Source: Ramlibacter cellulosilyticus
GTDB taxonomy: Bacteria > Pseudomonadota > Gammaproteobacteria > Burkholderiales > Burkholderiaceae_C
DNA: 64,000 nucleotides
Reading direction: 5' to 3'
Assembly: GCF_014297465.1 (NCBI RefSeq)
Contig: NZ_JACORT010000002.1
Location: 372,001 to 436,000, forward strand
In this document: positions 1 through 64,000 of the stretch, piece by piece
Numbering within the stretch: position 1 is the stretch's first letter
Layout of the letters: every line of letters begins with the position of its first letter
Translations under genes and position numbers: made by a program
Notes under the pieces: model-generated
The model's database searches: none
Told to the model about the DNA's origin: nothing
What the model saw: only the letters and a program-made list of their open reading frames with translations

Positions 1-1050
1 GCGCTCGGCGCTGCAGCCGACGATGCCCTCGAAAGTGTCGACGCCGCGCGCGCGGCAGCGCGGCGAGAGGAAGCCGAACGGGTTGTGCGTGTTGAGCGTG
101 AGCAGCGTCAGGTTGAAGGGCTGGCCGGAGGCGTGCAGCTGGTCCAGGCGTTCCTTCGCGCGCTGGAACAGGTTGCCGTCCCACATGCCCCAGGCGTTGA
201 ATTCCTCGGGCCGCGCGCCCTTCGCTTCCCATTCGTCCCGGCCCCAGGTTTCCTGGTAGCCATGGTCCTTCAGGAACCGGCCCTTGCCGGCGAAGGAGAG
301 GGAGACGCCGCCCATGAAGACGTTGCGGTAGCCGCGCGCCTGCAGCACGTCGCCGAGGCAGTGCGCGCCGGGAAGGAAGACGCGGTCCTCCCCGCGCGGG
401 CGCACGTCGACCTCGGAGTACACCTTGAGCGGCACGCCGCACTGGGTGGCGACCATGCCGGCCATCGTCCACGTGGCGCCCACGGCCGGGCGGTACCAGC
501 CGTAGCTGCGGCCGCCCAGCGCGTGCAAGGGGGCGAGCAGGTCCCGGCCGAACATGTGCGCGTCACCGTAGCTGGCCTCCATGCTCTCCGCGTAGATCAG
601 CACGAGGTTGCGGCGGCGTTCGGGCACCAGCTGCACCCGCGAAGGGTCGACGTACTCCTGGGCGAAGCGGTCGGGCTCCAGGTACGCCGCTGCGTACGAC
701 ACCACGGAGAACTGCGCGCAGAACAGCCCCACGGCCGCGAAGCCGGCCGCGGCCGGGCCGGCGCGCAGCAGCTTGCGGGGCCAGCCCCCCAGGTAGGGCG
801 CGATGGCGAGGTGCGCCAGCGAGACCACGAGGGCTGCCACCAGCGGGAGGACGAAGCCGTAGACGGCGCATTCGACGTAGAAGATCTCGCTGATCCGGAT
901 CGCAGCGCCCTCGGCGTACTGCAGGTGCCACAAGGCTTGGTCGACCGTGACGTCGCCGAAGGTCGCATGCAGCCAGTACAGCACCCCGATCGCCATGAAC
1001 GGCACGAGGTAGGCGGCAAGGCGCAGCAGGGACCAGGACGGGGGCAGCAT
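1..1050 (-). CDS. MdoB/LtaS-like membrane phosphoglycerol transferase (partial)
   Basis: The reading frame is open from an ATG at 1050 to the window edge (350 codons), so the C-terminus is missing. Three hydrophobic segments lie at about residues 10-28, 57-82 and 100-123. A sulfatase-fold domain follows, with NLVLIYAESMEASYGD (Glu155, expected metal ligand) and GATWTMAGMVATQCGVPL (Thr195, expected nucleophile). These are the signatures of the LtaS/MdoB family, which transfers phosphoglycerol to envelope glycans or lipids; the TQCG-P motif is closest to phosphoglycerol transferase I. The exact acceptor cannot be told. It lies 50 bp downstream of the efflux pump stop on the same strand and may be a separate unit. 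Confidence 0.8.
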   Translation of the reverse strand, partial: MLPPSWSLLRLAAYLVPFMAIGVLYWLHATFGDVTVDQALWHLQYAEGAAIRISEIFYVECAVYGFVLPLVAALVVSLAHLAIAPYLGGWPRKLLRAGPAAAGFAAVGLFCAQFSVVSYAAAYLEPDRFAQEYVDPSRVQLVPERRRNLVLIYAESMEASYGDAHMFGRDLLAPLHALGGRSYGWYRPAVGATWTMAGMVATQCGVPLKVYSEVDVRPRGEDRVFLPGAHCLGDVLQARGYRNVFMGGVSLSFAGKGRFLKDHGYQETWGRDEWEAKGARPEEFNAWGMWDGNLFQRAKERLDQLHASGQPFNLTLLTLNTHNPFGFLSPRCRARGVDTFEGIVGCSAER

Positions 1051-1100
1051 GGGCAGCCTGGGGTATAGCCGCCTCCGGCCGCCCCGTCCACCCGCCGGCG

Positions 1101-4100
1101 TCAGGCGGCGCGGGGACGCCGCCGCACGGCGCGTTTCAGGCGGTCCTTCACGCGGCCGGCGAAATGCTCCGCATCGTCCACGTACTCGAACACGACGGGC
1201 ACCACCAGCAGGCTCAGGGCCGTGGAGGTGATCAGTCCGCCGATCACCGCGATCGCCATGGGCGAGCGGAAGCTCGGGTCCGCCGCGCCGAAGCCGATGG
1301 CGATCGGCAGCATGCCCGCGCCCATCGCGATGGTGGTCATGATGATGGGACGGGCGCGCTTGTGGCAGGCGTCGAGCAGCGCGTCGAAGCGCGACAGCCC
1401 CTGCTCGCGCCGCGCGACGATCGCGTACTCCACCAGCAGGATCGAGTTCTTCGTCGCGATGCCCATCAGCATGATCAGGCCGATCAGCGATGGCATGGAG
1501 AAACTCTTCTGCGCCACCAGCAGGCCGACGAAAGCGCCACCCAGCGCCAGCGGCAGCGCGCTCAGGATGGTGAGCGGGTGCAGGAAGTCCTTGAACAGCA
1601 GCACCAGCACGATGTAGATGCAGAGCACGCCGGTCAGCATGGCCAGGCCGAAGCTCGCGAAGAGCTCGCCCATCATCTCGGCGTCGCCGACGGTGGCGAC
1701 GCGCACGCCGGCGGGCAGGTTGCGCACCGAGGGCAGCTGCTGCACGGCTTCGGCCACTTCGCCGAGCGGTTGTCCCGAGAGCTCGATCTCGAAGTTGACG
1801 TTGCGCGACCGGTCGTAGCGGTCGATGACCGCCGGCCCGCCCGTGAGCTCCAGCGTCGCCACCTGTCCCAGCATCACCGTGCCACGTGCGCCGGGCACCG
1901 AGAGGCGTTCCAGCACGGAGAGGTCCTGGCGCGCCGCGTCGTCGAGGCGCACGTTGATCGGCACCTGCCGCTGCGCGAGGTTCAGCTTGGGCAGCGCCAC
2001 GTCGTAGTCGCCGGTGGTGGCGATGCGCAGCGTATCGCCGATCGCCTGGCTGGTCACGCCGAGGTCCGCCGCCTTCGCGAAGTCGGGCCGCACGACGATC
2101 TCCGGCCGGATCAGGCTCGCGGTGGAGGCGATCTGGCCCAGGCCGGGGATGGTGCGCAGGTCTTTCTCCACCGCCACGGCGGCCTGCTGCAGCGCCTTCG
2201 GATCCTCGCCGGTGAGCACCAGGATGTACTTCTCGCCCGAGCCGCCGAGGCCGACCTTCGTGCGCACGCCCGGCAGCGGCTCGAGCGCGGTGCGGATCTG
2301 GTTCTCGATGCCCTGCTTGCGCGGCCGCTCGCCCCGCTCGTCCAGGACGAGCGTGAGCGTGGCCTTGCGCGCTTCGGCCGCGCCGACGTTGGCCATCGGG
2401 TCGCCGCCGGCCGCGCCGCCGCCGATGGTGGTGTAGACGCTCTTCACGTGCTTGACGCGCATGACGGCCAGCCGCGCCTGTTCGGCGGCGGCACGCGTCT
2501 GCTCCAGCGTGGAGCCGGGCGGCAGCTCGATGTAGACCTGCGTCTGCGAGTTGTCGTCGGGCGGGATGAAGCCGGTGGGCAGCAGCGGGATCAGCAGCAC
2601 CGAGGCGATGAAGAAGAGCGTGGCGAGCACCATCGTCTTCACGCGGTGCTTCATGCTCCAGGTCACGGCGCGCATGTAGAGGCGCAGCCACTTCGGCTCG
2701 TGGTGCCCGGAGGCCACGTCCTTCAGCATGTAGGCGGCCATCATCGGCGTGAGCATGCGCGCCACGACCAGCGACGCGAACACCGCGAGCGCCGCGGTCC
2801 ACCCGAACTGCTTGAAGAACTTGCCGGCGATGCCGCTCATGAAGGCCGTCGGCAGGAACACCGCGATCAGCGTGAAGGTGGTGGCGATCACGGCAAGGCC
2901 GATCTCGTCGGCGGCGTCCATCGCGGCCTGGTAGGGCGTCTTGCCCATCTGCAGGTGGCGCACGATGTTCTCCACCTCCACGATCGCGTCGTCCACCAGG
3001 ATGCCGATCACGAGCGACAGCGCGAGCAGCGTCACCACGTTGATCGAGAACCCGAGCAGGTGCATGCCGATGAAGGCGGGGATCACCGACATCGGCAGCG
3101 CCACCGCCGAGACGAAGGTGGCGCGCCAGTCGCGCAGGAACAGCCAGACGACCACCACCGCGAGGATGGCGCCCTCGTACAGCAGGTGCAGCGAGCCTTC
3201 GTACTCCTCCTCCACGGGTGTCACGAAGTCGAAGGCCTGCGTGAGCTGGATGTCCGGGTGCTGCGCCTTCAGCTGGTCGAGCGCCTGGCGCACGGCGGCG
3301 CCGACCTGCACCTCGCTCTCGCCGCGGCTGCGCGAGACTTCGAAGCCGACCACCGGCTTGCCGTCCAGGTAGGCGGCCGCGCGGCGCTCGGCGATGGTGT
3401 CCGTGACCTCCGCCACGTCCGACAGCCGGATGCTGCGGCCGCCGCCGATGGCGATCTGCAGCTGGCCGATCTCGCGCGCCGTCTGCACCGTGGCGAGCGT
3501 GCGCACCGGCTGCTCGCCGCCGCCCACGTCCGCCCGGCCACCGGCGCTCTCCGTCTGCACTTGCCGCAGCTGGCGCGAGATGTCCGCCGCCGTGACGCCG
3601 AGCGCCTCGAGCTTGAGCGGGTCGACGGCCACGCGAATCTCGCGGTTCACGCCGCCCACGCGGTTGACCGCGCCCACGCCGGGCACCGCGAGCAGGCGGC
3701 GCGACAGGTCGTTGTCGACGAACCAGGACAGCGCCTCCTCGTCCATGCGCGGCGACGCGATGGTGAAGGCGAGCATCGGCTGCGTCGCGAGGTCCAGCTT
3801 GTTGACGATGGGGTCGCGCAGGTCCGCCGGCAGGTCGGAGCGCACGCGTGCGACGGCGGAGCGCACGTCGTCGACGGCTTCCTGCACCGGCTTCTCCAGC
3901 CGGAACTCCACCGTGTGCGTCACAACGCCGTCCTGCACCTTGGTCGTGATGTGCTTCAGGCCCTGGATGGTGGCCATCGAGTTCTCGAGCTTGCGCGCGA
4001 CGTCGGTCTCCAGCTGCGAAGGCGAGGCGCCGGGCAGCGAGGCGGTGACCATCACCGTGGGCAGGTCGATGTCGGGGAAGTTCTGCACCTTCATCGCCTT

Positions 4101-4187
4101 GAAGGACAGGAGCCCGCCGAACGTGAGCAGCACGAACAGCATCACCGCCGGGATCGGGTTGCGGATCGACCACGCGGAGACGTTCAC
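1101..4187 (-). CDS. RND efflux pump inner-membrane transporter (AcrB/MdtB-like)
   Basis: A 1028-residue RND permease, the normal length for a hydrophobe/amphiphile exporter of the inner membrane. It opens with a short cytoplasmic segment and TM1 (SIRNPIPAVMLFVLLTFGG) and has the TM4 proton-relay signature LVIGILVDDAIVEVENI with its paired Asp. Two periplasmic loops separate the 12-helix halves. The frame is open far upstream, but the GTG at 4187 fits the family start and forms a GTGA overlap with the adaptor stop (4184-4187), implying translational coupling. Pumps of this class use proton influx to export drugs, solvents or metabolites; the substrate is unknown. Confidence 0.95.
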   Translation of the reverse strand: MNVSAWSIRNPIPAVMLFVLLTFGGLLSFKAMKVQNFPDIDLPTVMVTASLPGASPSQLETDVARKLENSMATIQGLKHITTKVQDGVVTHTVEFRLEKPVQEAVDDVRSAVARVRSDLPADLRDPIVNKLDLATQPMLAFTIASPRMDEEALSWFVDNDLSRRLLAVPGVGAVNRVGGVNREIRVAVDPLKLEALGVTAADISRQLRQVQTESAGGRADVGGGEQPVRTLATVQTAREIGQLQIAIGGGRSIRLSDVAEVTDTIAERRAAAYLDGKPVVGFEVSRSRGESEVQVGAAVRQALDQLKAQHPDIQLTQAFDFVTPVEEEYEGSLHLLYEGAILAVVVVWLFLRDWRATFVSAVALPMSVIPAFIGMHLLGFSINVVTLLALSLVIGILVDDAIVEVENIVRHLQMGKTPYQAAMDAADEIGLAVIATTFTLIAVFLPTAFMSGIAGKFFKQFGWTAALAVFASLVVARMLTPMMAAYMLKDVASGHHEPKWLRLYMRAVTWSMKHRVKTMVLATLFFIASVLLIPLLPTGFIPPDDNSQTQVYIELPPGSTLEQTRAAAEQARLAVMRVKHVKSVYTTIGGGAAGGDPMANVGAAEARKATLTLVLDERGERPRKQGIENQIRTALEPLPGVRTKVGLGGSGEKYILVLTGEDPKALQQAAVAVEKDLRTIPGLGQIASTASLIRPEIVVRPDFAKAADLGVTSQAIGDTLRIATTGDYDVALPKLNLAQRQVPINVRLDDAARQDLSVLERLSVPGARGTVMLGQVATLELTGGPAVIDRYDRSRNVNFEIELSGQPLGEVAEAVQQLPSVRNLPAGVRVATVGDAEMMGELFASFGLAMLTGVLCIYIVLVLLFKDFLHPLTILSALPLALGGAFVGLLVAQKSFSMPSLIGLIMLMGIATKNSILLVEYAIVARREQGLSRFDALLDACHKRARPIIMTTIAMGAGMLPIAIGFGAADPSFRSPMAIAVIGGLITSTALSLLVVPVVFEYVDDAEHFAGRVKDRLKRAVRRRPRAA

Positions 4188-5428
4188 GGCTTGTTCCCCT
4201 GGCTCGCCACGGAGGCTGCCGCGGACGCGGTGAGCGCCGCGGCGGATGCGACCTTCGCGGCCGCCGAGGCGACGGCTGCAGCGGCCGGCGCGGTGGGGTT
4301 GGGCGCCGAAGCCGCGCCTGCAGCGGCCGTCGGCGCCGGACCGTTCGTGACGCGCACGAGGTCGCCCTCGTTCAGGAAGCCGCCGCCGCTGGCGACGATG
4401 CGCGTGCTGCTGTCCACGCCGGACAGCACCTCCACGCGGTCGCCGGCGATGCGGCCGATCTGCACCTTCACCTGGTTCACGCGGTTGTCGGGCAGCACGC
4501 GCATCAGGTAGTTGAAGCCTTCGCGCACCACGAGCGACTGCTGCGGCACGGTCAGCGCAGGCTGCGCGCCGAGGTCGAATTCGCCGCGCGCGAACATGCC
4601 CGCGCGCGCGCTGCCGGCAGCCGGCCCGGGCAGCGGGTTCACGTCCACGTACACGATCGCGATGCGGCTTTGCGGGTCCACCGTGGGGCCGATGGTGCGC
4701 ACGCGCCCTTCGAGCCGCGCGTTGCTCGTCGCGGTGACGAGCGCGCGCGTTCCGGGCGTGAGGCGCGCGATTTCCGACGACGTCACTTCCGCCCGCCACT
4801 CGAGGCGGCCCTTGCGGATCAGGCGGAACAGCTCGGTGCCGTTGTTCACCACCGCGCCGACCGTCGCGGTGCGCGCGGAGATCACGCCGTCGTCCGGCGC
4901 GAGCACCTGCGTCTGGTTCAGCCGCACCTGCTGCTGCTGCAACTGGGCGCGGGCCGCTTCCACGCGCGCCTGCGCCGTCTTTTCCGCCGTGAGGTACTGG
5001 TTGATCTGCGACGCGCTCATGGCGCCGGTCTGCTGCAGCGTGCGCGCGCGCGCCGCGTTGTTCGCCGCCTCGGCCGCCGCTGCTTCCGCTTCCGCGACGG
5101 CCGCCTGCGCCTGCGCCGCCTCGGCGCGCACGGTGTCGGCCGCGAAGCGCGCGAGCACCTGCCCGCGGCGCACGCGGTCGCCGACGTTCACCAGCACGTC
5201 GGAGATGCGCAGGCCGCTCGCCTCCGCGCCCACGCTCGCCTCCTGCCACGCCGCGAGGTTGCCGTTGGCCGCCAGCACGACGGGCAGCATCACCTGCTGC
5301 GGCGTCACCGTCGTGACCGTGAGGGCGGGCTTGGGCTGCGCCTTTTTCGCGTCCTCGGCCTTGTCGCCGCAGCCTGCCAGGACGGCCAGCGCCAGGGCGG
5401 CGGCGGCCAGCGGATTCGCTCGATGCAT
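4184..5428 (-). CDS. RND efflux periplasmic adaptor lipoprotein (membrane fusion protein)
   Basis: A 414-residue HlyD/AcrA-type adaptor that bridges the inner-membrane pump and the outer-membrane channel. A lipobox (LAVLAGC, Cys20) predicts lipid anchoring. A lipoyl/barrel-sandwich half, an Ala/Glu/Gln-rich coiled-coil hairpin at about residues 90-160, and beta-barrel and membrane-proximal domains follow in order. The last 45-50 residues are an almost pure Ala/Ser/Pro/Val tail, unusual for the family. ATG 5428 is preferred over the GTG directly before it at 5431; a purine-rich AAGGAAGAAG lies just upstream. It sits 31 bp after the channel gene and overlaps the pump by 4 bp. Confidence 0.93.
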   Translation of the reverse strand: MHRANPLAAAALALAVLAGCGDKAEDAKKAQPKPALTVTTVTPQQVMLPVVLAANGNLAAWQEASVGAEASGLRISDVLVNVGDRVRRGQVLARFAADTVRAEAAQAQAAVAEAEAAAAEAANNAARARTLQQTGAMSASQINQYLTAEKTAQARVEAARAQLQQQQVRLNQTQVLAPDDGVISARTATVGAVVNNGTELFRLIRKGRLEWRAEVTSSEIARLTPGTRALVTATSNARLEGRVRTIGPTVDPQSRIAIVYVDVNPLPGPAAGSARAGMFARGEFDLGAQPALTVPQQSLVVREGFNYLMRVLPDNRVNQVKVQIGRIAGDRVEVLSGVDSSTRIVASGGGFLNEGDLVRVTNGPAPTAAAGAASAPNPTAPAAAAVASAAAKVASAAALTASAAASVASQGNKP

Positions 5429-5459
5429 CACTGTTCTTCTTCCTTGTTCTCGTGGTGTC

Positions 5460-6872
5460 TCACTGCTGCGCGAGCGGCGGTTCCGGTCGTTCCCAGCCGC
5501 CGCCGAGCGCGCGGTACAGCGCGATCCAGGCCGCGAGGCGGTCGCGCTGCACGTTGGCCAGCGCCAGTTCGGCGCCGAGGGCCAGGCGGCGCTGGTCCTC
5601 CATCTCGATCAGGCTGCCCAGGCCGCTGCGGTAGCGCGCCTCGGCGGCGAGGAAGGAGGCGCGGTAGCCCTCGTAGGCGGTGCGCACGTCCTCGCTGCGC
5701 GAAATGGCGCTGTCGAGGTTGACGAGCGCTTCCTCCACTTCGCGCACGGCCAGCCGCACGCGTGCCGCGTAGAGCAGGGCCGCCTCTTCGTAGCGGGCCG
5801 CGGCGGCGTCCTCTGCGGCGGCAAGCCGGCCACCGTCGAAGAGCGGCAGCGTCACCGCGAGCGGGCCGATAGCCCAGGTGCGGGCGTTGCTGGTCTGGCC
5901 GTTGACGCGGATCCAGCCGTTGTTGATCTGCCCGGTGAGCGTCAGGCGCGGGAAGCGGTCGGCGCGCGCGGCGCCGACGTCGGCGCTGGCTGCCGCCACT
6001 TCGCGCTCGGCCGCGTAGATGTCCGGACGCTGCGCGAGCAGCGCGGCAGGCACCGAGGGAACGGCCACGCGGCCTATGCCTGCGGGCTCCTCCCAGGGCG
6101 CGGCGAGGCGGCGGCGCAGTTCGGGCTCCGCCATGCCCGTGAGCGCGACGAGCCCCTTGACCAGCAGGTCGCACTGTGCCTGCTGCTGCGTGACGCGCAC
6201 CGCGCCTTCGGCGGCGCTCGCGCGCGCCTGCGCTGCGACGGCGGGCGCGGTGAAGCCGGCGTCCGCGCTCAGGCGCGTGAGCCGCGCGGTCTCGGCGCGC
6301 GAGGCGGCGTCGTTGCGCGTGACGGCCACCAGCCCGGTGCAGGTCCGCAGGTCGACGTAGGTGGTGGCGGTCTCGGCGGCCACCGCGACGCGGGCCTCGT
6401 GCCACCCGGCTTCCGCGCCCGCCAGGCGGGAAGTGGCCGCGTCCACGCGCGAGCCCAGCCCGCCGAACAGGTCGGCCTCCCAGGAGACCTGCACGGAGTT
6501 CTGCACGACCGTGGACAAGGCGGGCACGCCGCTCTGCGCGTTCCCGCGCACCGCGCTCACGCTCGCGTCCACCGCGGGCAGCGTCGCGGCGCCGGCAGCC
6601 ACGCGGGCCGAACGCGCTTCGGCGATGCGCGCGCCGGCGGTGGCCACGTCGGGGCTCGCGGCCTGCGCGGCCTCGACGAGATCCGCGAGCAGGGGGTCGT
6701 CGAACCGCCGCCACCACTGGCGCAGGTCGGCCTGCGTGCCGCCATGCGGCAGCGGTGCGTACCAGCGCGGCGGTGCCGGGCTGGCGGTGGTGGACGGCGG
6801 ACGAGGGAGGGCGCAGCCGGCGAGCAACGACAACACGCCGGCGGCCGCCGCGAGGGGGCGCAGAAGCTTCAT
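5460..6872 (-). CDS. Outer-membrane efflux lipoprotein, NodT/OprM (TolC) family
   Basis: A 470-residue outer-membrane factor: lipobox LLAGC (Cys20), then two repeats of the efflux-protein domain rich in Ala and Arg heptads, ending VREVEEALVNLDSAISR and a short tail. The length is standard for the OprM/NodT group. It forms the trimeric exit channel for the pump encoded downstream. It is the first gene of the operon (channel, adaptor, pump), whereas many such operons run adaptor-pump-channel. No TetR, LysR or two-component regulator is adjacent. Confidence 0.93.
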   Translation of the reverse strand: MKLLRPLAAAAGVLSLLAGCALPRPPSTTASPAPPRWYAPLPHGGTQADLRQWWRRFDDPLLADLVEAAQAASPDVATAGARIAEARSARVAAGAATLPAVDASVSAVRGNAQSGVPALSTVVQNSVQVSWEADLFGGLGSRVDAATSRLAGAEAGWHEARVAVAAETATTYVDLRTCTGLVAVTRNDAASRAETARLTRLSADAGFTAPAVAAQARASAAEGAVRVTQQQAQCDLLVKGLVALTGMAEPELRRRLAAPWEEPAGIGRVAVPSVPAALLAQRPDIYAAEREVAAASADVGAARADRFPRLTLTGQINNGWIRVNGQTSNARTWAIGPLAVTLPLFDGGRLAAAEDAAAARYEEAALLYAARVRLAVREVEEALVNLDSAISRSEDVRTAYEGYRASFLAAEARYRSGLGSLIEMEDQRRLALGAELALANVQRDRLAAWIALYRALGGGWERPEPPLAQQ

Positions 6873-6976
6873 CGGTCCTTCCCCGATCGGGGCTTTCGTG
6901 CTTGCACCGCGGCCGCCACCCTCGTGCGGTGGCGTGCGGCGAAAACCGGCTAGCCTAACACTGCCGGGTGCTGGCG

Positions 6977-6992
6977 TGAGACAAAGGTCTCA
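6977..6992. promoter_or_regulatory. 16-bp palindrome in the glnE/efflux-operon gap
   Basis: The 138-bp stretch 6873-7010 between the glnE stop and the efflux operon start holds a perfect inverted repeat TGAGAC-aaag-GTCTCA, 104 bp upstream of the first efflux gene. There is no T-run after it on the glnE strand, so a simple terminator is not favoured. It could be an operator for a repressor encoded elsewhere or a weak hairpin. The rest of the gap shows no gene or RNA that I can recognise. Confidence 0.3.
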
Positions 6993-7010
6993 ACCGGTAA
7001 CCGGAAAGGT

Positions 7011-9806
7011 TCAGCCGAAGACGTGCTTCGAAAGCGCCAGGATCGCGTCGCGTTCCCTGGCGAGCCCGTCCTGCTCCACCTGCGTGCTTTCCTCGTTGAG
7101 GCGCGCGTGGTGCTGGCGGCGGCGCAGCTCGCGGTACGCGGAAGCGGCCGCCTGGCCGACACCGGCCGGCAGCAGCCCGGACGCTTCCGCGCGCTGCAGC
7201 AGCGCGATGTTGCCGACGTTCGGCCGCAGCTCGGGGTGCTGTCCCGATTGCGACAGCACGAGGAACTGCACGGCGAACTCCGCGTCGACCATGCCGCCGG
7301 GGCTGTGCTTCAGGTCGAAGCGGCCCGGCTTGACGGGATGCGCGGCGCGCACCTTCTCGCGCATCGCAACGATCTCGCGCTGGAGCGCGGCGACGTCGCG
7401 CGGTGCCGTGATCACCGCCTCGCGCACGGCGTCGAAACGCGGCCGCAGCGCTTCCAGCCCTGCCACGAAGCGCGCCCGCGTCATGGCCTGGTGTTCCCAG
7501 GTCCAGGCGGTGTTGCTGCCGCGGCCTTCCTGGTAGTTCGCGTAGGCGTGGAAGGTCGTCACCAGCAGGCCCGAGCTGCCGTTGGGGCGCAGCGCGGTGT
7601 CGATCTCGAACAGGTCGCCTTCGGCCGTCTTCGTCGACAGCCAGTTGATGATCTTGCGCACGTAGGCGGCATACGCTTCCGGCGCCCGCTCGTCCTCGTC
7701 CTCGAAGACGAACACGATGTCGAGGTCGCTGCCGTAACCGAGCTCCTTGCCGCCCAGCTTGCCGTAACCCAGGATCGCGAAGAGCGGCGTCTCGCGGTGC
7801 CGCTGCTTCAGGCGCTCCCAGCACCAGCGCGCGGTGACCTTCAGCGTGGTGTCGGCGAGCAGGCTCAGCTCGTCGGCCACTTCCTCCACCGTCAGCGCGC
7901 CTTCGACGTCACGCGCCAGCGTGCGGAACAGCTCCGCATGGTGGGCGCGTCGCAGCAGGTTCAGCAGGGCCTCGTCGTCGGCTTCGCCGGTGCGCTGCAG
8001 CGCGCGCTTGCGGTCGTCGAGGTCGCGCTCGAAGTCCCCGGGGCTGAAGCGCTCCTCGAGCAGGCTGGCGCCGGCCAGTTCGTCGATCACGCCCGGGTGC
8101 TGCATCAGGTAGCGGGCCGGCCAGCGCGCGGCACCCAGCAGGCGCAGCAGGCGCTCGTGCACGCCGGGGCGTTCCCACAGCAGCGCGAGGTAGCTCTCGC
8201 GGCGCAGCAGCGGCTCGATCCAGTCGGCCATGCGCACCGCGGCTTCCTCGGTGACGCGGCCCTCGCGCAGCCACTGCGCCGTGCGTCCCAGCAGGCGGGC
8301 GAGGCGCTGGCGCGCGTCGTCGCGCAGGGCGAGCACGCGCGGGTGCTTGCGCCAGCGCTCGATGCGCATCTGCAGCTGCGCCGGCAGCGTCTCGATCAGG
8401 GTGTCCAGGTCGGGTGCGGGCGCCTTGCTGGAGCCCTTGCAGCCCTTGCATTCGGTGGTGCCGCCCAGCAGGCGGTCGAACTCCTGCGCGACGAACTCGC
8501 GGTGGCCGTCCAGTTCGTGCAGGAAAGGGCAGCAGTCCGCGTACCCCATGGTGCGGGCGATCCACGACAGGTCGGAGCCGTCGTCGTCGTCGCGGCACCC
8601 CATGGGCAGCACGTGCGTCTGCTGGTCGTCCAGGTACTGGATGCGGTGCTCCACGCGCCGCAGGAAGACGTACGCAGCCTCCAGGGCGCGCGCCGTTTCC
8701 TCCGACATGAGCCCGGCGGCGGCGAGCCGCTCCAGCGCCTGCAGCGTCGGGCGCGTGCGCAGTTCCGGGAACTGGCCGCCGCGCACCACCTGCAGCAGCT
8801 GCACGATGAACTCGATCTCGCGGATGCCGCCGCGCGACAGCTTCACGTCGTTCGCGCGTTCCGGCCGGCCGGCGGCACGCCGCGCGGCGTGCTCGCGGAT
8901 CTGGCGGTGCAGCGTGCGCAGCGCCTCGAACACGCCGTAATCCAGGTAGCGCCGGAACACGAAGGGCAGGACGACCGAGCGCAGCTGGCAGGCGGACCCG
9001 TCCTCCACGCAGCTGCGGGGCGCGACCACCCGGCTCTTCATCCAGGCGAAGCGTTCCCATTCGCGGCCCTGCACCTGCAGGTAGTCTTCCAGGGCGCCGA
9101 GCGAGACGGCGGGCGGGCCGGAGTTGCCGTTGGGCCGCAGGGCGAGGTCGACGCGGAAGACGAAGCCGTGTTCCGTGACGTCGCCGACCAGGCCGAAGAT
9201 GGCCTTCACCGCCTTGGCGAAGTACTCGTGGTTGGTGATGCGGCCGCGCCCCTCGCCTGTGCCTGCGGTCTCGCCGTCGTCGTCGTAGACGTAGATCAGG
9301 TCGATGTCGCTGGAGACGTTCAGCTCGCGCGCGCCGAGCTTGCCCATGCCCACGACCCACAGCTGCGCCCGCTGGCCGTCCGGCGTGAGCGGCGCGCCGT
9401 GCAGCGCGTCGACCTCGGCGAAGGCCTGGCGGCAGGCGACGTCGAGCGCGAATTCGGCCAGGGTGGTCACGGCGGACGTGATCGTCGCCAGCGGCGCCTG
9501 CCGGTCGCAATCGAGCACGACGAGCCGCTCCATCACCAGCTGGCGCAGCACGCGCAGCGCCGAGGGCACGTCGTGCCCGCGCGCGCGCAAGGCTTCGTAG
9601 GCGCCGGCGAGTTCGGCGGAACCGGGAGCGCCCGGCGGCAACAAAGACAGTTCCCCGGCGTAACGCCGGCGCAGCCGCTGCACGAAGCGGGAATGGCCCG
9701 CGGAAGGTAAATCTTCCGCGCCCGTGTCTCCCGGGTGCGGTGCCCCCCCGTTGTTGGGGGCCGGAGTGTCCTTGCCTGCAGAACCCGGCGCGGCGCCCAG
9801 GGTCAT
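7011..9806 (-). CDS. glnE: Bifunctional glutamine synthetase adenylyltransferase/adenylyl-removing enzyme
   Basis: A 931-residue GlnE, which adenylylates or deadenylylates a tyrosine of glutamine synthetase in response to PII and glutamine. Two nucleotidyltransferase modules are visible, each with the paired-Asp metal motif: SSDIDLIYVYDDD near residue 165 (adenylyl-removing half) and YGSDLDIVFVFEDE near residue 690 (adenylyltransferase half). GGIREIEFIVQ and GGMVDAEFAVQ follow the respective modules. ATG 9806 has an AGGA ribosome site 4 bases upstream. Odd point: a CKGCKG segment near residue 450, between the modules. Confidence 0.97.
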   Translation of the reverse strand: MTLGAAPGSAGKDTPAPNNGGAPHPGDTGAEDLPSAGHSRFVQRLRRRYAGELSLLPPGAPGSAELAGAYEALRARGHDVPSALRVLRQLVMERLVVLDCDRQAPLATITSAVTTLAEFALDVACRQAFAEVDALHGAPLTPDGQRAQLWVVGMGKLGARELNVSSDIDLIYVYDDDGETAGTGEGRGRITNHEYFAKAVKAIFGLVGDVTEHGFVFRVDLALRPNGNSGPPAVSLGALEDYLQVQGREWERFAWMKSRVVAPRSCVEDGSACQLRSVVLPFVFRRYLDYGVFEALRTLHRQIREHAARRAAGRPERANDVKLSRGGIREIEFIVQLLQVVRGGQFPELRTRPTLQALERLAAAGLMSEETARALEAAYVFLRRVEHRIQYLDDQQTHVLPMGCRDDDDGSDLSWIARTMGYADCCPFLHELDGHREFVAQEFDRLLGGTTECKGCKGSSKAPAPDLDTLIETLPAQLQMRIERWRKHPRVLALRDDARQRLARLLGRTAQWLREGRVTEEAAVRMADWIEPLLRRESYLALLWERPGVHERLLRLLGAARWPARYLMQHPGVIDELAGASLLEERFSPGDFERDLDDRKRALQRTGEADDEALLNLLRRAHHAELFRTLARDVEGALTVEEVADELSLLADTTLKVTARWCWERLKQRHRETPLFAILGYGKLGGKELGYGSDLDIVFVFEDEDERAPEAYAAYVRKIINWLSTKTAEGDLFEIDTALRPNGSSGLLVTTFHAYANYQEGRGSNTAWTWEHQAMTRARFVAGLEALRPRFDAVREAVITAPRDVAALQREIVAMREKVRAAHPVKPGRFDLKHSPGGMVDAEFAVQFLVLSQSGQHPELRPNVGNIALLQRAEASGLLPAGVGQAAASAYRELRRRQHHARLNEESTQVEQDGLARERDAILALSKHVFG

Positions 9807-9809
9807 AAT
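9804..9809 (+). promoter_or_regulatory. Candidate -10 box for yhdP inside the glnE start
   Basis: CATAAT lies 22 bases before the yhdP ATG and overlaps the glnE start codon on the other strand. The two starts are only 24 bp apart, so each promoter must reach into the neighbouring coding sequence. No convincing -35 box is seen; this is a guess from position and a 5/6 match to TATAAT. Confidence 0.35.
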
Positions 9810-9830
9810 TCCTGCCTGTCCGATGTATTC

Positions 9831-12800
9831 ATGAATGCGACGCCGCCGAATCCCTCACGCGCTCTGAGGTTGTTTGCCGCAGCGGTCAAGTGGTCCTTGT
9901 GGCTGCTGCTGGCCGCAGCCTTGCTGCTCGCGCTGGCGTGGGGGGCGCTTCATGAGTTCATTGTGCCGCGAATCGGCGACCTGCGCCCCGCGCTGGAAAT
10001 GCGGGCCAGCCGGGTGCTGGGGGTACCGGTTCGCATCGGCGCGATCAGCGCGCGCAGCGAAGGCCTGATCCCCTCCGTCGTCCTGCGCGACGTGGTGCTC
10101 CTGGACGCCCAGGGCCGCGCCGCCCTCACCCTGCCGCTCGTGATCGGCGCCGTCTCGCCGCGCTCGCTGTGGAACCTCGGGTTCGAGCAGCTGTACATCG
10201 AAGGCCCGCGCCTGGACATCCGGCGCACCGCGGACGGACGCGTGTTCGTGGCGGGCCTGGACTTCTCCCGCACCAGCGACAACGAGGGCCGCGCCGCCGA
10301 CTGGTTCTTCAGCCAGGCCGAATTCATCATCCAGGGCGGCTGGCTGCAGTGGACGGACGAACAGCGCGGCGCGCCGCCCCTGGTCCTGAGCCAGGTGGAT
10401 TTCGTCGCCCGCAACGCGGCGCGGCGCCACCTGCTGCGCCTCGATGCCACGCCGCCCGCCACTTGGGGGCAGCGCTTCAGCCTGGCGGGCGTGTTCCGGC
10501 AGCCGCTGCTCACGCACCGCGCCGGCCAGTGGCAGCAGTGGAGCGGCGAGATGCACGCGGACTTCACCGCCGTGGACCTCTCGCAGCTGCGCCGCCAGGC
10601 CGACCTCGGGATCGACATCGCGCAAGGCCAGGGCCGGCTGCGGGCCTGGGCCGACCTGGAGCGCGGGCAGGTGGTGGGCGCGACGGCCGACGTGGTGCTG
10701 CGCGACGTGAGCGCCACGCTCGGCGCGAAGCTCGAGCCGCTCGCGCTGCAATCGGTGTCGGGGCGCCTGGGCGGGCGGCGGCTCGCGGGCGGCTTCGAGT
10801 TCCACACGCAGGAACTGCAGTTCGTGACGCAGGACGGCCAGCGCTGGCCCGGCGGCAACGTCGCCCTGTCCTGGACCGGCGCCGAAGGGCTGGCGGCGGC
10901 GCAGGGCGAATTGCGCGCGGACATGCTGGACCTGGGCGCGCTGAGCCAGATCGCCAGCCGCCTGCCGCTGGGCGCGCCCACGCATGCGGCCCTGCAGGCC
11001 TATGCGCCGCGCGGGCTGGTGGAGCGGGTGCAGGCGCGCTGGCAAGGCCCGCTGGAGAAGCCGGAGAAGTACGAAGCCCGCGGCCGGGCGACACGCCTCG
11101 AGGTCGCCGCGCGCCCCGATCCCGCCGGCCACGCGGGCACGCCCGGCGTGCGCGGCGCCACCGTCGATTTCGACCTCACCCAGGCCGGCGGCAAGGCGAG
11201 GCTCGCGCTGGCGCAGGGCGCCCTCGAATTCCCCGGCGTCTTCGAGGAGCCCGTGCTGCCTCTCGACATGCTGAACGCCGACCTGCAATGGCAGGTGGAC
11301 GGCGAGCAGCTGTCGCTCTCCGTGAACAACGCGCGCTTCAGCAATGCCGATGCGAGCGGCGAGGCGCAGGCCAACTGGCGCACGGGCAACCCGCGCAAGC
11401 AGCCGGGCGCGAGCCGCTTCCCCGGCACCCTGGACCTCACGGGCAGCCTGAGCCGCGCCGACGGCACGCGCGTGTGGCGCTACCTGCCCTTGGGCGTGCC
11501 GAAGGAGGCGCGCGATTACGTGCACGAAGCGGTGGAGGCGGGGCACGCCACCAGCGCGAAGTTCCGCGTGCGCGGCGACCTGCGGCAGTTCCCCTTCCCG
11601 GAGAACAAGGGCGGCGAGTTCCTCATCTCCGCACAGGTGCGCGACGTGACCTATGCCTACGTGCCGCGCGGCATCTCGCGCGGCGGCGCGCCGTGGCCCG
11701 CGTTTGCCGACGTCGACGCCGAGCTGGTCTTCCGCGGCAACGGCATGCAGGTGAAGGACGTGAAGGGTCGCGTCCTGGGGTTGCCGCGCCTGCAGGTGCA
11801 GGCCGACGCGCAGATCCCCGACTTCCACAAGTCCCAGGTGCAGGTGCAAGGCAGGATCACCGGTCCGCTGGCCGATGCGCTCACCGTCGTCGCCACCACG
11901 CCGGTGGCGGGCATGACGAACAACGCGCTGGCGCGCGCCACGGGCACCGGGAATGCGGAGACCAGCCTGCGCCTCGTGCTCCCCTTGCACGAGATGGCGC
12001 GCTCGCAGGTGCAAGGCACCGTCACGCTCGCCGGCAACGACGTGCAGATCTCCCCCGACACGCCGGTGCTCTCGCGCTCGCGGGGCGCCGTGCAGTTCTC
12101 CGACCGCGGCTTCCAGCTGGTGAACGTGCAGGCGCGGGCCCTCGGGGGCGACGTGCGCCTGGAGGGCGGCACCCGTTCCATGCCGGGCGAATCCGCGCCG
12201 GTCGTGCAGTTCCGCGGCCAGGGGACGGCCACCGCGGAAGGCTTGCGGGCCGCGGGCGAGATGGGTTTCCTCTCGCGCATCGCGCGCGACTTCACGGGGT
12301 CCACGAACTACAACCTGGGCCTGCTGTTCCGGCGCGGCACGCCGGAGGTGCAGGTGACGAGCAGCCTGCAGGGCCTGGGCATCAACCTGCCCGCACCGCT
12401 GAACAAGCCGGCGGAGGCGCCATTGCCCTTGCGCTACGAGACGGCGCTCACCCGCGAGGCGCTGGCCCCCGGCGCGCGCCTGCAGGAGCAGCTGTCGGTG
12501 GAGATCGGGCGCGTGGCGGCCGTGCACTTCGTGCGCGACGTGGCCGGCGCGGAGGCGCAGGTGCTGCGCGGCAGCATCGCGGTCGGCCTGCCTCCGGGCG
12601 AGGCCGTGACCCTGCCCACGGAGGGCGTGCTGGCCAGCGTGCAGCTCGGGCGCTTCGACGTCGATGCCTGGCAGGATGCGTTGGCCCGCGTGGCGGGCAG
12701 CGATGCGGCGCGCGGTGGGGGCGGCGGCAGCGCGCTTCGCACCGACGCGTCCGCCGGCGCCGGCTACCTGCCGACCATGATCGCGCTGCGTGCCAAGGAG

Positions 12801-13943
12801 CTCGCCATCGAGGGCCGGCAGCTGCACAACGTGGTGGTGGGCGGCTCGCGCGACGGCCGCGTGTGGCGCGCGAACGTGGACGCGGACGAACTCAGTGGCT
12901 ACCTCGAATACCGCCAGCCGCAGAACCTCGGTGCCGGCCGCCTGTACGCGCGCCTCGCGCGCCTGAACGTCGCCGCGTCGGCGGCGAGCGACGTGGAAAG
13001 CCTGCTGGAGCAGCAGGCCTCCAGCATCCCCACGCTCGACGTCGTGGTGGACGACTTCGAGCTGAAGGGCCGCAAGCTCGGGCGGCTGGAGATCGACGCG
13101 GTGAACCGCGGGCCGGGCGTGGTCGCGCGCGAGGGCGGCGTGCGCGAATGGCGGCTGAACCGGCTGGCGCTCACGATGCCCGAAGCGAGCTTCTCCGCCT
13201 CCGGCAACTGGGCGGCCGTCGGTGCGCAGGCCGCTGCCGGCGCGCGGCAGCCGGCCGGGCCGGAGCCGCGGCGCACGTCCATGAAGTTCCGCTTCGACAT
13301 CGCCGATGCCGGCCAGGCCCTCGGCCGCTTCGGCATGAACGGCGTCGTGCGGCGCGGCCGCGGCCAGATGGAAGGCACGGTGTCCTGGCTCGGTTCGCCG
13401 CTCGCGTTCGACTATCCCTCGCTCACCGGCAGCTTCCGCGTGAACGTGGAGAACGGCCAGTTCCTCAAGGCGGACCCGGGCCTGGCGAAGCTGCTGAGCG
13501 TGCTGAGCCTGCAGTCGCTGCCCCGCCGCCTCTCGCTCGACTTCCGCGACGTGTTCAGCCAGGGCTTCGCCTTCGACTTCGTGCGCGGCGACATCACCAT
13601 CGACCAGGGCATCGCCGCCACCAACAACCTGCAGATGAAGGGCGTCAACGCCGCCGTGCTGATGGAAGGCCGGGCCGACCTCGCGCGCGAGACGCAGGAC
13701 CTGAAGGTGGTGGTGGTCCCCGAGATCAACGCCGGCACGGCCTCGCTGGTCGCCACCGCGATCAATCCCGCGATCGGCCTCGGCACCTTCCTCGCCCAGA
13801 TGTTCCTGCGCGAGCCGCTCATGAAGGCGGCCACGCAGGAGTTCCACGTGGACGGCACCTGGGCCGACCCGCGCGTGACCAAGGTGGAGCGCACGCCCGC
13901 GACCTCCACCAGCGGGGCCGGCGGGGAAGCGCCCGCGCGCTGA
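9831..13943 (+). CDS. yhdP: YhdP-family AsmA-like envelope lipid-transport protein
   Basis: A 1370-residue protein with one N-terminal membrane helix (about residues 15-37, LWLLLAAALLLALAWGAL). A very long periplasmic region of beta-rich AsmA/TamB-like repeats follows (DUF3971 and AsmA-like C-terminal regions). In E. coli YhdP forms a periplasmic bridge that helps move phospholipids to the outer membrane; the same role is inferred here. The ATG at 9831 is chosen because the upstream part of the open frame lacks family character and overlaps glnE. The C-terminal SLVATAINPAIGLGTFLAQ is typical of the family. It is followed 10 bp later by a nitrilase gene. Confidence 0.88.
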   Translation: MNATPPNPSRALRLFAAAVKWSLWLLLAAALLLALAWGALHEFIVPRIGDLRPALEMRASRVLGVPVRIGAISARSEGLIPSVVLRDVVLLDAQGRAALTLPLVIGAVSPRSLWNLGFEQLYIEGPRLDIRRTADGRVFVAGLDFSRTSDNEGRAADWFFSQAEFIIQGGWLQWTDEQRGAPPLVLSQVDFVARNAARRHLLRLDATPPATWGQRFSLAGVFRQPLLTHRAGQWQQWSGEMHADFTAVDLSQLRRQADLGIDIAQGQGRLRAWADLERGQVVGATADVVLRDVSATLGAKLEPLALQSVSGRLGGRRLAGGFEFHTQELQFVTQDGQRWPGGNVALSWTGAEGLAAAQGELRADMLDLGALSQIASRLPLGAPTHAALQAYAPRGLVERVQARWQGPLEKPEKYEARGRATRLEVAARPDPAGHAGTPGVRGATVDFDLTQAGGKARLALAQGALEFPGVFEEPVLPLDMLNADLQWQVDGEQLSLSVNNARFSNADASGEAQANWRTGNPRKQPGASRFPGTLDLTGSLSRADGTRVWRYLPLGVPKEARDYVHEAVEAGHATSAKFRVRGDLRQFPFPENKGGEFLISAQVRDVTYAYVPRGISRGGAPWPAFADVDAELVFRGNGMQVKDVKGRVLGLPRLQVQADAQIPDFHKSQVQVQGRITGPLADALTVVATTPVAGMTNNALARATGTGNAETSLRLVLPLHEMARSQVQGTVTLAGNDVQISPDTPVLSRSRGAVQFSDRGFQLVNVQARALGGDVRLEGGTRSMPGESAPVVQFRGQGTATAEGLRAAGEMGFLSRIARDFTGSTNYNLGLLFRRGTPEVQVTSSLQGLGINLPAPLNKPAEAPLPLRYETALTREALAPGARLQEQLSVEIGRVAAVHFVRDVAGAEAQVLRGSIAVGLPPGEAVTLPTEGVLASVQLGRFDVDAWQDALARVAGSDAARGGGGGSALRTDASAGAGYLPTMIALRAKELAIEGRQLHNVVVGGSRDGRVWRANVDADELSGYLEYRQPQNLGAGRLYARLARLNVAASAASDVESLLEQQASSIPTLDVVVDDFELKGRKLGRLEIDAVNRGPGVVAREGGVREWRLNRLALTMPEASFSASGNWAAVGAQAAAGARQPAGPEPRRTSMKFRFDIADAGQALGRFGMNGVVRRGRGQMEGTVSWLGSPLAFDYPSLTGSFRVNVENGQFLKADPGLAKLLSVLSLQSLPRRLSLDFRDVFSQGFAFDFVRGDITIDQGIAATNNLQMKGVNAAVLMEGRADLARETQDLKVVVVPEINAGTASLVATAINPAIGLGTFLAQMFLREPLMKAATQEFHVDGTWADPRVTKVERTPATSTSGAGGEAPAR

Positions 13944-13953
13944 AGGAGAGTCC

Positions 13954-14763
13954 ATGAAGATCGCCGCCCTCCAGACCGTCTCCGGCACCACGGTGGCCGC
14001 CAACCTCGAGGCCGCGCGCGGCCTGCTCGCGCAGGCGGCCGGGGCCGGGGCCGAGCTCGCGGTCCTGCCCGAATACTTCTGCCTCATGGGGCAGAAGGAC
14101 CGCGACAAGTTCGCGGTGCGCGAGCGCTTCGGCAGCGGCCCGGTGCAGGACTTCCTGGCCGCGCAGGCGCGCGCGCTGGGGCTGTGGATCGTGGGCGGCA
14201 CGCTGCCGCTCGAGGCCGACAGCGAGGAGCACGTGCGCAACACGAGCCTCGCGTACTCGCCGCAAGGCGAGTGCGTCGCGCGGTACGACAAGGTGCACCT
14301 CTTCCGCTTCGACAACGGACGCGAGCAGTACGACGAATCGCGGGTCATCGAACCCGGCGACGCGCCGCAGGCCTTCGTGCTGCCCTCGCGCGACGGCCAC
14401 GCGTGGCGCGTGGGCCTGTCCGTCTGCTACGACCTGCGCTTCCCCGAGCTGTACCGCGGCCTGGGTGCCGACCTGCTGCTCGTGCCCAGCGCGTTCACCC
14501 ATCCCACCGGCGAGGCGCACTGGGAGCTGCTGCTGCGCGCCCGCGCGGTCGAGAACCTGGCGTACGTCTGCGCCCCGGCGCAGGGCGGACGCCACGAGAA
14601 CGGGCGCCGCACCTGGGGCCACTCGATGGTGGTCGACCCCTGGGGCGAGGTGCTCGCCCAGCGGCGCGAAGACGGCGCCGGGGTCGTGCTGGCCGACCTC
14701 GAGGCAGCGCGCATCGCGCAGGTGCGCACGCAATTGCCGGCGCTCGAGCACAAGGTGTTGTGA
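13954..14763 (+). CDS. Carbon-nitrogen hydrolase (Nit-type omega-amidase family)
   Basis: A 269-residue nitrilase-superfamily enzyme with the complete catalytic triad: Glu40 in LAVLPEYF, Lys113 in YDKVHLF and Cys158 in SVCYDLRFPELY. The pattern and length match the Nit1/Nit2 branch, whose members hydrolyse small amides such as deaminated glutathione or 2-oxo-acid amides. A GGAG ribosome site precedes the ATG. The gene sits directly after yhdP and overlaps the histidine kinase by GTGA (14760-14763), suggesting one transcript. Confidence 0.92.
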   Translation: MKIAALQTVSGTTVAANLEAARGLLAQAAGAGAELAVLPEYFCLMGQKDRDKFAVRERFGSGPVQDFLAAQARALGLWIVGGTLPLEADSEEHVRNTSLAYSPQGECVARYDKVHLFRFDNGREQYDESRVIEPGDAPQAFVLPSRDGHAWRVGLSVCYDLRFPELYRGLGADLLLVPSAFTHPTGEAHWELLLRARAVENLAYVCAPAQGGRHENGRRTWGHSMVVDPWGEVLAQRREDGAGVVLADLEAARIAQVRTQLPALEHKVL

Positions 14764-16781
14764 CGGCCGTCGCGGTTCCCTTCTCCTCCGGCCTGCGGCG
14801 CTGGCCGAACTGGCGCCGCTGGTCGCTGTGGATGCTGCTCGGCGTGCTCGTGGTGGGCATGCTGGTCACGCTCGTCTACCTCGCCGCGCGCTACGAGGCG
14901 AGCGTGGCGCAGGGCAACGTGGAGCGCGACGCCGCCGACGCGCTCAGCGACATGCGTTCGGCGCTCACGCGCAACGTGCAGGAACTGCAGGCGCTGCAGT
15001 CGGTGCAGCACGATCCCGCCGCCTGGCGCACGGAAGCGGAGGCGCTGCTGCGCCGGCACCGCGAGTGGGTCCGCATCGAATGGCGCGGCCCCAACCTGGA
15101 GCTCATCGCCGAAGCGGACACGCCTTTCCGCAAGCCGGTCTTCGAGCGCCTGGGCCGCGCCAACTCGCTCACCGAGGTGCAGCAGGCCTGCGCGTCGGCC
15201 CGCCGCCTGAGCAGCCATTCCTATGCGCGCAGCCACTTCGAGCCGCAGGCCGACGGCCTGGGCCTGGAGCTGATGGAGCTTTGCCTGCCGCAGGTGGAGG
15301 TCGGCCGGCTGAAGGGCTTCGTGGTGGCGACCTATTCGCTGGTGGACCTGCTCGCCACGCAGATCGGACCGCAGATGGGGCGCAGCCAGGAGATCTCCTT
15401 CACCGAGGCGGACGGCACGCGGCTGGCGATGCACGGCCTCGCGCGGCGCGGCACGCGCGTGTTCTCCGCGACGCAGCTGCTGGACCTGCCGGGCAACACG
15501 ATGGTGCTGCGCATGGACAGCTGGCGGCGCTCGGAGCCGGACCTGTTCCCGAACGTGCTCACGGCGCTGGTCACGGTGATGTCGATCGCGCTCGTGACGG
15601 TGCTGTTCCTCCTGGGGCACGACACGCGGCGGCGCCTGCGCGTGGAGGAGGACCTGGCCGACGCGCTCGCCTTCCGCAAGGCGATGGAAGACTCGCTCGT
15701 CACCGGCCTGCGGGCGCGCGACCTGCAGGGCCGCACCACCTACGTCAACCCCGCCTTCTGCCAGATGGTGGGCTTCTCGCCGGAGGAGCTCCTGGGCCGC
15801 GGCTCGCCGGCGCCTTACTGGCCGCCGGAGCGCGCGGAGGAATACGGCAAGCGCCAGGCCGTGCGGCTCACCGGGGGCAGCCGCCCGCCGCGCGAAGGCT
15901 TCGAGTCCGTCTTCATGCGCAAGGACGGCACGCGCTTCCCGGTGCTGATCATCGAGGCGCCGCTGATCAACGCGCAGGGCCTGCAGACCGGCTGGATGAG
16001 CGCCGTGCTGGACATCAGCGAGCAGCGGCGCGTGGAGGAACTCTCGCGCGCGAGCCAGGAACGGCTGCAGGCGACGGCCCGCCTCGCCACGGTGGGCGAG
16101 ATGGCGTCGCTGCTGAGCCACGAGCTGAACCAGCCGCTGGCGGCGATCGCCAGCTATGCCAACGGTTCGATGAACCTGCTGCAGCACGCGCCCGCGCCCG
16201 CGCCGGACCTGCAGGTGGCGATGCGCCGGATCGCGGAGCAGGCGGACCGCGCCGGCCGCGTGATCAAGAGCGTGCACGACTTCGTCCGCCGGCGGGACCA
16301 GGCGCGCCAGCCGGTCGGCGCGGACGCGCTGGTCGAGGCGGTGCTGCCGCTCGTGAACCTGCAGGCCCGCAAGCTGGGCGTGCGGGTCGAGATCCGCGTG
16401 CCCGTGGGGCTGCCGCGCGTGGTGTGCGACCGGACGATGGTGGAACAGGTGCTCCTGAACCTCGCGCGCAATGCGATGCAGGCCATGGACGAAGCGCGCG
16501 TGCCGCAACCCGAGCTGGTCGTCCAGGTGCGCCCGACGTCGGCCACGGAAAGCGGCAAGCGCTGGCTCGAGTTCTCCGTGGCGGACTGCGGGCCGGGCAT
16601 TCCCGAGGAGGTGAAGCGGCAGCTGTTCACGCCGTTCTTCACGACCAAGGAGGAAGGCATGGGCCTGGGCCTGAGCCTGTGCCGCACGGTCGTGGAGCAG
16701 CACGGGGGGCAGCTGGTGTTCGAGCCCATCCATCCCCGGGGTACGATCTTCCGGTTCACCTTGCCTGTCCAAGAACCCTGA
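14760..16781 (+). CDS. Membrane PAS-domain sensor histidine kinase
   Basis: A 673-residue kinase if started at GTG 14760, which overlaps the preceding stop. A TM helix at about 24-43 and a second at about 265-287 enclose a periplasmic sensor of about 220 residues. A PAS domain (about 300-425, TYVNPAFCQMVGFSPEELLG) leads to the H-box LLSHELNQPL with phospho-acceptor His454. N, G1 and G2 boxes follow (NLARNAMQAMDEA, DCGPGIP, GMGLGLSLCRTVVEQHGG). It resembles FixL/DctB-type kinases. It pairs with the response regulator 2 bp downstream. The signal is unknown. No strong ribosome site is visible, consistent with coupling. Confidence 0.9.
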   Translation: MTAVAVPFSSGLRRWPNWRRWSLWMLLGVLVVGMLVTLVYLAARYEASVAQGNVERDAADALSDMRSALTRNVQELQALQSVQHDPAAWRTEAEALLRRHREWVRIEWRGPNLELIAEADTPFRKPVFERLGRANSLTEVQQACASARRLSSHSYARSHFEPQADGLGLELMELCLPQVEVGRLKGFVVATYSLVDLLATQIGPQMGRSQEISFTEADGTRLAMHGLARRGTRVFSATQLLDLPGNTMVLRMDSWRRSEPDLFPNVLTALVTVMSIALVTVLFLLGHDTRRRLRVEEDLADALAFRKAMEDSLVTGLRARDLQGRTTYVNPAFCQMVGFSPEELLGRGSPAPYWPPERAEEYGKRQAVRLTGGSRPPREGFESVFMRKDGTRFPVLIIEAPLINAQGLQTGWMSAVLDISEQRRVEELSRASQERLQATARLATVGEMASLLSHELNQPLAAIASYANGSMNLLQHAPAPAPDLQVAMRRIAEQADRAGRVIKSVHDFVRRRDQARQPVGADALVEAVLPLVNLQARKLGVRVEIRVPVGLPRVVCDRTMVEQVLLNLARNAMQAMDEARVPQPELVVQVRPTSATESGKRWLEFSVADCGPGIPEEVKRQLFTPFFTTKEEGMGLGLSLCRTVVEQHGGQLVFEPIHPRGTIFRFTLPVQEP

Positions 16782-16783
16782 CC

Positions 16784-17413
16784 ATGCAGCCCTCGGCCGA
16801 TGCCACCGTCTTCATCGTCGACGACGACGCGGGCGTGCGCGAGGCGCTCGCCTGGCTGCTGCGCTCGCGGCGGCTGCTGTCCTCCAGCTTTTCCAGCGCG
16901 GAGGAGTTCGACGCGCTGCTGCAGGGCGGTTTCCTGCCGGCGCAGCCCTGCTGCCTGCTGCTGGACGTGCGCATGCCGGGCATGAGCGGGCTGGCGCTGT
17001 TCGACAAGCTCGCGGAGCGCGGCCTGGTGCAGGCCATGCCGGTCATCTTCCTCACCGGCCATGCGGACGTGCCGACGGCGGTGGACATGGTCAAGCGCGG
17101 CGCCTTCGACTTCTGCGAGAAGCCGTTCTCCGACAACGCCCTGGTCGACCGCATCGAGGAGGCCTTGCGCCGCTCCGCGGAGGTGCTCGCCTCGCAGCGC
17201 GAGAAGGGCGCGCTGCAAAGCCGCCTCGCGGAGCTGACCGAGCGCGAACGCGACGTGATGCGCCTGGTGGCCAGGGGGCTGCCGAACAAGCTGATCGCCG
17301 ACCAGCTCGCGATCAGCGTGCGCACGGTGGAAGTGCACCGCGCCCGCGTGTTCGACAAGATGGACGTGAAGTCCGCGGTGGAACTCGCGAACCTGCTGCG
17401 CGACCTGGGCTAG
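16784..17413 (+). CDS. FixJ/LuxR-family response regulator
   Basis: A 209-residue two-domain regulator. The receiver has acidic pocket FIVDDDAG, phospho-acceptor Asp61 (LLLDVRMPGMSG), the switch Thr in VIFLTGHAD and Lys in CEKPF. A coiled linker leads to a LuxR-type helix-turn-helix (LTERERDVMRLVARGLPNK, then VRTVEVHRARVFDKM). It starts 2 bp after the histidine kinase stop, so the two form a cognate pair. FixJ-type regulators activate transcription when phosphorylated; the targets cannot be read from this window. Confidence 0.94.
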   Translation: MQPSADATVFIVDDDAGVREALAWLLRSRRLLSSSFSSAEEFDALLQGGFLPAQPCCLLLDVRMPGMSGLALFDKLAERGLVQAMPVIFLTGHADVPTAVDMVKRGAFDFCEKPFSDNALVDRIEEALRRSAEVLASQREKGALQSRLAELTERERDVMRLVARGLPNKLIADQLAISVRTVEVHRARVFDKMDVKSAVELANLLRDLG

Positions 17414-17538
17414 CGGCGCTCTTCGTCGTCCTGCTCCGGCGGGGGCTCCCCGCCCTTGCGGCCGGAAAACATCGTCCACCAGACGATGAGCACCAGCAGC
17501 AACAGCGCGGCGAGCGCTTCCAGCAGAATCAGCAGCAT
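17410..17538 (-). CDS. Putative 42-residue single-pass membrane peptide
   Basis: A short frame: MLLILLEALAALLLLVLIVWW (about 21 hydrophobic residues), then TMFSGRKGG and an acidic PPPEQDDEERR tail. This is a plausible small membrane protein with a charged C-terminus. It has a good ribosome site (GAGGAAGAGGA, 8 bases before the ATG). Its ATG shares the tetramer CATG (17536-17539) with the mltA start on the other strand. Its stop overlaps the response-regulator stop. Codon use fits the genome. No function is recognised; the alternative is a chance frame in the gap. Confidence 0.6.
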   Translation of the reverse strand: MLLILLEALAALLLLVLIVWWTMFSGRKGGEPPPEQDDEERR

Positions 17539-18679
17539 GTTCCGGGTCCTCTTCCTCGCGGCGATTGTAGGGATGCTCGCCGCCTGCGCCGCTCCCCCCC
17601 GCTACGAACCGCCGCCTGCGCGCGTGGTGCCACCGGGGGCGCCCGCGGCCACGCTGCCTCCCGCCGACGAAGCCGGCCCGCTGCCGCCCGCGCGCGTGCA
17701 GGGCAAGGCGCGCTGGGTGCCGGTGCGCTGGTCGGACCTGCCCGGGTTCGCGGACGATGCGCTGCACGAAGCCTGGAATGCCTGGATCCGCAGCTGCGAG
17801 CGCCCCTCGCCGGCGCACGCGGCCCTGTGCCCGGAGGTGCGGCGGCTCTCGATCGGCGCGCCGGAGGAACAGCGCGCGTGGCTGCAGCAGCGGCTGCAGC
17901 CGTACCGCATCGAGCCGCTGCAGGGGGGCGAGCCGCTGCTGACCGGGTACTACGAACCGATGCTGGAGGCGTCGCGCGTCCCGACGGCCACGCAGCAGGT
18001 GCCGCTGTACCGGCCGCCCGCGGACCTGAACACGCGCCGTCCCTGGTACACGCGGCAGGAGATCGACACCTCGCCCGCGGCCCGGGCGGCGCTGCGCGGA
18101 CGCGAAATCGCGTACGTGGCCGACCCGCTCGACGCCCTGTCGCTGCAGATCCAGGGATCCGGGCGGGTGCGGATCGCGGAGCCCGACGGGCGCGTCACGA
18201 TGGCGCGGCTCGCCTACGCCGGCAGCAACGAGCAGCCGTACCGCAGCGTGGGCGGCTGGCTGCTGCAACAGCGCGCGCTGACGGATGCGTCGTGGTCCGG
18301 GATCAAGGCCTGGGCGCGGGCGAATCCGCAGCGGACGCAGGAGATGCTCTGGAGCAACCCGCGCGTGGTGTTCTTCCGCGAGGAGCCGCTGTCGGAGCTC
18401 GACGCCGCCTTCGGCCCGCGCGGCGCGCAAGGCGTGCCGCTCACGCCGGGCCGCTCGATCGCCGTGGAAAAGGACAGCGTCCCCTACGGCACGCCCATGT
18501 GGCTCTCCACGCCCGGCCCGCTGCTCGCGCTCAACCGCCTCGTCTTCGCCCAGGACACCGGCAGCGCCATCGTGGGCGCCGTCCGCGCCGACTACTTCGT
18601 GGGCTGGGGCCTGGAGGCCGGCGAGATCGCCGGGCGCATGAAGCAGCCGCTCGCCTTGTGGGTGTTGTGGCCGAGGTGA
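17537..18679 (+). CDS. mltA: Membrane-bound lytic murein transglycosylase A
   Basis: A 380-residue lipoprotein (signal MFRVLFLAAIVGMLAAC, lipobox LAAC). The MltA domain contains LLTGYYEPMLEAS, ALSLQIQGSGRVRI and the C-terminal 3D-like segment FAQDTGSAIVGAVRADYFVGWG, where the catalytic Asp is expected. It cleaves peptidoglycan glycan strands to 1,6-anhydro products at the outer-membrane inner face. The ATG at 17537 is chosen for the signal peptide although its ribosome site is poor. It converges on lrp across a palindromic repeat. Confidence 0.94.
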   Translation: MFRVLFLAAIVGMLAACAAPPRYEPPPARVVPPGAPAATLPPADEAGPLPPARVQGKARWVPVRWSDLPGFADDALHEAWNAWIRSCERPSPAHAALCPEVRRLSIGAPEEQRAWLQQRLQPYRIEPLQGGEPLLTGYYEPMLEASRVPTATQQVPLYRPPADLNTRRPWYTRQEIDTSPAARAALRGREIAYVADPLDALSLQIQGSGRVRIAEPDGRVTMARLAYAGSNEQPYRSVGGWLLQQRALTDASWSGIKAWARANPQRTQEMLWSNPRVVFFREEPLSELDAAFGPRGAQGVPLTPGRSIAVEKDSVPYGTPMWLSTPGPLLALNRLVFAQDTGSAIVGAVRADYFVGWGLEAGEIAGRMKQPLALWVLWPR

Positions 18680-18686
18680 GCAGGAA

Positions 18687-18778
18687 GAACGCAGAGGTCG
18701 CAGAGGGGTCGCAGAGGTCGCAGAGAAGTCAGGGGAAAGCTCTGCGACCTCTGCGTTCCCTCTGCGACCTCTGCGTTC
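18687..18778. repeat. CGCAGAGG palindromic intergenic repeat, copy 1
   Basis: Two arms of 39 bp (18687-18725 and 18740-18778) built from the unit CGCAGAGGTCGCAGAG and its complement form a long near-perfect hairpin with a loop of about 14 bases. It fills the space between the convergent mltA and lrp genes, and its right arm runs into the lrp stop codon (18777-18779). Copies at 39775 and 47406 share the GAACGCAGAGGTCGCA core. It may act as a bidirectional terminator or mRNA-end stabiliser; its origin as a non-autonomous mobile repeat is an inference. Confidence 0.85.
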
Positions 18779-19256
18779 AAGTCGGGTTCAGGTGGGCCAG
18801 CGGCCAGCTACTGGACGCCTTCACCTCCCCCAGCGAAAAGCTCGTGTGGATGTCCTTCACGTTCGGCAGGTTGATCAGGACCTTGCGGGCGAACTGGGAG
18901 AAGGTGTCCAGGTCGCGCGAGACCACCTGCAGCTCGAAGGTGCCGGCGCCGCTGATGTAGTGGCAGGACACGATCTCCGGGATCTTGCGGATCGCGTCTT
19001 CCATCTCGCGCGTGCGCTCGCCGGTGTTGCGGTCCGCGTCCAGACGCACGAAGGCCAGCACGCCCAGGCCGATCTTGTGGCGGTCGATTTCGGCGTGGTA
19101 GCCCTTGATGAAGCCGGCCTCCTCCAGCGCCCGCACGCGGCGCCAGCAGGGCGCCGCCGACAGGCCCACGCGCTGGGCCAGCTCGGTGTTGGTCAGCCGT
19201 GCATCCGCCTGCAACTCGGTAAGGATTTGGATGTCATACCTGTCAAGTGTTTCCAT
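18777..19256 (-). CDS. Lrp/AsnC-family transcriptional regulator
   Basis: A 159-residue regulator: N-terminal winged helix (LDRYDIQILTELQADARLTN, VGLSAAPCWRRVRALEEAGF) and a C-terminal RAM/ligand-binding domain (IVSCHYISGAGTFELQVVSRDL). It is divergent from the indolepyruvate oxidoreductase gene across 128 bp, the usual arrangement for an Lrp-type activator that senses an amino acid and controls the neighbouring catabolic gene. That regulatory link is inferred from position. Its stop codon overlaps the palindromic repeat downstream. Confidence 0.93.
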   Translation of the reverse strand: METLDRYDIQILTELQADARLTNTELAQRVGLSAAPCWRRVRALEEAGFIKGYHAEIDRHKIGLGVLAFVRLDADRNTGERTREMEDAIRKIPEIVSCHYISGAGTFELQVVSRDLDTFSQFARKVLINLPNVKDIHTSFSLGEVKASSSWPLAHLNPT

Positions 19257-19384
19257 TCGGCGCGCTTTTGAGAAAGAACCTTTCCCATCTTAGGGTTTGG
19301 ACGGCATCAAAAGCAATAACGTATCGCCGCATCGGGCATACACTGTGCAGCGGCCCCTGGTCGCGTCGTGGAGACAAACGCAAG

Positions 19385-22300
19385 ATGAACGCACCCCTGC
19401 CCGAACACATCCGCAAGGCGCTCGAGACCGTCACGCTGGACGACAAGTACTCGCTCGACGTCGGCCGCGCCTTCATGAGCGGCATCCAGGCGCTGGTGAA
19501 GCTGCCCATGCTGCAGCGGCAGCGCGATGCCATGCAGGGCAGGAACACCGCCGGCTTCATCAGCGGCTACCGCGGCTCGCCCCTCGGCGGCTACGACCAG
19601 GCGCTGTGGAAGGCGAAGAAGTACCTGCAGGCGCAGAACATCGTCTTCCAGCCCGGCGTGAACGAGGAACTCGCGGCGACGGCCTTGTGGGGCACGCAGC
19701 AGATGGGTTTCGCGCCCCCCGGCAGCAACAGGTTCGACGGCGTCTTCGGCATCTGGTACGGCAAGGGTCCGGGCGTGGACCGCTGCTCCGACGTGTTCAA
19801 GCACGCCAACATGGCCGGCACCACGCCCTGGGGCGGCGTCATCGCGGTGGCCGGCGACGACCACGTCGCCAAGAGCTCCACCGCCGCCCACCAGAGCGAC
19901 CACATCTTCAAGGCCTGCGGGCTGCCGGTGTTCTTCCCGGCGACGGTGCAGGAGATCCTGGACATGGGGCTGCACGCCTTCGCCATGAGCCGCTTCTCCG
20001 GCGTGTGGGCGGGGATGAAGACGATCCAGGAGATCGTCGAATCCAGTTCGACCGCGGTGATCGACCCCGAGCGGGTGCAGATCCAGCTGCCCACGGACTT
20101 CCAGATGCCGCCCGGCGGCGTGCACATCCGCTGGCCCGACACGGCGCTGGAGCAGGAAGCGCGCCTGTACGACTTCAAGTGGTACGCCGCGCTCGCCTAC
20201 ATCCGCGCCAACCGGCTGAACTACAACGTCGTGGAGACGCCGAACGACCGCTTCGGCATCATCGCCAGCGGCAAGGCGTACAACGACACGCGCCAGGCGC
20301 TGCTGGACCTCGGCCTCGACGACGACACCTGCCGCCGCCTCGGCATCCGCCTGCACAAGGTGGGCGTCGTGTGGCCGCTGGAGGCGCAGGGCACGCGCGA
20401 GTTCGCGCAGGGCCTGCGCGAGATCCTGGTGGTGGAAGAGAAGCGCCAGGTCATCGAATACCAGCTGAAGGAAGAGCTGTACAACTGGCGCCCCGACGTG
20501 CGCCCGAACGTGCTGGGCAAGTTCGACGAAGGCGAAGGCGACTACTCGGGCGGGGAATGGTCCATGCCGAACCCGACGGCGCACACGCTCCTGCGCGCCA
20601 ACGCGGACCTGTCGCCGGCGCTGATCGCTCGCGCCATCGCGCGCCGGCTGCGCAAGCTGGGGCTGGATGCCGACGTGCAGGCGCGCATCGATGCGCAGCT
20701 CGCCATCCTGGAGGCGAAGGAACGCGCCATGCAGGTGGTGGAGGTCAAGGGCGACCGCATGCCCTGGTTCTGCTCCGGCTGCCCGCACAACACGTCCACG
20801 GTCGTGCCCGAAGGCTCGCGCGCCATGGCCGGCATCGGCTGCCACTTCATGGCGACGTGGATGGACCGGGCCACCATCGGCTTCACGCAGATGGGCGGCG
20901 AGGGCGTGCCGTGGGTCGGCCAGCAGCCCTTCTCCAACGAGAAGCACGTGTTCGCCAACCTCGGCGACGGCACCTACTTCCACAGCGGCCTGCTGGCGAT
21001 CCGCCAGTCCATCGCCGCCGGCGTCAACATCACCTACAAGGTCCTCTACAACGACGCGGTCGCGATGACCGGCGGCCAGCCCGTCGGCGAGCGCCCCGAA
21101 GGGCACACGCCGCTGCAGATCGCCCACAGCCTGGTCGCCGAAGGCGTGCGCAAGCTGGTGGTCGTGACCGACCAGCCGGAAAAGTACGACGGCGCGAAGC
21201 TGCCCGAGGGCGTGACGGTCCACCACCGCGACGAGCTCGATCGCATCCAGCGCGAGTTCCGCGAACTGGAAGGCACCACGGCGATCCTGTACGACCAGAC
21301 CTGCGCCACCGAGAAGCGGCGCCGCCGCAAGCGCGGCACGATGGTCGACCCGGCCGTGCGGGTCATGATCAACGACCTGGTCTGCGAAGGCTGCGGCGAC
21401 TGCAGCGTCAAGTCCAACTGCCTGTCCGTGGAGCCGCTGGAGACCGAGTTCGGCCGCAAGCGCACCATCAACCAGAGCACCTGCAACAAGGACACGAGCT
21501 GCCTCAAGGGCTTCTGCCCCAGCTTCGTGACCGTGGAAGGCGGGCAGCTGAAGAAGAAGGCGAAAGGCGCGGAGAAGGCGCCTTCGCCCTACGAAGGCCC
21601 CGAGCTCCCCGAGCCGCTGCTGCCCTCGACGGCGGATGCGTACGGCATCGTCGTGGCCGGCGTCGGCGGCACCGGCGTGATCACCATCGGCCAGTTGCTC
21701 GGCATGGCCGCCCACATCGAAGGCAAGGGCATCGTCACCCAGGACGCCGCCGGCCTCGCGCAGAAGGGCGGCGCGACCTGGAGCCACGTGCTGGTGGCGG
21801 ACCGGCAGGACGACATCCGCACGACGCGCGTGAGCATGGCGGCGGCGGACCTCGTGATCGGCTGCGATCCCATCGTCACCGGCGGCAAGGAAACCGTGCT
21901 GCGCATGCGCCCGGGCCGCACCCGCGTCGCCCTCAACGGCCACAGCACGCCGACCGCGGCGTTCGTGAAGAACCCCGCCTGGGAGAATCCGGAAGACGCG
22001 TGCGCGGTGGAGATCGGCAAGTCCGTCGGCGCCGACAACCTGGCCGCGTTCAACGCGGAAGGCCTCGCCGCCAGGGTGATGGGCGACAGCATCTACACCA
22101 ATCCCATCATGCTGGGCTACGCCTGGCAGAAGGGCTGGGTGCCCCTGGCGCGCGAATCCCTGCTGCGCGCCATCGAGCTCAATGGCGTGGCGGTGGAGAA
22201 CAACAAGGCCGCCTTCGAATGGGGCCGCCGCGCCGCCCACGAGCCGGAGCGCATCGCCGGCCTGCTCGCGCCCAGCGCGCAGGTGATCGAATTCAAGAAG

Positions 22301-22954
22301 CGCGAGACGCTGGACAGCGTGGTCGCGCGGCGCGTCGAGTTCCTCACCGCCTACCAGGACGCCGCGTACGCCGGGCGCTACAAGGACCTGGTCGACCGCG
22401 TGCGCGTCGCCGAACTGCCTTTCGGCAAGGCCACGCTCACCGAGACCGTGGCCAAGGGCCTGTTCCGCCTGATGGCGTACAAGGACGAATACGAGGTCGC
22501 TCGCCTGCATGCCGAGACCGGCTTCCGCGAGAAGATCGCGGAACAGTTCGAGGGCGACTTCAAGGTCCACTACCACCTCGCGCCCCCGCTGATCGCGAAG
22601 CACAACGACAAGGGCGAGCTGGTGAAGCGCAAGTTCGGCCCCTGGACCTACCAGCTGTTCCGCGTGCTGGCGAAGTTCAAGGGCCTGCGCGGCACGGCGC
22701 TGGACATCTTCGGCAGGACCGAGGAGCGCCGCACCGAGCGCGCCCTGATCGCCGAATACCGGCAGACGGTGGAGGAACTGGTGGCGGGCCTGCAGCCGGG
22801 CAACCACGCCCTGGCGGTGGAGATCGCCGGCCTGCCCGAGAAGATCCGCGGCTACGGCCACGTCAAGGCCCGCAACCTGGCCGCGACGCGGCCGGAATGG
22901 GACCGCCTGATGCAGCAGTGGCGCGCCCAGGGCGCGGAGCGCCGCGCCGCCTGA
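19385..22954 (+). CDS. Indolepyruvate ferredoxin oxidoreductase, fused alpha/beta (IorAB-like)
   Basis: A 1189-residue single-chain 2-oxoacid oxidoreductase that oxidatively decarboxylates aryl (and perhaps branched) 2-oxoacids to acyl-CoA, using TPP and Fe-S clusters. The N-terminal IorA-like part includes the TPP-binding core. A cysteine cluster follows (LVCEGCGDCSVKSNC, CNKDTSCLKGFC). The gamma/IorB-like domain starts GVGGTGVITIGQLLGMAAH. Archaeal enzymes split these subunits; the long fused form is common in aerobic proteobacteria. ATG 19385 follows a GGAGA ribosome site. It is divergent from lrp, so amino-acid-dependent control is likely. Confidence 0.93.
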   Translation: MNAPLPEHIRKALETVTLDDKYSLDVGRAFMSGIQALVKLPMLQRQRDAMQGRNTAGFISGYRGSPLGGYDQALWKAKKYLQAQNIVFQPGVNEELAATALWGTQQMGFAPPGSNRFDGVFGIWYGKGPGVDRCSDVFKHANMAGTTPWGGVIAVAGDDHVAKSSTAAHQSDHIFKACGLPVFFPATVQEILDMGLHAFAMSRFSGVWAGMKTIQEIVESSSTAVIDPERVQIQLPTDFQMPPGGVHIRWPDTALEQEARLYDFKWYAALAYIRANRLNYNVVETPNDRFGIIASGKAYNDTRQALLDLGLDDDTCRRLGIRLHKVGVVWPLEAQGTREFAQGLREILVVEEKRQVIEYQLKEELYNWRPDVRPNVLGKFDEGEGDYSGGEWSMPNPTAHTLLRANADLSPALIARAIARRLRKLGLDADVQARIDAQLAILEAKERAMQVVEVKGDRMPWFCSGCPHNTSTVVPEGSRAMAGIGCHFMATWMDRATIGFTQMGGEGVPWVGQQPFSNEKHVFANLGDGTYFHSGLLAIRQSIAAGVNITYKVLYNDAVAMTGGQPVGERPEGHTPLQIAHSLVAEGVRKLVVVTDQPEKYDGAKLPEGVTVHHRDELDRIQREFRELEGTTAILYDQTCATEKRRRRKRGTMVDPAVRVMINDLVCEGCGDCSVKSNCLSVEPLETEFGRKRTINQSTCNKDTSCLKGFCPSFVTVEGGQLKKKAKGAEKAPSPYEGPELPEPLLPSTADAYGIVVAGVGGTGVITIGQLLGMAAHIEGKGIVTQDAAGLAQKGGATWSHVLVADRQDDIRTTRVSMAAADLVIGCDPIVTGGKETVLRMRPGRTRVALNGHSTPTAAFVKNPAWENPEDACAVEIGKSVGADNLAAFNAEGLAARVMGDSIYTNPIMLGYAWQKGWVPLARESLLRAIELNGVAVENNKAAFEWGRRAAHEPERIAGLLAPSAQVIEFKKRETLDSVVARRVEFLTAYQDAAYAGRYKDLVDRVRVAELPFGKATLTETVAKGLFRLMAYKDEYEVARLHAETGFREKIAEQFEGDFKVHYHLAPPLIAKHNDKGELVKRKFGPWTYQLFRVLAKFKGLRGTALDIFGRTEERRTERALIAEYRQTVEELVAGLQPGNHALAVEIAGLPEKIRGYGHVKARNLAATRPEWDRLMQQWRAQGAERRAA

Positions 22955-22988
22955 GCCCGGCCGGCGGGCCCGCGTGCGGGGGCCCGCA

Positions 22989-22994
22989 TACAAT
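22989..22994 (+). promoter_or_regulatory. Candidate -10 box upstream of yajC
   Basis: TACAAT lies 83 bases before the yajC GTG. A GC-rich inverted repeat (about 22964-22986, GGGCCCGC...) immediately precedes it and could end the oxidoreductase transcript. The -35 region is not convincing. The rest of the 122-bp gap 22955-23076 shows nothing else. Confidence 0.35.
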
Positions 22995-23076
22995 CATCGC
23001 TCCTCCCGCGGCAGGCGTCCGGCGACCCGCCGGCTCCGCCGCGGTCGTCCCCTGGTTTTGGACCCCTGGAGCCACC

Positions 23077-23409
23077 GTGTTCATTTCTTCCGCCTACGCC
23101 CAGACGGCGCCGGCCGCCGCAGCCGGCGGCGACATGCAGTCCTCCTTCATGAGCCTGCTGCCGCTGGTGCTGATGTTCGTCGTCCTGTACTTCGTGATGA
23201 TCCGCCCGCAGATGAAGCGGCAGAAGGAACATCGCTCGATGATCGACGCGCTGGCCAAGGGCGACGAGGTCGCCACCGCCGGCGGCCTTGTCGGCAAGGT
23301 CACCAAGCTGGGCGACACTTTCCTCGGCGTGGAGATCGCCCCCGGCGTGGAAGTCCAGGTCCAGCGCACCGCCGTCGTGCAGGTGCTGCCCAAGGGCTCC
23401 GTCAAGTAA
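23077..23409 (+). CDS. yajC: Sec translocon accessory subunit YajC
   Basis: A 110-residue protein with short N-terminal FISSAYAQTAP, one TM helix (SLLPLVLMFVVLYFVMI), then RPQMKRQKEH and a small cytoplasmic domain with GDEVATAGGLVGKV. It joins SecD and SecF in the ancillary complex that helps SecYEG export. The start is GTG 23077, with GGAG 6 bases before; the family N-terminus supports it. secD begins 3 bp after its stop. Confidence 0.96.
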   Translation: MFISSAYAQTAPAAAAGGDMQSSFMSLLPLVLMFVVLYFVMIRPQMKRQKEHRSMIDALAKGDEVATAGGLVGKVTKLGDTFLGVEIAPGVEVQVQRTAVVQVLPKGSVK

Positions 23410-23412
23410 GCC

Positions 23413-25296
23413 GTGAACCGCTATCCCCTCTGGAAGTACGCGATCCTGCTGGTCGCGTTGCTCGTCGGGGTGCTCTACACCCTGCCCAATTTCTTCGGCG
23501 AGGACCCCGCGGTGCAGGTATCGTCCGGCCGCGGCAGCGTGCGCATCGACGCGTCGACCCAGGCGCGCATCGAGCAGGCGCTCGCCCAGGCCGGCATCAA
23601 GCCGCTGGGCATCGAGCGTGACCCCGCCTCGGTCAAGGTCCGCCTCGAGAGCACGGACGTCCAGCTCAAGGCCAAGGACGCGATCCAGAAGGCCCTGGCG
23701 CCGGACCCGAACGATGCCGCCTACGTGGTCGCGCTCAACCTGCTGTCCAAGACCCCCGAGTGGATGGCGTCCATCAACGCCCGCCCCATGTACCTGGGCC
23801 TGGACCTGCGCGGCGGCGTGCACTTCATGCTGCAGGTCGACATGCAGGCGGCCCTGACCAAGAAGGCCGAGTCGTACGCGGGCGACCTGCGCACCGTGCT
23901 GCGCGACAAGAACATCCGCCACGCCGGCATCAACCGCAACGGGCAGGCCGTGGAAGTCGCGTTCCGCGATCCCGCGGCGCTGACGGCGGGGCGCGCGGTG
24001 CTGGCCGACCAGTTCGCGGACCTTGTGGTGGCCGATCGCGTCAACGGCGACACCACCACGCTCGTGGCCACGCTCAAGCCCGAGGCGGCGCGCCGCGTGC
24101 AGGACCAGGCGCTGAAGCAGAACATGGTCACGCTGCACAACCGGATCAACGAGCTGGGCGTGGCCGAGCCGGTGATCCAGCAGCAGGGCGTGGAGCGCAT
24201 CGTGGTGCAGCTGCCGGGCGTGCAGGACACCTCGCGCGCCAAGGACATCCTGGGCCGCACGGCCACACTGGAAGTCCGCATGGTGGACGAGAGCACCGAA
24301 GGCCGCGCCGCCGAAGTCGGCAGCGGCCCCGTGCCTTTCGGCAGCGAGCGCTACCTGGACCGCGAAGGCCGCCCCGTCATCGTCCGCAAGCAGGTGATCC
24401 TGACGGGCGAGAACCTCACCGACGCCCAGGCCGGCTTCGACAACCAGACGCAGGAAGCCGCCGTGCACCTGACGCTGGACGCCAAGGGCGCGCGGATCTT
24501 CCGCGACGTCACCCGCGAGAACATCGGCAAGCGCATGGCGATCCTGCTGTTCGAGAAGGGCAAGGGCGAGGTCGTGACCGCGCCCGTGATCCGCAGCGAG
24601 ATCGGCGGCGGCCGCGTGCAGATCTCCGGCCGCATGACGACCGTGGAAGCCAACGACGTGGCGCTGCTGCTGCGCGCCGGCTCGCTGGCCGCGCCCATGG
24701 AGATCATCGAGGAGATGACCATCGGCCCGAGCCTCGGCGCCGAGAACATCGCCAAGGGCTTCCACAGCGTGGCCTGGGGCTTCGCCGCGATCTGCGCCTT
24801 CATGGTCGTCTACTACATGCTGTTCGGGGTGTTCTCCAGCATCGCACTGGGGGTCAACCTGCTGCTGCTGGTGGCGATCCTGTCCATGCTGCAGGCGACG
24901 CTGACGCTGCCCGGCATGGCGGCCATGGCGCTCGCGCTGGGCATGGCCATCGACTCCAACGTGCTGATCAACGAGCGGGTGCGGGAGGAGCTGCGCAACG
25001 GCGCCTCCCCGCAGGCGGCCATCCACGCCGGCTACGACCGGGCCTGGGCGACCATCCTGGACTCGAACGTCACCACGCTGATCGCCGGCGTCGCCCTGCT
25101 CGCCTTCGGCTCCGGGCCGGTCCGCGGCTTCGCGGTGGTCCACTGCATCGGCATCCTGACCTCCATGTTCTCCGCCGTCTTCTTCTCGCGCGGCCTGGTG
25201 AACCTGTGGTACGGCCGTCAGAAGAAGCTGAAGTCCGTCTCCATCGGGACGGTCTGGCGGCCGGAGGCCGATGGCGCTATAACCAAGGCCGAGTAG
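23413..25296 (+). CDS. secD: Protein translocase subunit SecD
   Basis: A 627-residue RND-fold protein with TM1 near the N-terminus (KYAILLVALLVGVLYTL), D1 motif YLGLDLRGGVHF and a large periplasmic P1 head. TM2-6 carry GAENIAKGFHSV and ALALGMAIDSNVLINERVREE. With SecF it uses the proton gradient to pull exported proteins out of SecYEG. GTG start at 23413, 3 bp after yajC; secF follows after 44 bp. Confidence 0.97.
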   Translation: MNRYPLWKYAILLVALLVGVLYTLPNFFGEDPAVQVSSGRGSVRIDASTQARIEQALAQAGIKPLGIERDPASVKVRLESTDVQLKAKDAIQKALAPDPNDAAYVVALNLLSKTPEWMASINARPMYLGLDLRGGVHFMLQVDMQAALTKKAESYAGDLRTVLRDKNIRHAGINRNGQAVEVAFRDPAALTAGRAVLADQFADLVVADRVNGDTTTLVATLKPEAARRVQDQALKQNMVTLHNRINELGVAEPVIQQQGVERIVVQLPGVQDTSRAKDILGRTATLEVRMVDESTEGRAAEVGSGPVPFGSERYLDREGRPVIVRKQVILTGENLTDAQAGFDNQTQEAAVHLTLDAKGARIFRDVTRENIGKRMAILLFEKGKGEVVTAPVIRSEIGGGRVQISGRMTTVEANDVALLLRAGSLAAPMEIIEEMTIGPSLGAENIAKGFHSVAWGFAAICAFMVVYYMLFGVFSSIALGVNLLLLVAILSMLQATLTLPGMAAMALALGMAIDSNVLINERVREELRNGASPQAAIHAGYDRAWATILDSNVTTLIAGVALLAFGSGPVRGFAVVHCIGILTSMFSAVFFSRGLVNLWYGRQKKLKSVSIGTVWRPEADGAITKAE

Positions 25297-25340
25297 AAAA
25301 ACATGCGCACGGCGCCTTGCGCCCAAGCTAAGGACAAGTA

Positions 25341-26294
25341 GTGGAGTTTTTCAAGATCCGCCGGGACATCCCGTTCATGAAGAACGCGCTGGTGTTCAAC
25401 GTGATTTCCTTCGTCACGTTCCTCGCCGCGGTGTTCTTCCTCGTGACGCGGGGGCTGCACCTGTCCGTCGAATTCACCGGCGGCACGGTGATGGAGGTGA
25501 GCTATTCGCAGCCCGCCGACATCGAGAAGGTCCGCCAGGCCGTCGCCGGCCTGGGCTACGCGGACGTGCAGGTGCAGAACTTCGGCACCGCCCGCGACGT
25601 CCTGATCCGCCTTCCGGCGCAGAAAGGCGTCAGTTCCGCGCAACAGAGCGAGCGCACCCTGGCCGCCCTGAAAGCCGGCGATCCGGGCGTCAGCATGCGG
25701 CGCGTCGAGTTCGTGGGCCCGCAGGTCGGCGAGGAGCTCGTCTCCAACGGCCTGAAGGCGCTGGCCATGGTGGTCGTGGGCATCATGATCTACCTGGCCG
25801 TGCGCTTCGAATGGAAGTTCGCGGTCGCCGCGATCATCGCCAACCTGCACGACGTGATCATCATCCTGGGCTTCTTCGCCTTCTTCCAGTGGGAGTTCTC
25901 GCTGGCGGTGCTGGCGGCGGTGCTCGCGGTCCTGGGCTACTCGGTCAACGAGTCGGTGGTGATCTTCGACCGGATCCGCGAGACCTTCCGCCGCCAGCGC
26001 AAGATGAGCACGGTGGAGGTCATCGACCACGCGATCACGTCGACGATCAGCCGCACCATCATCACCCACGGCTCCACCCAGATGATGGTGCTGTCGATGC
26101 TGCTGTTCGGCGGCGCGACGCTGCACTATTTCGCGATGGCGCTGACGGTCGGCATCCTGTTCGGCATCTATTCGTCGGTGTTCGTGGCGGCGGCCATCGC
26201 CATGTGGCTGGGCGTCAAGCGCGAGGACATGGTCAAGGCCACGTCCAGGCGCGAGGGCGACCCGAACGATCCCAACGCCGGCGCCACCGTCTGA
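25341..26294 (+). CDS. secF: Protein translocase subunit SecF
   Basis: A 317-residue SecF with a TM helix at about 18-38, VEFTGGTVMEVSYS, a short periplasmic domain and five helices including GYSVNESVVIFDRIRE and STISRTIITHGSTQ. It partners SecD. The start is GTG 25341 preceded by AAGGAC. The next gene begins 13 bp after the stop, so the translocon operon probably continues into the DUF1631 gene. Confidence 0.97.
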   Translation: MEFFKIRRDIPFMKNALVFNVISFVTFLAAVFFLVTRGLHLSVEFTGGTVMEVSYSQPADIEKVRQAVAGLGYADVQVQNFGTARDVLIRLPAQKGVSSAQQSERTLAALKAGDPGVSMRRVEFVGPQVGEELVSNGLKALAMVVVGIMIYLAVRFEWKFAVAAIIANLHDVIIILGFFAFFQWEFSLAVLAAVLAVLGYSVNESVVIFDRIRETFRRQRKMSTVEVIDHAITSTISRTIITHGSTQMMVLSMLLFGGATLHYFAMALTVGILFGIYSSVFVAAAIAMWLGVKREDMVKATSRREGDPNDPNAGATV

Positions 26295-26307
26295 GGACCC
26301 AGCGCGC

Positions 26308-28947
26308 ATGTCGTCCACGCTCACTCCCGCCTCGGCGCCCCTGGCGCGGCAGGCGCGTGAGCGCTTCGTGGCGCACCTGCAAGGCCTGCTGCCCGAGCTG
26401 GGCGAGGCGGTGCGCACCACGCTGGGCGACATGATGAACACCGCGCAGAGCAGCCGCGAGATGCAGCAGCGGCGCGATGCGCTGGTGGAGTTCGAGCAGA
26501 ACGGCGCCCGCTGGATCGACGCGGTGGGCCGCGCCTGGCGCCGCGCGGTCGTGCCGCCCACCGCCACGTCGCGCGTGCGCATGGAACTGGCCAGCCTGGA
26601 GCTGATCGGCGACGACGTGGTGGAGAACAAGATCCTGTCCTCCCGCCTCGCGATGGCGGTGCAGGAAAAGGCGGTCTGGGAGCTGAACGACCTCAAGCTG
26701 CGCATCACGCACCTGGAAGGCGGCGAGGAACTCGCCACCGAGGACGTGCTGCGGCCCGAGGCGCTCGCCCAGATGATGGTGGAGCAGTGGTCGGCCACCA
26801 AGCTGCCGCGCGAGACCTGGGTCGCGGTGAAGGACGTCATCCAGCAGATGCTCGTGCCCCGGGCGCTCGAGGGCTACCAGCAGGCGAACGAATTCCTGGT
26901 CGACAGCGGCGTGCTGCCGCACATCGACCTGCGCGCGCGCGTGCGCCGGCCGGCGGCCGGTCCCGCGCCGACGGCGCGTCCGGAAGCGCGCGCGGGCGGT
27001 GGGGGTAGTGGTACCGGCGGCGGCGGCGGTGGATCGGGCGGAGGCCAGGGCGGCGGCGGAGCCGGCGGCTTCGGCGGCGGTGGCTCCGGCGGAAGCGGCA
27101 CCGGGACCGGCGGTGGCGGCGGTGGCGGCATGGGCGCCGGCAGCGGCGGCGGCGGTGGTGGAAATGGATCCGGCGTGGCCGGTCCGGGCGGCGCCGGTGG
27201 CGCGGGCTCGGGCGGCGGCGGCGGTGGCGGTGGCGGCATCGCAGGCGCGCCGGGTGTGGGCGGCGGCGGTGGCGGCGGCGGCGGCTTCGGCGCCAGCAGC
27301 TTCGGTCCCGCCACGGCGCAAGGCGGTGCCGGCGGTGGTGGGGGAGGCGGCGGCGCCGGTGGCGGCGCGATGTCCGACTCGTTCTTCTCGCCCGCGGCCG
27401 TCATGAACGGCGGCGACGGCACGGCCTCCACCCCGCTCGCGCGCGCGAAGCAGCGCGCGACCGGCGTGCTCGGACAGATCAAGCGCCTGCTGCGCGACAA
27501 GGTCGGCGTGCCCGAAGGCGGCACGCCCACGCCGCCCTCCGCATCGCTGGTGGCCGCGGTGACGCACCACGCGACGCAGGTGCAGACGCAGGTGCAGACC
27601 CGCGTCAACGAGGCCATGACCGTCGGCGACATCGTCATCTTCGACGACGACGCCGTGGAGCAGGTGGCGCTGGACCTGCGCCACCGCTCGCAGGAACTGA
27701 AGCAGAAGGCGGCCAGCTCCAACGAGAAGGCCACCATCGAGATCGTGGCGCTCATGTTCCAGGCCATCCTGGCCGAGGAACGCATCCCGCCGGCCGTGCG
27801 CGTGTGGTTCGCGCGGCTGCAGATGCCGGTGCTGCGCGTGGCCCTGCAGGAACCCGAATTCTTCGGCTCGCTGGAGCACCCGGCGCGCCAGCTGATCGAC
27901 CGCATGGGCTCCTGCGTGCTCGGCTTCGATTCCACCGCCATCTCCGGCAGCGCGCTGGAGACGGAGATCCGCCGCGTGGTGCAGGTGATCGAGCAGTACC
28001 CCGAGACCGGCCGGCGCGTGTTCCAGCTGGTCTACGACGAGTTCCAGCGCTTCCTCTCGCGCTTCCTCACCGAGAAGGGCCCGACGCAGAAGCTGGTGAG
28101 CGTCGCGCAGCAGGTGGAGCAGAAGGAAACGATGGCGATCCAGTACACCATCGAGCTGCGCAAGATGCTCGCGGACGTGCCGGTGCGCGACGAGATCCGC
28201 GAGTTCCTGTTCAAGGTCTGGGCCGAGGTGCTGGCCGTGGCCGGCGTGAAGAACGGCCCGCAGCACGAGGAGACGCTGGCGCTGAAGAAGTCCGCCAGCG
28301 ACCTGGTGTGGGCCGCCAGCGCCAAGCCGAACCGCCACGACCGCGCCAAGGTGATCCAGGACCTGCCGGACCTCTTGGCCCGCCTGCGCCGCGGCATGAC
28401 CCTGCTGGGGCTGGAGCCCTCGGAGCAGGAGAACCACATCAAGGTGATCGGCGACACCCTCGCGGACGCCTTCCTGTCCAAGACCGAGGCCATCCCGCAC
28501 GCGCGCATCGAGGAGATGACGCGGCGCCTGGCCAACCTCGAGGACTTCGTCTCCGACGACGACGCGGGCGAGCTGCCGCTGGACCAGGAAAGCATCGAGA
28601 TGATGCTGGGCATCGACGCCTCGATGATCGAGGTGATCAGCACCGGCGGCTCGCAGCCCAATGCCGCCAACACCGCGTGGGCCAACGAGCTGCAGCTCGG
28701 CAACTGGTTCACGCTGGACCACAACGGCCGCGTGTCGCAGGTGCAGTACGCCTGGTGCAGCGACCGCCGCCAGCTGCACCTGTTCGCGGCGGGCGACGGC
28801 TACTGCTTCCTGGTGCCGCTGCGCCGGCTGGCGTCCTACCTGCAGGCGGGGCTGCTCGTGCCGACCGAGGAAGAAGCGCTCACGGTGCGCGCCACGCGGG
28901 ATGCGCTGGCGAAGCTGGATGCGAATCCGGAGCGGTTGTTGTCGTGA
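26308..28947 (+). CDS. DUF1631 family protein with glycine-rich linker
   Basis: An 879-residue cytoplasmic protein of the DUF1631 family (function unknown; common in beta- and gamma-proteobacteria). The N-terminal conserved part (RDALVEFEQNGARWIDAVG) runs to about residue 225. Residues about 229-354 are a low-complexity Gly-rich stretch with Ser/Thr/Ala/Phe interruptions. The large C-terminal helical part (about 360-879) then ends with the LGNWFTLDHNGRVSQVQYAW segment. The ATG has a GAGGA ribosome site 8 bases upstream. It lies 13 bp after secF. The glycine tract is coded by GGC/GGT/GGA/GGG mixtures, so it is not a simple triplet expansion. Confidence 0.88.
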   Translation: MSSTLTPASAPLARQARERFVAHLQGLLPELGEAVRTTLGDMMNTAQSSREMQQRRDALVEFEQNGARWIDAVGRAWRRAVVPPTATSRVRMELASLELIGDDVVENKILSSRLAMAVQEKAVWELNDLKLRITHLEGGEELATEDVLRPEALAQMMVEQWSATKLPRETWVAVKDVIQQMLVPRALEGYQQANEFLVDSGVLPHIDLRARVRRPAAGPAPTARPEARAGGGGSGTGGGGGGSGGGQGGGGAGGFGGGGSGGSGTGTGGGGGGGMGAGSGGGGGGNGSGVAGPGGAGGAGSGGGGGGGGGIAGAPGVGGGGGGGGGFGASSFGPATAQGGAGGGGGGGGAGGGAMSDSFFSPAAVMNGGDGTASTPLARAKQRATGVLGQIKRLLRDKVGVPEGGTPTPPSASLVAAVTHHATQVQTQVQTRVNEAMTVGDIVIFDDDAVEQVALDLRHRSQELKQKAASSNEKATIEIVALMFQAILAEERIPPAVRVWFARLQMPVLRVALQEPEFFGSLEHPARQLIDRMGSCVLGFDSTAISGSALETEIRRVVQVIEQYPETGRRVFQLVYDEFQRFLSRFLTEKGPTQKLVSVAQQVEQKETMAIQYTIELRKMLADVPVRDEIREFLFKVWAEVLAVAGVKNGPQHEETLALKKSASDLVWAASAKPNRHDRAKVIQDLPDLLARLRRGMTLLGLEPSEQENHIKVIGDTLADAFLSKTEAIPHARIEEMTRRLANLEDFVSDDDAGELPLDQESIEMMLGIDASMIEVISTGGSQPNAANTAWANELQLGNWFTLDHNGRVSQVQYAWCSDRRQLHLFAAGDGYCFLVPLRRLASYLQAGLLVPTEEEALTVRATRDALAKLDANPERLLS

Positions 28948-28956
28948 GGCGGTCGT

Positions 28957-29040
28957 GCTGGGGTGCGCTTCGCGCAACCCAGCCTACAGGGGAACGGGCC
29001 TCGGGGTTTTCGTAGGCTGGGTTGCCGAAGGCACCCCAGC
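28957..29040. repeat. GTAGGCTGGGTTG palindromic repeat, copy 1
   Basis: An 84-bp inverted repeat: left arm from GCTGGGGTGC to CCCAGCCTAC (28957-28987), right arm GTAGGCTGGGTTG to GCACCCCAGC (29012-29040). Small hairpins sit inside each arm (GCGCTTCGCGC; GCCGAAGGC). It lies between the convergent DUF1631 and smg genes. A second copy lies at 61301-61381. The layout is typical of REP-like elements; no RAYT transposase gene is in the window. Confidence 0.85.
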
Positions 29041-29054
29041 TTTCCCCGCCCGCC

Positions 29055-29537
29055 TCAATGCGCCAGCCGCCCCTCGCTGTCGTCGCACAGCTCATCCAGC
29101 ACCAGCGCATCCGGCTCGATGCTGAACCGCCAGTAGACCATCAGCACGATGATCTTCAGCTGGTCCAGCGACACCGGGTCGCCCGCCGTCGCCATCGCGC
29201 GGTCCACCACGATCTCGCGCAGGGCCGGAGGCAGGACGCCGGAGCCTTCCAGGAAGCTGATGAACCCCAGGCACGGGGCGCCGAGGTGGTCCTGCTCCGC
29301 GATCGAGTAGACGCGCATGCTCGCGTCGCTCGGCTGCGGGGTCCAGTCCGTCTCGGAGTCCGCGGGCACGAGGATGTTCTCCGCCGCGGAGTTGAGGCCG
29401 TCGAGCCACACGAGCGCGTCGTGGATCTCGTCGGGTTCGAAGCCATGGGCGCTCAACTTGCGTTCGAGCTGGTGGAGCTCGGGGCACGCGTCGCCGCGCC
29501 AGTAGTTCTCGTAAACGTACACCAGCACTTCAAACAT
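29055..29537 (-). CDS. smg: Smg family protein (DUF494)
   Basis: A 160-residue DUF494/Smg protein: MFEVLVYVYENYW at the N-terminus, an acidic helical middle and a C-terminal winged-helix-like part (LDQLKIIVLMVYWRFSIEPDALVLDEL). The family is regularly found next to dprA in proteobacteria, as here; its function is not established. The start at 29537 matches the family N-terminus, rather than a longer upstream frame. Confidence 0.93.
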   Translation of the reverse strand: MFEVLVYVYENYWRGDACPELHQLERKLSAHGFEPDEIHDALVWLDGLNSAAENILVPADSETDWTPQPSDASMRVYSIAEQDHLGAPCLGFISFLEGSGVLPPALREIVVDRAMATAGDPVSLDQLKIIVLMVYWRFSIEPDALVLDELCDDSEGRLAH

Positions 29538-29604
29538 GAACGCCAATGGTGCACGGGTTGGCGGGACCCGCAAAGCCTTTTTTCGGCCCTGTTGCGGCCG
29601 GGCG

Positions 29605-30717
29605 TCAGGCTTTACCGAGGCGCTGGAACAGGCCGCCAGGCAGGCGCGCGACCTGGCCGGCGAGTTCCAGCTCCAGCAATTGCGCCTGCAGCAGCGGCGC
29701 GGGGATGCCGGTGCGCGCGATCAGCGCATCGAGGCCGACGGGGTCGTGCCCCAGCGCCTCCAGCAAGGCGCTGCCCTCGCCTTCCGCTTCCTCCGGCGGC
29801 GTCGGGGCCGGCGGGCCGGGCAGCACCAGCCGCAGGTCCTCCAGCACGTCCTGCGCGCTTTCCACCAGCTTGGCGCCCTGGCGCAGCAGGACGTGGCAAC
29901 CCCGCGACTGCGGCGAATGGATGGACCCCGGGATCGCGAAGACTTCCTTGCCCTGTTCGGACGCGAGGCGGGCGGTGATCAGCGATCCCGACTGCAAGGC
30001 CGCTTCCACGACCAGCGTGCCCTGGCTCAAGGCGGCGATCAGGCGGTTGCGGCGCGGGAAGTTGTGCGGCAGCGGCGGCGTGCCGAGCGGGTACTCGCTC
30101 ACGATCTGCCCTCGGCCCGCAATGGCGTGCGCGAGCTCCAGGTGCTGCCGGGGATAGACGCGATCCAGCCCCGTGCCCACCACCGCGATCGTCGCGATCG
30201 CATCCTGCGCGGCGCCGTCCAGCGCCCCCTGGTGGGCGGCGCCGTCGATGCCGAGCGCCAACCCGGAGACGACCGTCACGCGGGCTTCCGCGAAGGCGCG
30301 GGCGAAGCGCCGCGCGTTCTGCAGGCCTTGCGGCGTGGGATTGCGGCTGCCGACGATGGCCAGCGACCGCGCCGGCGGCGCCTGCAACACCCCCAGCCGG
30401 TACAACATCAACGGCGGGTCTTCGATCGCGAGGAGCGCGCGGGGATAGTCCGGGTCGCCGAGCGTCAGCACCTGCCGGTGCGCGGGGTCTTCGGCGAGCC
30501 AGTCGAGCGTGGCATCGAGCCGCTGGGCCAGGTCCGGCGGCTCCTGGGCCAGGGCATCGGCCGCGGCGCGGTCGACGACCAGCGCGAGCGCGCCCCGGTC
30601 CTGCGCAAAGATGGAAGACGGCAGGCCGAACGCCGCGAGCAGCCTGCGGGCCGCGGCGCCGTCCTGCGGGAGGGAGAGCGCGAGGCGCAGCCAGCCGGCC
30701 AGCTCGTCGCGCTCCAT
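29605..30717 (-). CDS. dprA: DNA-processing protein DprA
   Basis: A 370-residue DprA, which binds incoming single-stranded DNA during natural transformation and loads RecA. A helical N-terminus precedes a Rossmann core with SLAIVGSRNPTPQGL, VVSGLALGIDGAAHQGAL and HNFPRRNRLIAALS. A C-terminal winged helix (about 315-370, GLDALIARTGIPAPLLQAQL) completes it. Gene order LysM, dprA, smg on one strand, with 9 bp after the LysM gene, suggests one operon. Confidence 0.96.
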   Translation of the reverse strand: MERDELAGWLRLALSLPQDGAAARRLLAAFGLPSSIFAQDRGALALVVDRAAADALAQEPPDLAQRLDATLDWLAEDPAHRQVLTLGDPDYPRALLAIEDPPLMLYRLGVLQAPPARSLAIVGSRNPTPQGLQNARRFARAFAEARVTVVSGLALGIDGAAHQGALDGAAQDAIATIAVVGTGLDRVYPRQHLELAHAIAGRGQIVSEYPLGTPPLPHNFPRRNRLIAALSQGTLVVEAALQSGSLITARLASEQGKEVFAIPGSIHSPQSRGCHVLLRQGAKLVESAQDVLEDLRLVLPGPPAPTPPEEAEGEGSALLEALGHDPVGLDALIARTGIPAPLLQAQLLELELAGQVARLPGGLFQRLGKA

Positions 30718-30726
30718 GCGAAGCGC

Positions 30727-31959
30727 CTAGCGCCGCGTGGTCGGGTCGGCCACCCGGTCGCCCACCTGCACGGGCTGGGTGACTTCCAGCACGAGGGCGT
30801 ACGACAGGTTCTGGAAGGTGCGGAACACCATCAGCAGGCCGGCACGCTCGTCGGGCAGCTTGATGCGGGCGAAGTCGCCCTGCATCGAGCGGTCCTGGAT
30901 CACGGGGCCGGTCTTCTGGATGGCCAGCACCGTGCCGTTGTCCAGGCCCTGCGCCGCGCCGGCGCTCAGCGCCACGACCGAGCTCTGGCCGACCAGGGCC
31001 ACTGCATCGCCGTACACGGAGACGATCACGGCGTCGACCGGCACGATGGGCGCGTGCGGCACGTAGCTTTCCATCTGGCGCGGCGGCATGGGCAGCAGCC
31101 GGTCGCCGATGCGCATCTCTTCCTTGGCGCGCTTGATGTCGATGGTCGCGGGGACGATCGCGGAGGTCGCGCCGGCCGCCACGGGCACCGTCTGCACCGT
31201 CTCGCTGCGCACCAGTTCGGCGGCGCCGAGGTACTTGGCCTCGTAGCCCAGGATGCGGCCGGTCACCGGCTCCCGCAGCGGCACCGCGTTGCGGAAGATG
31301 CGGTAGTTCTCCACCACGCGCGGATCCTGTTCGACCAGCGGGGCGCCGCGGCCGCGGGCATAGGCGCGGTCGCCCAGCGTGAGCAGCACCTTGTCCTCGG
31401 TCGTCGCGACGATGCGCGGCGCGTTCTCCACTTCCTCGAACGTGTCGACAATGATCGCCTCGTTCAGGAAGGGTTCGATGATGTGCGGGGGCAGCACCGG
31501 GATCGACGTGTCGTTCACGCCGGAAATCCGGGTGCGCGGCGAGACGCGCACGGTGCCGGGCGCGTCGCTGCCGGGCGGCGTGGTGCGCAGGCGCGCCATG
31601 CCGTCGACCTTCTCCAGGTACAGGGTCTGGCCCGGATAGATCAGGTGCGGGTTGCGGATCGCATCCAGGTTCATGCCCCACAGCTCGGGCCAGCGCCACG
31701 GGCTGCGGAGGAACTTGCCGGAGATCGCCCAGAGGGTGTCGCCGCGCACCACGGTGTAGCTGTCCGGCGCGTCGGGCGCGAGCTCGGAGAGCGGGACCCC
31801 CGCCTTGGCCACCTGCTCCGCCGTGGAGCGCTGGGCGGGCGTGATGGGATAGTTCTGTGCCTGGGCCGGGATGGACAACCCGCCTCCCACGACCAGGGCC
31901 GCGCAGGCGGCTGCGATCGTGCGGGTTGTCAGGCCAAAAGCTGCCTTGGTTGGGGCCAT
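30727..31959 (-). CDS. LysM-domain periplasmic protein
   Basis: A 410-residue exported protein: signal peptide (cleavage after PAQA, about residue 34) and a LysM module at about 67-117 (YTVVRGDTLWAISGKFL ... LIYPGQTLYLEK). A long beta-rich region of unknown fold follows. LysM binds peptidoglycan, so an envelope role is likely. The position directly upstream of dprA is conserved in many beta-proteobacteria. ATG 31959 begins a clear signal peptide and lies 35 bases after a good promoter; further upstream the open frame has no export signal. Confidence 0.9.
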   Translation of the reverse strand: MAPTKAAFGLTTRTIAAACAALVVGGGLSIPAQAQNYPITPAQRSTAEQVAKAGVPLSELAPDAPDSYTVVRGDTLWAISGKFLRSPWRWPELWGMNLDAIRNPHLIYPGQTLYLEKVDGMARLRTTPPGSDAPGTVRVSPRTRISGVNDTSIPVLPPHIIEPFLNEAIIVDTFEEVENAPRIVATTEDKVLLTLGDRAYARGRGAPLVEQDPRVVENYRIFRNAVPLREPVTGRILGYEAKYLGAAELVRSETVQTVPVAAGATSAIVPATIDIKRAKEEMRIGDRLLPMPPRQMESYVPHAPIVPVDAVIVSVYGDAVALVGQSSVVALSAGAAQGLDNGTVLAIQKTGPVIQDRSMQGDFARIKLPDERAGLLMVFRTFQNLSYALVLEVTQPVQVGDRVADPTTRR

Positions 31960-31993
31960 CTCGTTTTCGTCCGCTCTTGACAAGTTGCTGGCG

Positions 31994-32022
31994 ATTCTGG
32001 CCTCAAGTCCTTGATCGGGCAA
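31994..32022 (-). promoter_or_regulatory. Sigma-70-like promoter of the LysM-dprA-smg operon
   Basis: On the minus strand TTGCCC (-35, 32022-32017), a 17-base spacer and CAGAAT (-10, 31999-31994) precede the LysM start by 34 bases. Spacing is ideal and both boxes match the consensus at 4 of 6 positions. Confidence 0.5.
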
Positions 32023-32034
32023 TGAATATTGCCC
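32017..32034. promoter_or_regulatory. Palindrome overlapping the LysM promoter -35
   Basis: A perfect 7-bp inverted repeat with a 4-base centre (GGGCAAT-gaat-ATTGCCC) lies in the 138-bp divergent gap between the LysM gene and def, exactly over the -35 of the LysM promoter. It is a reasonable operator candidate for a dimeric regulator. No protein can be assigned. Confidence 0.35.
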
Positions 32035-32097
32035 ATGTGGGCCGGTGGCAACAGCAAAAGTGGCGGAAAATAGCGACAGAGACACCATCTGTCGTCC

Positions 32098-32610
32098 ATG
32101 GCACTCCTTTCGATCCTCACCTATCCCGATCCGCGCCTGCACACGGTAGCGAAACCCGTCCAGGCCGTGGATGCGCGCATCCGCGCCCTCGTCGCCGACA
32201 TGCTGGAAACCATGTACGACGCGAACGGCATCGGCCTGGCCGCGACCCAGGTCGACGTGCACGAGCGGGTGGTCGTGATCGACGTGTCCGAGGAAAGGAA
32301 CGAGCCGCTCGTGCTGGTGAATCCCGAGATCGTGTGGGCCAGCGACGAGAAGCAGGTCGGCGACGAAGGCTGCCTGTCGGTGCCCGGCATCTACGACGGC
32401 GTCGAGCGCTCCACCCGCATCCGGGTGCGTGCCCTCGACGGCGAGGGCCAGTCGCGCGAGATCGAGGCCGAAGGCCTGCTGGCGGTCTGCATCCAGCACG
32501 AGATGGACCACCTGCTCGGCAAGGTCTTCGTCGAATACCTCTCACCATTGAAGAGGAATCGCATCAAGACGAAGATGCTCAAGGCCCGCCGCGACGCCGA
32601 GCGGGTCTGA
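32098..32610 (+). CDS. def: Peptide deformylase
   Basis: A 170-residue metalloenzyme that removes the formyl group from nascent N-terminal methionine. All three motifs are intact: [15 protein letters not shown] (metal ligand Cys92) and QHEMDHL (His134, Glu135, His138). It is separated from fmt by a lipoprotein gene, unlike the direct def-fmt pair of many bacteria. Confidence 0.97.
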
Positions 32611-32621
32611 AAGGATCTTCC

Positions 32622-33116
32622 ATGCGTATCGCCGCCCTCGTGGCTGCGGCCGCCCTGCTGGCGGGCTGCGCCCATCCCTGGAATTCCATGAACGTGCCCC
32701 CGGGCACGCCGCGTGACCAGGTCATCGCCCACGCCGGCCCGCCCGTGGGGGTGTGGCCGCTGCCGGACGGCGGCCAGCGCCTGCAGTACACGCTGATGCC
32801 CATGGGCTATTACGCGTTCATGGTCGACCTCGATCCCGCCGGCCGCGTCGTGAGCACGCGGCAGGTGATGACGCCGCGCGAGTTCCTGCGCATCGAGGAC
32901 AACCGCTGGACGATGCAGGACGTCCAGCGCGAGTTCGGGCCGCCGGCGCAGGTGGAGGCCGTGGCGAGCTGGAACGGGCCGATCTACCGCTACCGCTGGT
33001 ACGAGCCCGGCCAGGGTCCGATGTTCTGGTACGTCTACTTCGACCCGCAAGGCGTCGTGCGCAGGGCCCATCCCGCCATCGACCACATCAACGGCAACGA
33101 TCCCCGGTCCCGTTGA
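32622..33116 (+). CDS. BamE/SmpA-like lipoprotein with duplicated repeat
   Basis: A 164-residue lipoprotein (lipobox LLAGC, Cys16). The mature part contains two similar segments of about 55 residues. The first is [19 protein letters not shown] ... [11 protein letters not shown]. The second is [17 protein letters not shown] ... [12 protein letters not shown]. Each matches the helix-turn-sheet pattern of SmpA/OmlA (BamE) proteins, so I infer a tandem BamE-like fold. An AAGGA ribosome site is present. It lies between def and fmt, with its TGA overlapping the fmt ATG (TGATG), so it is probably cotranscribed. The function is unknown. Confidence 0.82.
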
Positions 33117-34075
33117 TGCGGGTCGCGTTCGCCGGCACGCCCGACTTCGCCCGCGTCGCCCTGGCGCGGCTGCACGCCGCGGGTTTCACGATCCCGCTGG
33201 TGCTCACGCAACCGGACCGGCCGGCGGGCCGCGGCATGAAGCTGCAGCCCTCGCCGGTCAAGCAGTTCGCGCTGGAACACGGCATCGCCGTCGCGCAGCC
33301 GCGCAGCCTGCGCCTGGACGGCAAGTACCCGGACGAGGCGGCCGCCGCGCGCGAAGCGCTGCTGGCGGCGCAGTGCGACGTGATGGTCGTGGCGGCCTAC
33401 GGCCTCATCCTGCCGCAGTGGGTGCTCGACCTGCCGCGGCTGGGCTGCCTCAACATCCATGCCTCGCTGCTGCCCCGCTGGCGCGGCGCGGCGCCGATCC
33501 ACCGCGCCATCGAAGCGGGCGACGCCGAGACCGGCGTCACCATCATGCAGATGGATGCGGGGCTGGATACCGGCGCGATGCTGCTCGTGGAGCGCCTTCC
33601 CATCGCGGACGACGACACCACGGCCACGCTGCACGACAAGCTCGCCGCGCTCGGCGGCCGGCTGGTCGTCGAAGCCCTGGAGCTCGCCGCCTGCGGCGGC
33701 CTGCAGCCCGTGCCGCAGCCGGAAGAAGGCGTCACCTACGCGCACAAGATCGAGAAGGCCGAGGCCCAGGTGGACTGGTCGCAGCCGGCCGACGCGATCG
33801 CGCGGCGCATGCGGGCCTTCGATCCCTTCCCGGGTGTGAGCGCGCAAGTGCGCGGCGAGACGGTGAAGCTGTGGCGCGGACGCGCGCTGATGCAGGGGCG
33901 TGGCAGCGTCGCGCCCGGCACCGTGGTCGCGGTGGATGCCAGCGGCATCGGCATCGCCTGCGGTCAGGGCCGCCTCGAAGTCACCGAACTGCAGCGGCCC
34001 GGCGGCAAGCGCCTGGCGGCCGCCGATTTCCTGCGCGGCTTCCCCGTCGAGGCCGGCGAGCGTTTCGATTCCTGA
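33116..34075 (+). CDS. fmt: Methionyl-tRNA formyltransferase
   Basis: A 319-residue enzyme that formylates initiator Met-tRNA using 10-formyl-THF. The N-terminal catalytic domain shows [12 protein letters not shown] and the signature [16 protein letters not shown] (Asn/His catalytic); the C-terminal OB-like domain contains [23 protein letters not shown] 33116 overlaps the previous stop, and the fmt stop overlaps the azlC start, both as TGATG. Confidence 0.97.
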
Positions 34076-34812
34076 TGTTCTTCCTGCCCGAGATCCATCG
34101 CCATCCCGCGTTCCGCGACGGCATCCGGTCCAGCTCCGGCGTCGCGCCCGGCATCGCCGCCTGGGGGCTGATGACCGGGGTCGCGATGATCAAGTCCGGC
34201 ATGAGCGTGGTCGAGGCGGTCGCGATGACCTTGTTCGTGTACGCCGGCAGTTCGCAGCTCGCGGCGATCCCGCTGATCGTGGCCGGAGCGCCGGCGTGGG
34301 TGGTGTGGGCGACGTCCTTCTGCGTGAACCTGCGCTTCGTCGTGTTCAGCCTGCACCTGCGCGACTACCTCATGCACCTGCCGCGGTGGCGCCGGCTGGC
34401 CAACGGATTCCTCACCGCGGACTTGACCTACGCCCTGTTCACCGGGCGGCACCCGGAGCCCGCGCAGGACGCGGCGGGGCGGCTGGAACAGGAAGCCTTC
34501 CTCGCCGGCAACTACTTCCTCACCTGGTGCTCGTGGATCGGCGCCAGCCTGGTGGGCATCGCGATCGGCAACGCCATCCCGGCGGAATGGGGCCTGGGCT
34601 TCGCCGGCGTGCTGTGCCTGGTGGGCATCGTCTGCTCGCTCGCGAACACGCCGATGCGCCTCATGGCCGCGGCCGTGGCCGGCGTGGCCGCGGTGGCCAC
34701 CTTCGCGCTGCCCCTGAAGCTGAACGTGGTGGCGGCGATCGCCATCGCGGTGCTGGCCTGCATGGTGGTGGAGAACCGGATGCCGCCGCCGGCGCGGGAG
34801 CGGGCGGCATGA
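34075..34812 (+). CDS. azlC: AzlC-family branched-chain amino acid exporter, large subunit
   Basis: A 245-residue membrane protein with about 7 hydrophobic segments. The family motifs MTLFVYAGSSQLAAIPL and CVNLRFVVFSLHLRDYL are present. AzlCD pairs export branched-chain amino acids in several bacteria; the substrate here is inferred. It starts inside the fmt stop and overlaps azlD by ATGA (34809-34812). Confidence 0.93.
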   Translation: MFFLPEIHRHPAFRDGIRSSSGVAPGIAAWGLMTGVAMIKSGMSVVEAVAMTLFVYAGSSQLAAIPLIVAGAPAWVVWATSFCVNLRFVVFSLHLRDYLMHLPRWRRLANGFLTADLTYALFTGRHPEPAQDAAGRLEQEAFLAGNYFLTWCSWIGASLVGIAIGNAIPAEWGLGFAGVLCLVGIVCSLANTPMRLMAAAVAGVAAVATFALPLKLNVVAAIAIAVLACMVVENRMPPPARERAA

Positions 34813-35147
34813 GAGCGACCACCGACCTCTGGACGCTGTTCATCATCCTCGGCATGGCCGGCGTGACGGTGCTCACGCGCTGCTTCTTCTTCATCCTGGA
34901 CCGGCCGTGGACGATGCCGGCCTGGGCGCACCGCGCGCTGCGCTACGCGCCGGTGGCCGCCCTCGCCGGCGTGGTGTTGCCCGAGGTGGTGATGAGCAAC
35001 GGCCACCTCGTGTCGACCTGGCAGGACGCGCGCCTGTTCGCCGCGGTGGCAGGGGCCGCCGCCTTCTTCTGGCGGCGCAGCGTGCTGGTGACGCTGATCG
35101 TGGGGATGGCCGTCTACCTGCCCTTGCACCTGCGCCTGGGCTGGTAG
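34809..35147 (+). CDS. azlD: AzlD-family branched-chain amino acid exporter, small subunit
   Basis: A 112-residue protein with three to four hydrophobic segments, beginning DLWTLFIILGMAGVTVLTRC and with ALRYAPVAALAGVVLPEVV, typical of AzlD. It is the obligate small partner of AzlC and is translationally coupled to it. Confidence 0.93.
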   Translation: MRATTDLWTLFIILGMAGVTVLTRCFFFILDRPWTMPAWAHRALRYAPVAALAGVVLPEVVMSNGHLVSTWQDARLFAAVAGAAAFFWRRSVLVTLIVGMAVYLPLHLRLGW

Positions 35148-35172
35148 GCGACCGGCAGCGGCGCCGGGTTCC

Positions 35173-35178
35173 TAGAAT
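35173..35178 (+). promoter_or_regulatory. Candidate -10 box of pgk
   Basis: TAGAAT lies 30 bases before the pgk ATG, in the 61-bp gap after azlD. No clear -35 is seen. The same hexamer occurs at a similar place upstream of fba (39948). Confidence 0.4.
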
Positions 35179-35208
35179 GCGGGGTTCCCCTCACCAGCAT
35201 TCACGATC

Positions 35209-36402
35209 ATGAAAGTCCTGCGCTTCTCCGACCTGTGCGACGAAGGCCGTGCCCGCGGCCGCCGCGTCTTCATCCGTGCCGACCTGAACGTGCCGCAGGA
35301 CGATGCCGGCAACATCACCGAGGACACCCGCATCCGCGCCTCGGTGCCCTGCATCCAGATGGCGCTCGCGGGCGGTGCCGCGGTGATGGTCACGTCGCAT
35401 CTTGGCCGCCCCACCGAGGGCGAGCTCAAGCCGGAGGACTCCCTGGCGCCCGTGGCCAGGCGCCTCTCCGAGCTGCTCGGACGCCCGGTGCCGCTGAAGC
35501 AGGACTGGGTGGACGGCGTCGACGTGCAGCCCGGCGAAGTCGTGCTGCTGGAGAACTGCCGCGTGAACAAGGGCGAGAAGAAGAACAACCCGGAGCTCGC
35601 GCAGAAGATGGCCGCCCTGTGCGACATCTACGTCAACGACGCCTTCGGCACGGCGCACCGCGCGGAAGCGACGACCTACGGGATCGCGGAGTACGCGAAG
35701 GTGGCGTGCGCCGGCCCGCTGCTCGCGGCGGAGATCGACGCCATCACCAAGGCGCTCGCGAACCCGAAGCGCCCGCTGGTCGCCATCGTGGCCGGCTCCA
35801 AGGTGTCCACCAAGCTCACCATCCTGCAGTCGCTCGCGAAGAACGTCGACCAGCTCGTGGTGGGCGGCGGCATCGCCAACACCTTCATGCTGGCCGCGGG
35901 CCTGCCGATCGGGAAGTCGCTGGCCGAAGCCGACCTGGTCGGCGAAGCGAAGGCGGTGATGGAAGCCATGAAGGCGCGCGGCGCGGAAGTGCCGATCCCC
36001 ACCGACGTCGTCGTGGCGAAGACCTTCGCGGCCGACGCGCCGGCCACGGTGAAGGCGGCGCGCGACGTCGCGGCCGACGACATGATCCTGGACATCGGCC
36101 CGGAGACCGCGCGCAGGCTGGCGAAGCAGCTCGAGGCGGCCGGCACCATCGTGTGGAACGGGCCGGTCGGGGTGTTCGAGTTCGACGCCTTCGCGAACGG
36201 CACGGAAACGATCGCACGCGCCATCGCCTCTTCGCAGGCGTTCAGCATCGCAGGCGGCGGCGACACGCTGGCGGCGATCGCCAAGTACGGCATCGAGCAG
36301 GACGTGGGTTACATCTCCACGGGCGGCGGCGCCTTCCTGGAAGTGCTGGAAGGCAGGAAGCTGCCGGCCTTCGAGATCCTGGAAAAGCGCGCGGCCGCGT
36401 GA
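35209..36402 (+). CDS. pgk: Phosphoglycerate kinase
   Basis: A 397-residue glycolytic/Calvin-cycle enzyme transferring phosphate from 1,3-bisphosphoglycerate to ADP. It shows [69 protein letters not shown] and GGGDTLAAI in order. Length is normal. Confidence 0.98.
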
Positions 36403-36501
36403 CCCCCTTAGGGAATTGGCTGACCTGCTTACAGATGTTTACGCCTTGTAGGCTTCGGTAGCACTTGGGAGACTGCGGGCTCAACAAGGAGTGGGAGCCC
36501 C

Positions 36502-37131
36502 ATGCAGTACGAGGATCCGAGCTTTTTGCTCGATGCGCTGTCGCAGCGCATGTTGCGCCACCTGCCCGCCAGCGCCTGGCGGAAGGTGTTCCTGAAGCCA
36601 GTGGACGAGGTCATGCACTTCACGACCGTCCACGGCACCTTCCTGGCGGCCGCGGCGCCCGGCCCGGCCTGGACCGGGGCGGCGCAGCGCGACCTGGAGT
36701 TCCTCGCCCGCTCGCACGGCGGCGAGATCGACCCGTGCCCGCACGACGCGGCGCTGGTCAGCTTCGACGACCCGCACCACGCGCTCGCGATGGCGATCGA
36801 GCTGCAGCAGGCCGTGGGCGAGGTGCGCTGGCAGGTCGGCATCGCGACCGGCGAATGCACGCTCGCGACGCTGCAGATGGAGGGCACCTCGCTGCCGGTG
36901 CTGGTGGGCGGCGCGGTGGACCGCGTCGAGACCCTCACCCGTCACGCCACCGCGGGCAGCATCCGCCTCGCGCCCGAGACCTTCGAGCTGCTGCACGACG
37001 CGGTGGTGCGGATCGCGGGTTGTATGGTGATGACGGAATACGACGGCGACGAGCCGGGCGTCACCTCGCTCACGCTCGCGCCCCGCTCGAATGCCTTCCT
37101 GAGCACCTTCGCGGGGCTGGGCCTCACGTGA
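36502..37131 (+). CDS. Degenerate class III nucleotidyl-cyclase-like protein
   Basis: A 209-residue soluble protein. Residues about 40-190 have the order of a cyclase homology domain: HFTTVHGTFLAAAA, HGGEIDPCPHDAALVSFDDP, ALAMAIELQQAV, VRWQVGIATGECTLATLQ, VLVGGAVDRVETLTRHATAG and IRLAPETFELLHD. These mirror G-D-(A/G)-x-A-x-F, R-x-G-x-x-x-G and N-x-A-x-R-L in real cyclases. The metal-binding Asp pair and transition-state Asn/Arg are not recognisable (VDRVETL replaces the V-N-x-A-A-R-L type), so catalysis is doubtful. A purine-rich AAGGAGTGGGAG precedes the ATG. Its 3' end overlaps the convergent desaturase by 8 bp. Confidence 0.72.
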   Translation: MQYEDPSFLLDALSQRMLRHLPASAWRKVFLKPVDEVMHFTTVHGTFLAAAAPGPAWTGAAQRDLEFLARSHGGEIDPCPHDAALVSFDDPHHALAMAIELQQAVGEVRWQVGIATGECTLATLQMEGTSLPVLVGGAVDRVETLTRHATAGSIRLAPETFELLHDAVVRIAGCMVMTEYDGDEPGVTSLTLAPRSNAFLSTFAGLGLT

Positions 37132-38200
37132 GCGCGGGGCTGGTGGCGCGGCCCGCGTAGTCCGTCCAGCAGCTGCGCGCGAAGTCGTACAGCTTGCAGC
37201 GGCGCGCGGTGTCGAAGTACCAGCGCCAGGAGAAGTCCTGGACGATGATGCGCCCCGGCAGCATCTCCTCCAGCTTCGCCTGCGCCTGCTTCAGGCGGTA
37301 CAGCGGGATCGTCATGTCCACGTGGTGCGCCGTGTGCTCCATGATGTGGTGCATGGCGCCGCCGAGCCGCAGCGGGAAGCGCAGGTGCACGGTGGTGGAC
37401 ACGAAGGGCTGCGCGCGCGACCACTCGCCGCGCTCCGCATGCCAGTGCACCTCGGTGTGCGTGTGGTGCACGTACACGACGAAGCCGATCATCGCCGTCC
37501 AGAACAGGAAGGGCGCGAGGAAGCCCGTGAGCAGCACGGACGCGAGATCGCGGTCCGTGAAAGCCGCGACGGCGACCAGCGAGCCGATCCACGCGAGGGC
37601 GAACGCGGACACCAGCAGGTTGTCCAGCAGGAACACGCGGCGGCGCGTGGGCATCTGCCGGCGGCTGGGGAAGAACATGCGCTTCCACCAGATCTCCACC
37701 AGGTAATAGAGGCCCGGCGCCCAGCCGCTGCGGTAGATGCGGTCCAGCGCCTTCTGCACGGGCGTGAGCGCGGCGTATTCCTCCGCGGTGTGCGGCGCCC
37801 ACACGAAGTCGAAGCCCTTCAGGTTGGTGTAGCCGTGGTGCACCACGTTGTGCCCGACTTCCCACAGCGAGTACGGCGTGAGCGAGGGCAGGAAGGCGAT
37901 GCGTCCCAGCCAGTGGTTCAGGCGCCGGTGCGGCGTGAGGCTCTGGTGGCAGGCATCGTGGCCGATGATGAAGAGCCGTCCGGTGACGAAGCCCGCCGCC
38001 AGCCCGCAGGCGAGGCGGGCCCACAGGGGATCGAGCAGCACGGCGCCGGCGAAGGCGGCGAGCAGCAAGGCGTAGTCGAACGCGAGCAGCAGGACGGGAA
38101 GGAGCGTGGTGCGCGCGGCGAGCGGCAGCAGCCACTGCCGGATCTCCTTGCGGTGCGGCAGGTCCGCCGCGCGGGGAATGGGAGTGGAGGACAGGGTCAT
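37124..38200 (-). CDS. Membrane fatty acid desaturase
   Basis: A 358-residue integral membrane di-iron desaturase. The three histidine clusters are present: GHDACH (about residue 90), HNVVHH (about 125) and HTAHH (about 295), with VYVHHTHTEVHWH also nearby. About four to six hydrophobic segments surround them. It resembles the delta-12/omega-type acyl-lipid desaturases (FA_desaturase), also seen annotated as beta-carotene-hydroxylase-like. It probably adjusts membrane fluidity; regiospecificity is unknown. Confidence 0.9.
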   Translation of the reverse strand: MTLSSTPIPRAADLPHRKEIRQWLLPLAARTTLLPVLLLAFDYALLLAAFAGAVLLDPLWARLACGLAAGFVTGRLFIIGHDACHQSLTPHRRLNHWLGRIAFLPSLTPYSLWEVGHNVVHHGYTNLKGFDFVWAPHTAEEYAALTPVQKALDRIYRSGWAPGLYYLVEIWWKRMFFPSRRQMPTRRRVFLLDNLLVSAFALAWIGSLVAVAAFTDRDLASVLLTGFLAPFLFWTAMIGFVVYVHHTHTEVHWHAERGEWSRAQPFVSTTVHLRFPLRLGGAMHHIMEHTAHHVDMTIPLYRLKQAQAKLEEMLPGRIIVQDFSWRWYFDTARRCKLYDFARSCWTDYAGRATSPALT

Positions 38201-38326
38201 GGACCGGCCATGCTAGGCGGCAGGTGCACGGCCGTCGCTGATGTTCGTCAAAGGAAGTGCGCGGTAACCGGGCCGTAACCGCTTCGTGTGAGAATCGGAA
38301 ACCAAGTTACAAGGAGCACCTCGCCC

Positions 38327-39760
38327 ATGGCCCGTCGCGCCACCAAGATCGTCGCCACCCTCGGCCCCGCGTCCAGCGAGCCGGCCGTCCTCGAGCGCAT
38401 GATCCGCGCGGGCGTGAACGTCGTGCGCCTGAATTTCAGCCACGGCACGGCGCAGGACCACATCGACCGCGCGAGCCTGGTGCGGCAAGTGGCGCAGGGT
38501 GCCGGCCGCGAAGTCGCGATCATGGCGGACCTGCAGGGCCCGAAGATCCGCGTCGGCAAGTTCGCCGAAGGCAAGGTGCACCTCGATCCCGGCGCGAAGT
38601 TCGTGCTGGATGCGGGGCGCACGGAGCCGGGAGACGTCCATGGCGTGGGCCTCGACTACAAGGAGCTGCCGCGCGACGTGAAGCCGGGCGACACGCTGCT
38701 GCTGAACGACGGCCTGATCGTGCTGACGGTCGACGGCGTGAAGGGCGACCAGATCCGCACCAGCGTGAAGCTCGGCGGCGTGCTCTCCAACAACAAGGGC
38801 ATCAACAAGCAGGGCGGCGGCCTCACCGCGCCGGCGCTGACGGCCAAGGACATGGAAGACATCCGCACGGCCATGAGCTTCCAGGCCGACTACGTGGCGG
38901 TGAGCTTCCCCAAGAGCGCGACCGACATGGAGATGGCGCGCCAGCTGTGCAACGTGGCCGCGGCGGAGTTCCGCCACAAGCCGGCGCTGATCGCCAAGAT
39001 CGAGCGGGCCGAAGCGATCCCCAACCTCGAACAGATCCTCAAGGCGAGCGACGCGATCATGGTGGCGCGCGGCGACCTTGCGGTGGAAGTGGGCAACGCC
39101 GCCGTGCCCGCGCTGCAGAAGCGCATGATCCGGCTCGCGCGCGAACACGACAAGGTCGTGATCACGGCGACGCAGATGATGGAGTCGATGATCGCCGCGC
39201 CGGTGCCCACGCGCGCCGAGGTGAGCGACGTGGCGAACGCGGTGCTCGATGGCACCGACGCCGTGATGACCAGCGCGGAGACCGCGACCGGCAAGTACCC
39301 GGTGGAAGTCGTGCAGCAGATGGCCGCGATCTGCGCCGAGGCCGAGATGGCCGAGGACGTGCGCCTCGACGCCGACTTCACGGGCATGGCCTTCTCGCGC
39401 ATCGACCAGTCCATCGCGATGGGCGCGCTGTTCACGGCCTACCACCTGGGCTGCAAGGCGATCGTCGCGCTGACCGACTCGGGCTCCACCGCGCTGTGGA
39501 TGAGCCGGCACCGCATCCACATCCCCATCTATGCGCTGACCCCGCGCCTCGTGACGCAGCGTCGCATGGCGCTGTACCGCAACGTGCGCCCGCTGCTCAT
39601 GGACCAGAGCGCCGACCGCGACACGGCACTGGCCGAAGCCGAAGCCCACCTCAAGAGCCGCGGCATCGTGAGCTCCGGCGACATCTACGCGATCACCTGC
39701 GGCGAACCCATGGGCGCCCCCGGCGGGACGAACATGCTGAAGATCGTGCGAGCGAGCTGA
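38327..39760 (+). CDS. pyk: Pyruvate kinase
   Basis: A 477-residue type II-like pyruvate kinase. It shows ATKIVATLGPASSE, RLNFSHGTAQDH, IMADLQGPKIRVG, MVARGDLAVEVG, the active-site ITATQMMESMI and TSAETATGKYPVE. ATG 38327 has AAGGAG 10 bases before, so the frame upstream of it is not coding. The 126-bp gap to the desaturase start holds GAGAAT (38290) as a possible -10. Confidence 0.98.
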   Translation: MARRATKIVATLGPASSEPAVLERMIRAGVNVVRLNFSHGTAQDHIDRASLVRQVAQGAGREVAIMADLQGPKIRVGKFAEGKVHLDPGAKFVLDAGRTEPGDVHGVGLDYKELPRDVKPGDTLLLNDGLIVLTVDGVKGDQIRTSVKLGGVLSNNKGINKQGGGLTAPALTAKDMEDIRTAMSFQADYVAVSFPKSATDMEMARQLCNVAAAEFRHKPALIAKIERAEAIPNLEQILKASDAIMVARGDLAVEVGNAAVPALQKRMIRLAREHDKVVITATQMMESMIAAPVPTRAEVSDVANAVLDGTDAVMTSAETATGKYPVEVVQQMAAICAEAEMAEDVRLDADFTGMAFSRIDQSIAMGALFTAYHLGCKAIVALTDSGSTALWMSRHRIHIPIYALTPRLVTQRRMALYRNVRPLLMDQSADRDTALAEAEAHLKSRGIVSSGDIYAITCGEPMGAPGGTNMLKIVRAS

Positions 39761-39774
39761 AGAAGACGGGGAAG

Positions 39775-39873
39775 GAACGCAGAGGTCGCAGAGGTTTCGC
39801 AGAGGACGCAGAGAAGGCAATCCTTCTGGTTTTCCTCTGCGACCTCCGCGTCATCTCTGCGCCCTCTGCGTTC
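39775..39873. repeat. CGCAGAGG palindromic intergenic repeat, copy 2
   Basis: Left arm 39775-39813 (GAACGCAGAGGTCGCAGAGG, then TTTCGCAGAGGACGCAGAGA) and right arm 39834-39873 (CCTCTGCGACCTCCGCGT ... CTCTGCGTTC) form an imperfect hairpin just after the pyk stop. It is the same family as 18687 and 47406, but the arms have diverged (GAC, TTTC and CCGCG variants). It is the only copy lying between codirectional genes (pyk to fba). Confidence 0.85.
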
Positions 39874-39881
39874 GGCTGTCC

Positions 39882-39922
39882 GTTCCCGTTCCCGTTCCCG
39901 CTCCCGTTCCCGCTCCCGTTCC
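39882..39922. repeat. Hexanucleotide tandem repeat (GTTCCC/GCTCCC)
   Basis: Nearly seven 6-bp units: GTTCCC three times, GCTCCC, GTTCCC, GCTCCC and a partial GTTCC. It lies between the palindromic repeat and the fba promoter, about 25 bp before the TAGAAT box. Confidence 0.85.
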
Positions 39923-39947
39923 AGCCCCTCTCCCCAGCCTCAGCCGG

Positions 39948-39953
39948 TAGAAT
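39948..39953 (+). promoter_or_regulatory. Candidate -10 box of fba
   Basis: TAGAAT, 66 bases before the fba ATG and identical to the hexamer before pgk. No convincing -35; the preceding bases are the C-rich tail of the tandem repeat. Confidence 0.4.
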
Positions 39954-40019
39954 CGGCAGGAGTTACGGCGCGGTTACGCCAACCGTGCCATTCCTCCGTC
40001 GTACCTCCCAGGAATTGCC

Positions 40020-41084
40020 ATGCCTCTCGTTTCCATGCGCGAACTGCTGGACCACGCCGCCGCCAATGGCTACGGCATCCCGGCTTTCAACGTCAACAAC
40101 CTCGAACAGGTCCAGGCGGTGATGGAAGCCGCGAAGGAAGTGAACGCGCCCGTCATCCTGCAGGCGAGCGCGGGTGCCCGCAAGTACGCCGGCGAGTCCT
40201 TCATCAAGCACCTGATCTCCGCGGCGATCGAGGCCTATCCGAAGATCCCGCTGGTCATGCACCAGGACCACGGCCAGAGCCCCGACGTGTGCCGCGGCGC
40301 CATCGACCTGGGCTTCTCCTCCGTGATGATGGACGGCTCGCTGGAAGCCGACGGCAAGACCATCGCCAGCTACGACTACAACGTCGACGTGACGCGCAAG
40401 GTCGTCGACATGGCGCACCGCACCGGCGTGACCGTCGAGGGCGAGCTCGGCTGCCTCGGCTCCCTGGAGACGATGCGCGGCGACAAGGAAGACGGCCACG
40501 GCACCGACGCGACGATGACGCGGGACCAGCTGCTGACCGACCCCGAGCAGGCCGCCGACTTCATCAAGAAGACCCAGGTGGACGCGCTGGCCATCGCCAT
40601 CGGCACCAGCCACGGCGCCTACAAGTTCACGCGCAAGCCCACGGGCGACATCCTGGCGATCGACCGCATCAAGGAAATCCACCGCCGCATCCCCAACACG
40701 CACCTGGTGATGCACGGCTCGTCCTCCGTGCCGCAGGACCTGCTGGCCATCATCCGCCAGTACGGCGGCAACATGAAGGAAACGTACGGCGTGCCGGTGG
40801 AGGAGATCCAGGAAGCCATCAAGCACGGCGTGCGCAAGATCAACATCGACACCGACATCCGCCTCGCGATGACGGGCGCGGTGCGCAAGTTCATGGCCGA
40901 GAACCCGGAGAAGTTCGACATGCGCGAGTGGATGAAGCCCGCGCGCGAGGCCGCCAAGCAGATCTGCAAGCAGCGCTACGTCGAGTTCGGCTGCGAAGGC
41001 CAGGCCGGCAAGATCAAGGGCGACTCGCTGCAGGTGGTCGCGGCCCGGTATACGAAGGGCGAGCTCGCCCAGGTCGTGAACTGA
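40020..41084 (+). CDS. fba: Class II fructose-1,6-bisphosphate aldolase
   Basis: A 354-residue zinc aldolase of the class IIB type often called CbbA/Fba in beta-proteobacteria. Zinc and catalytic motifs: [46 protein letters not shown] and [11 protein letters not shown]. Glycolysis and gluconeogenesis are the safe role. No Rubisco or other Calvin genes are in the window. Confidence 0.97.
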
Positions 41085-41102
41085 GCCCGTTTCCACCCTT
41101 GC

Positions 41103-41108
41103 GATAAT
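41103..41108 (+). promoter_or_regulatory. Candidate -10 box of purC
   Basis: GATAAT lies 45 bases before the purC ATG and just before the hairpin at 41111. If it is the purC promoter, the hairpin falls in the 5' leader. If not, purC is read from upstream. The two readings cannot be separated here. Confidence 0.3.
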
Positions 41109-41110
41109 CG

Positions 41111-41138
41111 ACGGCCCGCCCCCGCTGCGGGCCGTTTT
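41111..41138 (+). terminator. Hairpin between fba and purC
   Basis: A 9-bp stem ACGGCCCGC/GCGGGCCGT with a 7-base loop, followed by a short T-run (TTTT from 41135). It lies 27 bp after the fba stop. It is best read as the fba intrinsic terminator with a weak U-tract, or else a leader attenuator for purC. Confidence 0.6.
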
Positions 41139-41153
41139 CATTTGCAGCCTGCC

Positions 41154-42056
41154 ATGACCGCCCTCCACACCTCCAACATCACCTCGCTGCCGCTGCTCGC
41201 GCGCGGCAAGGTGCGCGACAACTACGCCGTCGGCAACGACCGCATCCTGATGGTGGCGAGCGACCGGCTCTCGGCCTTCGACGTGATCATGGGCGAGCCC
41301 ATCCCGGGCAAGGGCGAGATCCTGACGAAGATGGCGCTGTTCTGGTTCGCGCGCCTCGGGCACGTGTGCCCGAACCACCTGACGGGCGAGGCGCCCGAGA
41401 GCGTGGTGGCGCCGGCCGAGGTGCCGCAGGTGCAGGGCCGCTCGATGCTGGTCAAGCGCCTGAAGCCGATCATGGTGGAGGCCGTGGTGCGCGGCTACCT
41501 CGCGGGCAGCGGCTGGAAGGAGTACCAGGAGTCGCAGAGCGTGTGCGGGGTGAAGCTGCCGGCGGGCCTGAAGAACGCCGGCAAGCTGCCGCAGCCGATC
41601 TTCACGCCGGCGGCGAAGGCCACCTCCGGCCACGACGAGAACGTGTCCTTCGAGAAGGTCGTGGAGATGATCGGACCCGACCTCGCGGCGAAGATCCGCG
41701 ACCTGAGCATCCGCATCTACCGGGAGGCGGCGGACTTCGCGCTGACCAAGGGCCTGATCATCGCGGACACCAAGTTCGAGTTCGGCCTCGACGAGCAGGG
41801 CAACGTGGTGCTCATGGACGAGGTGCTGACGCCCGACTCCTCGCGCTACTGGCCGGTGGAGGGCTACCAGGAAGCGTTCGCGAAGGGCGAGAACCCGCCG
41901 AGCTACGACAAGCAGTTCGTGCGCGACTGGCTGGAGGCCGTCAAGGTCGATGGCCAGCCCTGGGACAAGACCCCGCCCGCCCCGCGCCTGCCGCGCGACG
42001 TGATCGAGAAGACCGCCGCCAAGTACCGCGAGGCCCTGCAGCGGCTGACTGCGTAG
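41154..42056 (+). CDS. purC: Phosphoribosylaminoimidazole-succinocarboxamide synthase
   Basis: A 300-residue SAICAR synthetase (purine biosynthesis, ATP-dependent ligation of aspartate to CAIR). It shows [52 protein letters not shown] and [24 protein letters not shown] 41154 is chosen over a TTG 12 bases upstream. The family is the longer SAICAR synthase form (about 300 residues). Confidence 0.97.
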
Positions 42057-42109
42057 CCGCGTGTAAAGCCCTTGGACGCCGCGCCCATCGCGGCGCTATG
42101 CTGGCCCGC

Positions 42110-42532
42110 ATGAAAGCCAGCCTCTTCCTCCTCGCGGCTGCCGCGGCGTTCGCCGCGCCGGCCTTCGCGCAACCGGATGCCCAGTGCATCGTCGCGGGCC
42201 GCCTGAGCGACGGCCTGTGGGCGCCGAAGCACGGGACCATCCACCTGTTCGACGGCGACGGCCGTCCGGTCGCGACGCCGACGAAGGCCGCGCTGGCCAA
42301 CGTCCGCCGCGCGACGCTCGACGAGCCGGCGCTGCTGTCGAAGTGCGACGGGAACAACACGCTCTTCAACGCCGACAACGAGCCGCCCGGCCGCAAGACC
42401 GAGGTGCCGGCGCTGGCGCGCGGGACGGTCGAGGTGGAGAGCGTGGCCTATCCGAAGCTGCAGGTGGGCGGGGAGCTGGTGGAACTGCGGGTTCGGGTGC
42501 CGGCGGAACGCGTCGTGATGATGACGCGCTGA
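42110..42532 (+). CDS. Small exported protein of unknown function
   Basis: 140 residues with a signal peptide (KASLFLLAAAAAFAAPAFA, cleavage before QPDAQC). The mature part of about 120 residues contains GTIHLFDGDGRPVA and GTVEVESVAYPKLQVGGELVELRV. It has two cysteines (in AQC and SKC) that could form a disulfide. An in-frame ATG at 42098 would add four residues; neither start has a strong ribosome site. It is not recognised as a named family. It follows purC and converges on cnoX across a 170-bp repeat element. Confidence 0.65.
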   Translation: MKASLFLLAAAAAFAAPAFAQPDAQCIVAGRLSDGLWAPKHGTIHLFDGDGRPVATPTKAALANVRRATLDEPALLSKCDGNNTLFNADNEPPGRKTEVPALARGTVEVESVAYPKLQVGGELVELRVRVPAERVVMMTR

Positions 42533-42543
42533 CCGCTTCGCGG

Positions 42544-42713
42544 CGGTGGGGTTCGCTGGCGCTCACCGTCCGCGGCTTCGCCGCGCCACCCTACATGGAA
42601 CCCTGTAGGGTGGCGGCGCGAGAGCGCCGGCAGGTGAGCGCGAGCGTTCGAGTGCCGCGGAGGCGGCACGTAGCCCGAAGTGAAGGCGAAGCCGAGCCTC
42701 GGACACCCCACCG
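42544..42713. repeat. 170-bp palindromic element (GTAGGGTGG type)
   Basis: Nested inverted repeats. Outer ends are CGGTGGGGT (42544-42552) and ACCCCACCG (42705-42713). The central hairpin is GCCACCCTACA / TGTAGGGTGGC (42585-42595 / 42604-42614) with an 8-base loop. Additional half-matching segments (GCTCACC / GGTGAGC) lie between. No open frame shows protein character. The structure suggests a non-autonomous REP/MITE-like insertion between two convergent genes. Confidence 0.75.
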
Positions 42714-42721
42714 AAGAGCGC

Positions 42722-43612
42722 TTACGACAACACCACGCTCGACAACCGCCGCCGATACGCCGCCACCACCGGATCGTCCGGCGGGATCTGCCCTTCCGCC
42801 ACCTTCGGCTTCGGCGGCTCGATGATCTCCAGGATCGCGATGTAGGTCTTGCGGGCCAGGTCCTCGTTCCAGGACTTGTCGCGCATCAGGATCTCCAGCA
42901 GCTCGTCCATCGCGGCCGTCCAGCGCTGCTGGGCGACCAGCAGGCGCGAGCGGTCGAACCGGGCCTGGAAGTCGCGCCGGTTGGCGGCGATCTTCGCGTC
43001 CTCGTCGGCGGGGTTGGGGTGCGCCCTGGCGAAAGCGATCGCGTCCATCCAGCGCGCGAGCGCGTCGAGCTTGCGCGACACGCCCACCTTGTTCGCTACC
43101 GGCTCGAACGCACGGCGCGCATCCGCCTCCCGGCCCGCGGCCAGCAGCGCCTTCACGTAGTCGAAGCGCGCGTCGTCGTTCGCCGGGTCGGTGGCCACCG
43201 CATGCTGCAGGCGCTCCAGCAGCGCTTCGGGGTCGGCGTCGCCGGGTTCCTCGAGCAGCGGCTCCTCTTCCTCTTCCCCGGCCGCGAGCGGCTGCACGTG
43301 CTTGTCGAGGAACTCGCGCACCTTGCCCTCGGGCAGCGCGCCCATGAAGCCGTCCACGGGCTGGCCGTTCTTCATGAGGATGACGGTGGGGATGCTGCGG
43401 ATGCCGAAGGCGCCCGCGAGCTGCTGCTCCTCGTCCGAGTTGATCTTCACCAGCCGGAAGGCGCCACCGTAGGCCACCTCCAGCTTCTCCAGCACCGGGC
43501 CCAGCGCCTTGCACGGGCCGCACCACGGGGCCCAGAAATCCACCAGCACCGGCTGGCTCAGCGAGGCGGCAACCACCTCCTGCTCGAAGTTCTCGATGGT
43601 GACGTCGATCAT
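42722..43612 (-). CDS. cnoX: Thioredoxin-TPR co-chaperone CnoX-like
   Basis: A 296-residue two-part protein: N-terminal thioredoxin fold with intact VDFWAPWCGPCKALGP and cis-Pro region IRSIPTVILMKNGQ, an acidic hinge (EEEEEPLLEEPGDADP), then helical TPR-like repeats. This is the CnoX/YbbN architecture, a holdase that protects proteins from hypochlorite and passes them to GroEL/DnaK. The true E. coli CnoX lacks a full CXXC; here CGPC is intact, so redox activity is likely. Divergent from purE. Confidence 0.92.
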   Translation of the reverse strand: MIDVTIENFEQEVVAASLSQPVLVDFWAPWCGPCKALGPVLEKLEVAYGGAFRLVKINSDEEQQLAGAFGIRSIPTVILMKNGQPVDGFMGALPEGKVREFLDKHVQPLAAGEEEEEPLLEEPGDADPEALLERLQHAVATDPANDDARFDYVKALLAAGREADARRAFEPVANKVGVSRKLDALARWMDAIAFARAHPNPADEDAKIAANRRDFQARFDRSRLLVAQQRWTAAMDELLEILMRDKSWNEDLARKTYIAILEIIEPPKPKVAEGQIPPDDPVVAAYRRRLSSVVLS

Positions 43613-43636
43613 TCCGGCTCCCTCTGCTCGTCAAAG

Positions 43637-43642
43637 TAAAAT
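43637..43642 (+). promoter_or_regulatory. Candidate -10 box of purE
   Basis: TAAAAT lies 24 bases before the purE ATG in the 54-bp gap shared with cnoX. A TTCCGG hexamer 18 bases upstream could serve as a weak -35. Confidence 0.4.
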
Positions 43643-43666
43643 TTGGGGCTTCTCATCGGGAATTCT

Positions 43667-44173
43667 ATGAACAAGAGTGCCGTGGCCGTCGGGGTCGTCA
43701 TGGGGTCCAGCAGCGACTGGGACACCCTGCAGCACGCGGTGCAGATTCTCCAGGAATTCGGGATCGCCCACGAAGCCAAGGTCGTTTCGGCGCACCGCAT
43801 GCCGGACGACATGTTCGCGTACGCGGAGCAGGCCGCCGCCCGCGGCCTGCAGGCGATCATCGCCGGCGCGGGCGGGGCGGCGCACCTGCCCGGCATGCTG
43901 GCCGCGAAGACGACGGTGCCCGTGCTGGGCGTGCCCGTGGCGAGCCGCCACCTGCAAGGGGTCGATTCCCTGCACAGCATCGTGCAGATGCCCAAGGGCA
44001 TCCCCGTCGCCACGTTCGCCATCGGCGCGGCGGGCGCGGCGAACGCGGCGCTGTTCGCGGTCGCCATGCTCGCGGTCAACGACCCGGCGCTGAAGGCGAA
44101 GCTGGAGGCGTTCCGCACGAAGCAGACCGAAGCGGCGCGTGCGATGACGCTGCCCCCGCGGGATCCCGCATGA
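43667..44173 (+). CDS. purE: N5-carboxyaminoimidazole ribonucleotide mutase
   Basis: A 168-residue class I PurE converting N5-CAIR to CAIR. It shows VGVVMGSSSDWDTLQHA, VVSAHRMPDDMF, IIAGAGGAAHLPGMLAA and the C-terminal NAALFAVAMLA. ATG 43667 is preferred over a TTG at 43643 that abuts the -10 box. ATGA overlap with purK. Confidence 0.97.
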   Translation: MNKSAVAVGVVMGSSSDWDTLQHAVQILQEFGIAHEAKVVSAHRMPDDMFAYAEQAAARGLQAIIAGAGGAAHLPGMLAAKTTVPVLGVPVASRHLQGVDSLHSIVQMPKGIPVATFAIGAAGAANAALFAVAMLAVNDPALKAKLEAFRTKQTEAARAMTLPPRDPA

Positions 44174-45324
44174 CCGTGCTTCTTCCCGGTTCCACCCTCG
44201 GCGTGATGGGAGGCGGCCAGCTGGGCCGCATGTTTGTGCATGCCGCGCAGCGCATGGGTTACTTCACGGCGGTGCTCGATCCCGACGCGGACAGCCCTGC
44301 GGGCCGCGTCAGCCACCACCACGTGCAGGCCGACTACCTCGACGAGATCGGCCTCGCGCGCCTCTCCGGCTTCAGCGACGCCGTCACGACGGAATTCGAG
44401 AACGTGCCGGCCGATGCGCTCGCGCGCCTCGCGGAGAAGCGGCCCGTCGCGCCCGGCGCGGCCGCCGTCGCCATCGCGCAGGACCGTGCCGAGGAGAAGG
44501 CGCATTTCATGCGCTGCGGCGTGCCGGTCGCGCCCCACGCGGTGATCGACGGCGACGAGGACCTGGCCGCCGTCGGCGACGACCTCCTGCCCGGCATCCT
44601 CAAGACGACGCGCCTCGGCTATGACGGCAAGGGCCAGGTGCGCGTCACCACGCGCGCAGAATTGCGCACCGCGTGGGACGACCTCCAGCGCGCGCCCTGC
44701 GTGCTGGAGAAGCTGCTGCCGCTGGCCTTCGAATGCTCCGTCGTGGTCGCGCGCGGGCGCGATGGCGCGATGGTGCACCTGCCCGTGCAGCGCAACCTGC
44801 ACCGCGCGGGGATCCTCGCGGTGACGGAAGTCCACGACGGCTGCGTCGCGCCGGACCTCGCGCAGCGCGCGGTCGACGCGACGAAAGCCATTGCGAAGGG
44901 CCTGGACTACGTCGGCGTGCTGTGCGTCGAGTTCTTCGGCCTGCAGGACGGCTCGCTCGTGGTGAACGAGGTGGCGCCGCGGCCCCACAACAGCGGGCAC
45001 TGGAGCATCGAGGGGGCGGACGTGTCGCAGTTCGAGCTGCAGGTGCGTACGCTCGCCGGCCTGCCGCTGGTGCAGCCGCGCCAGCACAGCCCCGCGATCA
45101 TGCTCAACCTGCTCGGCGACCTGTGGTTCCGCGACGGCCAGGAGCGCACGCCCGACTGGGCCGCGGTGCTCGCCCTGCACGGCACGCACCTGCACCTGTA
45201 CGGCAAGGCGAGCGCGCGGCCGGGCCGCAAGATGGGCCACCTCACGATCACTGGCGGCGACGTCGCCGGCGTGCGCGCGACGGCGCTCGACGCCGCGAGC
45301 CGCCTCGGCATCGCGCCCTTCTGA
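44170..45324 (+). CDS. purK: N5-carboxyaminoimidazole ribonucleotide synthase
   Basis: A 384-residue ATP-grasp enzyme using ATP and bicarbonate to make N5-CAIR, the substrate of PurE. It shows GVMGGGQLGRMFVHAAQ, EFENVPADAL, LKTTRLGYDGKGQVRV, ECSVVVARGRDG and VNEVAPRPHNSGHWSIEG. It overlaps purE by 4 bases and is followed by tsaC after 4 bp. Confidence 0.97.
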   Translation: MTVLLPGSTLGVMGGGQLGRMFVHAAQRMGYFTAVLDPDADSPAGRVSHHHVQADYLDEIGLARLSGFSDAVTTEFENVPADALARLAEKRPVAPGAAAVAIAQDRAEEKAHFMRCGVPVAPHAVIDGDEDLAAVGDDLLPGILKTTRLGYDGKGQVRVTTRAELRTAWDDLQRAPCVLEKLLPLAFECSVVVARGRDGAMVHLPVQRNLHRAGILAVTEVHDGCVAPDLAQRAVDATKAIAKGLDYVGVLCVEFFGLQDGSLVVNEVAPRPHNSGHWSIEGADVSQFELQVRTLAGLPLVQPRQHSPAIMLNLLGDLWFRDGQERTPDWAAVLALHGTHLHLYGKASARPGRKMGHLTITGGDVAGVRATALDAASRLGIAPF

Positions 45325-45328
45325 AGCC

Positions 45329-46318
45329 ATGATCCTCGACGGCCGCGACCCGGACTCCATCGCGCAGGCAGCCCGCGTGCTGGCCGGCGGCGGCCTGGTC
45401 GCCTTCCCCACCGAGACGGTGTACGGCCTGGGCGCGGACGCCGGCAACGAGCAAGCGGTCGCGGGCATCTTCGCGGCCAAGGGCCGGCCCAGCGACCATC
45501 CCCTCATCGTCCACGTGCCGGACGCTGACGCCGTGCCGCGTTTCGCGGCGAACGTGCCCGACGTCGCGCGCCGCCTCATGCAGGCGTTCTGGCCCGGGCC
45601 GCTCACGCTGATCCTGCCGCGCCGCCCCGGGATGGCAAGTGCCGCGGCGGGCGGGCAGGACTCCATCGGCCTGCGTTGTCCGGCCCACCCGGTCTCGCAC
45701 GCGCTGCTGGTCGCTTGCGCCCAGGCCAGCCCGCCGGTGCTGGGCCTCGCCGGGCCCAGCGCCAACCGCTTCGGGCGCGTGAGTCCCACGACCGCGCAGC
45801 ACGTGGCCACCGAGTTCGACGACCGGCTGCTGGTGCTCGATGGCGGCGCGACCCGCGTGGGCATCGAGTCCGCCATCGTGGATTGCACGCGCGCCGTGCC
45901 GGTGCTGCTGCGTCCCGGCACGCTCACGCGCGCCGAGATCGAAGCGGCGTGCGGCGAACGCCTGTGGCTGCCCGAGGAACGTCCCGAAGCCGCGCCGCGC
46001 GCTTCCGGCACGCTGGAATCGCACTACGCGCCGCAGGCGAAGGTGCGCCTGATGGATGCGAAGCAGCTGCAGGCCGCGCTCGACGTGCTGGGGCCCGATG
46101 CCGCGTCCATCGCGGTCTATGCCCGCACGGCGCTGCGCACCCGCACGCCGCACTACCGGCGCATGCCCGACGACGCGATCGAGACGGCGCGGCAGCTCTT
46201 CGCGGTGCTGCGCGAGTTCGATGCCGCGGGCGCCAGGCTGATCTGGATCGAGGCGCTGCCGGAGAGCCCCGAGTGGGACGGCGTGCGCGACCGGCTGAGG
46301 CGCGCTTCGGCCGGTTAA
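45329..46318 (+). CDS. tsaC: Sua5-type threonylcarbamoyl-AMP synthase
   Basis: A 329-residue YrdC/Sua5 protein making threonylcarbamoyl-AMP from threonine, bicarbonate and ATP for tRNA t6A modification. The YrdC domain has VAFPTETVYGLGADA, FAAKGRPSDHPLIVH, FWPGPLTLIL and GPSANRFGRVSPTTA. A C-terminal Sua5 domain (about 220-329) makes it longer than the E. coli TsaC type. The stop codon sits in a perfect palindrome GCCGGTTAACCGGC (46310-46323). tsaB is also in this window, in another operon. Confidence 0.95.
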   Translation: MILDGRDPDSIAQAARVLAGGGLVAFPTETVYGLGADAGNEQAVAGIFAAKGRPSDHPLIVHVPDADAVPRFAANVPDVARRLMQAFWPGPLTLILPRRPGMASAAAGGQDSIGLRCPAHPVSHALLVACAQASPPVLGLAGPSANRFGRVSPTTAQHVATEFDDRLLVLDGGATRVGIESAIVDCTRAVPVLLRPGTLTRAEIEAACGERLWLPEERPEAAPRASGTLESHYAPQAKVRLMDAKQLQAALDVLGPDAASIAVYARTALRTRTPHYRRMPDDAIETARQLFAVLREFDAAGARLIWIEALPESPEWDGVRDRLRRASAG

Positions 46319-46371
46319 CCGGCGGTTGACCGGCAATCGTTAAACTCGCCGGTTTTGCTGGAGCGAATTTC

Positions 46372-47322
46372 ATGGCACTTCACTGGATGCGGCGCGCGTG
46401 GCTCGTGGCCGCGAGCGCCTCGGCCCTGCTGCTGGCCGCCTGCGGCGGCGGCACGGTCGATTCCCAGTTCTCCCCGGACCGCGTGGTGGCGTTCGGCGAC
46501 GCGATGGGCGACCTCGGCCAGGCGGGCAGCCGCTACACGGTCAACGACGGCACCGTCAACAACTGGACCCAGTTCGTCGCCAGCCAGTACGGCCGCGACC
46601 TCGCCCCGAGCGCCGCGGGCGGCCTGTCCTATGCCACCGGCAACGCTCGCGTCACGGCCAAGCCCGATGCCGCCGGCAACAGCGGCACGCGCACGGTGAA
46701 GGAGCAGATCGACGCCTTCCTGGCCGGCAACAAGCTGGGCGGCAACGACCTCGTCATGGTGTCGGCCGGCACGTCCGACGTGATCACCCAGGCCCGCCTG
46801 GTGCTGGAAGGCAGCCAGACGCAGGCGGAGATGCAGGCCAACCTGGAGCAGGCCGGGCGCGATCTGGCCGAGCAGGTCAAGCGCCTCGTCAGCGCCGGTG
46901 CGACGCACGTCGTGGTCGCGGGCCCGTTCAACCTGGGCCGCTCGCCCTGGGCGCGCCAGACGGCTTCGACCGGACTGATGGAGGCCGCCAGCACGCGCTT
47001 CAACGGCGCCCTGCTGGTCGCGCTCGTGGACTACGGCAGGACGGTGCTGTACGTGGACGCCGCGCTGTACTTCAACAACCAGACGGCCGACGGCGGCAGC
47101 GACTTCAGCAACCGCACGGAGCCGGTGTGCACGTCGGTGGACGCGGGCCCCGGCATCGGGACCGGCAACGGGCAGGTGAACTCGAGCCTGTGCACGACGT
47201 CGACGCTGGTGGCCAATGCCAACCCGGCGCAGTACGTGTTCGCCGACCGCGTGTATCCCACGCCGCGCGCGCACCAGCTGTTCGGTGACTACGCCAAGGG
47301 CCGGATCCGGGATCGCTGGTAA
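46372..47322 (+). CDS. SGNH/GDSL-like lipoprotein lacking the catalytic serine
   Basis: A 316-residue lipoprotein (lipobox LLAAC, Cys24). The fold is recognisable: block I VVAFGDAMGDLGQ, where Ala44 takes the place of the nucleophilic Ser of GDSL; block III-like VMVSAGTSDVI; FNLGRSPWA; and a C-terminal FADRVYPTPRAHQLFGDY with the expected His but no clear Asp three residues before it. Two Cys pairs may form in the C-terminal half. Active relatives are esterases or phospholipases; this one may be non-catalytic or use another residue. GGAG lies 7 bases before the ATG. Confidence 0.8.
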   Translation: MALHWMRRAWLVAASASALLLAACGGGTVDSQFSPDRVVAFGDAMGDLGQAGSRYTVNDGTVNNWTQFVASQYGRDLAPSAAGGLSYATGNARVTAKPDAAGNSGTRTVKEQIDAFLAGNKLGGNDLVMVSAGTSDVITQARLVLEGSQTQAEMQANLEQAGRDLAEQVKRLVSAGATHVVVAGPFNLGRSPWARQTASTGLMEAASTRFNGALLVALVDYGRTVLYVDAALYFNNQTADGGSDFSNRTEPVCTSVDAGPGIGTGNGQVNSSLCTTSTLVANANPAQYVFADRVYPTPRAHQLFGDYAKGRIRDRW

Positions 47323-47340
47323 GCCGGGAAGGCATGAGGA

Positions 47341-47369
47341 AAAAGCGCGGGGCTCCCGCGCTTTTTTTT
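47341..47369 (+). terminator. Intrinsic terminator after the SGNH-like gene
   Basis: A stem GCGCGGG / CCCGCGC (47345-47351 and 47355-47361) with a short loop, flanked by AAAA and followed by eight T. It is the strongest rho-independent terminator in the window and can also act weakly on the other strand. Confidence 0.9.
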
Positions 47370-47405
47370 GGGCTTTTCATGGGCCTCCGGGGGGCTCGAG
47401 CAGGA

Positions 47406-47488
47406 GAACGCAGAGGTCGCAAAGGTCACGCAGAGGTCGCAGAGAACAGCCAGGGCCTCGGAGGGCTTTCTCTGCGACCTCTGCGTTC
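47406..47488. repeat. CGCAGAGG palindromic intergenic repeat, copy 3
   Basis: A full left arm (47406-47445; GAACGCAGAGGTCGCAAAGG, then TCACGCAGAGGTCGCAGAGA) faces a half-length right arm (47469-47488; CTCTGCGACCTCTGCGTTC) across a 23-base loop. It lies between the SGNH-like terminator and the convergent dacB stop. The remaining 65 bp to dacB hold nothing recognisable. Confidence 0.85.
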
Positions 47489-47553
47489 TGAACTCCTTGA
47501 TCTTCCCGGAATGCAGTGAAGAACCTCTCGCTGCGCGAAGCCGGCCTGCGGTG

Positions 47554-48948
47554 TCAGGGCTGGTGCGCAGCCCACTCGACGAGCGCCTGCACGGCGGGCC
47601 GCACCGCCGACGCGCGGCGGTGGTTGGCGATCGCCACCAGCACGTAGCGGCGCCCCTGCGGGCCGTGCACGTAGCCGGCCACGCCCGACACCTCGTTGAG
47701 GCTGCCCGACTTCAGGTGCGCGAGGCCGACGTTCTGGCGCTGGCGGCGCAGCGTGCCGTCCACGCCCAGCAAGGGCAGCGAGGCGGCCAGGTCGGGCATC
47801 AGGGGCGAGGCCCAGGCGCCCTGCAGCAGCTGCGCGAGCTGCCGCGCCGTGATGCTCTCGTTGCGCGACAGGCCCGAGCCGTTCTCGGTCACCGGCGGCT
47901 CGCCCCCGAAACGCTCGCGCCACCAGGTGCGCAGCACCTCGCGCGAGCCCTCGAAGGTGCCGGTGCCCCGTTGTTGCAGGCTGAGCGTCAGGAAGACCTG
48001 CTGCGCCATCACGTTGTTGCTGAACTTGTTGATGTCGCGGATGACCTCCGCGAGCGGCGGCGACGCGAATTCGAAGGCAGGCTTCAGCCCGGCGGGCGCG
48101 AGGCCCTCGCGCACCTGGCCGCGCAGGTGCCCGCCCACCCCTTGCCAGAGCGCCGCGATCGCACGCGCCGGGTACGTGCCGGGGTCGGGCCAGGCCAGCT
48201 GCCACGACTGCTCGCCGCAGGCGAGGGGGTAGCGGCCCGCGAAGCGCACGCGCGCCGGGTCGCGGAAGTCCGCGGCCAGCGAGGTGATCCAGTCGCCGCA
48301 ATCCGTGAGCGCGCCGGGCACGGTGGCCGGCCAGCGCACGCCGGCCAGTTCGGGGTCCGCGTGCACGCGCGCCTGGTTGCCGTCGGGCGTGAAGGTGAGG
48401 GTGACGGTCTTGAAGTTCACCAGCAGCGCGTCGGGGCTGGCGTTGTAGGGCCGCAGGGGCTGGCCGTCGAAGGCGGCGGGGTCGTGCGGCGGCAGCTGGA
48501 AGGCGCTGCGGTCCAGGACGATGTCGCCCTGGATCGTGTGCACGCCGAGCGCGCGCACGCGCCGCAGCAGCAGCCACAGCCGTTCGATCACGAGCTTGGG
48601 GTCGCCCTGGCCCTTGAGGACGAGGTTGCCCTCCAGCGTGCCCATGCGCACCGGCCCGTCGAAATAGACGGGCGTCGTCCACGTGAAGTTCGGGCCCAGC
48701 AGGTCCAGCGCCGCGTAGGTGGTGGCGAGCTTGGCGACGGAAGCGGGATTGATGGCGACGTCGGGCCGGTGCTCGACCCGCGCCGGGCCGCCTTCGGCCG
48801 GGGCGACGAACATCACCACCGCATCGCGGGGCAGCCCCTGCGCGTCCAGCGCGGCGCCGACTTCCGGCGGCAGGGCCTGGCCCCAGGCGGCGGCGGACCA
48901 GGCCAGCAGGCAACAGGCGAGGCGGGACCAGCGCGGCATGCGCGCCAT
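47554..48948 (-). CDS. dacB: D-alanyl-D-alanine carboxypeptidase/endopeptidase (PBP4, DacB)
   Basis: A 464-residue periplasmic penicillin-binding protein of class C type. It has a signal peptide (LACCLLAWSAAAWG) and active-site motifs SVAK (INPASVAKLATTYAAL), SNN (INKFSNNVMAQQV) and KSG (HLKSGSLNEVSGVAGYV). The inserted domains between the first two motifs are those of PBP4. It trims or cleaves peptidoglycan cross-links. ATG 48948 and an in-frame ATG at 48939 are both possible. It diverges from tsaB with 39 bp between start codons. Confidence 0.95.
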   Translation of the reverse strand: MARMPRWSRLACCLLAWSAAAWGQALPPEVGAALDAQGLPRDAVVMFVAPAEGGPARVEHRPDVAINPASVAKLATTYAALDLLGPNFTWTTPVYFDGPVRMGTLEGNLVLKGQGDPKLVIERLWLLLRRVRALGVHTIQGDIVLDRSAFQLPPHDPAAFDGQPLRPYNASPDALLVNFKTVTLTFTPDGNQARVHADPELAGVRWPATVPGALTDCGDWITSLAADFRDPARVRFAGRYPLACGEQSWQLAWPDPGTYPARAIAALWQGVGGHLRGQVREGLAPAGLKPAFEFASPPLAEVIRDINKFSNNVMAQQVFLTLSLQQRGTGTFEGSREVLRTWWRERFGGEPPVTENGSGLSRNESITARQLAQLLQGAWASPLMPDLAASLPLLGVDGTLRRQRQNVGLAHLKSGSLNEVSGVAGYVHGPQGRRYVLVAIANHRRASAVRPAVQALVEWAAHQP

Positions 48949-48962
48949 TATGGTGGGACGTC

Positions 48963-48968
48963 GATAAT
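48963..48968 (+). promoter_or_regulatory. Candidate -10 box of tsaB in a symmetric divergent gap
   Basis: GATAAT lies 20 bases before the tsaB ATG. It is part of a 7-bp inverted repeat, CCATTAT (48945-48951) and ATAATGG (48964-48970), with a 12-base spacer. The mirror half overlaps the dacB start, so the two genes share a very small divergent control region. Confidence 0.35.
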
Positions 48969-48987
48969 GGCGGGTTCCGCCCCCCGC

Positions 48988-49695
48988 ATGAAACTGCTCG
49001 CCTTCGACACCAGCACCGAGATCCTGTCCATCGCCGTCACCGCGGGCGAGGGCGCGCCGGTGCTGGAGCACACGGCGGCCGGCGGGCCGCAGGCTTCCGC
49101 CGCGCTGATCCCCGCGGTGCAGGACCTGCTGGCGCGCGCCGGCCTGGCGCTGGGCGAGCTCGCGGCGATCGCCTTCGGGCGCGGGCCGGGCTCGTTCACC
49201 GGGCTGCGCACCGCGGCGGCCGTGGCCCAGGGCCTGGGCTTCGGCGCGGGCATCCCCGTCCTGCCCATCGACACGCTGCTGGCCGTGGCCGAGGAAGCCC
49301 GTGGCCAGGGGGGCGGCGACCGCATCGTCGCCGTCCTGGACGCGCGCATGGACGAGGTCTACGTCGCGGCCTACGAGCGCGTGGACGGTCTCTGGCACAC
49401 CCGGCAGGCGCCTGCGCTGGCGCGCCCCGAAGACGTGCAGGCGCCCGCCGGCTGGGTGCTGGCCGGCAACGCGCTGGAGTTGCACGCGCAGCGCCTGCCT
49501 TCGGCCGCCGGCCGCATCACGGCGCTGCCCACCGCCCGGGCGCTGCTGCGCCTGGCCCCCGCCGCGCTCGCGCAGGGCCGGCACCCCGCCGCGGAAGCCC
49601 TCCCGCTCTACATCCGCGACAAAGTAGCGCAAACTACCGAGGAACGCGCGGCCGATCGCGCGCGCAAGGAGTCGCTGAAGCGGCCGTCGACATGA
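48988..49695 (+). CDS. tsaB: tRNA threonylcarbamoyladenosine biosynthesis protein TsaB
   Basis: A 235-residue ASKHA-fold scaffold for TsaD/TsaE in t6A synthesis. It shows KLLAFDTSTEILSIAV, FGRGPGSFTGLRTAAAVAQG and LDARMDEVYVA. The start ATG 48988 gives the canonical N-terminus; an in-frame ATG at 48967 lies inside the putative -10. ATGA overlap with rimI. Confidence 0.95.
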   Translation: MKLLAFDTSTEILSIAVTAGEGAPVLEHTAAGGPQASAALIPAVQDLLARAGLALGELAAIAFGRGPGSFTGLRTAAAVAQGLGFGAGIPVLPIDTLLAVAEEARGQGGGDRIVAVLDARMDEVYVAAYERVDGLWHTRQAPALARPEDVQAPAGWVLAGNALELHAQRLPSAAGRITALPTARALLRLAPAALAQGRHPAAEALPLYIRDKVAQTTEERAADRARKESLKRPST

Positions 49696-50156
49696 GCGCA
49701 GTCTTCAAGAGCATGGAAGCGGGCTTCGAGCCCATGACCGAGCCGCGCCTGGACGAGGTGGTGGCCATCGAGCGCCGCGCCTACGCCCACCCGTGGACGC
49801 GCGGCAACTTCGCCGATTCGCTGCGCTCCGGCTACCAGGCCCAGCTGCTGGTGGGCGGCGAGACCATCATCGGCTACTTCGTCGCCATGCAGGGCGTCGA
49901 CGAGGTGCACCTGCTGAACATCACCGTGGATCCCGCGCACCAGGGCCTCGGCTGGGGCCGCGTGCTGCTCGACGCCCTCGCGCTCTGGGCGCGCCAGCAG
50001 CACGCCCAGTGGCTGTGGCTGGAGGTGCGCACGAGCAACCTGCGCGCGCAGCAGGTCTACCAGCGCTACGGCTACCGCCGCGTGGGCGAGCGCCGGAACT
50101 ACTACCCCGCGGAGCACGGGCGCGAGGATGCGATCGTCATGAGCTACCGCCTGTGA
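49692..50156 (+). CDS. rimI: Ribosomal protein S18 alanine N-acetyltransferase
   Basis: A 154-residue GNAT acetyltransferase. It shows AYAHPWTRGNFADSL, the acetyl-CoA loop VDPAHQGLGWGRVLL and LEVRTSNLRAQQVYQRYGY, all characteristic of RimI. The tsaB-rimI pairing is conserved in proteobacteria. Both ends overlap neighbours (ATGA and GTGA), so translation is coupled through the operon. Confidence 0.95.
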   Translation: MSAVFKSMEAGFEPMTEPRLDEVVAIERRAYAHPWTRGNFADSLRSGYQAQLLVGGETIIGYFVAMQGVDEVHLLNITVDPAHQGLGWGRVLLDALALWARQQHAQWLWLEVRTSNLRAQQVYQRYGYRRVGERRNYYPAEHGREDAIVMSYRL

Positions 50157-50158
50157 GC

Positions 50159-50875
50159 ATGGAGCTCGATCCGCGCCAGCGCGCCATGCTGGAGGAAATG
50201 GGGATCCGGCTGTTCTGGCCGGAGTCGGCCCCCGTCGAAGTCGAAGAGCCAGTGCTCGCTCGCGCGCAGCCCGCCGTGGAAGTGCCTGTCGCCCGGCCGC
50301 GCCCGGATGTCCGCGTGCCCGAGGCCGCACCCGTGGTTCGGCCCGCCGCGCCTGCCGTGCCTGCCGGGACGGCGCTGCCCGGCATCGACCTCCTCGCATG
50401 GGACCCGGCTGCGCGCGCGGTCCGCGGTCCGGTGGATCCCGCGTCGGCCGCGGACCTGCAGGGCGGATGGCTCGTCCTGTGCGACGCTTCCGAAAGCGAG
50501 GGCGAGCCCGCCATGCAGGCTGCCCGGCTCCTGGACGGCATGCTGGCCGCCCTGGCGCTGCCCGCCGGCGAGAAGGTGTGCATCGCCCGGGTCCCGGCGA
50601 TGCGCGCCTCCGATGCAGGGCAGGACGCGGTGCTGCGCCGGCCGGTGGCGCTGCTGCGGCCGAAGATCATCCTCGCCATGGGCCGCGCGTCGCCGCAGGT
50701 GCTGCTGCAGACGACGGAACCCGTCGGCAAGCTGCGCGGTCGCGTGCACCGCTGCGACGACGTGCCGGTGGTGGTGACCTATCCGCCCGCCTACCTGCTG
50801 CGCAACCTGCCCGACAAGGCGAAGGCCTGGGCGGACCTGGTGCTGGCGCTGTCGGTCCTGCGCGGCGCCACGTAG
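50159..50875 (+). CDS. Uracil-DNA-glycosylase-superfamily-like protein (degenerate)
   Basis: 238 residues. After a helix (LDPRQRAMLEEMGIRLFW) comes a Pro/Val/Ala-rich linker (about 25-75), then a UDG-fold domain: LLRPKIILAMGRASPQVLL and VVVTYPPAYLLRNLPDKAKAWADL, matching the C-terminal signature (H-P-x-x-L-L-R) of family 4/5 enzymes. The N-terminal GEGPG active-site motif and the four Fe-S cysteines (CxxC) are absent, and Tyr replaces the usual His of HPA. Repair activity is therefore uncertain. GTG 50153 is an alternative start overlapping rimI. Only 1 bp separates its stop from the convergent gene. Confidence 0.78.
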   Translation: MELDPRQRAMLEEMGIRLFWPESAPVEVEEPVLARAQPAVEVPVARPRPDVRVPEAAPVVRPAAPAVPAGTALPGIDLLAWDPAARAVRGPVDPASAADLQGGWLVLCDASESEGEPAMQAARLLDGMLAALALPAGEKVCIARVPAMRASDAGQDAVLRRPVALLRPKIILAMGRASPQVLLQTTEPVGKLRGRVHRCDDVPVVVTYPPAYLLRNLPDKAKAWADLVLALSVLRGAT

Positions 50876-50876
50876 G

Positions 50877-51815
50877 TCACGCGCGGGGCGCGAACGCTGC
50901 CGCGGCCAGGGTCCGCGCCGCGTAGTCGATCCCGCTGAACGCGGCGAAGTCCGCGACGCTGCGCACCCGTCCCAGCCCGTAGATCCCCAGGTCCGCGCCG
51001 TCCACCAGCGCCGCGAGCCGCTCGCGCGAACGCTGCTCCAGCTGCCACCAGGGCAGCGCGCGCTCCGCCTCCTGCTGCGCGTCCCAGTGCAGCGGGCGCG
51101 GGGGGCCTCCGGAGTTCGCATCGTTGTACAGGTGGTGCACGGGCAGGCCCGGCATGTGGAACAGGTCCCAGCCGTGCGTGTACAGACGCAGCGCCATCGC
51201 CTGTTCCTCGCCATGGAAGTAGAGCCAGGGGTCGTACGGCACCTCGCGCACGATGCGACCCGGCGCGAAGAGGCAGCCCGCGCCCACGTGGAAAGCGGGC
51301 AGCGGCTCGCTGCTCTCCACCGGCTGCGCCTGGAAGCCCAGCACCGGGTGGTCCGGCGCGAAGGCCGCGTCCGGCTTCAGCACCTGCGCGAGCACGCCCG
51401 TGGTGGTGGGGCGGCGCACGGCGGCGCCATCGACGAAGGTGAACGCATCGGGGTACGAGGAGATGGCGACGGGGCGGCGCGGGCCGCCGAGCGCGAGCGC
51501 CTGCGCCACCAGCGTGTCGTCCCAGCCCGGGTCGAAGTCCATGTGCGAGTCGAGCTGCAGGAACCAGTCTTCGCCGTCGTGCAGCGACATCGCGAGCGCG
51601 CGCGCCCAGCACGGGCCGCGCGCGTCGCGCGCATCCACCTGCACCAGGCTCAGGCGCGCGCGCCCCGGCGCGGCCACGCGAGGGCTGCCTGCCGGCGACT
51701 GGTCGACGACCCCGAAGTGCAGGCGCGAGTCGTCGGCCGCGGCGGCGACGGCGCGTTCCAGCGTGAAGGACAGCACGGGATCGCAGTAGGAAGCGATGCT
51801 GACGAAGATGCGCAT
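50877..51815 (-). CDS. GlcNAc-type glycosyltransferase (PF11397-like)
   Basis: 312 residues, starting FVSIASYCDPVLSFTLE. The GT-A features are ARGPCWARALAMSLHDGEDW with DSHMDFDPGWDD (DxH-type metal site), FHVGAGCLFAPG and PYDPWLYFHGEEQAMALRL. This is the pattern of the GlcNAc (Skp1-type) glycosyltransferase family, found in some bacteria of this order; the acceptor is unknown. No signal peptide, so it is cytosolic. No polysaccharide cluster surrounds it. Confidence 0.8.
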   Translation of the reverse strand: MRIFVSIASYCDPVLSFTLERAVAAAADDSRLHFGVVDQSPAGSPRVAAPGRARLSLVQVDARDARGPCWARALAMSLHDGEDWFLQLDSHMDFDPGWDDTLVAQALALGGPRRPVAISSYPDAFTFVDGAAVRRPTTTGVLAQVLKPDAAFAPDHPVLGFQAQPVESSEPLPAFHVGAGCLFAPGRIVREVPYDPWLYFHGEEQAMALRLYTHGWDLFHMPGLPVHHLYNDANSGGPPRPLHWDAQQEAERALPWWQLEQRSRERLAALVDGADLGIYGLGRVRSVADFAAFSGIDYAARTLAAAAFAPRA

Positions 51816-52069
51816 GGCGTGCGCGGCATGGTAGCAAGCGCGCGCCGCAGGGCGCTTGCGTGCCGCGAGCGTGACGTATGCCGCAGCAAGCGCCGGCGGG
51901 CGTGCCCGTTACCCCGTGCGGCGCATTGCGGAGCCTTGTAACGCTGTGCTACCTTCCCGCGCACCAAGAAGAAGGCCGTCCGCAGCCACGGGCCGGGCGG
52001 TGCCGCGATCAACCCGTGCAGCGCCCAGCGCCCCCCGCGCGTTCGGCGACGCCGCAGGAGCAGAGAAAC
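51816..52069 (+). promoter_or_regulatory. Leader and promoter region of the TPS exoprotein gene
   Basis: A 254-bp non-coding gap between divergent genes. It has a hairpin GCAAGCGC / GCGCTTGC (51834-51841 and 51852-51859). A weak promoter candidate is TTGCGG (51926) with TACCTT (51950) at 18-base spacing. Local AT content is slightly higher around 51930-51975. A GGAG ribosome site precedes the exoprotein ATG. No tRNA or recognisable riboswitch. Confidence 0.35.
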
Positions 52070-55000
52070 ATGTCCAGGGTCCCGTCCAGGCCGGCGCGCC
52101 GCGTCGCCTCCACGCCGGCTGTCGCCGGTTTCCGCCAGTCCGCGCTCGCGGTGGCGGCAGCCTTCGCGTTGCACGCCGGCGCGCACGCGCAGTCGGTCCC
52201 GGCCGGGGCCGTCCACGGGACGGCGGCATACCAGCGCGACGGGGCGAACCTGCTGGTCACCACCACCAACGGCGCGGGGCACCGCTCGGTCCTCAACTGG
52301 CAGTCCTTCCACGTGCCCGCGGGCAGCCGCACGTGGTTCCAGCAGCCGGATGCGGCGAGCACCTCGATCAACCGCGTGACGGGCGGCGTGCGCTCGGACA
52401 TCTTCGGCAGCCTCGGGTCCAACGGCAAGCTGGTGCTGGTGAACCCCTCCGGCATCGCGATCGGCGCCAACGCGATGGTCGACACCGCGGGCTTCACCGC
52501 GTCGGCGATGGGCCTGAGCGAGGCCGACGCGATCGCGGGCCGCCTGCTGTTCCAGGGCGGCGCGGGCGAGCTGCGCGTCGGCGAGGGTGCGCAGGTGCTG
52601 GCGCGCGGCGGCGACGTCGTGCTGGTCGGCTCGCGCGTGCAGGTGGAGCGCAACGCCGTCGTGCAGGCGAGCGGCGCGACCATCCTGGCCGCCGGCGAGA
52701 AAGTGGAAGTCACCGGCCGTGGCCTCGAAGGCATCCGGCTCGAGGTGAACGCCGGCAACGAGGCGGTGAACCTCGGCACGCTGCGGGGCGACGCCGTGGC
52801 GATCTTCGCCGGCACCCTGAAGCACAGCGGCCTGGTGCAGGCGCAGGCGGCGACGGCCGAAGGCGGCAAGGTGGTGCTGAAGGCGACCGCCGACGCGCTG
52901 GTGGACGGGACGGTGCGCGCCAGCGGCAAGCGCGGCGGCAGCATCGACGTGCTGGGCGAGCGCGTGGGCCTGCTCGCGGGCAGCACGGTCGACGCGAGCG
53001 GCCTCTTCGGCGGCGGCTCGATCCGCATCGGCGGCGACTACCAGGGCAGGAATGCGGCCGTGCCCAATGCGAAGGCGGTCTTCGTGGACGCATCCGCGAA
53101 GATCCGGGCGGACGCCTCGCTGGCCGGCAACGGGGGGCGCGTGATCGTGTGGTCGGACGAGGTCACGCGCATGCGGGGCGCGATCTCCGCGCGCGGCGGC
53201 AACCTCGCCGGCAACGGCGGCTTCGTCGAGGTGTCGAGCAAGGGCCACCTGGCCTACACGGGCTTCACCGACCTGTCCGCACCGCGCGGCCGCGTCGGGG
53301 ACCTGCTGCTGGACCCGCAGGACATCGTGATCTTCCACACCGGCGACACGGCGTACACCCACGACGCGATCGCCCTGGCCAACAACTCGGGCGGCACCGA
53401 CTTCACGTACACCGGCGGCCCCAGCTACATGGCCGACGGCATCATCAACAGCCAGCTGCGCACGAGCAACCTGACGATCACGACGTCGCACGACTCCTCG
53501 CGCTACGCCTCGCCGATCAGCCCCGACACGGGCACCGGCGGCCAGATCACCATCAACGCCGACGTCGACATCAACTGGACGACGCCGAACCGGCTGGAGT
53601 TCCTCGCCGACAAGGGCATCGCCATGCTGGGCGGCTGGATCTCCGGCGACAACGCCGGCGCGTCGCTGGTGATGACGGCGAAGAACGGCAGCATCGTGCT
53701 GAACCCGTCGGCCACCGTGCAGGTGGGCAACGGCATCACGTTCAGCGCCACCGGCGACATCCAGTTCGGGTCGCTGCGCGCCGGCTACGTCAGCACCGGC
53801 AGCGGCAGCGGCCGCAGCGCCGGCCCCGTCGTCCTGAACGCGGGCGGCAACGTCTCGGGCAATGCCATCTACGCCTACGGCGACTACCTCGCCGGCGGCG
53901 ACGGTGGCGACGGCGGCGACGTGACCGTCACCGCGGGCGGCAGCATCGCCGTCGGTACGATCGCCGCGCAGGGCGGCAACGCCTACGAGCGGCCGGTCTT
54001 CACGATGCCGCCCGTCCCGCCCGGCAAGGGCGGCAGGGGCGGCAAGGTCACCCTCAAGGCGAACGGCGGCGGCGTGACGGTGAGCGACATCACGGCCTAC
54101 GGCGGCGACTCCGCCGGCGGATCGCTGCCGTCCGGCGCGGCCGGCGCGGCGGGCAACATCGAGGTGGTGGCCAAGGGCGACGTGGCCATCGATTACATGA
54201 AGGTCTCCGGCGCCCTGGGCCTGACCGGTTCCGCGGCCGGCACCGTCAGCGTGACCGCCGACGGCAGCTTCACCTTCGACGAGATCCAGGCCGTCGGCGG
54301 CCGCTCGTACGACCCCGTCGCGTCCGGCAAGGGCGGCACGGTGCTCGTGGACGTCAAGGGCGACATCGTCATGACGCCGCGCGCCGGCGGCGACGCCATC
54401 AACGCCGACGGCGGCTATGGCGAACGCGGTGCCGGCGGCCAGGGCGGCAGCATCACGCTGAAGGCCGGCGGCACCGTGCGCGCGCTGCCCGTGATCAGCT
54501 GCGACTGCGCCAGCCCGCCGACCACCGGCGGCGTCGCGTGGGTCTCCGCCAGCGGCGGCCAGGGGAATGGCTCGCCCACCGGCGGCACCGACGGCGGTGC
54601 GGGCGGCACCATCCGCGTGGAGACGGGCGCGCCCCTCGTGATCGACAGTTCGATGATCCTCGCCGCCGGCGGCGGGGAGGGCGGCGACGTGTACAGCGGC
54701 GGCACCGGCCTCGCGGGCAAGGGCGGTGCCGGCGGCACGCTGACCGTGCAATCGAAGGGCACCGTGACCCTGCGCGATGCGCTGCTCTCCGCCGGCGGTG
54801 GCGGGGGCGGTGTCGGGGCGGATGGCGTGACCCGGGCCGCGGACGGCGCCCTGGGCACGTTCACCGCGAGCGGCACGGCGGTCGAAGTCGTGAACAGCTT
54901 CCTGCTGGACGGCCACTGGATCAACAACTCCGTGGTGAACCTGCGCGACGCGGCGATCGTGGCCGGCAGCGGCATCTTCCGCAACGCCAGCGACGTGAAC

Positions 55001-55858
55001 CTGTACGGCACGAGCTTCCTGGGCATGGCGGCCGTCGAGAACGGCGGCCGCTTCCGCGCGTTCGGCAGCCGCGTGGGCGCCACGCTCACGCGCAACAGCG
55101 GGCTCGTGGAAATCAATGCCGGCAGCACGCTCGATGCGGCGCAGTTCACCGACAACAGCGGCATGCTGGTCGTCAACGGCACGCTCAACCTGGGCAGCAG
55201 CGCCGGCGCACCTCCGCCGGTGCCCACGCCTTCGCCGCCGCCGTTGCCGCCGCTGGGCGTCGCCGCCGCCGCACTGGGCAGCGGTGCGGTGTTCACCAAC
55301 CAGGCGTCCGGCACCATCGCCGGCAGCGGCACGCTGAACGTCGACGGCGGCACGGGCACGGTGGACAACTTCGGCACCCTCGCACCCGGCGGTGCCGGCA
55401 CCGTGGGCACGCTGAACGTGAACGGCAACCTCACCATGCAGTCGGGGTCCGTCTATGCCGCGGACCTGAAGGACACCACGGTGCACGACCAGGTGGTGGT
55501 CGCGGGTGCGGCGCGCACCGGCGGCACCGTGCAGGTGAACCTGCTGTCCGGCGCGAGCTACGCCGCGGGCGACAGCGTCGCCGTGCTGAAGTCCAACGGC
55601 CTCGACGCCACAAGCCTGCCGGCGGTCAACAAGCCGGAGTTCACGGCGAAGGCCGCGGGCAACGATCTCCTGCTGGTCGCCGCGGGGACGGTCACGCCGC
55701 CGCCTCCGCCGACGGGCGCCGTGGAACAGCAGGCGCAGCAGCAGGCGAACAACCAGGTGACGACCTTCCTCACGCTGTTCGAGCAGTTGCAGCGCCAGGA
55801 GCCCAGGCGCATCGGCAAGGACGACATCGTCGTCACCGACACCGCCTGCACGCGCTAG
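52070..55858 (+). CDS. Two-partner secretion exoprotein (filamentous hemagglutinin-like TpsA)
   Basis: A 1262-residue secreted protein. It has an extended signal region ending AHAQ (about residue 48). The TPS domain has NLLVTTTNGAGHRSVLNWQ, FHVPAGSRTWF, INRVTGG and VLVNPSGIAIGANAMVDTAG (the NPNG-I-type motif). A beta-helix of Gly/Val/Ala-rich repeats follows (GGDGGDGGDVTV, GKGGRGGKVTL, GGAGGTLTV). A proline-rich spacer (PPPVPTPSPPPLPPLG) lies near residue 1046. A last beta-helical piece and a Gln-rich C-terminal tail end the protein. No haemagglutinin repeats, VENN motif or toxin-like C-terminus is seen, so a CDI toxin is unlikely. Its TpsB transporter is not adjacent. The stop overlaps the glcD-like stop at CTAG. 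Confidence 0.88.
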   Translation: MSRVPSRPARRVASTPAVAGFRQSALAVAAAFALHAGAHAQSVPAGAVHGTAAYQRDGANLLVTTTNGAGHRSVLNWQSFHVPAGSRTWFQQPDAASTSINRVTGGVRSDIFGSLGSNGKLVLVNPSGIAIGANAMVDTAGFTASAMGLSEADAIAGRLLFQGGAGELRVGEGAQVLARGGDVVLVGSRVQVERNAVVQASGATILAAGEKVEVTGRGLEGIRLEVNAGNEAVNLGTLRGDAVAIFAGTLKHSGLVQAQAATAEGGKVVLKATADALVDGTVRASGKRGGSIDVLGERVGLLAGSTVDASGLFGGGSIRIGGDYQGRNAAVPNAKAVFVDASAKIRADASLAGNGGRVIVWSDEVTRMRGAISARGGNLAGNGGFVEVSSKGHLAYTGFTDLSAPRGRVGDLLLDPQDIVIFHTGDTAYTHDAIALANNSGGTDFTYTGGPSYMADGIINSQLRTSNLTITTSHDSSRYASPISPDTGTGGQITINADVDINWTTPNRLEFLADKGIAMLGGWISGDNAGASLVMTAKNGSIVLNPSATVQVGNGITFSATGDIQFGSLRAGYVSTGSGSGRSAGPVVLNAGGNVSGNAIYAYGDYLAGGDGGDGGDVTVTAGGSIAVGTIAAQGGNAYERPVFTMPPVPPGKGGRGGKVTLKANGGGVTVSDITAYGGDSAGGSLPSGAAGAAGNIEVVAKGDVAIDYMKVSGALGLTGSAAGTVSVTADGSFTFDEIQAVGGRSYDPVASGKGGTVLVDVKGDIVMTPRAGGDAINADGGYGERGAGGQGGSITLKAGGTVRALPVISCDCASPPTTGGVAWVSASGGQGNGSPTGGTDGGAGGTIRVETGAPLVIDSSMILAAGGGEGGDVYSGGTGLAGKGGAGGTLTVQSKGTVTLRDALLSAGGGGGGVGADGVTRAADGALGTFTASGTAVEVVNSFLLDGHWINNSVVNLRDAAIVAGSGIFRNASDVNLYGTSFLGMAAVENGGRFRAFGSRVGATLTRNSGLVEINAGSTLDAAQFTDNSGMLVVNGTLNLGSSAGAPPPVPTPSPPPLPPLGVAAAALGSGAVFTNQASGTIAGSGTLNVDGGTGTVDNFGTLAPGGAGTVGTLNVNGNLTMQSGSVYAADLKDTTVHDQVVVAGAARTGGTVQVNLLSGASYAAGDSVAVLKSNGLDATSLPAVNKPEFTAKAAGNDLLLVAAGTVTPPPPPTGAVEQQAQQQANNQVTTFLTLFEQLQRQEPRRIGKDDIVVTDTACTR

Positions 55859-57348
55859 AAGCGGGGAAGGTCCGGGTGCGCGATGCGGCCGGCGCGCACC
55901 AGCATCTTCCCGTACTCGGCGCAGCGGTTCAGCGTCGGGATCACCTTGCCGGGATTGAGCAGCTCCCGCGGGTCGAAGGCGCGCTTCACGCCGCGCATCT
56001 GCTCCATCTCCTGGGCGCTGAACTGCACGCACATGGAGTTGAGCTTCTCCACGCCCACGCCGTGCTCGCCGGTCACGGTGCCGCCCATGGCGACGCTGGT
56101 CTCGAGGATGTCGGCCCCGAACAGCTCGCAGCGGTGGAGCTGGTCGGGGTCGTTGGCGTCGAAGAGGATCAGCGGATGCAGGTTGCCGTCGCCCGCGTGG
56201 AAGACGTTGGCGCAGCGCAGGCCATACTTCTTCTCCATCTCCTGGATCGCCAGCAGGATGTCCGCCAGGCGCTTGCGCGGGATCGTGGAATCCATGCACA
56301 TGTAGTCGGGGCTGATGCGGCCGGAAGCGGGGAAGGCGTTCTTGCGGCCGCTCCAGAAGCGCAGCCGTTCCGCCTCGTCGCGGCTCACCGCGATGGCGGT
56401 GGCGCCGGCGTTGCGCAGCACCTCGCTCATGCGGCCGATTTCCTCCTCCACCTCCTCGGGCGTGCCGTCGCTCTCGCACAGCAGGATGGCCTCCGCGGCC
56501 AGGTCGTAGCCGGCATGCACGAAGTCCTCGACGGCCGCCGTCATCGGCTTGTCCATCATCTCCAGGCCGGCGGGGATGATGCCGGCCGCGATCACCGCCG
56601 CGACCGCGTCGCCCGCCTTCCGCACGTCGTCGAAGCTGGCCATGATGCAGCGCGCGAGCTGGGGCTTGGGCACCAGCTTCACGGTCACTTCCACCGCGAC
56701 GGCCAGCATGCCTTCGCTGCCGATCACGACCGGCAGCAGGTCGAGGCCGGGCACGTCGAGCGCGTCGCCGCCGAATTCCACGGGCTCGCCGTCCGCCGTG
56801 AAGCCGCGCACCTTGAGCACGTTGTGCAGCGTGAGCCCGTACTTCAGGCAGTGCACGCCGCCCGAGTTCTCGGCGACGTTGCCGCCGATGGTGCAGGCGA
56901 TCTGGCTGGAAGGGTCGGGCGCGTAGTAGAGCCCGTAGCTGGCGGCCGCCTCGCTGATCGCGAGGTTGCGCACGCCGCATTCCACGACCGCGGTCCGCGA
57001 GACGGGATCGACGCTGCGGATGCGGTTGAACTTGGCGAGCGACAGCGTCACCCCGAGCGCGTGCGGCATCGCGCCACCGGAGAGCCCCGTTCCCGCGCCG
57101 CGGGCGACCACGGGCACGGCGAGCGCGTGGCAGGCCTTCAGCACGGCCTGCACCTGCGCTTCGTCCTCGGGCAGCGCCACGACCAGCGGCCGCTGGCGGT
57201 AGGCCGTGAGCCCGTCGCACTCGTAGGGCGTGGTTTCCTCCGCATGCCAGAGCAGGCAGCCGTGGGGCAGCACCTTCTGCAAGGCGGCGACCACCTGGGC
57301 CTGGCGCTCGGCCCGCTGCAGGACGTCGGGATCGGTCGGGGCGTTCAT
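55855..57348 (-). CDS. FAD-linked oxidase, glycolate oxidase GlcD-like
   Basis: A 497-residue FAD-dependent 2-hydroxyacid dehydrogenase. PCMH-type FAD domain: PVVARGAGTGLSGGAMPHA, PDPSSQIACTIGGNVAENSGG, HCLKYGLTLHNVL and VIGSEGMLAV. The C-terminal FAD-oxidase domain has NVFHAGDGNLHPLILFD and GTVTGEHGVGVEKL with a metal/flavin His pair. Best match in pattern is GlcD (glycolate) or D-lactate dehydrogenase; no glcE or glcF follows, so a stand-alone enzyme is possible. Confidence 0.9.
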   Translation of the reverse strand: MNAPTDPDVLQRAERQAQVVAALQKVLPHGCLLWHAEETTPYECDGLTAYRQRPLVVALPEDEAQVQAVLKACHALAVPVVARGAGTGLSGGAMPHALGVTLSLAKFNRIRSVDPVSRTAVVECGVRNLAISEAAASYGLYYAPDPSSQIACTIGGNVAENSGGVHCLKYGLTLHNVLKVRGFTADGEPVEFGGDALDVPGLDLLPVVIGSEGMLAVAVEVTVKLVPKPQLARCIMASFDDVRKAGDAVAAVIAAGIIPAGLEMMDKPMTAAVEDFVHAGYDLAAEAILLCESDGTPEEVEEEIGRMSEVLRNAGATAIAVSRDEAERLRFWSGRKNAFPASGRISPDYMCMDSTIPRKRLADILLAIQEMEKKYGLRCANVFHAGDGNLHPLILFDANDPDQLHRCELFGADILETSVAMGGTVTGEHGVGVEKLNSMCVQFSAQEMEQMRGVKRAFDPRELLNPGKVIPTLNRCAEYGKMLVRAGRIAHPDLPRF

Positions 57349-57417
57349 GCCGCCATCATCGCGCAGGCGGCGGGCGGGGTGGCTGAAGTTTTTTTACGCG
57401 GGCGATGAAACGCGGCC

Positions 57418-58287
57418 TCAGGCGAGGCTCTTGCGCAGCCACTCGGCGAAGGCGGCGCACTCCCAGCGGTCCATGGTCCCCGTGCGCCAGCACAGGTAGT
57501 GTGCGTGCGGGCTGGGCACGTTGCGGTCCGACAGGCGTTCCAGGCTGCCGTTCTCCAGCCAGGGCTGCCCCAGCTTCAGCCGCACCAGCGCGACGCCGAG
57601 CCCTTGCGCCGCGGCATCGCACATCAGGCCGATGTCGTTGAAGGCGGAGCCTTCCGCCGGCTCCGGCGCGTCGATGCCGTGCGCGAGGAACCAGGTGCGC
57701 CAGGGTTCCAGCGGGCTCTTGATCAACTTGGCGCCCAGCAGCTCCTCGGCGCTGTCGAACGGCCCGTGCTCGCGCAGGAAGGCCGGCGAGGCGAGGGGCG
57801 TGACTTCGTCGGTCAGCAGGCACAGGTGTTCGACGTCGGCATAGCGACCCGTGCCGAAGCGGATGGTGAGGTCCGCGTCCTCGGCGACGACGTCCAGCAG
57901 CGGTATCGAGACCTGCAGCGTGAGGTCCACCTCGGGGTAGGCCTCGATGAAGCCGCGCAGCCGCGGCATGAGCAGGGAGCGCGCGAAGGTGGGCGTGACC
58001 GCGACGCGCAGCTTGCGCTTGCCGCCGCCGGCTTCGCGCCCGGGGAAGCGCCCCAGCACCGCGAGGCCTTCGCGCACGTGGGCCAGGTACTCGCTGCCTT
58101 CGGTGGTGAGGGAGAAATCGGCGCGCCCGAACAGCTTGGTGCCCAGGATCTGTTCGAGCTGCCGCACGCGGTGGCTCACCGCGCTCGGCGTGACGCAGAG
58201 TTCGTCCGCCGCCTGGCTCACGGAGCGCAACCGCGCCAGGGCCTCGAAGGTGACGAGGCACTGGATCGGCGGGATGCGCGGGTTCAT
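57418..58287 (-). CDS. LysR-family regulator, GcvA-like
   Basis: A 289-residue LysR protein: N-terminal winged HTH (LARLRSVSQAADELCVTPSAVSHRVRQLE with LGTKLFGR) and a C-terminal periplasmic-binding-like effector domain (LRVAVTPTFARSLLMPRL, LTIRFGTGRYAD). The opening IPPIQCLVTFEALARL is typical of the GcvA group. It begins 4 bp after purU on the same strand, so it is probably cotranscribed with it, and may control one-carbon or glycine metabolism; that link is an inference. Confidence 0.92.
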   Translation of the reverse strand: MNPRIPPIQCLVTFEALARLRSVSQAADELCVTPSAVSHRVRQLEQILGTKLFGRADFSLTTEGSEYLAHVREGLAVLGRFPGREAGGGKRKLRVAVTPTFARSLLMPRLRGFIEAYPEVDLTLQVSIPLLDVVAEDADLTIRFGTGRYADVEHLCLLTDEVTPLASPAFLREHGPFDSAEELLGAKLIKSPLEPWRTWFLAHGIDAPEPAEGSAFNDIGLMCDAAAQGLGVALVRLKLGQPWLENGSLERLSDRNVPSPHAHYLCWRTGTMDRWECAAFAEWLRKSLA

Positions 58288-58291
58288 GGGG

Positions 58292-59140
58292 TCACTTGAA
58301 GATCACCGTCTTGTGCCCGTTCAGCAGCACGCGGTGCTCGCTGTGCCACTTCACCGCGCGGGCCAGCACCATGCTTTCCGTGTCGCGGCCGGTCGCGGTG
58401 AGCGCTTCCACCGTGTAGCTGTGGTCCACGCGCGCGACGTCCTGCTCGATGATCGGGCCTTCGTCGAGGTCCGCCGTCACGTAGTGCGCGGTCGCGCCGA
58501 TCAGCTTCACCCCGCGGTCGTGCGCCTGGTAGTAGGGCTTGGCGCCCTTGAAGCTGGGAAGGAAGCTGTGGTGGATGTTGATCGCGCGGCCCGAGAGCTT
58601 GCGGCACAGGTCGTCGGAGAGGACCTGCATGTAGCGGGCCAGCACCACCAGCTCGGCGCCTTCCGCCTCGATCACCTCGTACTGGCGCGCCTCGGCCTGG
58701 GGCTTGGTCGCGGCGGTCACGGGGATGTGGTGGAAGGGGACGTTGTAGCTCGCGGCGAGCTGGTAGAACTCGCGGTGGTTGGAGACGATCGCGCGGATGT
58801 CCAGCGGCAGCAGGCCGCTCTTCCAGCGGAACAGCAGGTCGTTGAGGCAGTGGCCTTCCTTGCTGACGAAGATCACCGTCTTCATCGGCTGCGCCGACGC
58901 GTGCAGCTTCCAGTCCATCTGGAAACCCTCGGCGAACATCTTCAGCTGCAGCCGCAGGTCGTCGGCCGTGAGCTGCCCGCAGGCGAAGCGCACCCGCATG
59001 AAGAACAGGCCGGTGTCGTGGTCGTTGTACTGCGCGGCCTCCTCGATGTTGCCTCCGCGCTCCAGGAGGAAGCCGGAGACGGCGTGGACGATCCCGGGCC
59101 GGTCCGGGCACGAAAGGGTGAGGATGTAGGCTTCGGACAT
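58292..59140 (-). CDS. purU: Formyltetrahydrofolate deformylase
   Basis: A 282-residue enzyme releasing formate and THF from 10-formyl-THF. An ACT domain (YILTLSCPDRPGIVHAVSGF) senses amino acids; the formyltransferase-fold domain has NHREFYQLA, VVLARYMQVLSDDL, INIHHSFLPSFKGAKPY and GATAHYVTADLDEGPIIEQD (catalytic Asn/His/Asp). Together with fmt and the pur genes it ties into one-carbon balance. Confidence 0.97.
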   Translation of the reverse strand: MSEAYILTLSCPDRPGIVHAVSGFLLERGGNIEEAAQYNDHDTGLFFMRVRFACGQLTADDLRLQLKMFAEGFQMDWKLHASAQPMKTVIFVSKEGHCLNDLLFRWKSGLLPLDIRAIVSNHREFYQLAASYNVPFHHIPVTAATKPQAEARQYEVIEAEGAELVVLARYMQVLSDDLCRKLSGRAINIHHSFLPSFKGAKPYYQAHDRGVKLIGATAHYVTADLDEGPIIEQDVARVDHSYTVEALTATGRDTESMVLARAVKWHSEHRVLLNGHKTVIFK

Positions 59141-59166
59141 ATGTTGCGATTGTCGCAGCAGCGCGA

Positions 59167-59196
59167 TTGACGCTGCGCCGTGGGGCTTGGCATCAT
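59167..59196 (+). promoter_or_regulatory. Candidate promoter of the DUF4197 gene
   Basis: TTGACG (59167-59172), an 18-base spacer and CATCAT (59191-59196) precede the ATG at 59227 by 30 bases, within the 86-bp divergent gap with purU. Confidence 0.4.
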
Positions 59197-59226
59197 GGCT
59201 CCACAGGAAAAAGGTTGGGGGACTTC

Positions 59227-59919
59227 ATGCTCAGACGCCATTTCGTCGTCGCGCCGGTGCTGGCCGCGCCCGTGCTGCTGCTCCAGGCCCGTGCGCAGGG
59301 GCTGGCGGACATCAGTGACTTCGACGCGGGCAAGGGGCTGCGCACGGCCCTGGAGAAGGGCGCCGTCGCCGCCGTGCAGCTGCTCGGGCGACCGGACGGC
59401 TTCCTCGGCAATCCGCAGGTGCGCATCCCGCTGCCGCGCGCGATCCAGGACGTCTCGCGGCTGCTGTCCGCCTTCGGCATGCGCAAGCAGCTGGAGGAGC
59501 TGGAAGTCTCCATGAACCGCGCGGCCGAAACCGCCGTGCCCATGGCGAAGAACCTGCTGGTCAACGCCGTGAAGAACATCAGCGTGTCCGACGCGAAGCG
59601 CATCCTCTCCGGCGGGGACACCTCTGTCACGGAGTTCTTCGCGGACAAGACGCGCCAGCCGCTCACGGGCACCTTCCTGCCGGTGGTGCACCAGGCCACC
59701 GCGAAGGTGGGCGTGGTCGAGAAATACGAGCGCATCTCGCAGAAAGCGCAGGGCGTCGGCCTCTACCGGCCCGAGGACCCGACGGTGGACCACTACGTCA
59801 CCCGCAAGGCGCTCGACGGCCTCTACTTCATGATCGGTGAGGAGGAGAAGAAGATCCGCCGCGACCCGGTCGGCACGGGCAGCGCGCTGCTGGCGAAGGT
59901 CTTCGGCGGCCTGCGGTAG
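59227..59919 (+). CDS. DUF4197 family exported protein
   Basis: 230 residues. The N-terminal signal (HFVVAPVLAAPVLLLQARAQG) suggests export; the body is helical with KGLRTALEKGAVAAVQLLG, VRIPLPRAIQDVSRLLSAFG, MNRAAETAVPMAKNLLVNA and ALDGLYFMIGEEEKKIRRDP, which are DUF4197 hallmarks. The function of the family is unknown. Start M at 59227 begins the signal peptide; a longer upstream frame is not needed. Confidence 0.88.
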   Translation: MLRRHFVVAPVLAAPVLLLQARAQGLADISDFDAGKGLRTALEKGAVAAVQLLGRPDGFLGNPQVRIPLPRAIQDVSRLLSAFGMRKQLEELEVSMNRAAETAVPMAKNLLVNAVKNISVSDAKRILSGGDTSVTEFFADKTRQPLTGTFLPVVHQATAKVGVVEKYERISQKAQGVGLYRPEDPTVDHYVTRKALDGLYFMIGEEEKKIRRDPVGTGSALLAKVFGGLR

Positions 59920-59956
59920 CGGGTGCAAAATGGGGGCTCGGTCCCAAGGAGTCCCC

Positions 59957-61288
59957 ATGGCCTACAACGACTTCAACATGGACAGCCACTGGCTGCCCTT
60001 CACGCCCAACCGCCACTTCCGCAAGGAACCCCGCGTGTTCGTCGCGGCGGACGGCATGCAGTTCACCACGCACGACGGCCGCCAGGTCATCGACGGCATC
60101 TCCAGCCTCTGGTGCGTCGGGGCGGGGCATAACCGCAAGCCCATCAACGAGGCGATCAAGAAGCAGCTGGACACGCTGGACTACGCGACGGCCTTCCAGG
60201 CCAGCAACGACCAGGCCTTCCTCGCCGCGGAGAAGATCGCCGCGATGGCGCCCGGTGACCTGAACAAGGTGCTGTTCTGCAACTCGGGCTCCGAGGCCGC
60301 GGACACTTCGCTGAAGGTGGCGCTCGCCTACCACCGCGCGCGCGGCGAAGGCCACCGCAACGTCTTCATCGGCCGCGAGAAGGGCTACCACGGCGTCGGC
60401 TTCGGCGGCATGAGCGTGGGCGGCATCCCGGCCAACCGCAAGGTGTACGGCACGGCGCTGCTGCCGCGCGTGGACCACCTGCGCTTCATCCACGACCCGG
60501 CCAACGCCTGGATCCACAACCAGGAACCCGAGTCGAAGGAGGACTTCCTCCTCGAGCTCGAGAACCGCATCCTCCCGCTGCACGACCCGAGCAACGTGGC
60601 GGCGATCATCGTCGAGCCTGTCGCCGGCTCCGCGGGCTGGTACCTGCCGCCCAAGGGCTACCTGAAGCGCCTGCGCGAGATCTGCGACAAGCACGGCATC
60701 CTGCTGATCTTCGACGAGGTGATCACGGGCTTCGGCCGCATGGGCACGAACTTCGGCGCGGACTTCTACGGCGTGGTGCCGGACATGCTGAACTTCGCCA
60801 AGTGCGTGACCAACGGCGTGATTCCGCTCGGCGGCGTGATCTGCCGCGACAAGATCTACGACCAGATGATGAAGACGGACGCGCCGGAACACATCATCGA
60901 GTTCTTCCACGGCTACACCTACTCGGGCCACCCGGTCGCTTGCGCTGCGGCGGTGGCCACGCTGGACCTGTACCAGAAGGAGGGCCTGTTCCCGCGCGCG
61001 GCGGAAATGGGCAAGGTGCTGGGCGACGCCTTCCATTCCACGCTGAAGGGGCTGCCGAACGTCGTGGGCATCCGCAGCCTGGGGCTCGCGGCGGCGGTGG
61101 AACTCGCGCCGATCGCCGGCACGCCGGGCAAGCGCGCCTACGACATCTTCATCGACTGCTTCAAGAAGGGCGCGCTCGTGCGGCCGGCGGGTGACGTGGT
61201 GGTGATCGCGCCGCCGTACATCGTGGAGAAGAGCCATATCGACCAGCTGGTGAACACGCTGGCGGATTCGATCCGGCGCAACGCCTGA
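59957..61288 (+). CDS. Class III (omega) aminotransferase, beta-alanine-pyruvate type
   Basis: A 443-residue PLP enzyme. It shows HWLPFTPNRHFRKEPRV at the N-terminus, the phosphate loop NSGSEAADTSLK, IIVEPVAGSAGWYLPP, the PLP-binding IFDEVITGFGR (Asp253) and Schiff-base Lys282 in NFAKCVTNG. The start and length match omega-amino acid:pyruvate aminotransferases that act on beta-alanine or related omega-amines. AAGGAG precedes the ATG. The substrate cannot be fixed by sequence alone. Confidence 0.93.
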   Translation: MAYNDFNMDSHWLPFTPNRHFRKEPRVFVAADGMQFTTHDGRQVIDGISSLWCVGAGHNRKPINEAIKKQLDTLDYATAFQASNDQAFLAAEKIAAMAPGDLNKVLFCNSGSEAADTSLKVALAYHRARGEGHRNVFIGREKGYHGVGFGGMSVGGIPANRKVYGTALLPRVDHLRFIHDPANAWIHNQEPESKEDFLLELENRILPLHDPSNVAAIIVEPVAGSAGWYLPPKGYLKRLREICDKHGILLIFDEVITGFGRMGTNFGADFYGVVPDMLNFAKCVTNGVIPLGGVICRDKIYDQMMKTDAPEHIIEFFHGYTYSGHPVACAAAVATLDLYQKEGLFPRAAEMGKVLGDAFHSTLKGLPNVVGIRSLGLAAAVELAPIAGTPGKRAYDIFIDCFKKGALVRPAGDVVVIAPPYIVEKSHIDQLVNTLADSIRRNA

Positions 61289-61300
61289 TCGCGCAGCCGT

Positions 61301-61381
61301 GCTGGGGTCGCCTGCGGCGAACCCAGCCTACGGAGGGCGCTGGCGGCTCGTAGGCTGGGTTGCGCGACAGCGCACCCCAGC
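61301..61381. repeat. GTAGGCTGGGTTG palindromic repeat, copy 2
   Basis: An 81-bp inverted repeat: left arm GCTGGGGTCG ... CCCAGCCTACG (61301-61332) and right arm CGTAGGCTGGGTTG ... CACCCCAGC (61349-61381), with the same layout and ends as 28957-29040. It sits between the convergent aminotransferase and chaN genes and fills most of that 102-bp gap. Confidence 0.85.
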
Positions 61382-61390
61382 GTCGGGGCG

Positions 61391-62128
61391 TCACGAGCGG
61401 GATGGCATGCCGGCAGGCATCTGCTTCCTGAACTCCTCGCAGTAGTCCTTCCCCGTCTCCTCCGCCGGCAACGGCAGCGACTTCGCGCGCACGGCGCGCG
61501 GCAGGTGCCTCGGCACGCCCACGTCCTCCTGCACGTGCCCCGCGCCGGCAAGCAGCACCACCGTCTTGCCGGGCTGCGTCGCCGCGGTGATGGTCTGCGC
61601 CATCGCGACGTCCCGCGCGATCTGCACGCGGGTCATCGGCGTGATCTGCGACTCCGGCAGCAGCTCGCAATGCCCGAGGCGCACGGCCTGCTGCTGCGCC
61701 TTCAGCGCGGGGCCGGGCAGCAGCTGGTCGAGGCTGCGGTCCTGCATGGCGGCCCGTTGCTGGTCGCGCGGCAGGTTGGCGCCCAGCACCGGCACGCCCG
61801 CGCGCACGGCCGCCATGACGGCGGGGCGATAGCGCGGCCAGGGCCAGCCCTGCGCATTCCAGCGCAGCGCCTCCTGGACCTGCGATTCGCTCGCGCTCGC
61901 GGGCAAGCCGGCGGTGGTGGTGCCGCGCTCCGCCATCTCGATCGCCACGGCGGCCAGGCGGCCCCGGTCGGCGAGCGAGGCGACCCAGCGTTCGTGCAGG
62001 CCGGGATGGGCGCTCGCGTCGTGCTGCTCGCCGATCAGGAGCGCGTCGACGCCGGAGAGTTCGGGGACGGCGGAAGTCGCGCAGCCCGCGAGCAATGCGC
62101 AGGCGGCGACGGCAGGATGGAAGCGCAT
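61391..62128 (-). CDS. ChaN-family haem-binding lipoprotein
   Basis: A 245-residue lipoprotein (lipobox LLAGC, Cys15). The ChaN/TiaM-like domain shows ALLIGEQHDASAHPGLHERW, VAIEMAERGTT and the C-terminal VVLLAGAGHVQEDVGVPRHL. ChaN of Campylobacter binds haem and is linked to iron uptake; here the role is inferred. No iron transport genes are adjacent. Divergent from the AbrB-type gene with 20 bp between starts. Confidence 0.88.
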   Translation of the reverse strand: MRFHPAVAACALLAGCATSAVPELSGVDALLIGEQHDASAHPGLHERWVASLADRGRLAAVAIEMAERGTTTAGLPASASESQVQEALRWNAQGWPWPRYRPAVMAAVRAGVPVLGANLPRDQQRAAMQDRSLDQLLPGPALKAQQQAVRLGHCELLPESQITPMTRVQIARDVAMAQTITAATQPGKTVVLLAGAGHVQEDVGVPRHLPRAVRAKSLPLPAEETGKDYCEEFRKQMPAGMPSRS

Positions 62129-62148
62129 GCGGGGATACTACGCCCCCG

Positions 62149-63207
62149 ATGTCGTTCCCCGTGTTCCTGCGCACCGCCGGCACGCTGTTGCTGGCGCTGG
62201 CGGCCGCCTTGCTGTGCGTGTGGCTGCGCACGCCCCTGCCGTGGATGATCGGCCCGCTGCTGGCCACCTCCCTCGTTTCCATCGCCGGTGCGCCCACCCG
62301 CAGCTGGCCGCCCTTGCGCAACGCGGCGCAATGGCTGATCGCGACGTCGCTGGGCCTGTACTTCACGCCGCAGGTCACCGCCCTCGTCGCCGGCCTCTGG
62401 TGGGCCATCGTGCTGGCCATCGTCTGGGCGCTCGCGCTCGGCTGGGGCTTCGGCCGGTGGCTGCACGCACGGCATGCGCAGCGCATGGGCGGCGGGCCGG
62501 GCACGGCCTGGGCCACGACCTACTTCTCGGGCTCGATCGGCGGCGCCTCGGAGATGACGCTGCTGGCGGAACGCGAAGGCGGCCGCAGCGACCTCGTGGC
62601 CGCGGCGCACACGGTGCGGCTCGTGATCGTCACGCTCGTGATTCCCTTCGCGTTCCAGTACTCGGGCCTGCACGGCATCGACGCGACCCTGCCCGGCGCC
62701 CGCGTGGTGCACTGGGGCGGGCTGGCGCTGCTGGCCGTCCTGACCGCGGCCGGCGGCTGGCTCATGGCGCGCACCGGCCGGGCGAACCCCTGGTTCATGG
62801 GGGCCTTGCTGGTGAGCATGGGCATCACCATGGCCGGGCTGGAATGGTCCGCGATGCCGAGGGAGCTGACGAATGCGGCCCAGCTGGTGATCGGCGTCAG
62901 CCTGGGAGTGCGCTTCCAGCGCGAGTTCCTGCACGCGGCGCCGCGCTGGCTGCTGGACGTGGCGATCGGGACGGTGGGAATGATCGCGCTGTGCGCCGGC
63001 TTAGCGCTCCTGCTCAGCTGGGGAACGCACCTGCATCCCGCCACGCTCGTGCTGGGCACCTCGCCCGGCGGCATTGCCGAGATGGCGATCACGGCCAAGG
63101 TCCTGCAGCTCGGCGTTCCGGTCGTCACCGCGTTCCAGGTCTGCCGGCTCGTGGCCGTGCTGGTCCTGGTCGAGCCGCTCTACCGGCGCGTGCGGCCGGC
63201 GGGGTAA
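62149..63207 (+). CDS. AbrB-family (PF05145) integral membrane protein
   Basis: A 352-residue protein with about 10 hydrophobic helices and an internal duplication: TPLPWMIGPLLATSL and NPWFMGALLVSMGITMAG, and TYFSGSIGGASEMTLLAE and LGTSPGGIAEMAITAKVL. This is the putative ammonia-monooxygenase-regulator family named AbrB/AmoR, unrelated to the DNA-binding AbrB; the function is unknown, with transport suspected. ATG 62149 starts the first helix. Confidence 0.9.
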   Translation: MSFPVFLRTAGTLLLALAAALLCVWLRTPLPWMIGPLLATSLVSIAGAPTRSWPPLRNAAQWLIATSLGLYFTPQVTALVAGLWWAIVLAIVWALALGWGFGRWLHARHAQRMGGGPGTAWATTYFSGSIGGASEMTLLAEREGGRSDLVAAAHTVRLVIVTLVIPFAFQYSGLHGIDATLPGARVVHWGGLALLAVLTAAGGWLMARTGRANPWFMGALLVSMGITMAGLEWSAMPRELTNAAQLVIGVSLGVRFQREFLHAAPRWLLDVAIGTVGMIALCAGLALLLSWGTHLHPATLVLGTSPGGIAEMAITAKVLQLGVPVVTAFQVCRLVAVLVLVEPLYRRVRPAG

Positions 63208-63229
63208 AAAAAACGCGGCCGAAGCCGCG
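63206..63229 (-). terminator. Intrinsic terminator of the DUF3567 gene
   Basis: Read on the minus strand: stem CGCGGC / GCCGCG with a UUCG tetraloop, followed by eight T (63213-63206). It lies 29 bp after the DUF3567 stop. The A-tract overlaps the stop codon of the AbrB-family gene on the other strand, so the hairpin may serve both. Confidence 0.85.
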
Positions 63230-63258
63230 CGTGGAAAGACCTTGGAGAGAAAAAACCG

Positions 63259-63531
63259 TCAGTGGATGACCAGGGGGTTCTGCGCCAGCTCGGCGTAGCC
63301 GTCCAGGGTGGCCTCCACCTCTTCCTGCGTGGGCGTGTTCAGCTGCCAGGCGTTGATCTGCCGCTGGAACGCGTCCGCCCACGTGCCGTCGAGGTAGACC
63401 TCCTTGTTCGACCGCTTGTCCACGATCTCGAAGCCGTGCCGCACGACGTTCGGGTGCTCCTCGCCCTCGGCAGGCTCGTTCGCCTGCAGGTGCACCACGA
63501 CGAAAGAATCGGAGTCATAAAGCATCTGCAT
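63259..63531 (-). CDS. DUF3567 family protein
   Basis: A 90-residue small acidic protein: MQMLYDSDSFVVVHLQA, FEIVDKRSNKEVYLDG and WADAFQRQINAW, matching DUF3567, which is restricted largely to Burkholderiales. Function unknown. AAAGGA lies about 8 bases before the ATG. The 121-bp gap 63532-63652 upstream holds no clear promoter; I see nothing else in it. Confidence 0.9.
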   Translation of the reverse strand: MQMLYDSDSFVVVHLQANEPAEGEEHPNVVRHGFEIVDKRSNKEVYLDGTWADAFQRQINAWQLNTPTQEEVEATLDGYAELAQNPLVIH

Positions 63532-63652
63532 GATCTATTCCTTTTGCCCTTTAGCTGGCTGCATTGGGCTCCGATTCAAGTGTGGCACTCAAAGAGGTTC
63601 CCCGCAGGCACCGGCCGGATTGGCCATGGACAGAATTTAGGCGGGGGCGGGC

Positions 63653-64000
63653 TCAGCGCCTGTCGGTTGAGGACCAGCGCTGGTCGACCCACCCACCGTC
63701 CGGGTTTGTCAGACGCAGGCGCACCGGGGCGTAAGCCTGCCCGGGAGCGAGCCACAGTTCCACGCGCTGGTCGTATTCCCCGCGCGGGGGGCGTTCCAGC
63801 TTGAGCGCGGCCACCGTTCCTCCCGGCAGCACCAGGTCTTCTTCGCCCGTGACGCGGAACGTCCACGCCTGCGCGTCCCGCGTGGTCGCCGTCGGCAGGA
63901 CCACTTCCGTGCCCGGCACGAAGCGCGCGGGCTGCGCGGCGGCGAGGAGCGCGAGTTGCAGCACCACCGAGAGGCGGTCCTGCACGCCCGCGACCCAATC
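63653..64000 (-). CDS. DUF3108 family protein, C-terminal part
   Basis: The frame is open to the window edge (115 residues seen), so the N-terminus lies outside. The visible part reads DWVAGVQDRLSVVLQLALL, EVVLPTATTRDAQAWTFRVT, PPRGEYDQRVELWLAP and VRLRLTNPDGGWVDQRW, typical of the C-terminal half of DUF3108 (beta-rich, usually exported). A GTG at 63985 is internal, not a start. Confidence 0.75.
   Translation of the reverse strand, partial: DWVAGVQDRLSVVLQLALLAAAQPARFVPGTEVVLPTATTRDAQAWTFRVTGEEDLVLPGGTVAALKLERPPRGEYDQRVELWLAPGQAYAPVRLRLTNPDGGWVDQRWSSTDRR

What the first reader, a model, noticed from the sequence alone, without database searches (positions are those of the whole stretch)
18680..61390. 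Convergent gene pairs are systematically closed by palindromic repeats
Convergent junctions were checked one by one. mltA/lrp, DUF1631/smg, small secreted protein/cnoX, SGNH-like/dacB and aminotransferase/chaN each carry a repeat from one of the three families. AbrB-type/DUF3567 has a classic hairpin with T-run. Cyclase-like/desaturase, UDG-like/glycosyltransferase and TpsA/GlcD overlap or are 1 bp apart. Only one repeat (39775) lies between codirectional genes. This suggests the repeats act as, or are tolerated as, bidirectional transcription ends that prevent read-through antisense RNA.
Basis: partly seen in the sequence, partly recalled or inferred. Interest (0 to 1): 0.7.

Follow-up and report, generated by a model that had tools for sequence, protein, structure and literature searches.

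The report
REP hairpins behind converging genes
In this bacterium, likely a Ramlibacter, about a third of the examined gaps between genes that point at each other hold hairpin-forming repeats of known or similar kinds just behind the stop codons; the repeats likely spread as mobile DNA, are likely tolerated there, and would cap message ends rather than stop transcription, so the pattern is mostly ordinary.

Summary
The local anatomy is right: of 9 convergent junctions in the window, 5 carry repeats, 1 a terminator-like hairpin, and 3 overlap or lie 1 bp apart. A survey of 2.435 Mb of the same genome shows a real bias: repeats lie in 121 of 350 convergent, 111 of 1550 codirectional and 6 of 350 divergent gaps. 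"Systematically" is too strong: about half of the convergent pairs lie under 40 bp apart, nearly all without a repeat. Pooled over seven families, convergent occupancy is what two gene 3' ends per gap predict (four of five cut-offs). The families differ: GTAG-tagged REP families A and B favour convergent gaps; family C (GCAGAGG) is mostly codirectional (26 against 7). A, B and C lack U-tracts, so classical bidirectional terminators are unlikely. At orthologous junctions in related genomes the slot is empty, or holds a terminator, or a repeat of another family; at DUF1631/smg both protein ends stay in place. Best reading: REP-type repeats, likely mobile, that collect where they do least harm and likely act as 3'-end caps. 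The placement of REPs between convergent and codirectional genes is already in print.

The parts
18687..18778 (.). family C palindromic dimer in the mltA/lrp convergent gap; its end touches the lrp stop codon (minus strand, 18777-18779)
   Evidence: dG -84.5 kcal/mol, z -13.6
28957..29040 (.). family A (GTAG REP) inverted dimer, tags inside, in the DUF1631/smg gap
   Evidence: dG -64.4 kcal/mol, z -7.1
39775..39873 (.). family C dimer between codirectional genes (39760+ / 40020+)
42545..42595 (-). family B (GTAG REP) unit, small secreted protein/cnoX-like gap
42604..42646 (+). family B unit, second half of the dimer, interrupted by extra sequence up to about 42710
   Evidence: sequence printed as L283
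47340..47369 (.). classic hairpin flanked by an A-run and a T-run (terminator-like in both directions), in the same gap as a family C copy
   Evidence: z -2.6, 5 of 200 shuffles fold as well
47406..47489 (.). family C element, second arm partial, GDSL lipase-like/dacB gap
61301..61331 (-). family A unit (divergent; below the HMM cut-off, read by eye)
   Evidence: sequence; fold of 61296-61386
61350..61381 (+). family A unit, aminotransferase/chaN gap
63206..63230 (-). hairpin with T-run on the minus strand only, gap 63207/63259 (just outside the given range)
   Evidence: z -1.8
37124..37131 (.). overlap of a convergent pair, no repeat
55855..55858 (.). overlap of a convergent pair, no repeat

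Best explanation
The repeats are stable palindromes lodged just behind stop codons; families A and B match the GTAG-tagged REP type in sequence and inverted pairing, likely spread by a RAYT-type transposase, likely remain where they are because insertions elsewhere are selected against, and would cap the 3' ends of messages with a hairpin rather than terminate transcription by themselves. Shown: the position bias, the family-by-family difference, the lack of U-tracts, the turnover of the slot between species, and one RAYT-like gene. Inferred: movement by that gene, the purifying selection, and the capping role (transcription would end by Rho or by polymerase collision, and 3' exonucleases would trim back to the hairpin, as reported for E. 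coli REPs). The convergent bias of all families together follows mainly from a convergent gap having two gene 3' ends and no promoter; the further excess of A and B, and the shortage of C, in convergent gaps are family traits that this reading does not explain.
For: Seven repeat families in 2.435 Mb; gaps with a repeat: convergent 121/350, codirectional 111/1550, divergent 6/350; 24 of 447 units in coding sequence, which is 92% of the DNA. A/B edges lie a median 10.5 nt from convergent stop codons (198 ends). Inverted dimers with the GTAG tag (61 A and 38 B pairs). With tags facing out the repeat often supplies the stop: 19 of 42 stops read GTAG, against 11 of 98 with tags in and 49 of 508 in convergent pairs without A/B. 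Two-end expectation for all families, residual gap of at least 80 bp: 125 expected, 121 seen. Slot turnover at four of five junctions compared. At DUF1631/smg the smg end has the same length in 20 of 20 and the DUF1631 end in 19 of 20 genomes, with gaps from 3 to 144 bp. Family A: 187 copies here, 3 to 23 in five of 58 genus relatives, none found in the other 53 (several of these assemblies are incomplete), so likely a recent spread. A Y1 transposase in 57 of 59 genus genomes, one match in 53 and two in 4; the own copy resembles REP-associated tyrosine transposase. PMC13289151 (passage): in E. coli, REPs stabilise RNA 3' ends and do not mediate termination.
Against: No RNA data. The RAYT-like protein scores 74.7 bits against an NCBIfam cut-off of 80 and none of the seven families was found within about 1.5 kb of it. 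A/B exceed the two-end expectation (98 against 64 at the 80 bp cut-off, P 6e-6; not at 150 bp, P 0.22), and A and B exclude each other in convergent gaps, which pure tolerance does not predict. Pooled occupancy falls slightly below the expectation at 150 bp (121 against 139, P 0.049). The codirectional comparison uses gap length as a stand-in for transcript boundaries. Protein ends are not fixed everywhere: at mltA/lrp and aminotransferase/chaN the lrp and chaN ends differ in length between genomes.
Confidence: 0.6

Rival explanations
1. The repeats are selected bidirectional terminators that stop read-through antisense RNA between convergent genes.
For: A/B convergent excess over the two-end expectation up to the 100 bp cut-off; A and B never in one convergent gap, 0 against 6.8 expected; at DUF1631/smg six of 20 genomes have a classic terminator and no family hit in the same slot; 140 of 165 convergent gaps of 40 bp or more have a repeat or a classic terminator.
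Against: Almost no U-tracts; half of convergent pairs lie under 40 bp apart and 181 of those 185 hold no repeat; 6 of 20 genomes have at most 28 bp at DUF1631/smg; repeats are as frequent with as without a classic terminator when all pairs are counted; C is depleted in convergent gaps.
Confidence: 0.15
2. Pure mobile DNA: the repeats do nothing; convergent gaps are simply where an insertion harms least, and family differences reflect insertion history or target choice of different transposases.
For: Pooled two-end expectation fits at four of five cut-offs; lineage-specific expansion of A; slot empty in many genomes (27 of 96 resolved junctions under 30 bp).
Against: A/B exclusion; matched arms of C inside each copy (identity 0.873 against 0.799 for arms of different copies, maximum of 60 shuffles 0.838), although gene conversion could also do this.
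Confidence: 0.3
3. DNA-level function: the repeats are binding sites (for example for gyrase, as for some E. coli REP clusters) that relieve positive supercoiling between converging polymerases.
For: A/B excess in convergent gaps; PMC3733652 cites gyrase targeting of E. coli REPs (section 17, part 1).
Against: C, E and G show the opposite bias (10 convergent against 49 codirectional gaps); no binding data; most tight convergent pairs lack any repeat.
Confidence: 0.08

Closest known systems
GTAG-tagged REP super-family (Di Nocera, De Gregorio and Rocco 2013, PMC3733652; abstract, section 15, section 17 part 1 of 2, and search passages read)
   Same: GTAG at one foot of a palindrome, inverted dimers with tags in or out, high copy, close to (<20 bp) the 3' ends of both convergent ORFs, TAG supplied as stop codon, mainly unidirectional and convergent positions
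   Different: Families A and B with these sequences in what is likely the genus Ramlibacter; B units (51 nt) are longer than the 20-40 bp given there; 'Burkholderia', 'Ramlibacter' and 'Comamonad' occur 0 times in that paper's main text
CGTC-tagged REP super-family (same paper)
   Same: All six family D copies printed begin with CGTC and D can form dimers; F (TGTCATCCCGGG...) looks related
   Different: Some D dimers here enclose a different hairpin, at times with a T-run, between the two units; the paper also describes structured spacers in some dimers (passage)
REPINs, mobilised by RAYTs (Bertels and Rainey 2011, PMC3116915; start of abstract in a search listing only, details recalled)
   Same: Inverted REP pairs as the repeated unit; a single RAYT-like gene in the genome
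   Different: The RAYT-like gene has none of these repeats beside it
Stem-loop enrichment in convergent intergenic space (Petrillo et al. 2006, authors recalled, PMC1590033; passages read)
   Same: Stable stem-loops prefer convergent over divergent gaps and the 50 bp after stop codons
   Different: Many genomes; no comparison of orthologous junctions in the passages seen
E. coli bidirectional terminators (Ju et al. 2019; seen only as a reference entry in PMC13289151, content recalled)
   Same: Ends of convergent transcripts in one zone
   Different: Those are transcript-mapped; here almost no U-tracts and no RNA data

Membership tests
GTAG REP (families A and B) | unpaired GTAG at one end of a short palindrome | tested here: met
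   HMM consensus GTAGGCTGGGTTGCGC... (A) and TGTAGGGTGGCG... (B); median unit hairpin dG -20.3 and -24.1 kcal/mol
GTAG REP (families A and B) | unit size 20-40 bp | tested here: inconclusive
   A 30 nt met; B 51 nt longer
GTAG REP (families A and B) | inverted dimers | tested here: met
   61 A and 38 B inverted pairs; A with tags in 21 and out 18 in convergent gaps, B 28 and 3
GTAG REP (families A and B) | many extragenic copies, near gene 3' ends, rare in divergent gaps | tested here: met
   A 180 and B 104 units in 2.435 Mb, 9 and 3 in coding sequence; A/B in 4 of 350 divergent gaps
REPIN/RAYT system | RAYT gene in the genome | tested here: inconclusive
   one Y1_Tnp ORF (Pfam 41 bits over cut-off 23); NCBIfam REP_Tyr_transpos 74.7 bits, under its cut-off of 80
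REPIN/RAYT system | RAYT gene flanked by its own repeats | tested here: not met
   no A-G match in the 3,297 bp of L121; so A/B are filed as GTAG REPs, not as proven REPINs
CGTC REP (family D) | CGTC tag and GC-rich stem | tested here: met
   six of six copies printed carry CGTC; 32 units in all, the rest not inspected one by one
REP super-families (family C) | GTAG or CGTC tag | tested here: not met
   the six copies printed begin GAACGC or GGACGC: C works like a REP but is not filed as one
Classical intrinsic terminator (A, B, C) | U-tract directly after the hairpin | tested here: not met
   TTTT within 12 nt of 2/180, 0/114 and 3/66 ends (elements over 250 bp left out)
Bidirectional terminator (functional) | transcript 3' ends from both strands inside the element | not testable with these tools
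   no RNA data held

The most novel reading that the evidence does not exclude
Convergent junctions in this genus are plug-in slots under selection: each lineage refills them with whatever mobile palindrome is active at the time (GTAG, CGTC or GCAGAGG type) in place of intrinsic terminators, so that mobile DNA is the main source of new transcript 3' ends, and different repeat families have divided the junction types between them (A/B convergent, C/E/G codirectional).
Probability: 0.2. Interest if true: 0.65.

Novelty: new member of a known kind. Interest (0 to 1): 0.4.

Why it matters
It gives a quantitative null for a pattern that is often read as function: much of the 'convergent enrichment' of palindromic repeats follows from a convergent gap having two gene 3' ends and no promoter. 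What is left over, namely the opposite junction preferences of repeat families in one genome, the mutual exclusion of A and B in convergent gaps, and the swap of terminators and repeats at an orthologous junction whose protein ends stay put (DUF1631/smg), is a concrete way to ask whether mobile repeats are recruited as 3'-end elements.

Tried and rejected
Exclusion of repeats and classic terminators: among convergent gaps of 40 bp or more it looks strong (odds ratio 0.18, P 1.5e-5), but choosing long gaps creates it, since gaps are long because they hold something. Over all 353 pairs 16 joint cases stand against about 13.5 expected (arithmetic), so I do not use it.

One hairpin per transcript: rejected, since units per gap are similar in convergent and codirectional gaps (A 1.96 and 1.72, B 1.74 and 1.63, from counts).

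TAG stop codons as insertion target: TAG is common in convergent ends generally (tight pairs without repeat 122 of 362; A/B pairs 62 of 198; codirectional 221 of 1558), so A/B pairs show no excess over empty convergent pairs.

Dimer arms covarying as proof of function: clear only for C; small for A (0.916 against 0.907, above the highest of 60 shuffles, 0.914); none for B, D or F.

Rfam: no match in the window at gathering thresholds. Text search for six repeat strings: 6 papers listed, none on genome repeats by title or abstract start (one, PMC7593972 on Neisseria, holds a D-like string once); the C arm string occurs in none. Ramlibacter with 'palindromic repeat': 3 papers, none on this by title. 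PMC7509114 (passages) gave nothing that I use.

Full report
What the window shows. My own codon-model gene finder (2300 ORFs, 92% coding over the fetched DNA) places nine convergent junctions in the 64 kb window. Five hold palindromic repeats, one a hairpin with a T-run (minus strand only), three overlap or lie 1 bp apart. Family checks support most of the names of the genes beside repeats: MltA, DUF1631, DUF494 (smg) and ChaN by Pfam; Lrp-like, thioredoxin-like, PBP4 (dacB) and omega-aminotransferase by NCBIfam (the Lrp and MltA models there score below their cut-offs). The SGNH name has weak support (GDSL, below cut-off) and the small secreted protein none. The gene names at the other junctions were not checked. 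The genus is likely Ramlibacter: the five best of 41 ChaN matches in genome contigs are Ramlibacter records, and the tool's 'same genus' genomes carry the same junctions.

Genome-wide test. I took 2.435 of 5.53 Mb. An all-against-all comparison of intergenic DNA gave repeat clusters, from which seven profile models were made: A GTAGGCTGGGTTGCGC-GAA-GCGCACCCCAG; B TGTAGGGTGGCG...CGAACCCCACC; C AACGCAGAGGTCGCAGAGG in long inverted arms; D (C)GTCATCCCCGCG...; E CCCACCCC...; F TGTCATCCCGGG...; G CTAGGGGCTAGGGG (consensus). Of 447 units, 224 lie in convergent, 188 in codirectional and 11 in divergent gaps, 24 in coding sequence. By gap, after dropping 13 gaps with tRNA or tmRNA: convergent 121/350, codirectional 111/1550, divergent 6/350. 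In gaps of 60-250 bp: 99/117, 86/428 and 3/214. So the bias is real. But 185 of 353 convergent pairs have under 40 bp between them; no classic terminator was found there (gaps under 15 bp were not scanned) and 4 of them hold a repeat.

Convergence or just 3' ends? A convergent gap has two gene 3' ends. Taking codirectional gaps with at least 80 bp of non-repeat DNA as stand-ins for transcript ends, 73/367 carry a repeat; two such ends predict 125 occupied convergent gaps of 350 and 121 are seen (P 0.66). Cut-offs of 40, 60 and 100 bp agree (P 0.2, 0.65, 0.51); at 150 bp there are fewer than expected (139 expected, P 0.049). The families split. A plus B: 98 seen, 64 expected at 80 bp (P 6e-6), with an excess also at 40, 60 and 100 bp but not at 150 bp (P 0.22). 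C: 7 seen, 39 expected at 80 bp (P 1.4e-10; at 150 bp 15 expected, P 0.026). C, E and G together: 10 seen, 53 expected. D and F together: 16 seen, 23 expected (P 0.19). A/B against C/E/G by convergent and codirectional gaps: 98:47 against 10:49, odds ratio 10.2, P 2.5e-11 (all).

Structure. A and B units are hairpins with GTAG at the foot, mostly in inverted pairs. When tags face outwards the repeat often supplies the stop codon: 19 of 42 stops read GTAG, against 11 of 98 with tags inside and 49 of 508 in convergent pairs without A/B. Full elements fold to median -66 (A), -91 (B) and -68 kcal/mol (C) with hardly any U-tract. C arms match each other within a copy better than between copies (0.873 against 0.799, 26 pairs); A slightly (0.916 against 0.907, 61 pairs), B not (0.834 against 0.843, 38 pairs), D and F not (6 pairs each).

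Comparison between species. For five window junctions I took 30 loci each, the own genome included (150 in all; the searches met more genomes than the 30 loci given); 96 could be resolved and 54 not, because the neighbour was not found beside the query gene or no stop was reached. Of the 96, 27 have a gap under 30 bp or an overlap, 46 a gap of 30-260 bp, and 23 a longer one. In the 46, 23 match a family model (one or more of A, B, C, D, F; 5 of these are the own genome), 4 more only a GTAG-hairpin test, 6 only a classic terminator, and 13 nothing automatic. At DUF1631/smg (20 resolved) the states are: 6 nearly empty, 4 with a repeat (A in the own genome, A/B, C, and D together with a terminator), 6 with a classic terminator only, 4 unclassified. 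At mltA/lrp, aminotransferase/chaN and the cnoX-like junction several families also alternate with short gaps; at SGNH/dacB only the own genome has a family match among 6 gaps of 30-260 bp. At DUF1631/smg the smg end keeps its length in 20 of 20 and the DUF1631 end in 19 of 20; at mltA/lrp and aminotransferase/chaN the lrp and chaN ends vary in length. Family A has 187 copies here, 3 to 23 in five of 58 genus relatives and none found in the other 53 (at most 2 mismatches), and none in 184 other genomes drawn from the class. C arms occur in 5 of those 184 others (exact pattern).

Source of the elements. One ORF with the Y1 transposase domain lies in the genome; of 59 genus genomes 53 have one match, 4 have two and 2 none. 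The own protein resembles REP-associated tyrosine transposase but scores just under the curated cut-off, and no family A-G copy was found near it. That it moves these repeats is inferred.

Mechanism. REPs of E. [quoted passage not shown] The lack of U-tracts, the distance of about 10 nt from stop codons, and the fact that half of convergent pairs do without fit a 3'-cap or neutral reading better than a terminator reading. The exclusion of A and B (0 shared convergent gaps against 6.8 expected over all 353 pairs, P 3.7e-4) hints that one element per gap is enough, and is the best evidence that they do something. Among all families in codirectional gaps no exclusion shows over all lengths (4 against 3.6 expected); in length-selected codirectional gaps there are fewer than expected (4 against 9.1 at 40 bp or more, 1 against 6.2 at 40-250 bp), but that choice of gaps biases the count.

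What is known. PMC3733652 (abstract, section 15, section 17 part 1 and passages) states that GTAG and CGTC REPs lie mainly between unidirectional and convergent ORFs, that most convergent ones sit <20 bp from both 3' ends, and that GTAG often supplies the stop codon. PMC1590033 (passages) reports the same bias for stem-loops in general. So the core of the finding is in print. I saw no report on this genus, the family split or the orthologous slot turnover in the listings of my searches, which cover only open-licence papers.

Limits. The gene calls are mine and starts are approximate; E-value cut-offs of the repeat models were set by me; 44% of the genome was examined; unit counts miss diverged copies (for example 61301-61331); the codirectional comparison rests on gap length; relatives are unnamed and some are incomplete.

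Noticed in passing
C1:596600-596708 and C1:1078112-1078236 of G000; L127, L225, L228, L240: Family D (CGTC) dimers can enclose a different hairpin, at times with a T-run, between the two units, like a terminator carried inside a repeat pair.
   Followed up: partly
39775-39873; 27 codirectional gaps in the fetched DNA: Family C copies in codirectional gaps sit a median 20 nt behind the upstream stop and 45 nt before the next start, so they may lie inside transcripts.
   Followed up: partly
G000 C31:75068-75364 (L121 1126-1833, minus strand): A single RAYT-like transposase gene; one or two Y1 matches in 57 of 59 genus genomes, none of the seven repeat families found beside the own copy.
   Followed up: partly
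fetched contigs of G000: Tight convergent pairs without repeats use TAG stops far more often (122 of 362) than codirectional genes (221 of 1558); 26 of 75 overlapping pairs have the plus-strand stop in CTAG.
   Followed up: partly
27012-27374: Glycine-rich GGC-type repeats inside the DUF1631 gene.
   Followed up: no
39880-39930: Short GTTCCC-type tandem repeat directly behind the family C copy (sequence).
   Followed up: no
C1:787523-788118 of G000: A local cluster of several C and A copies close together.
   Followed up: no
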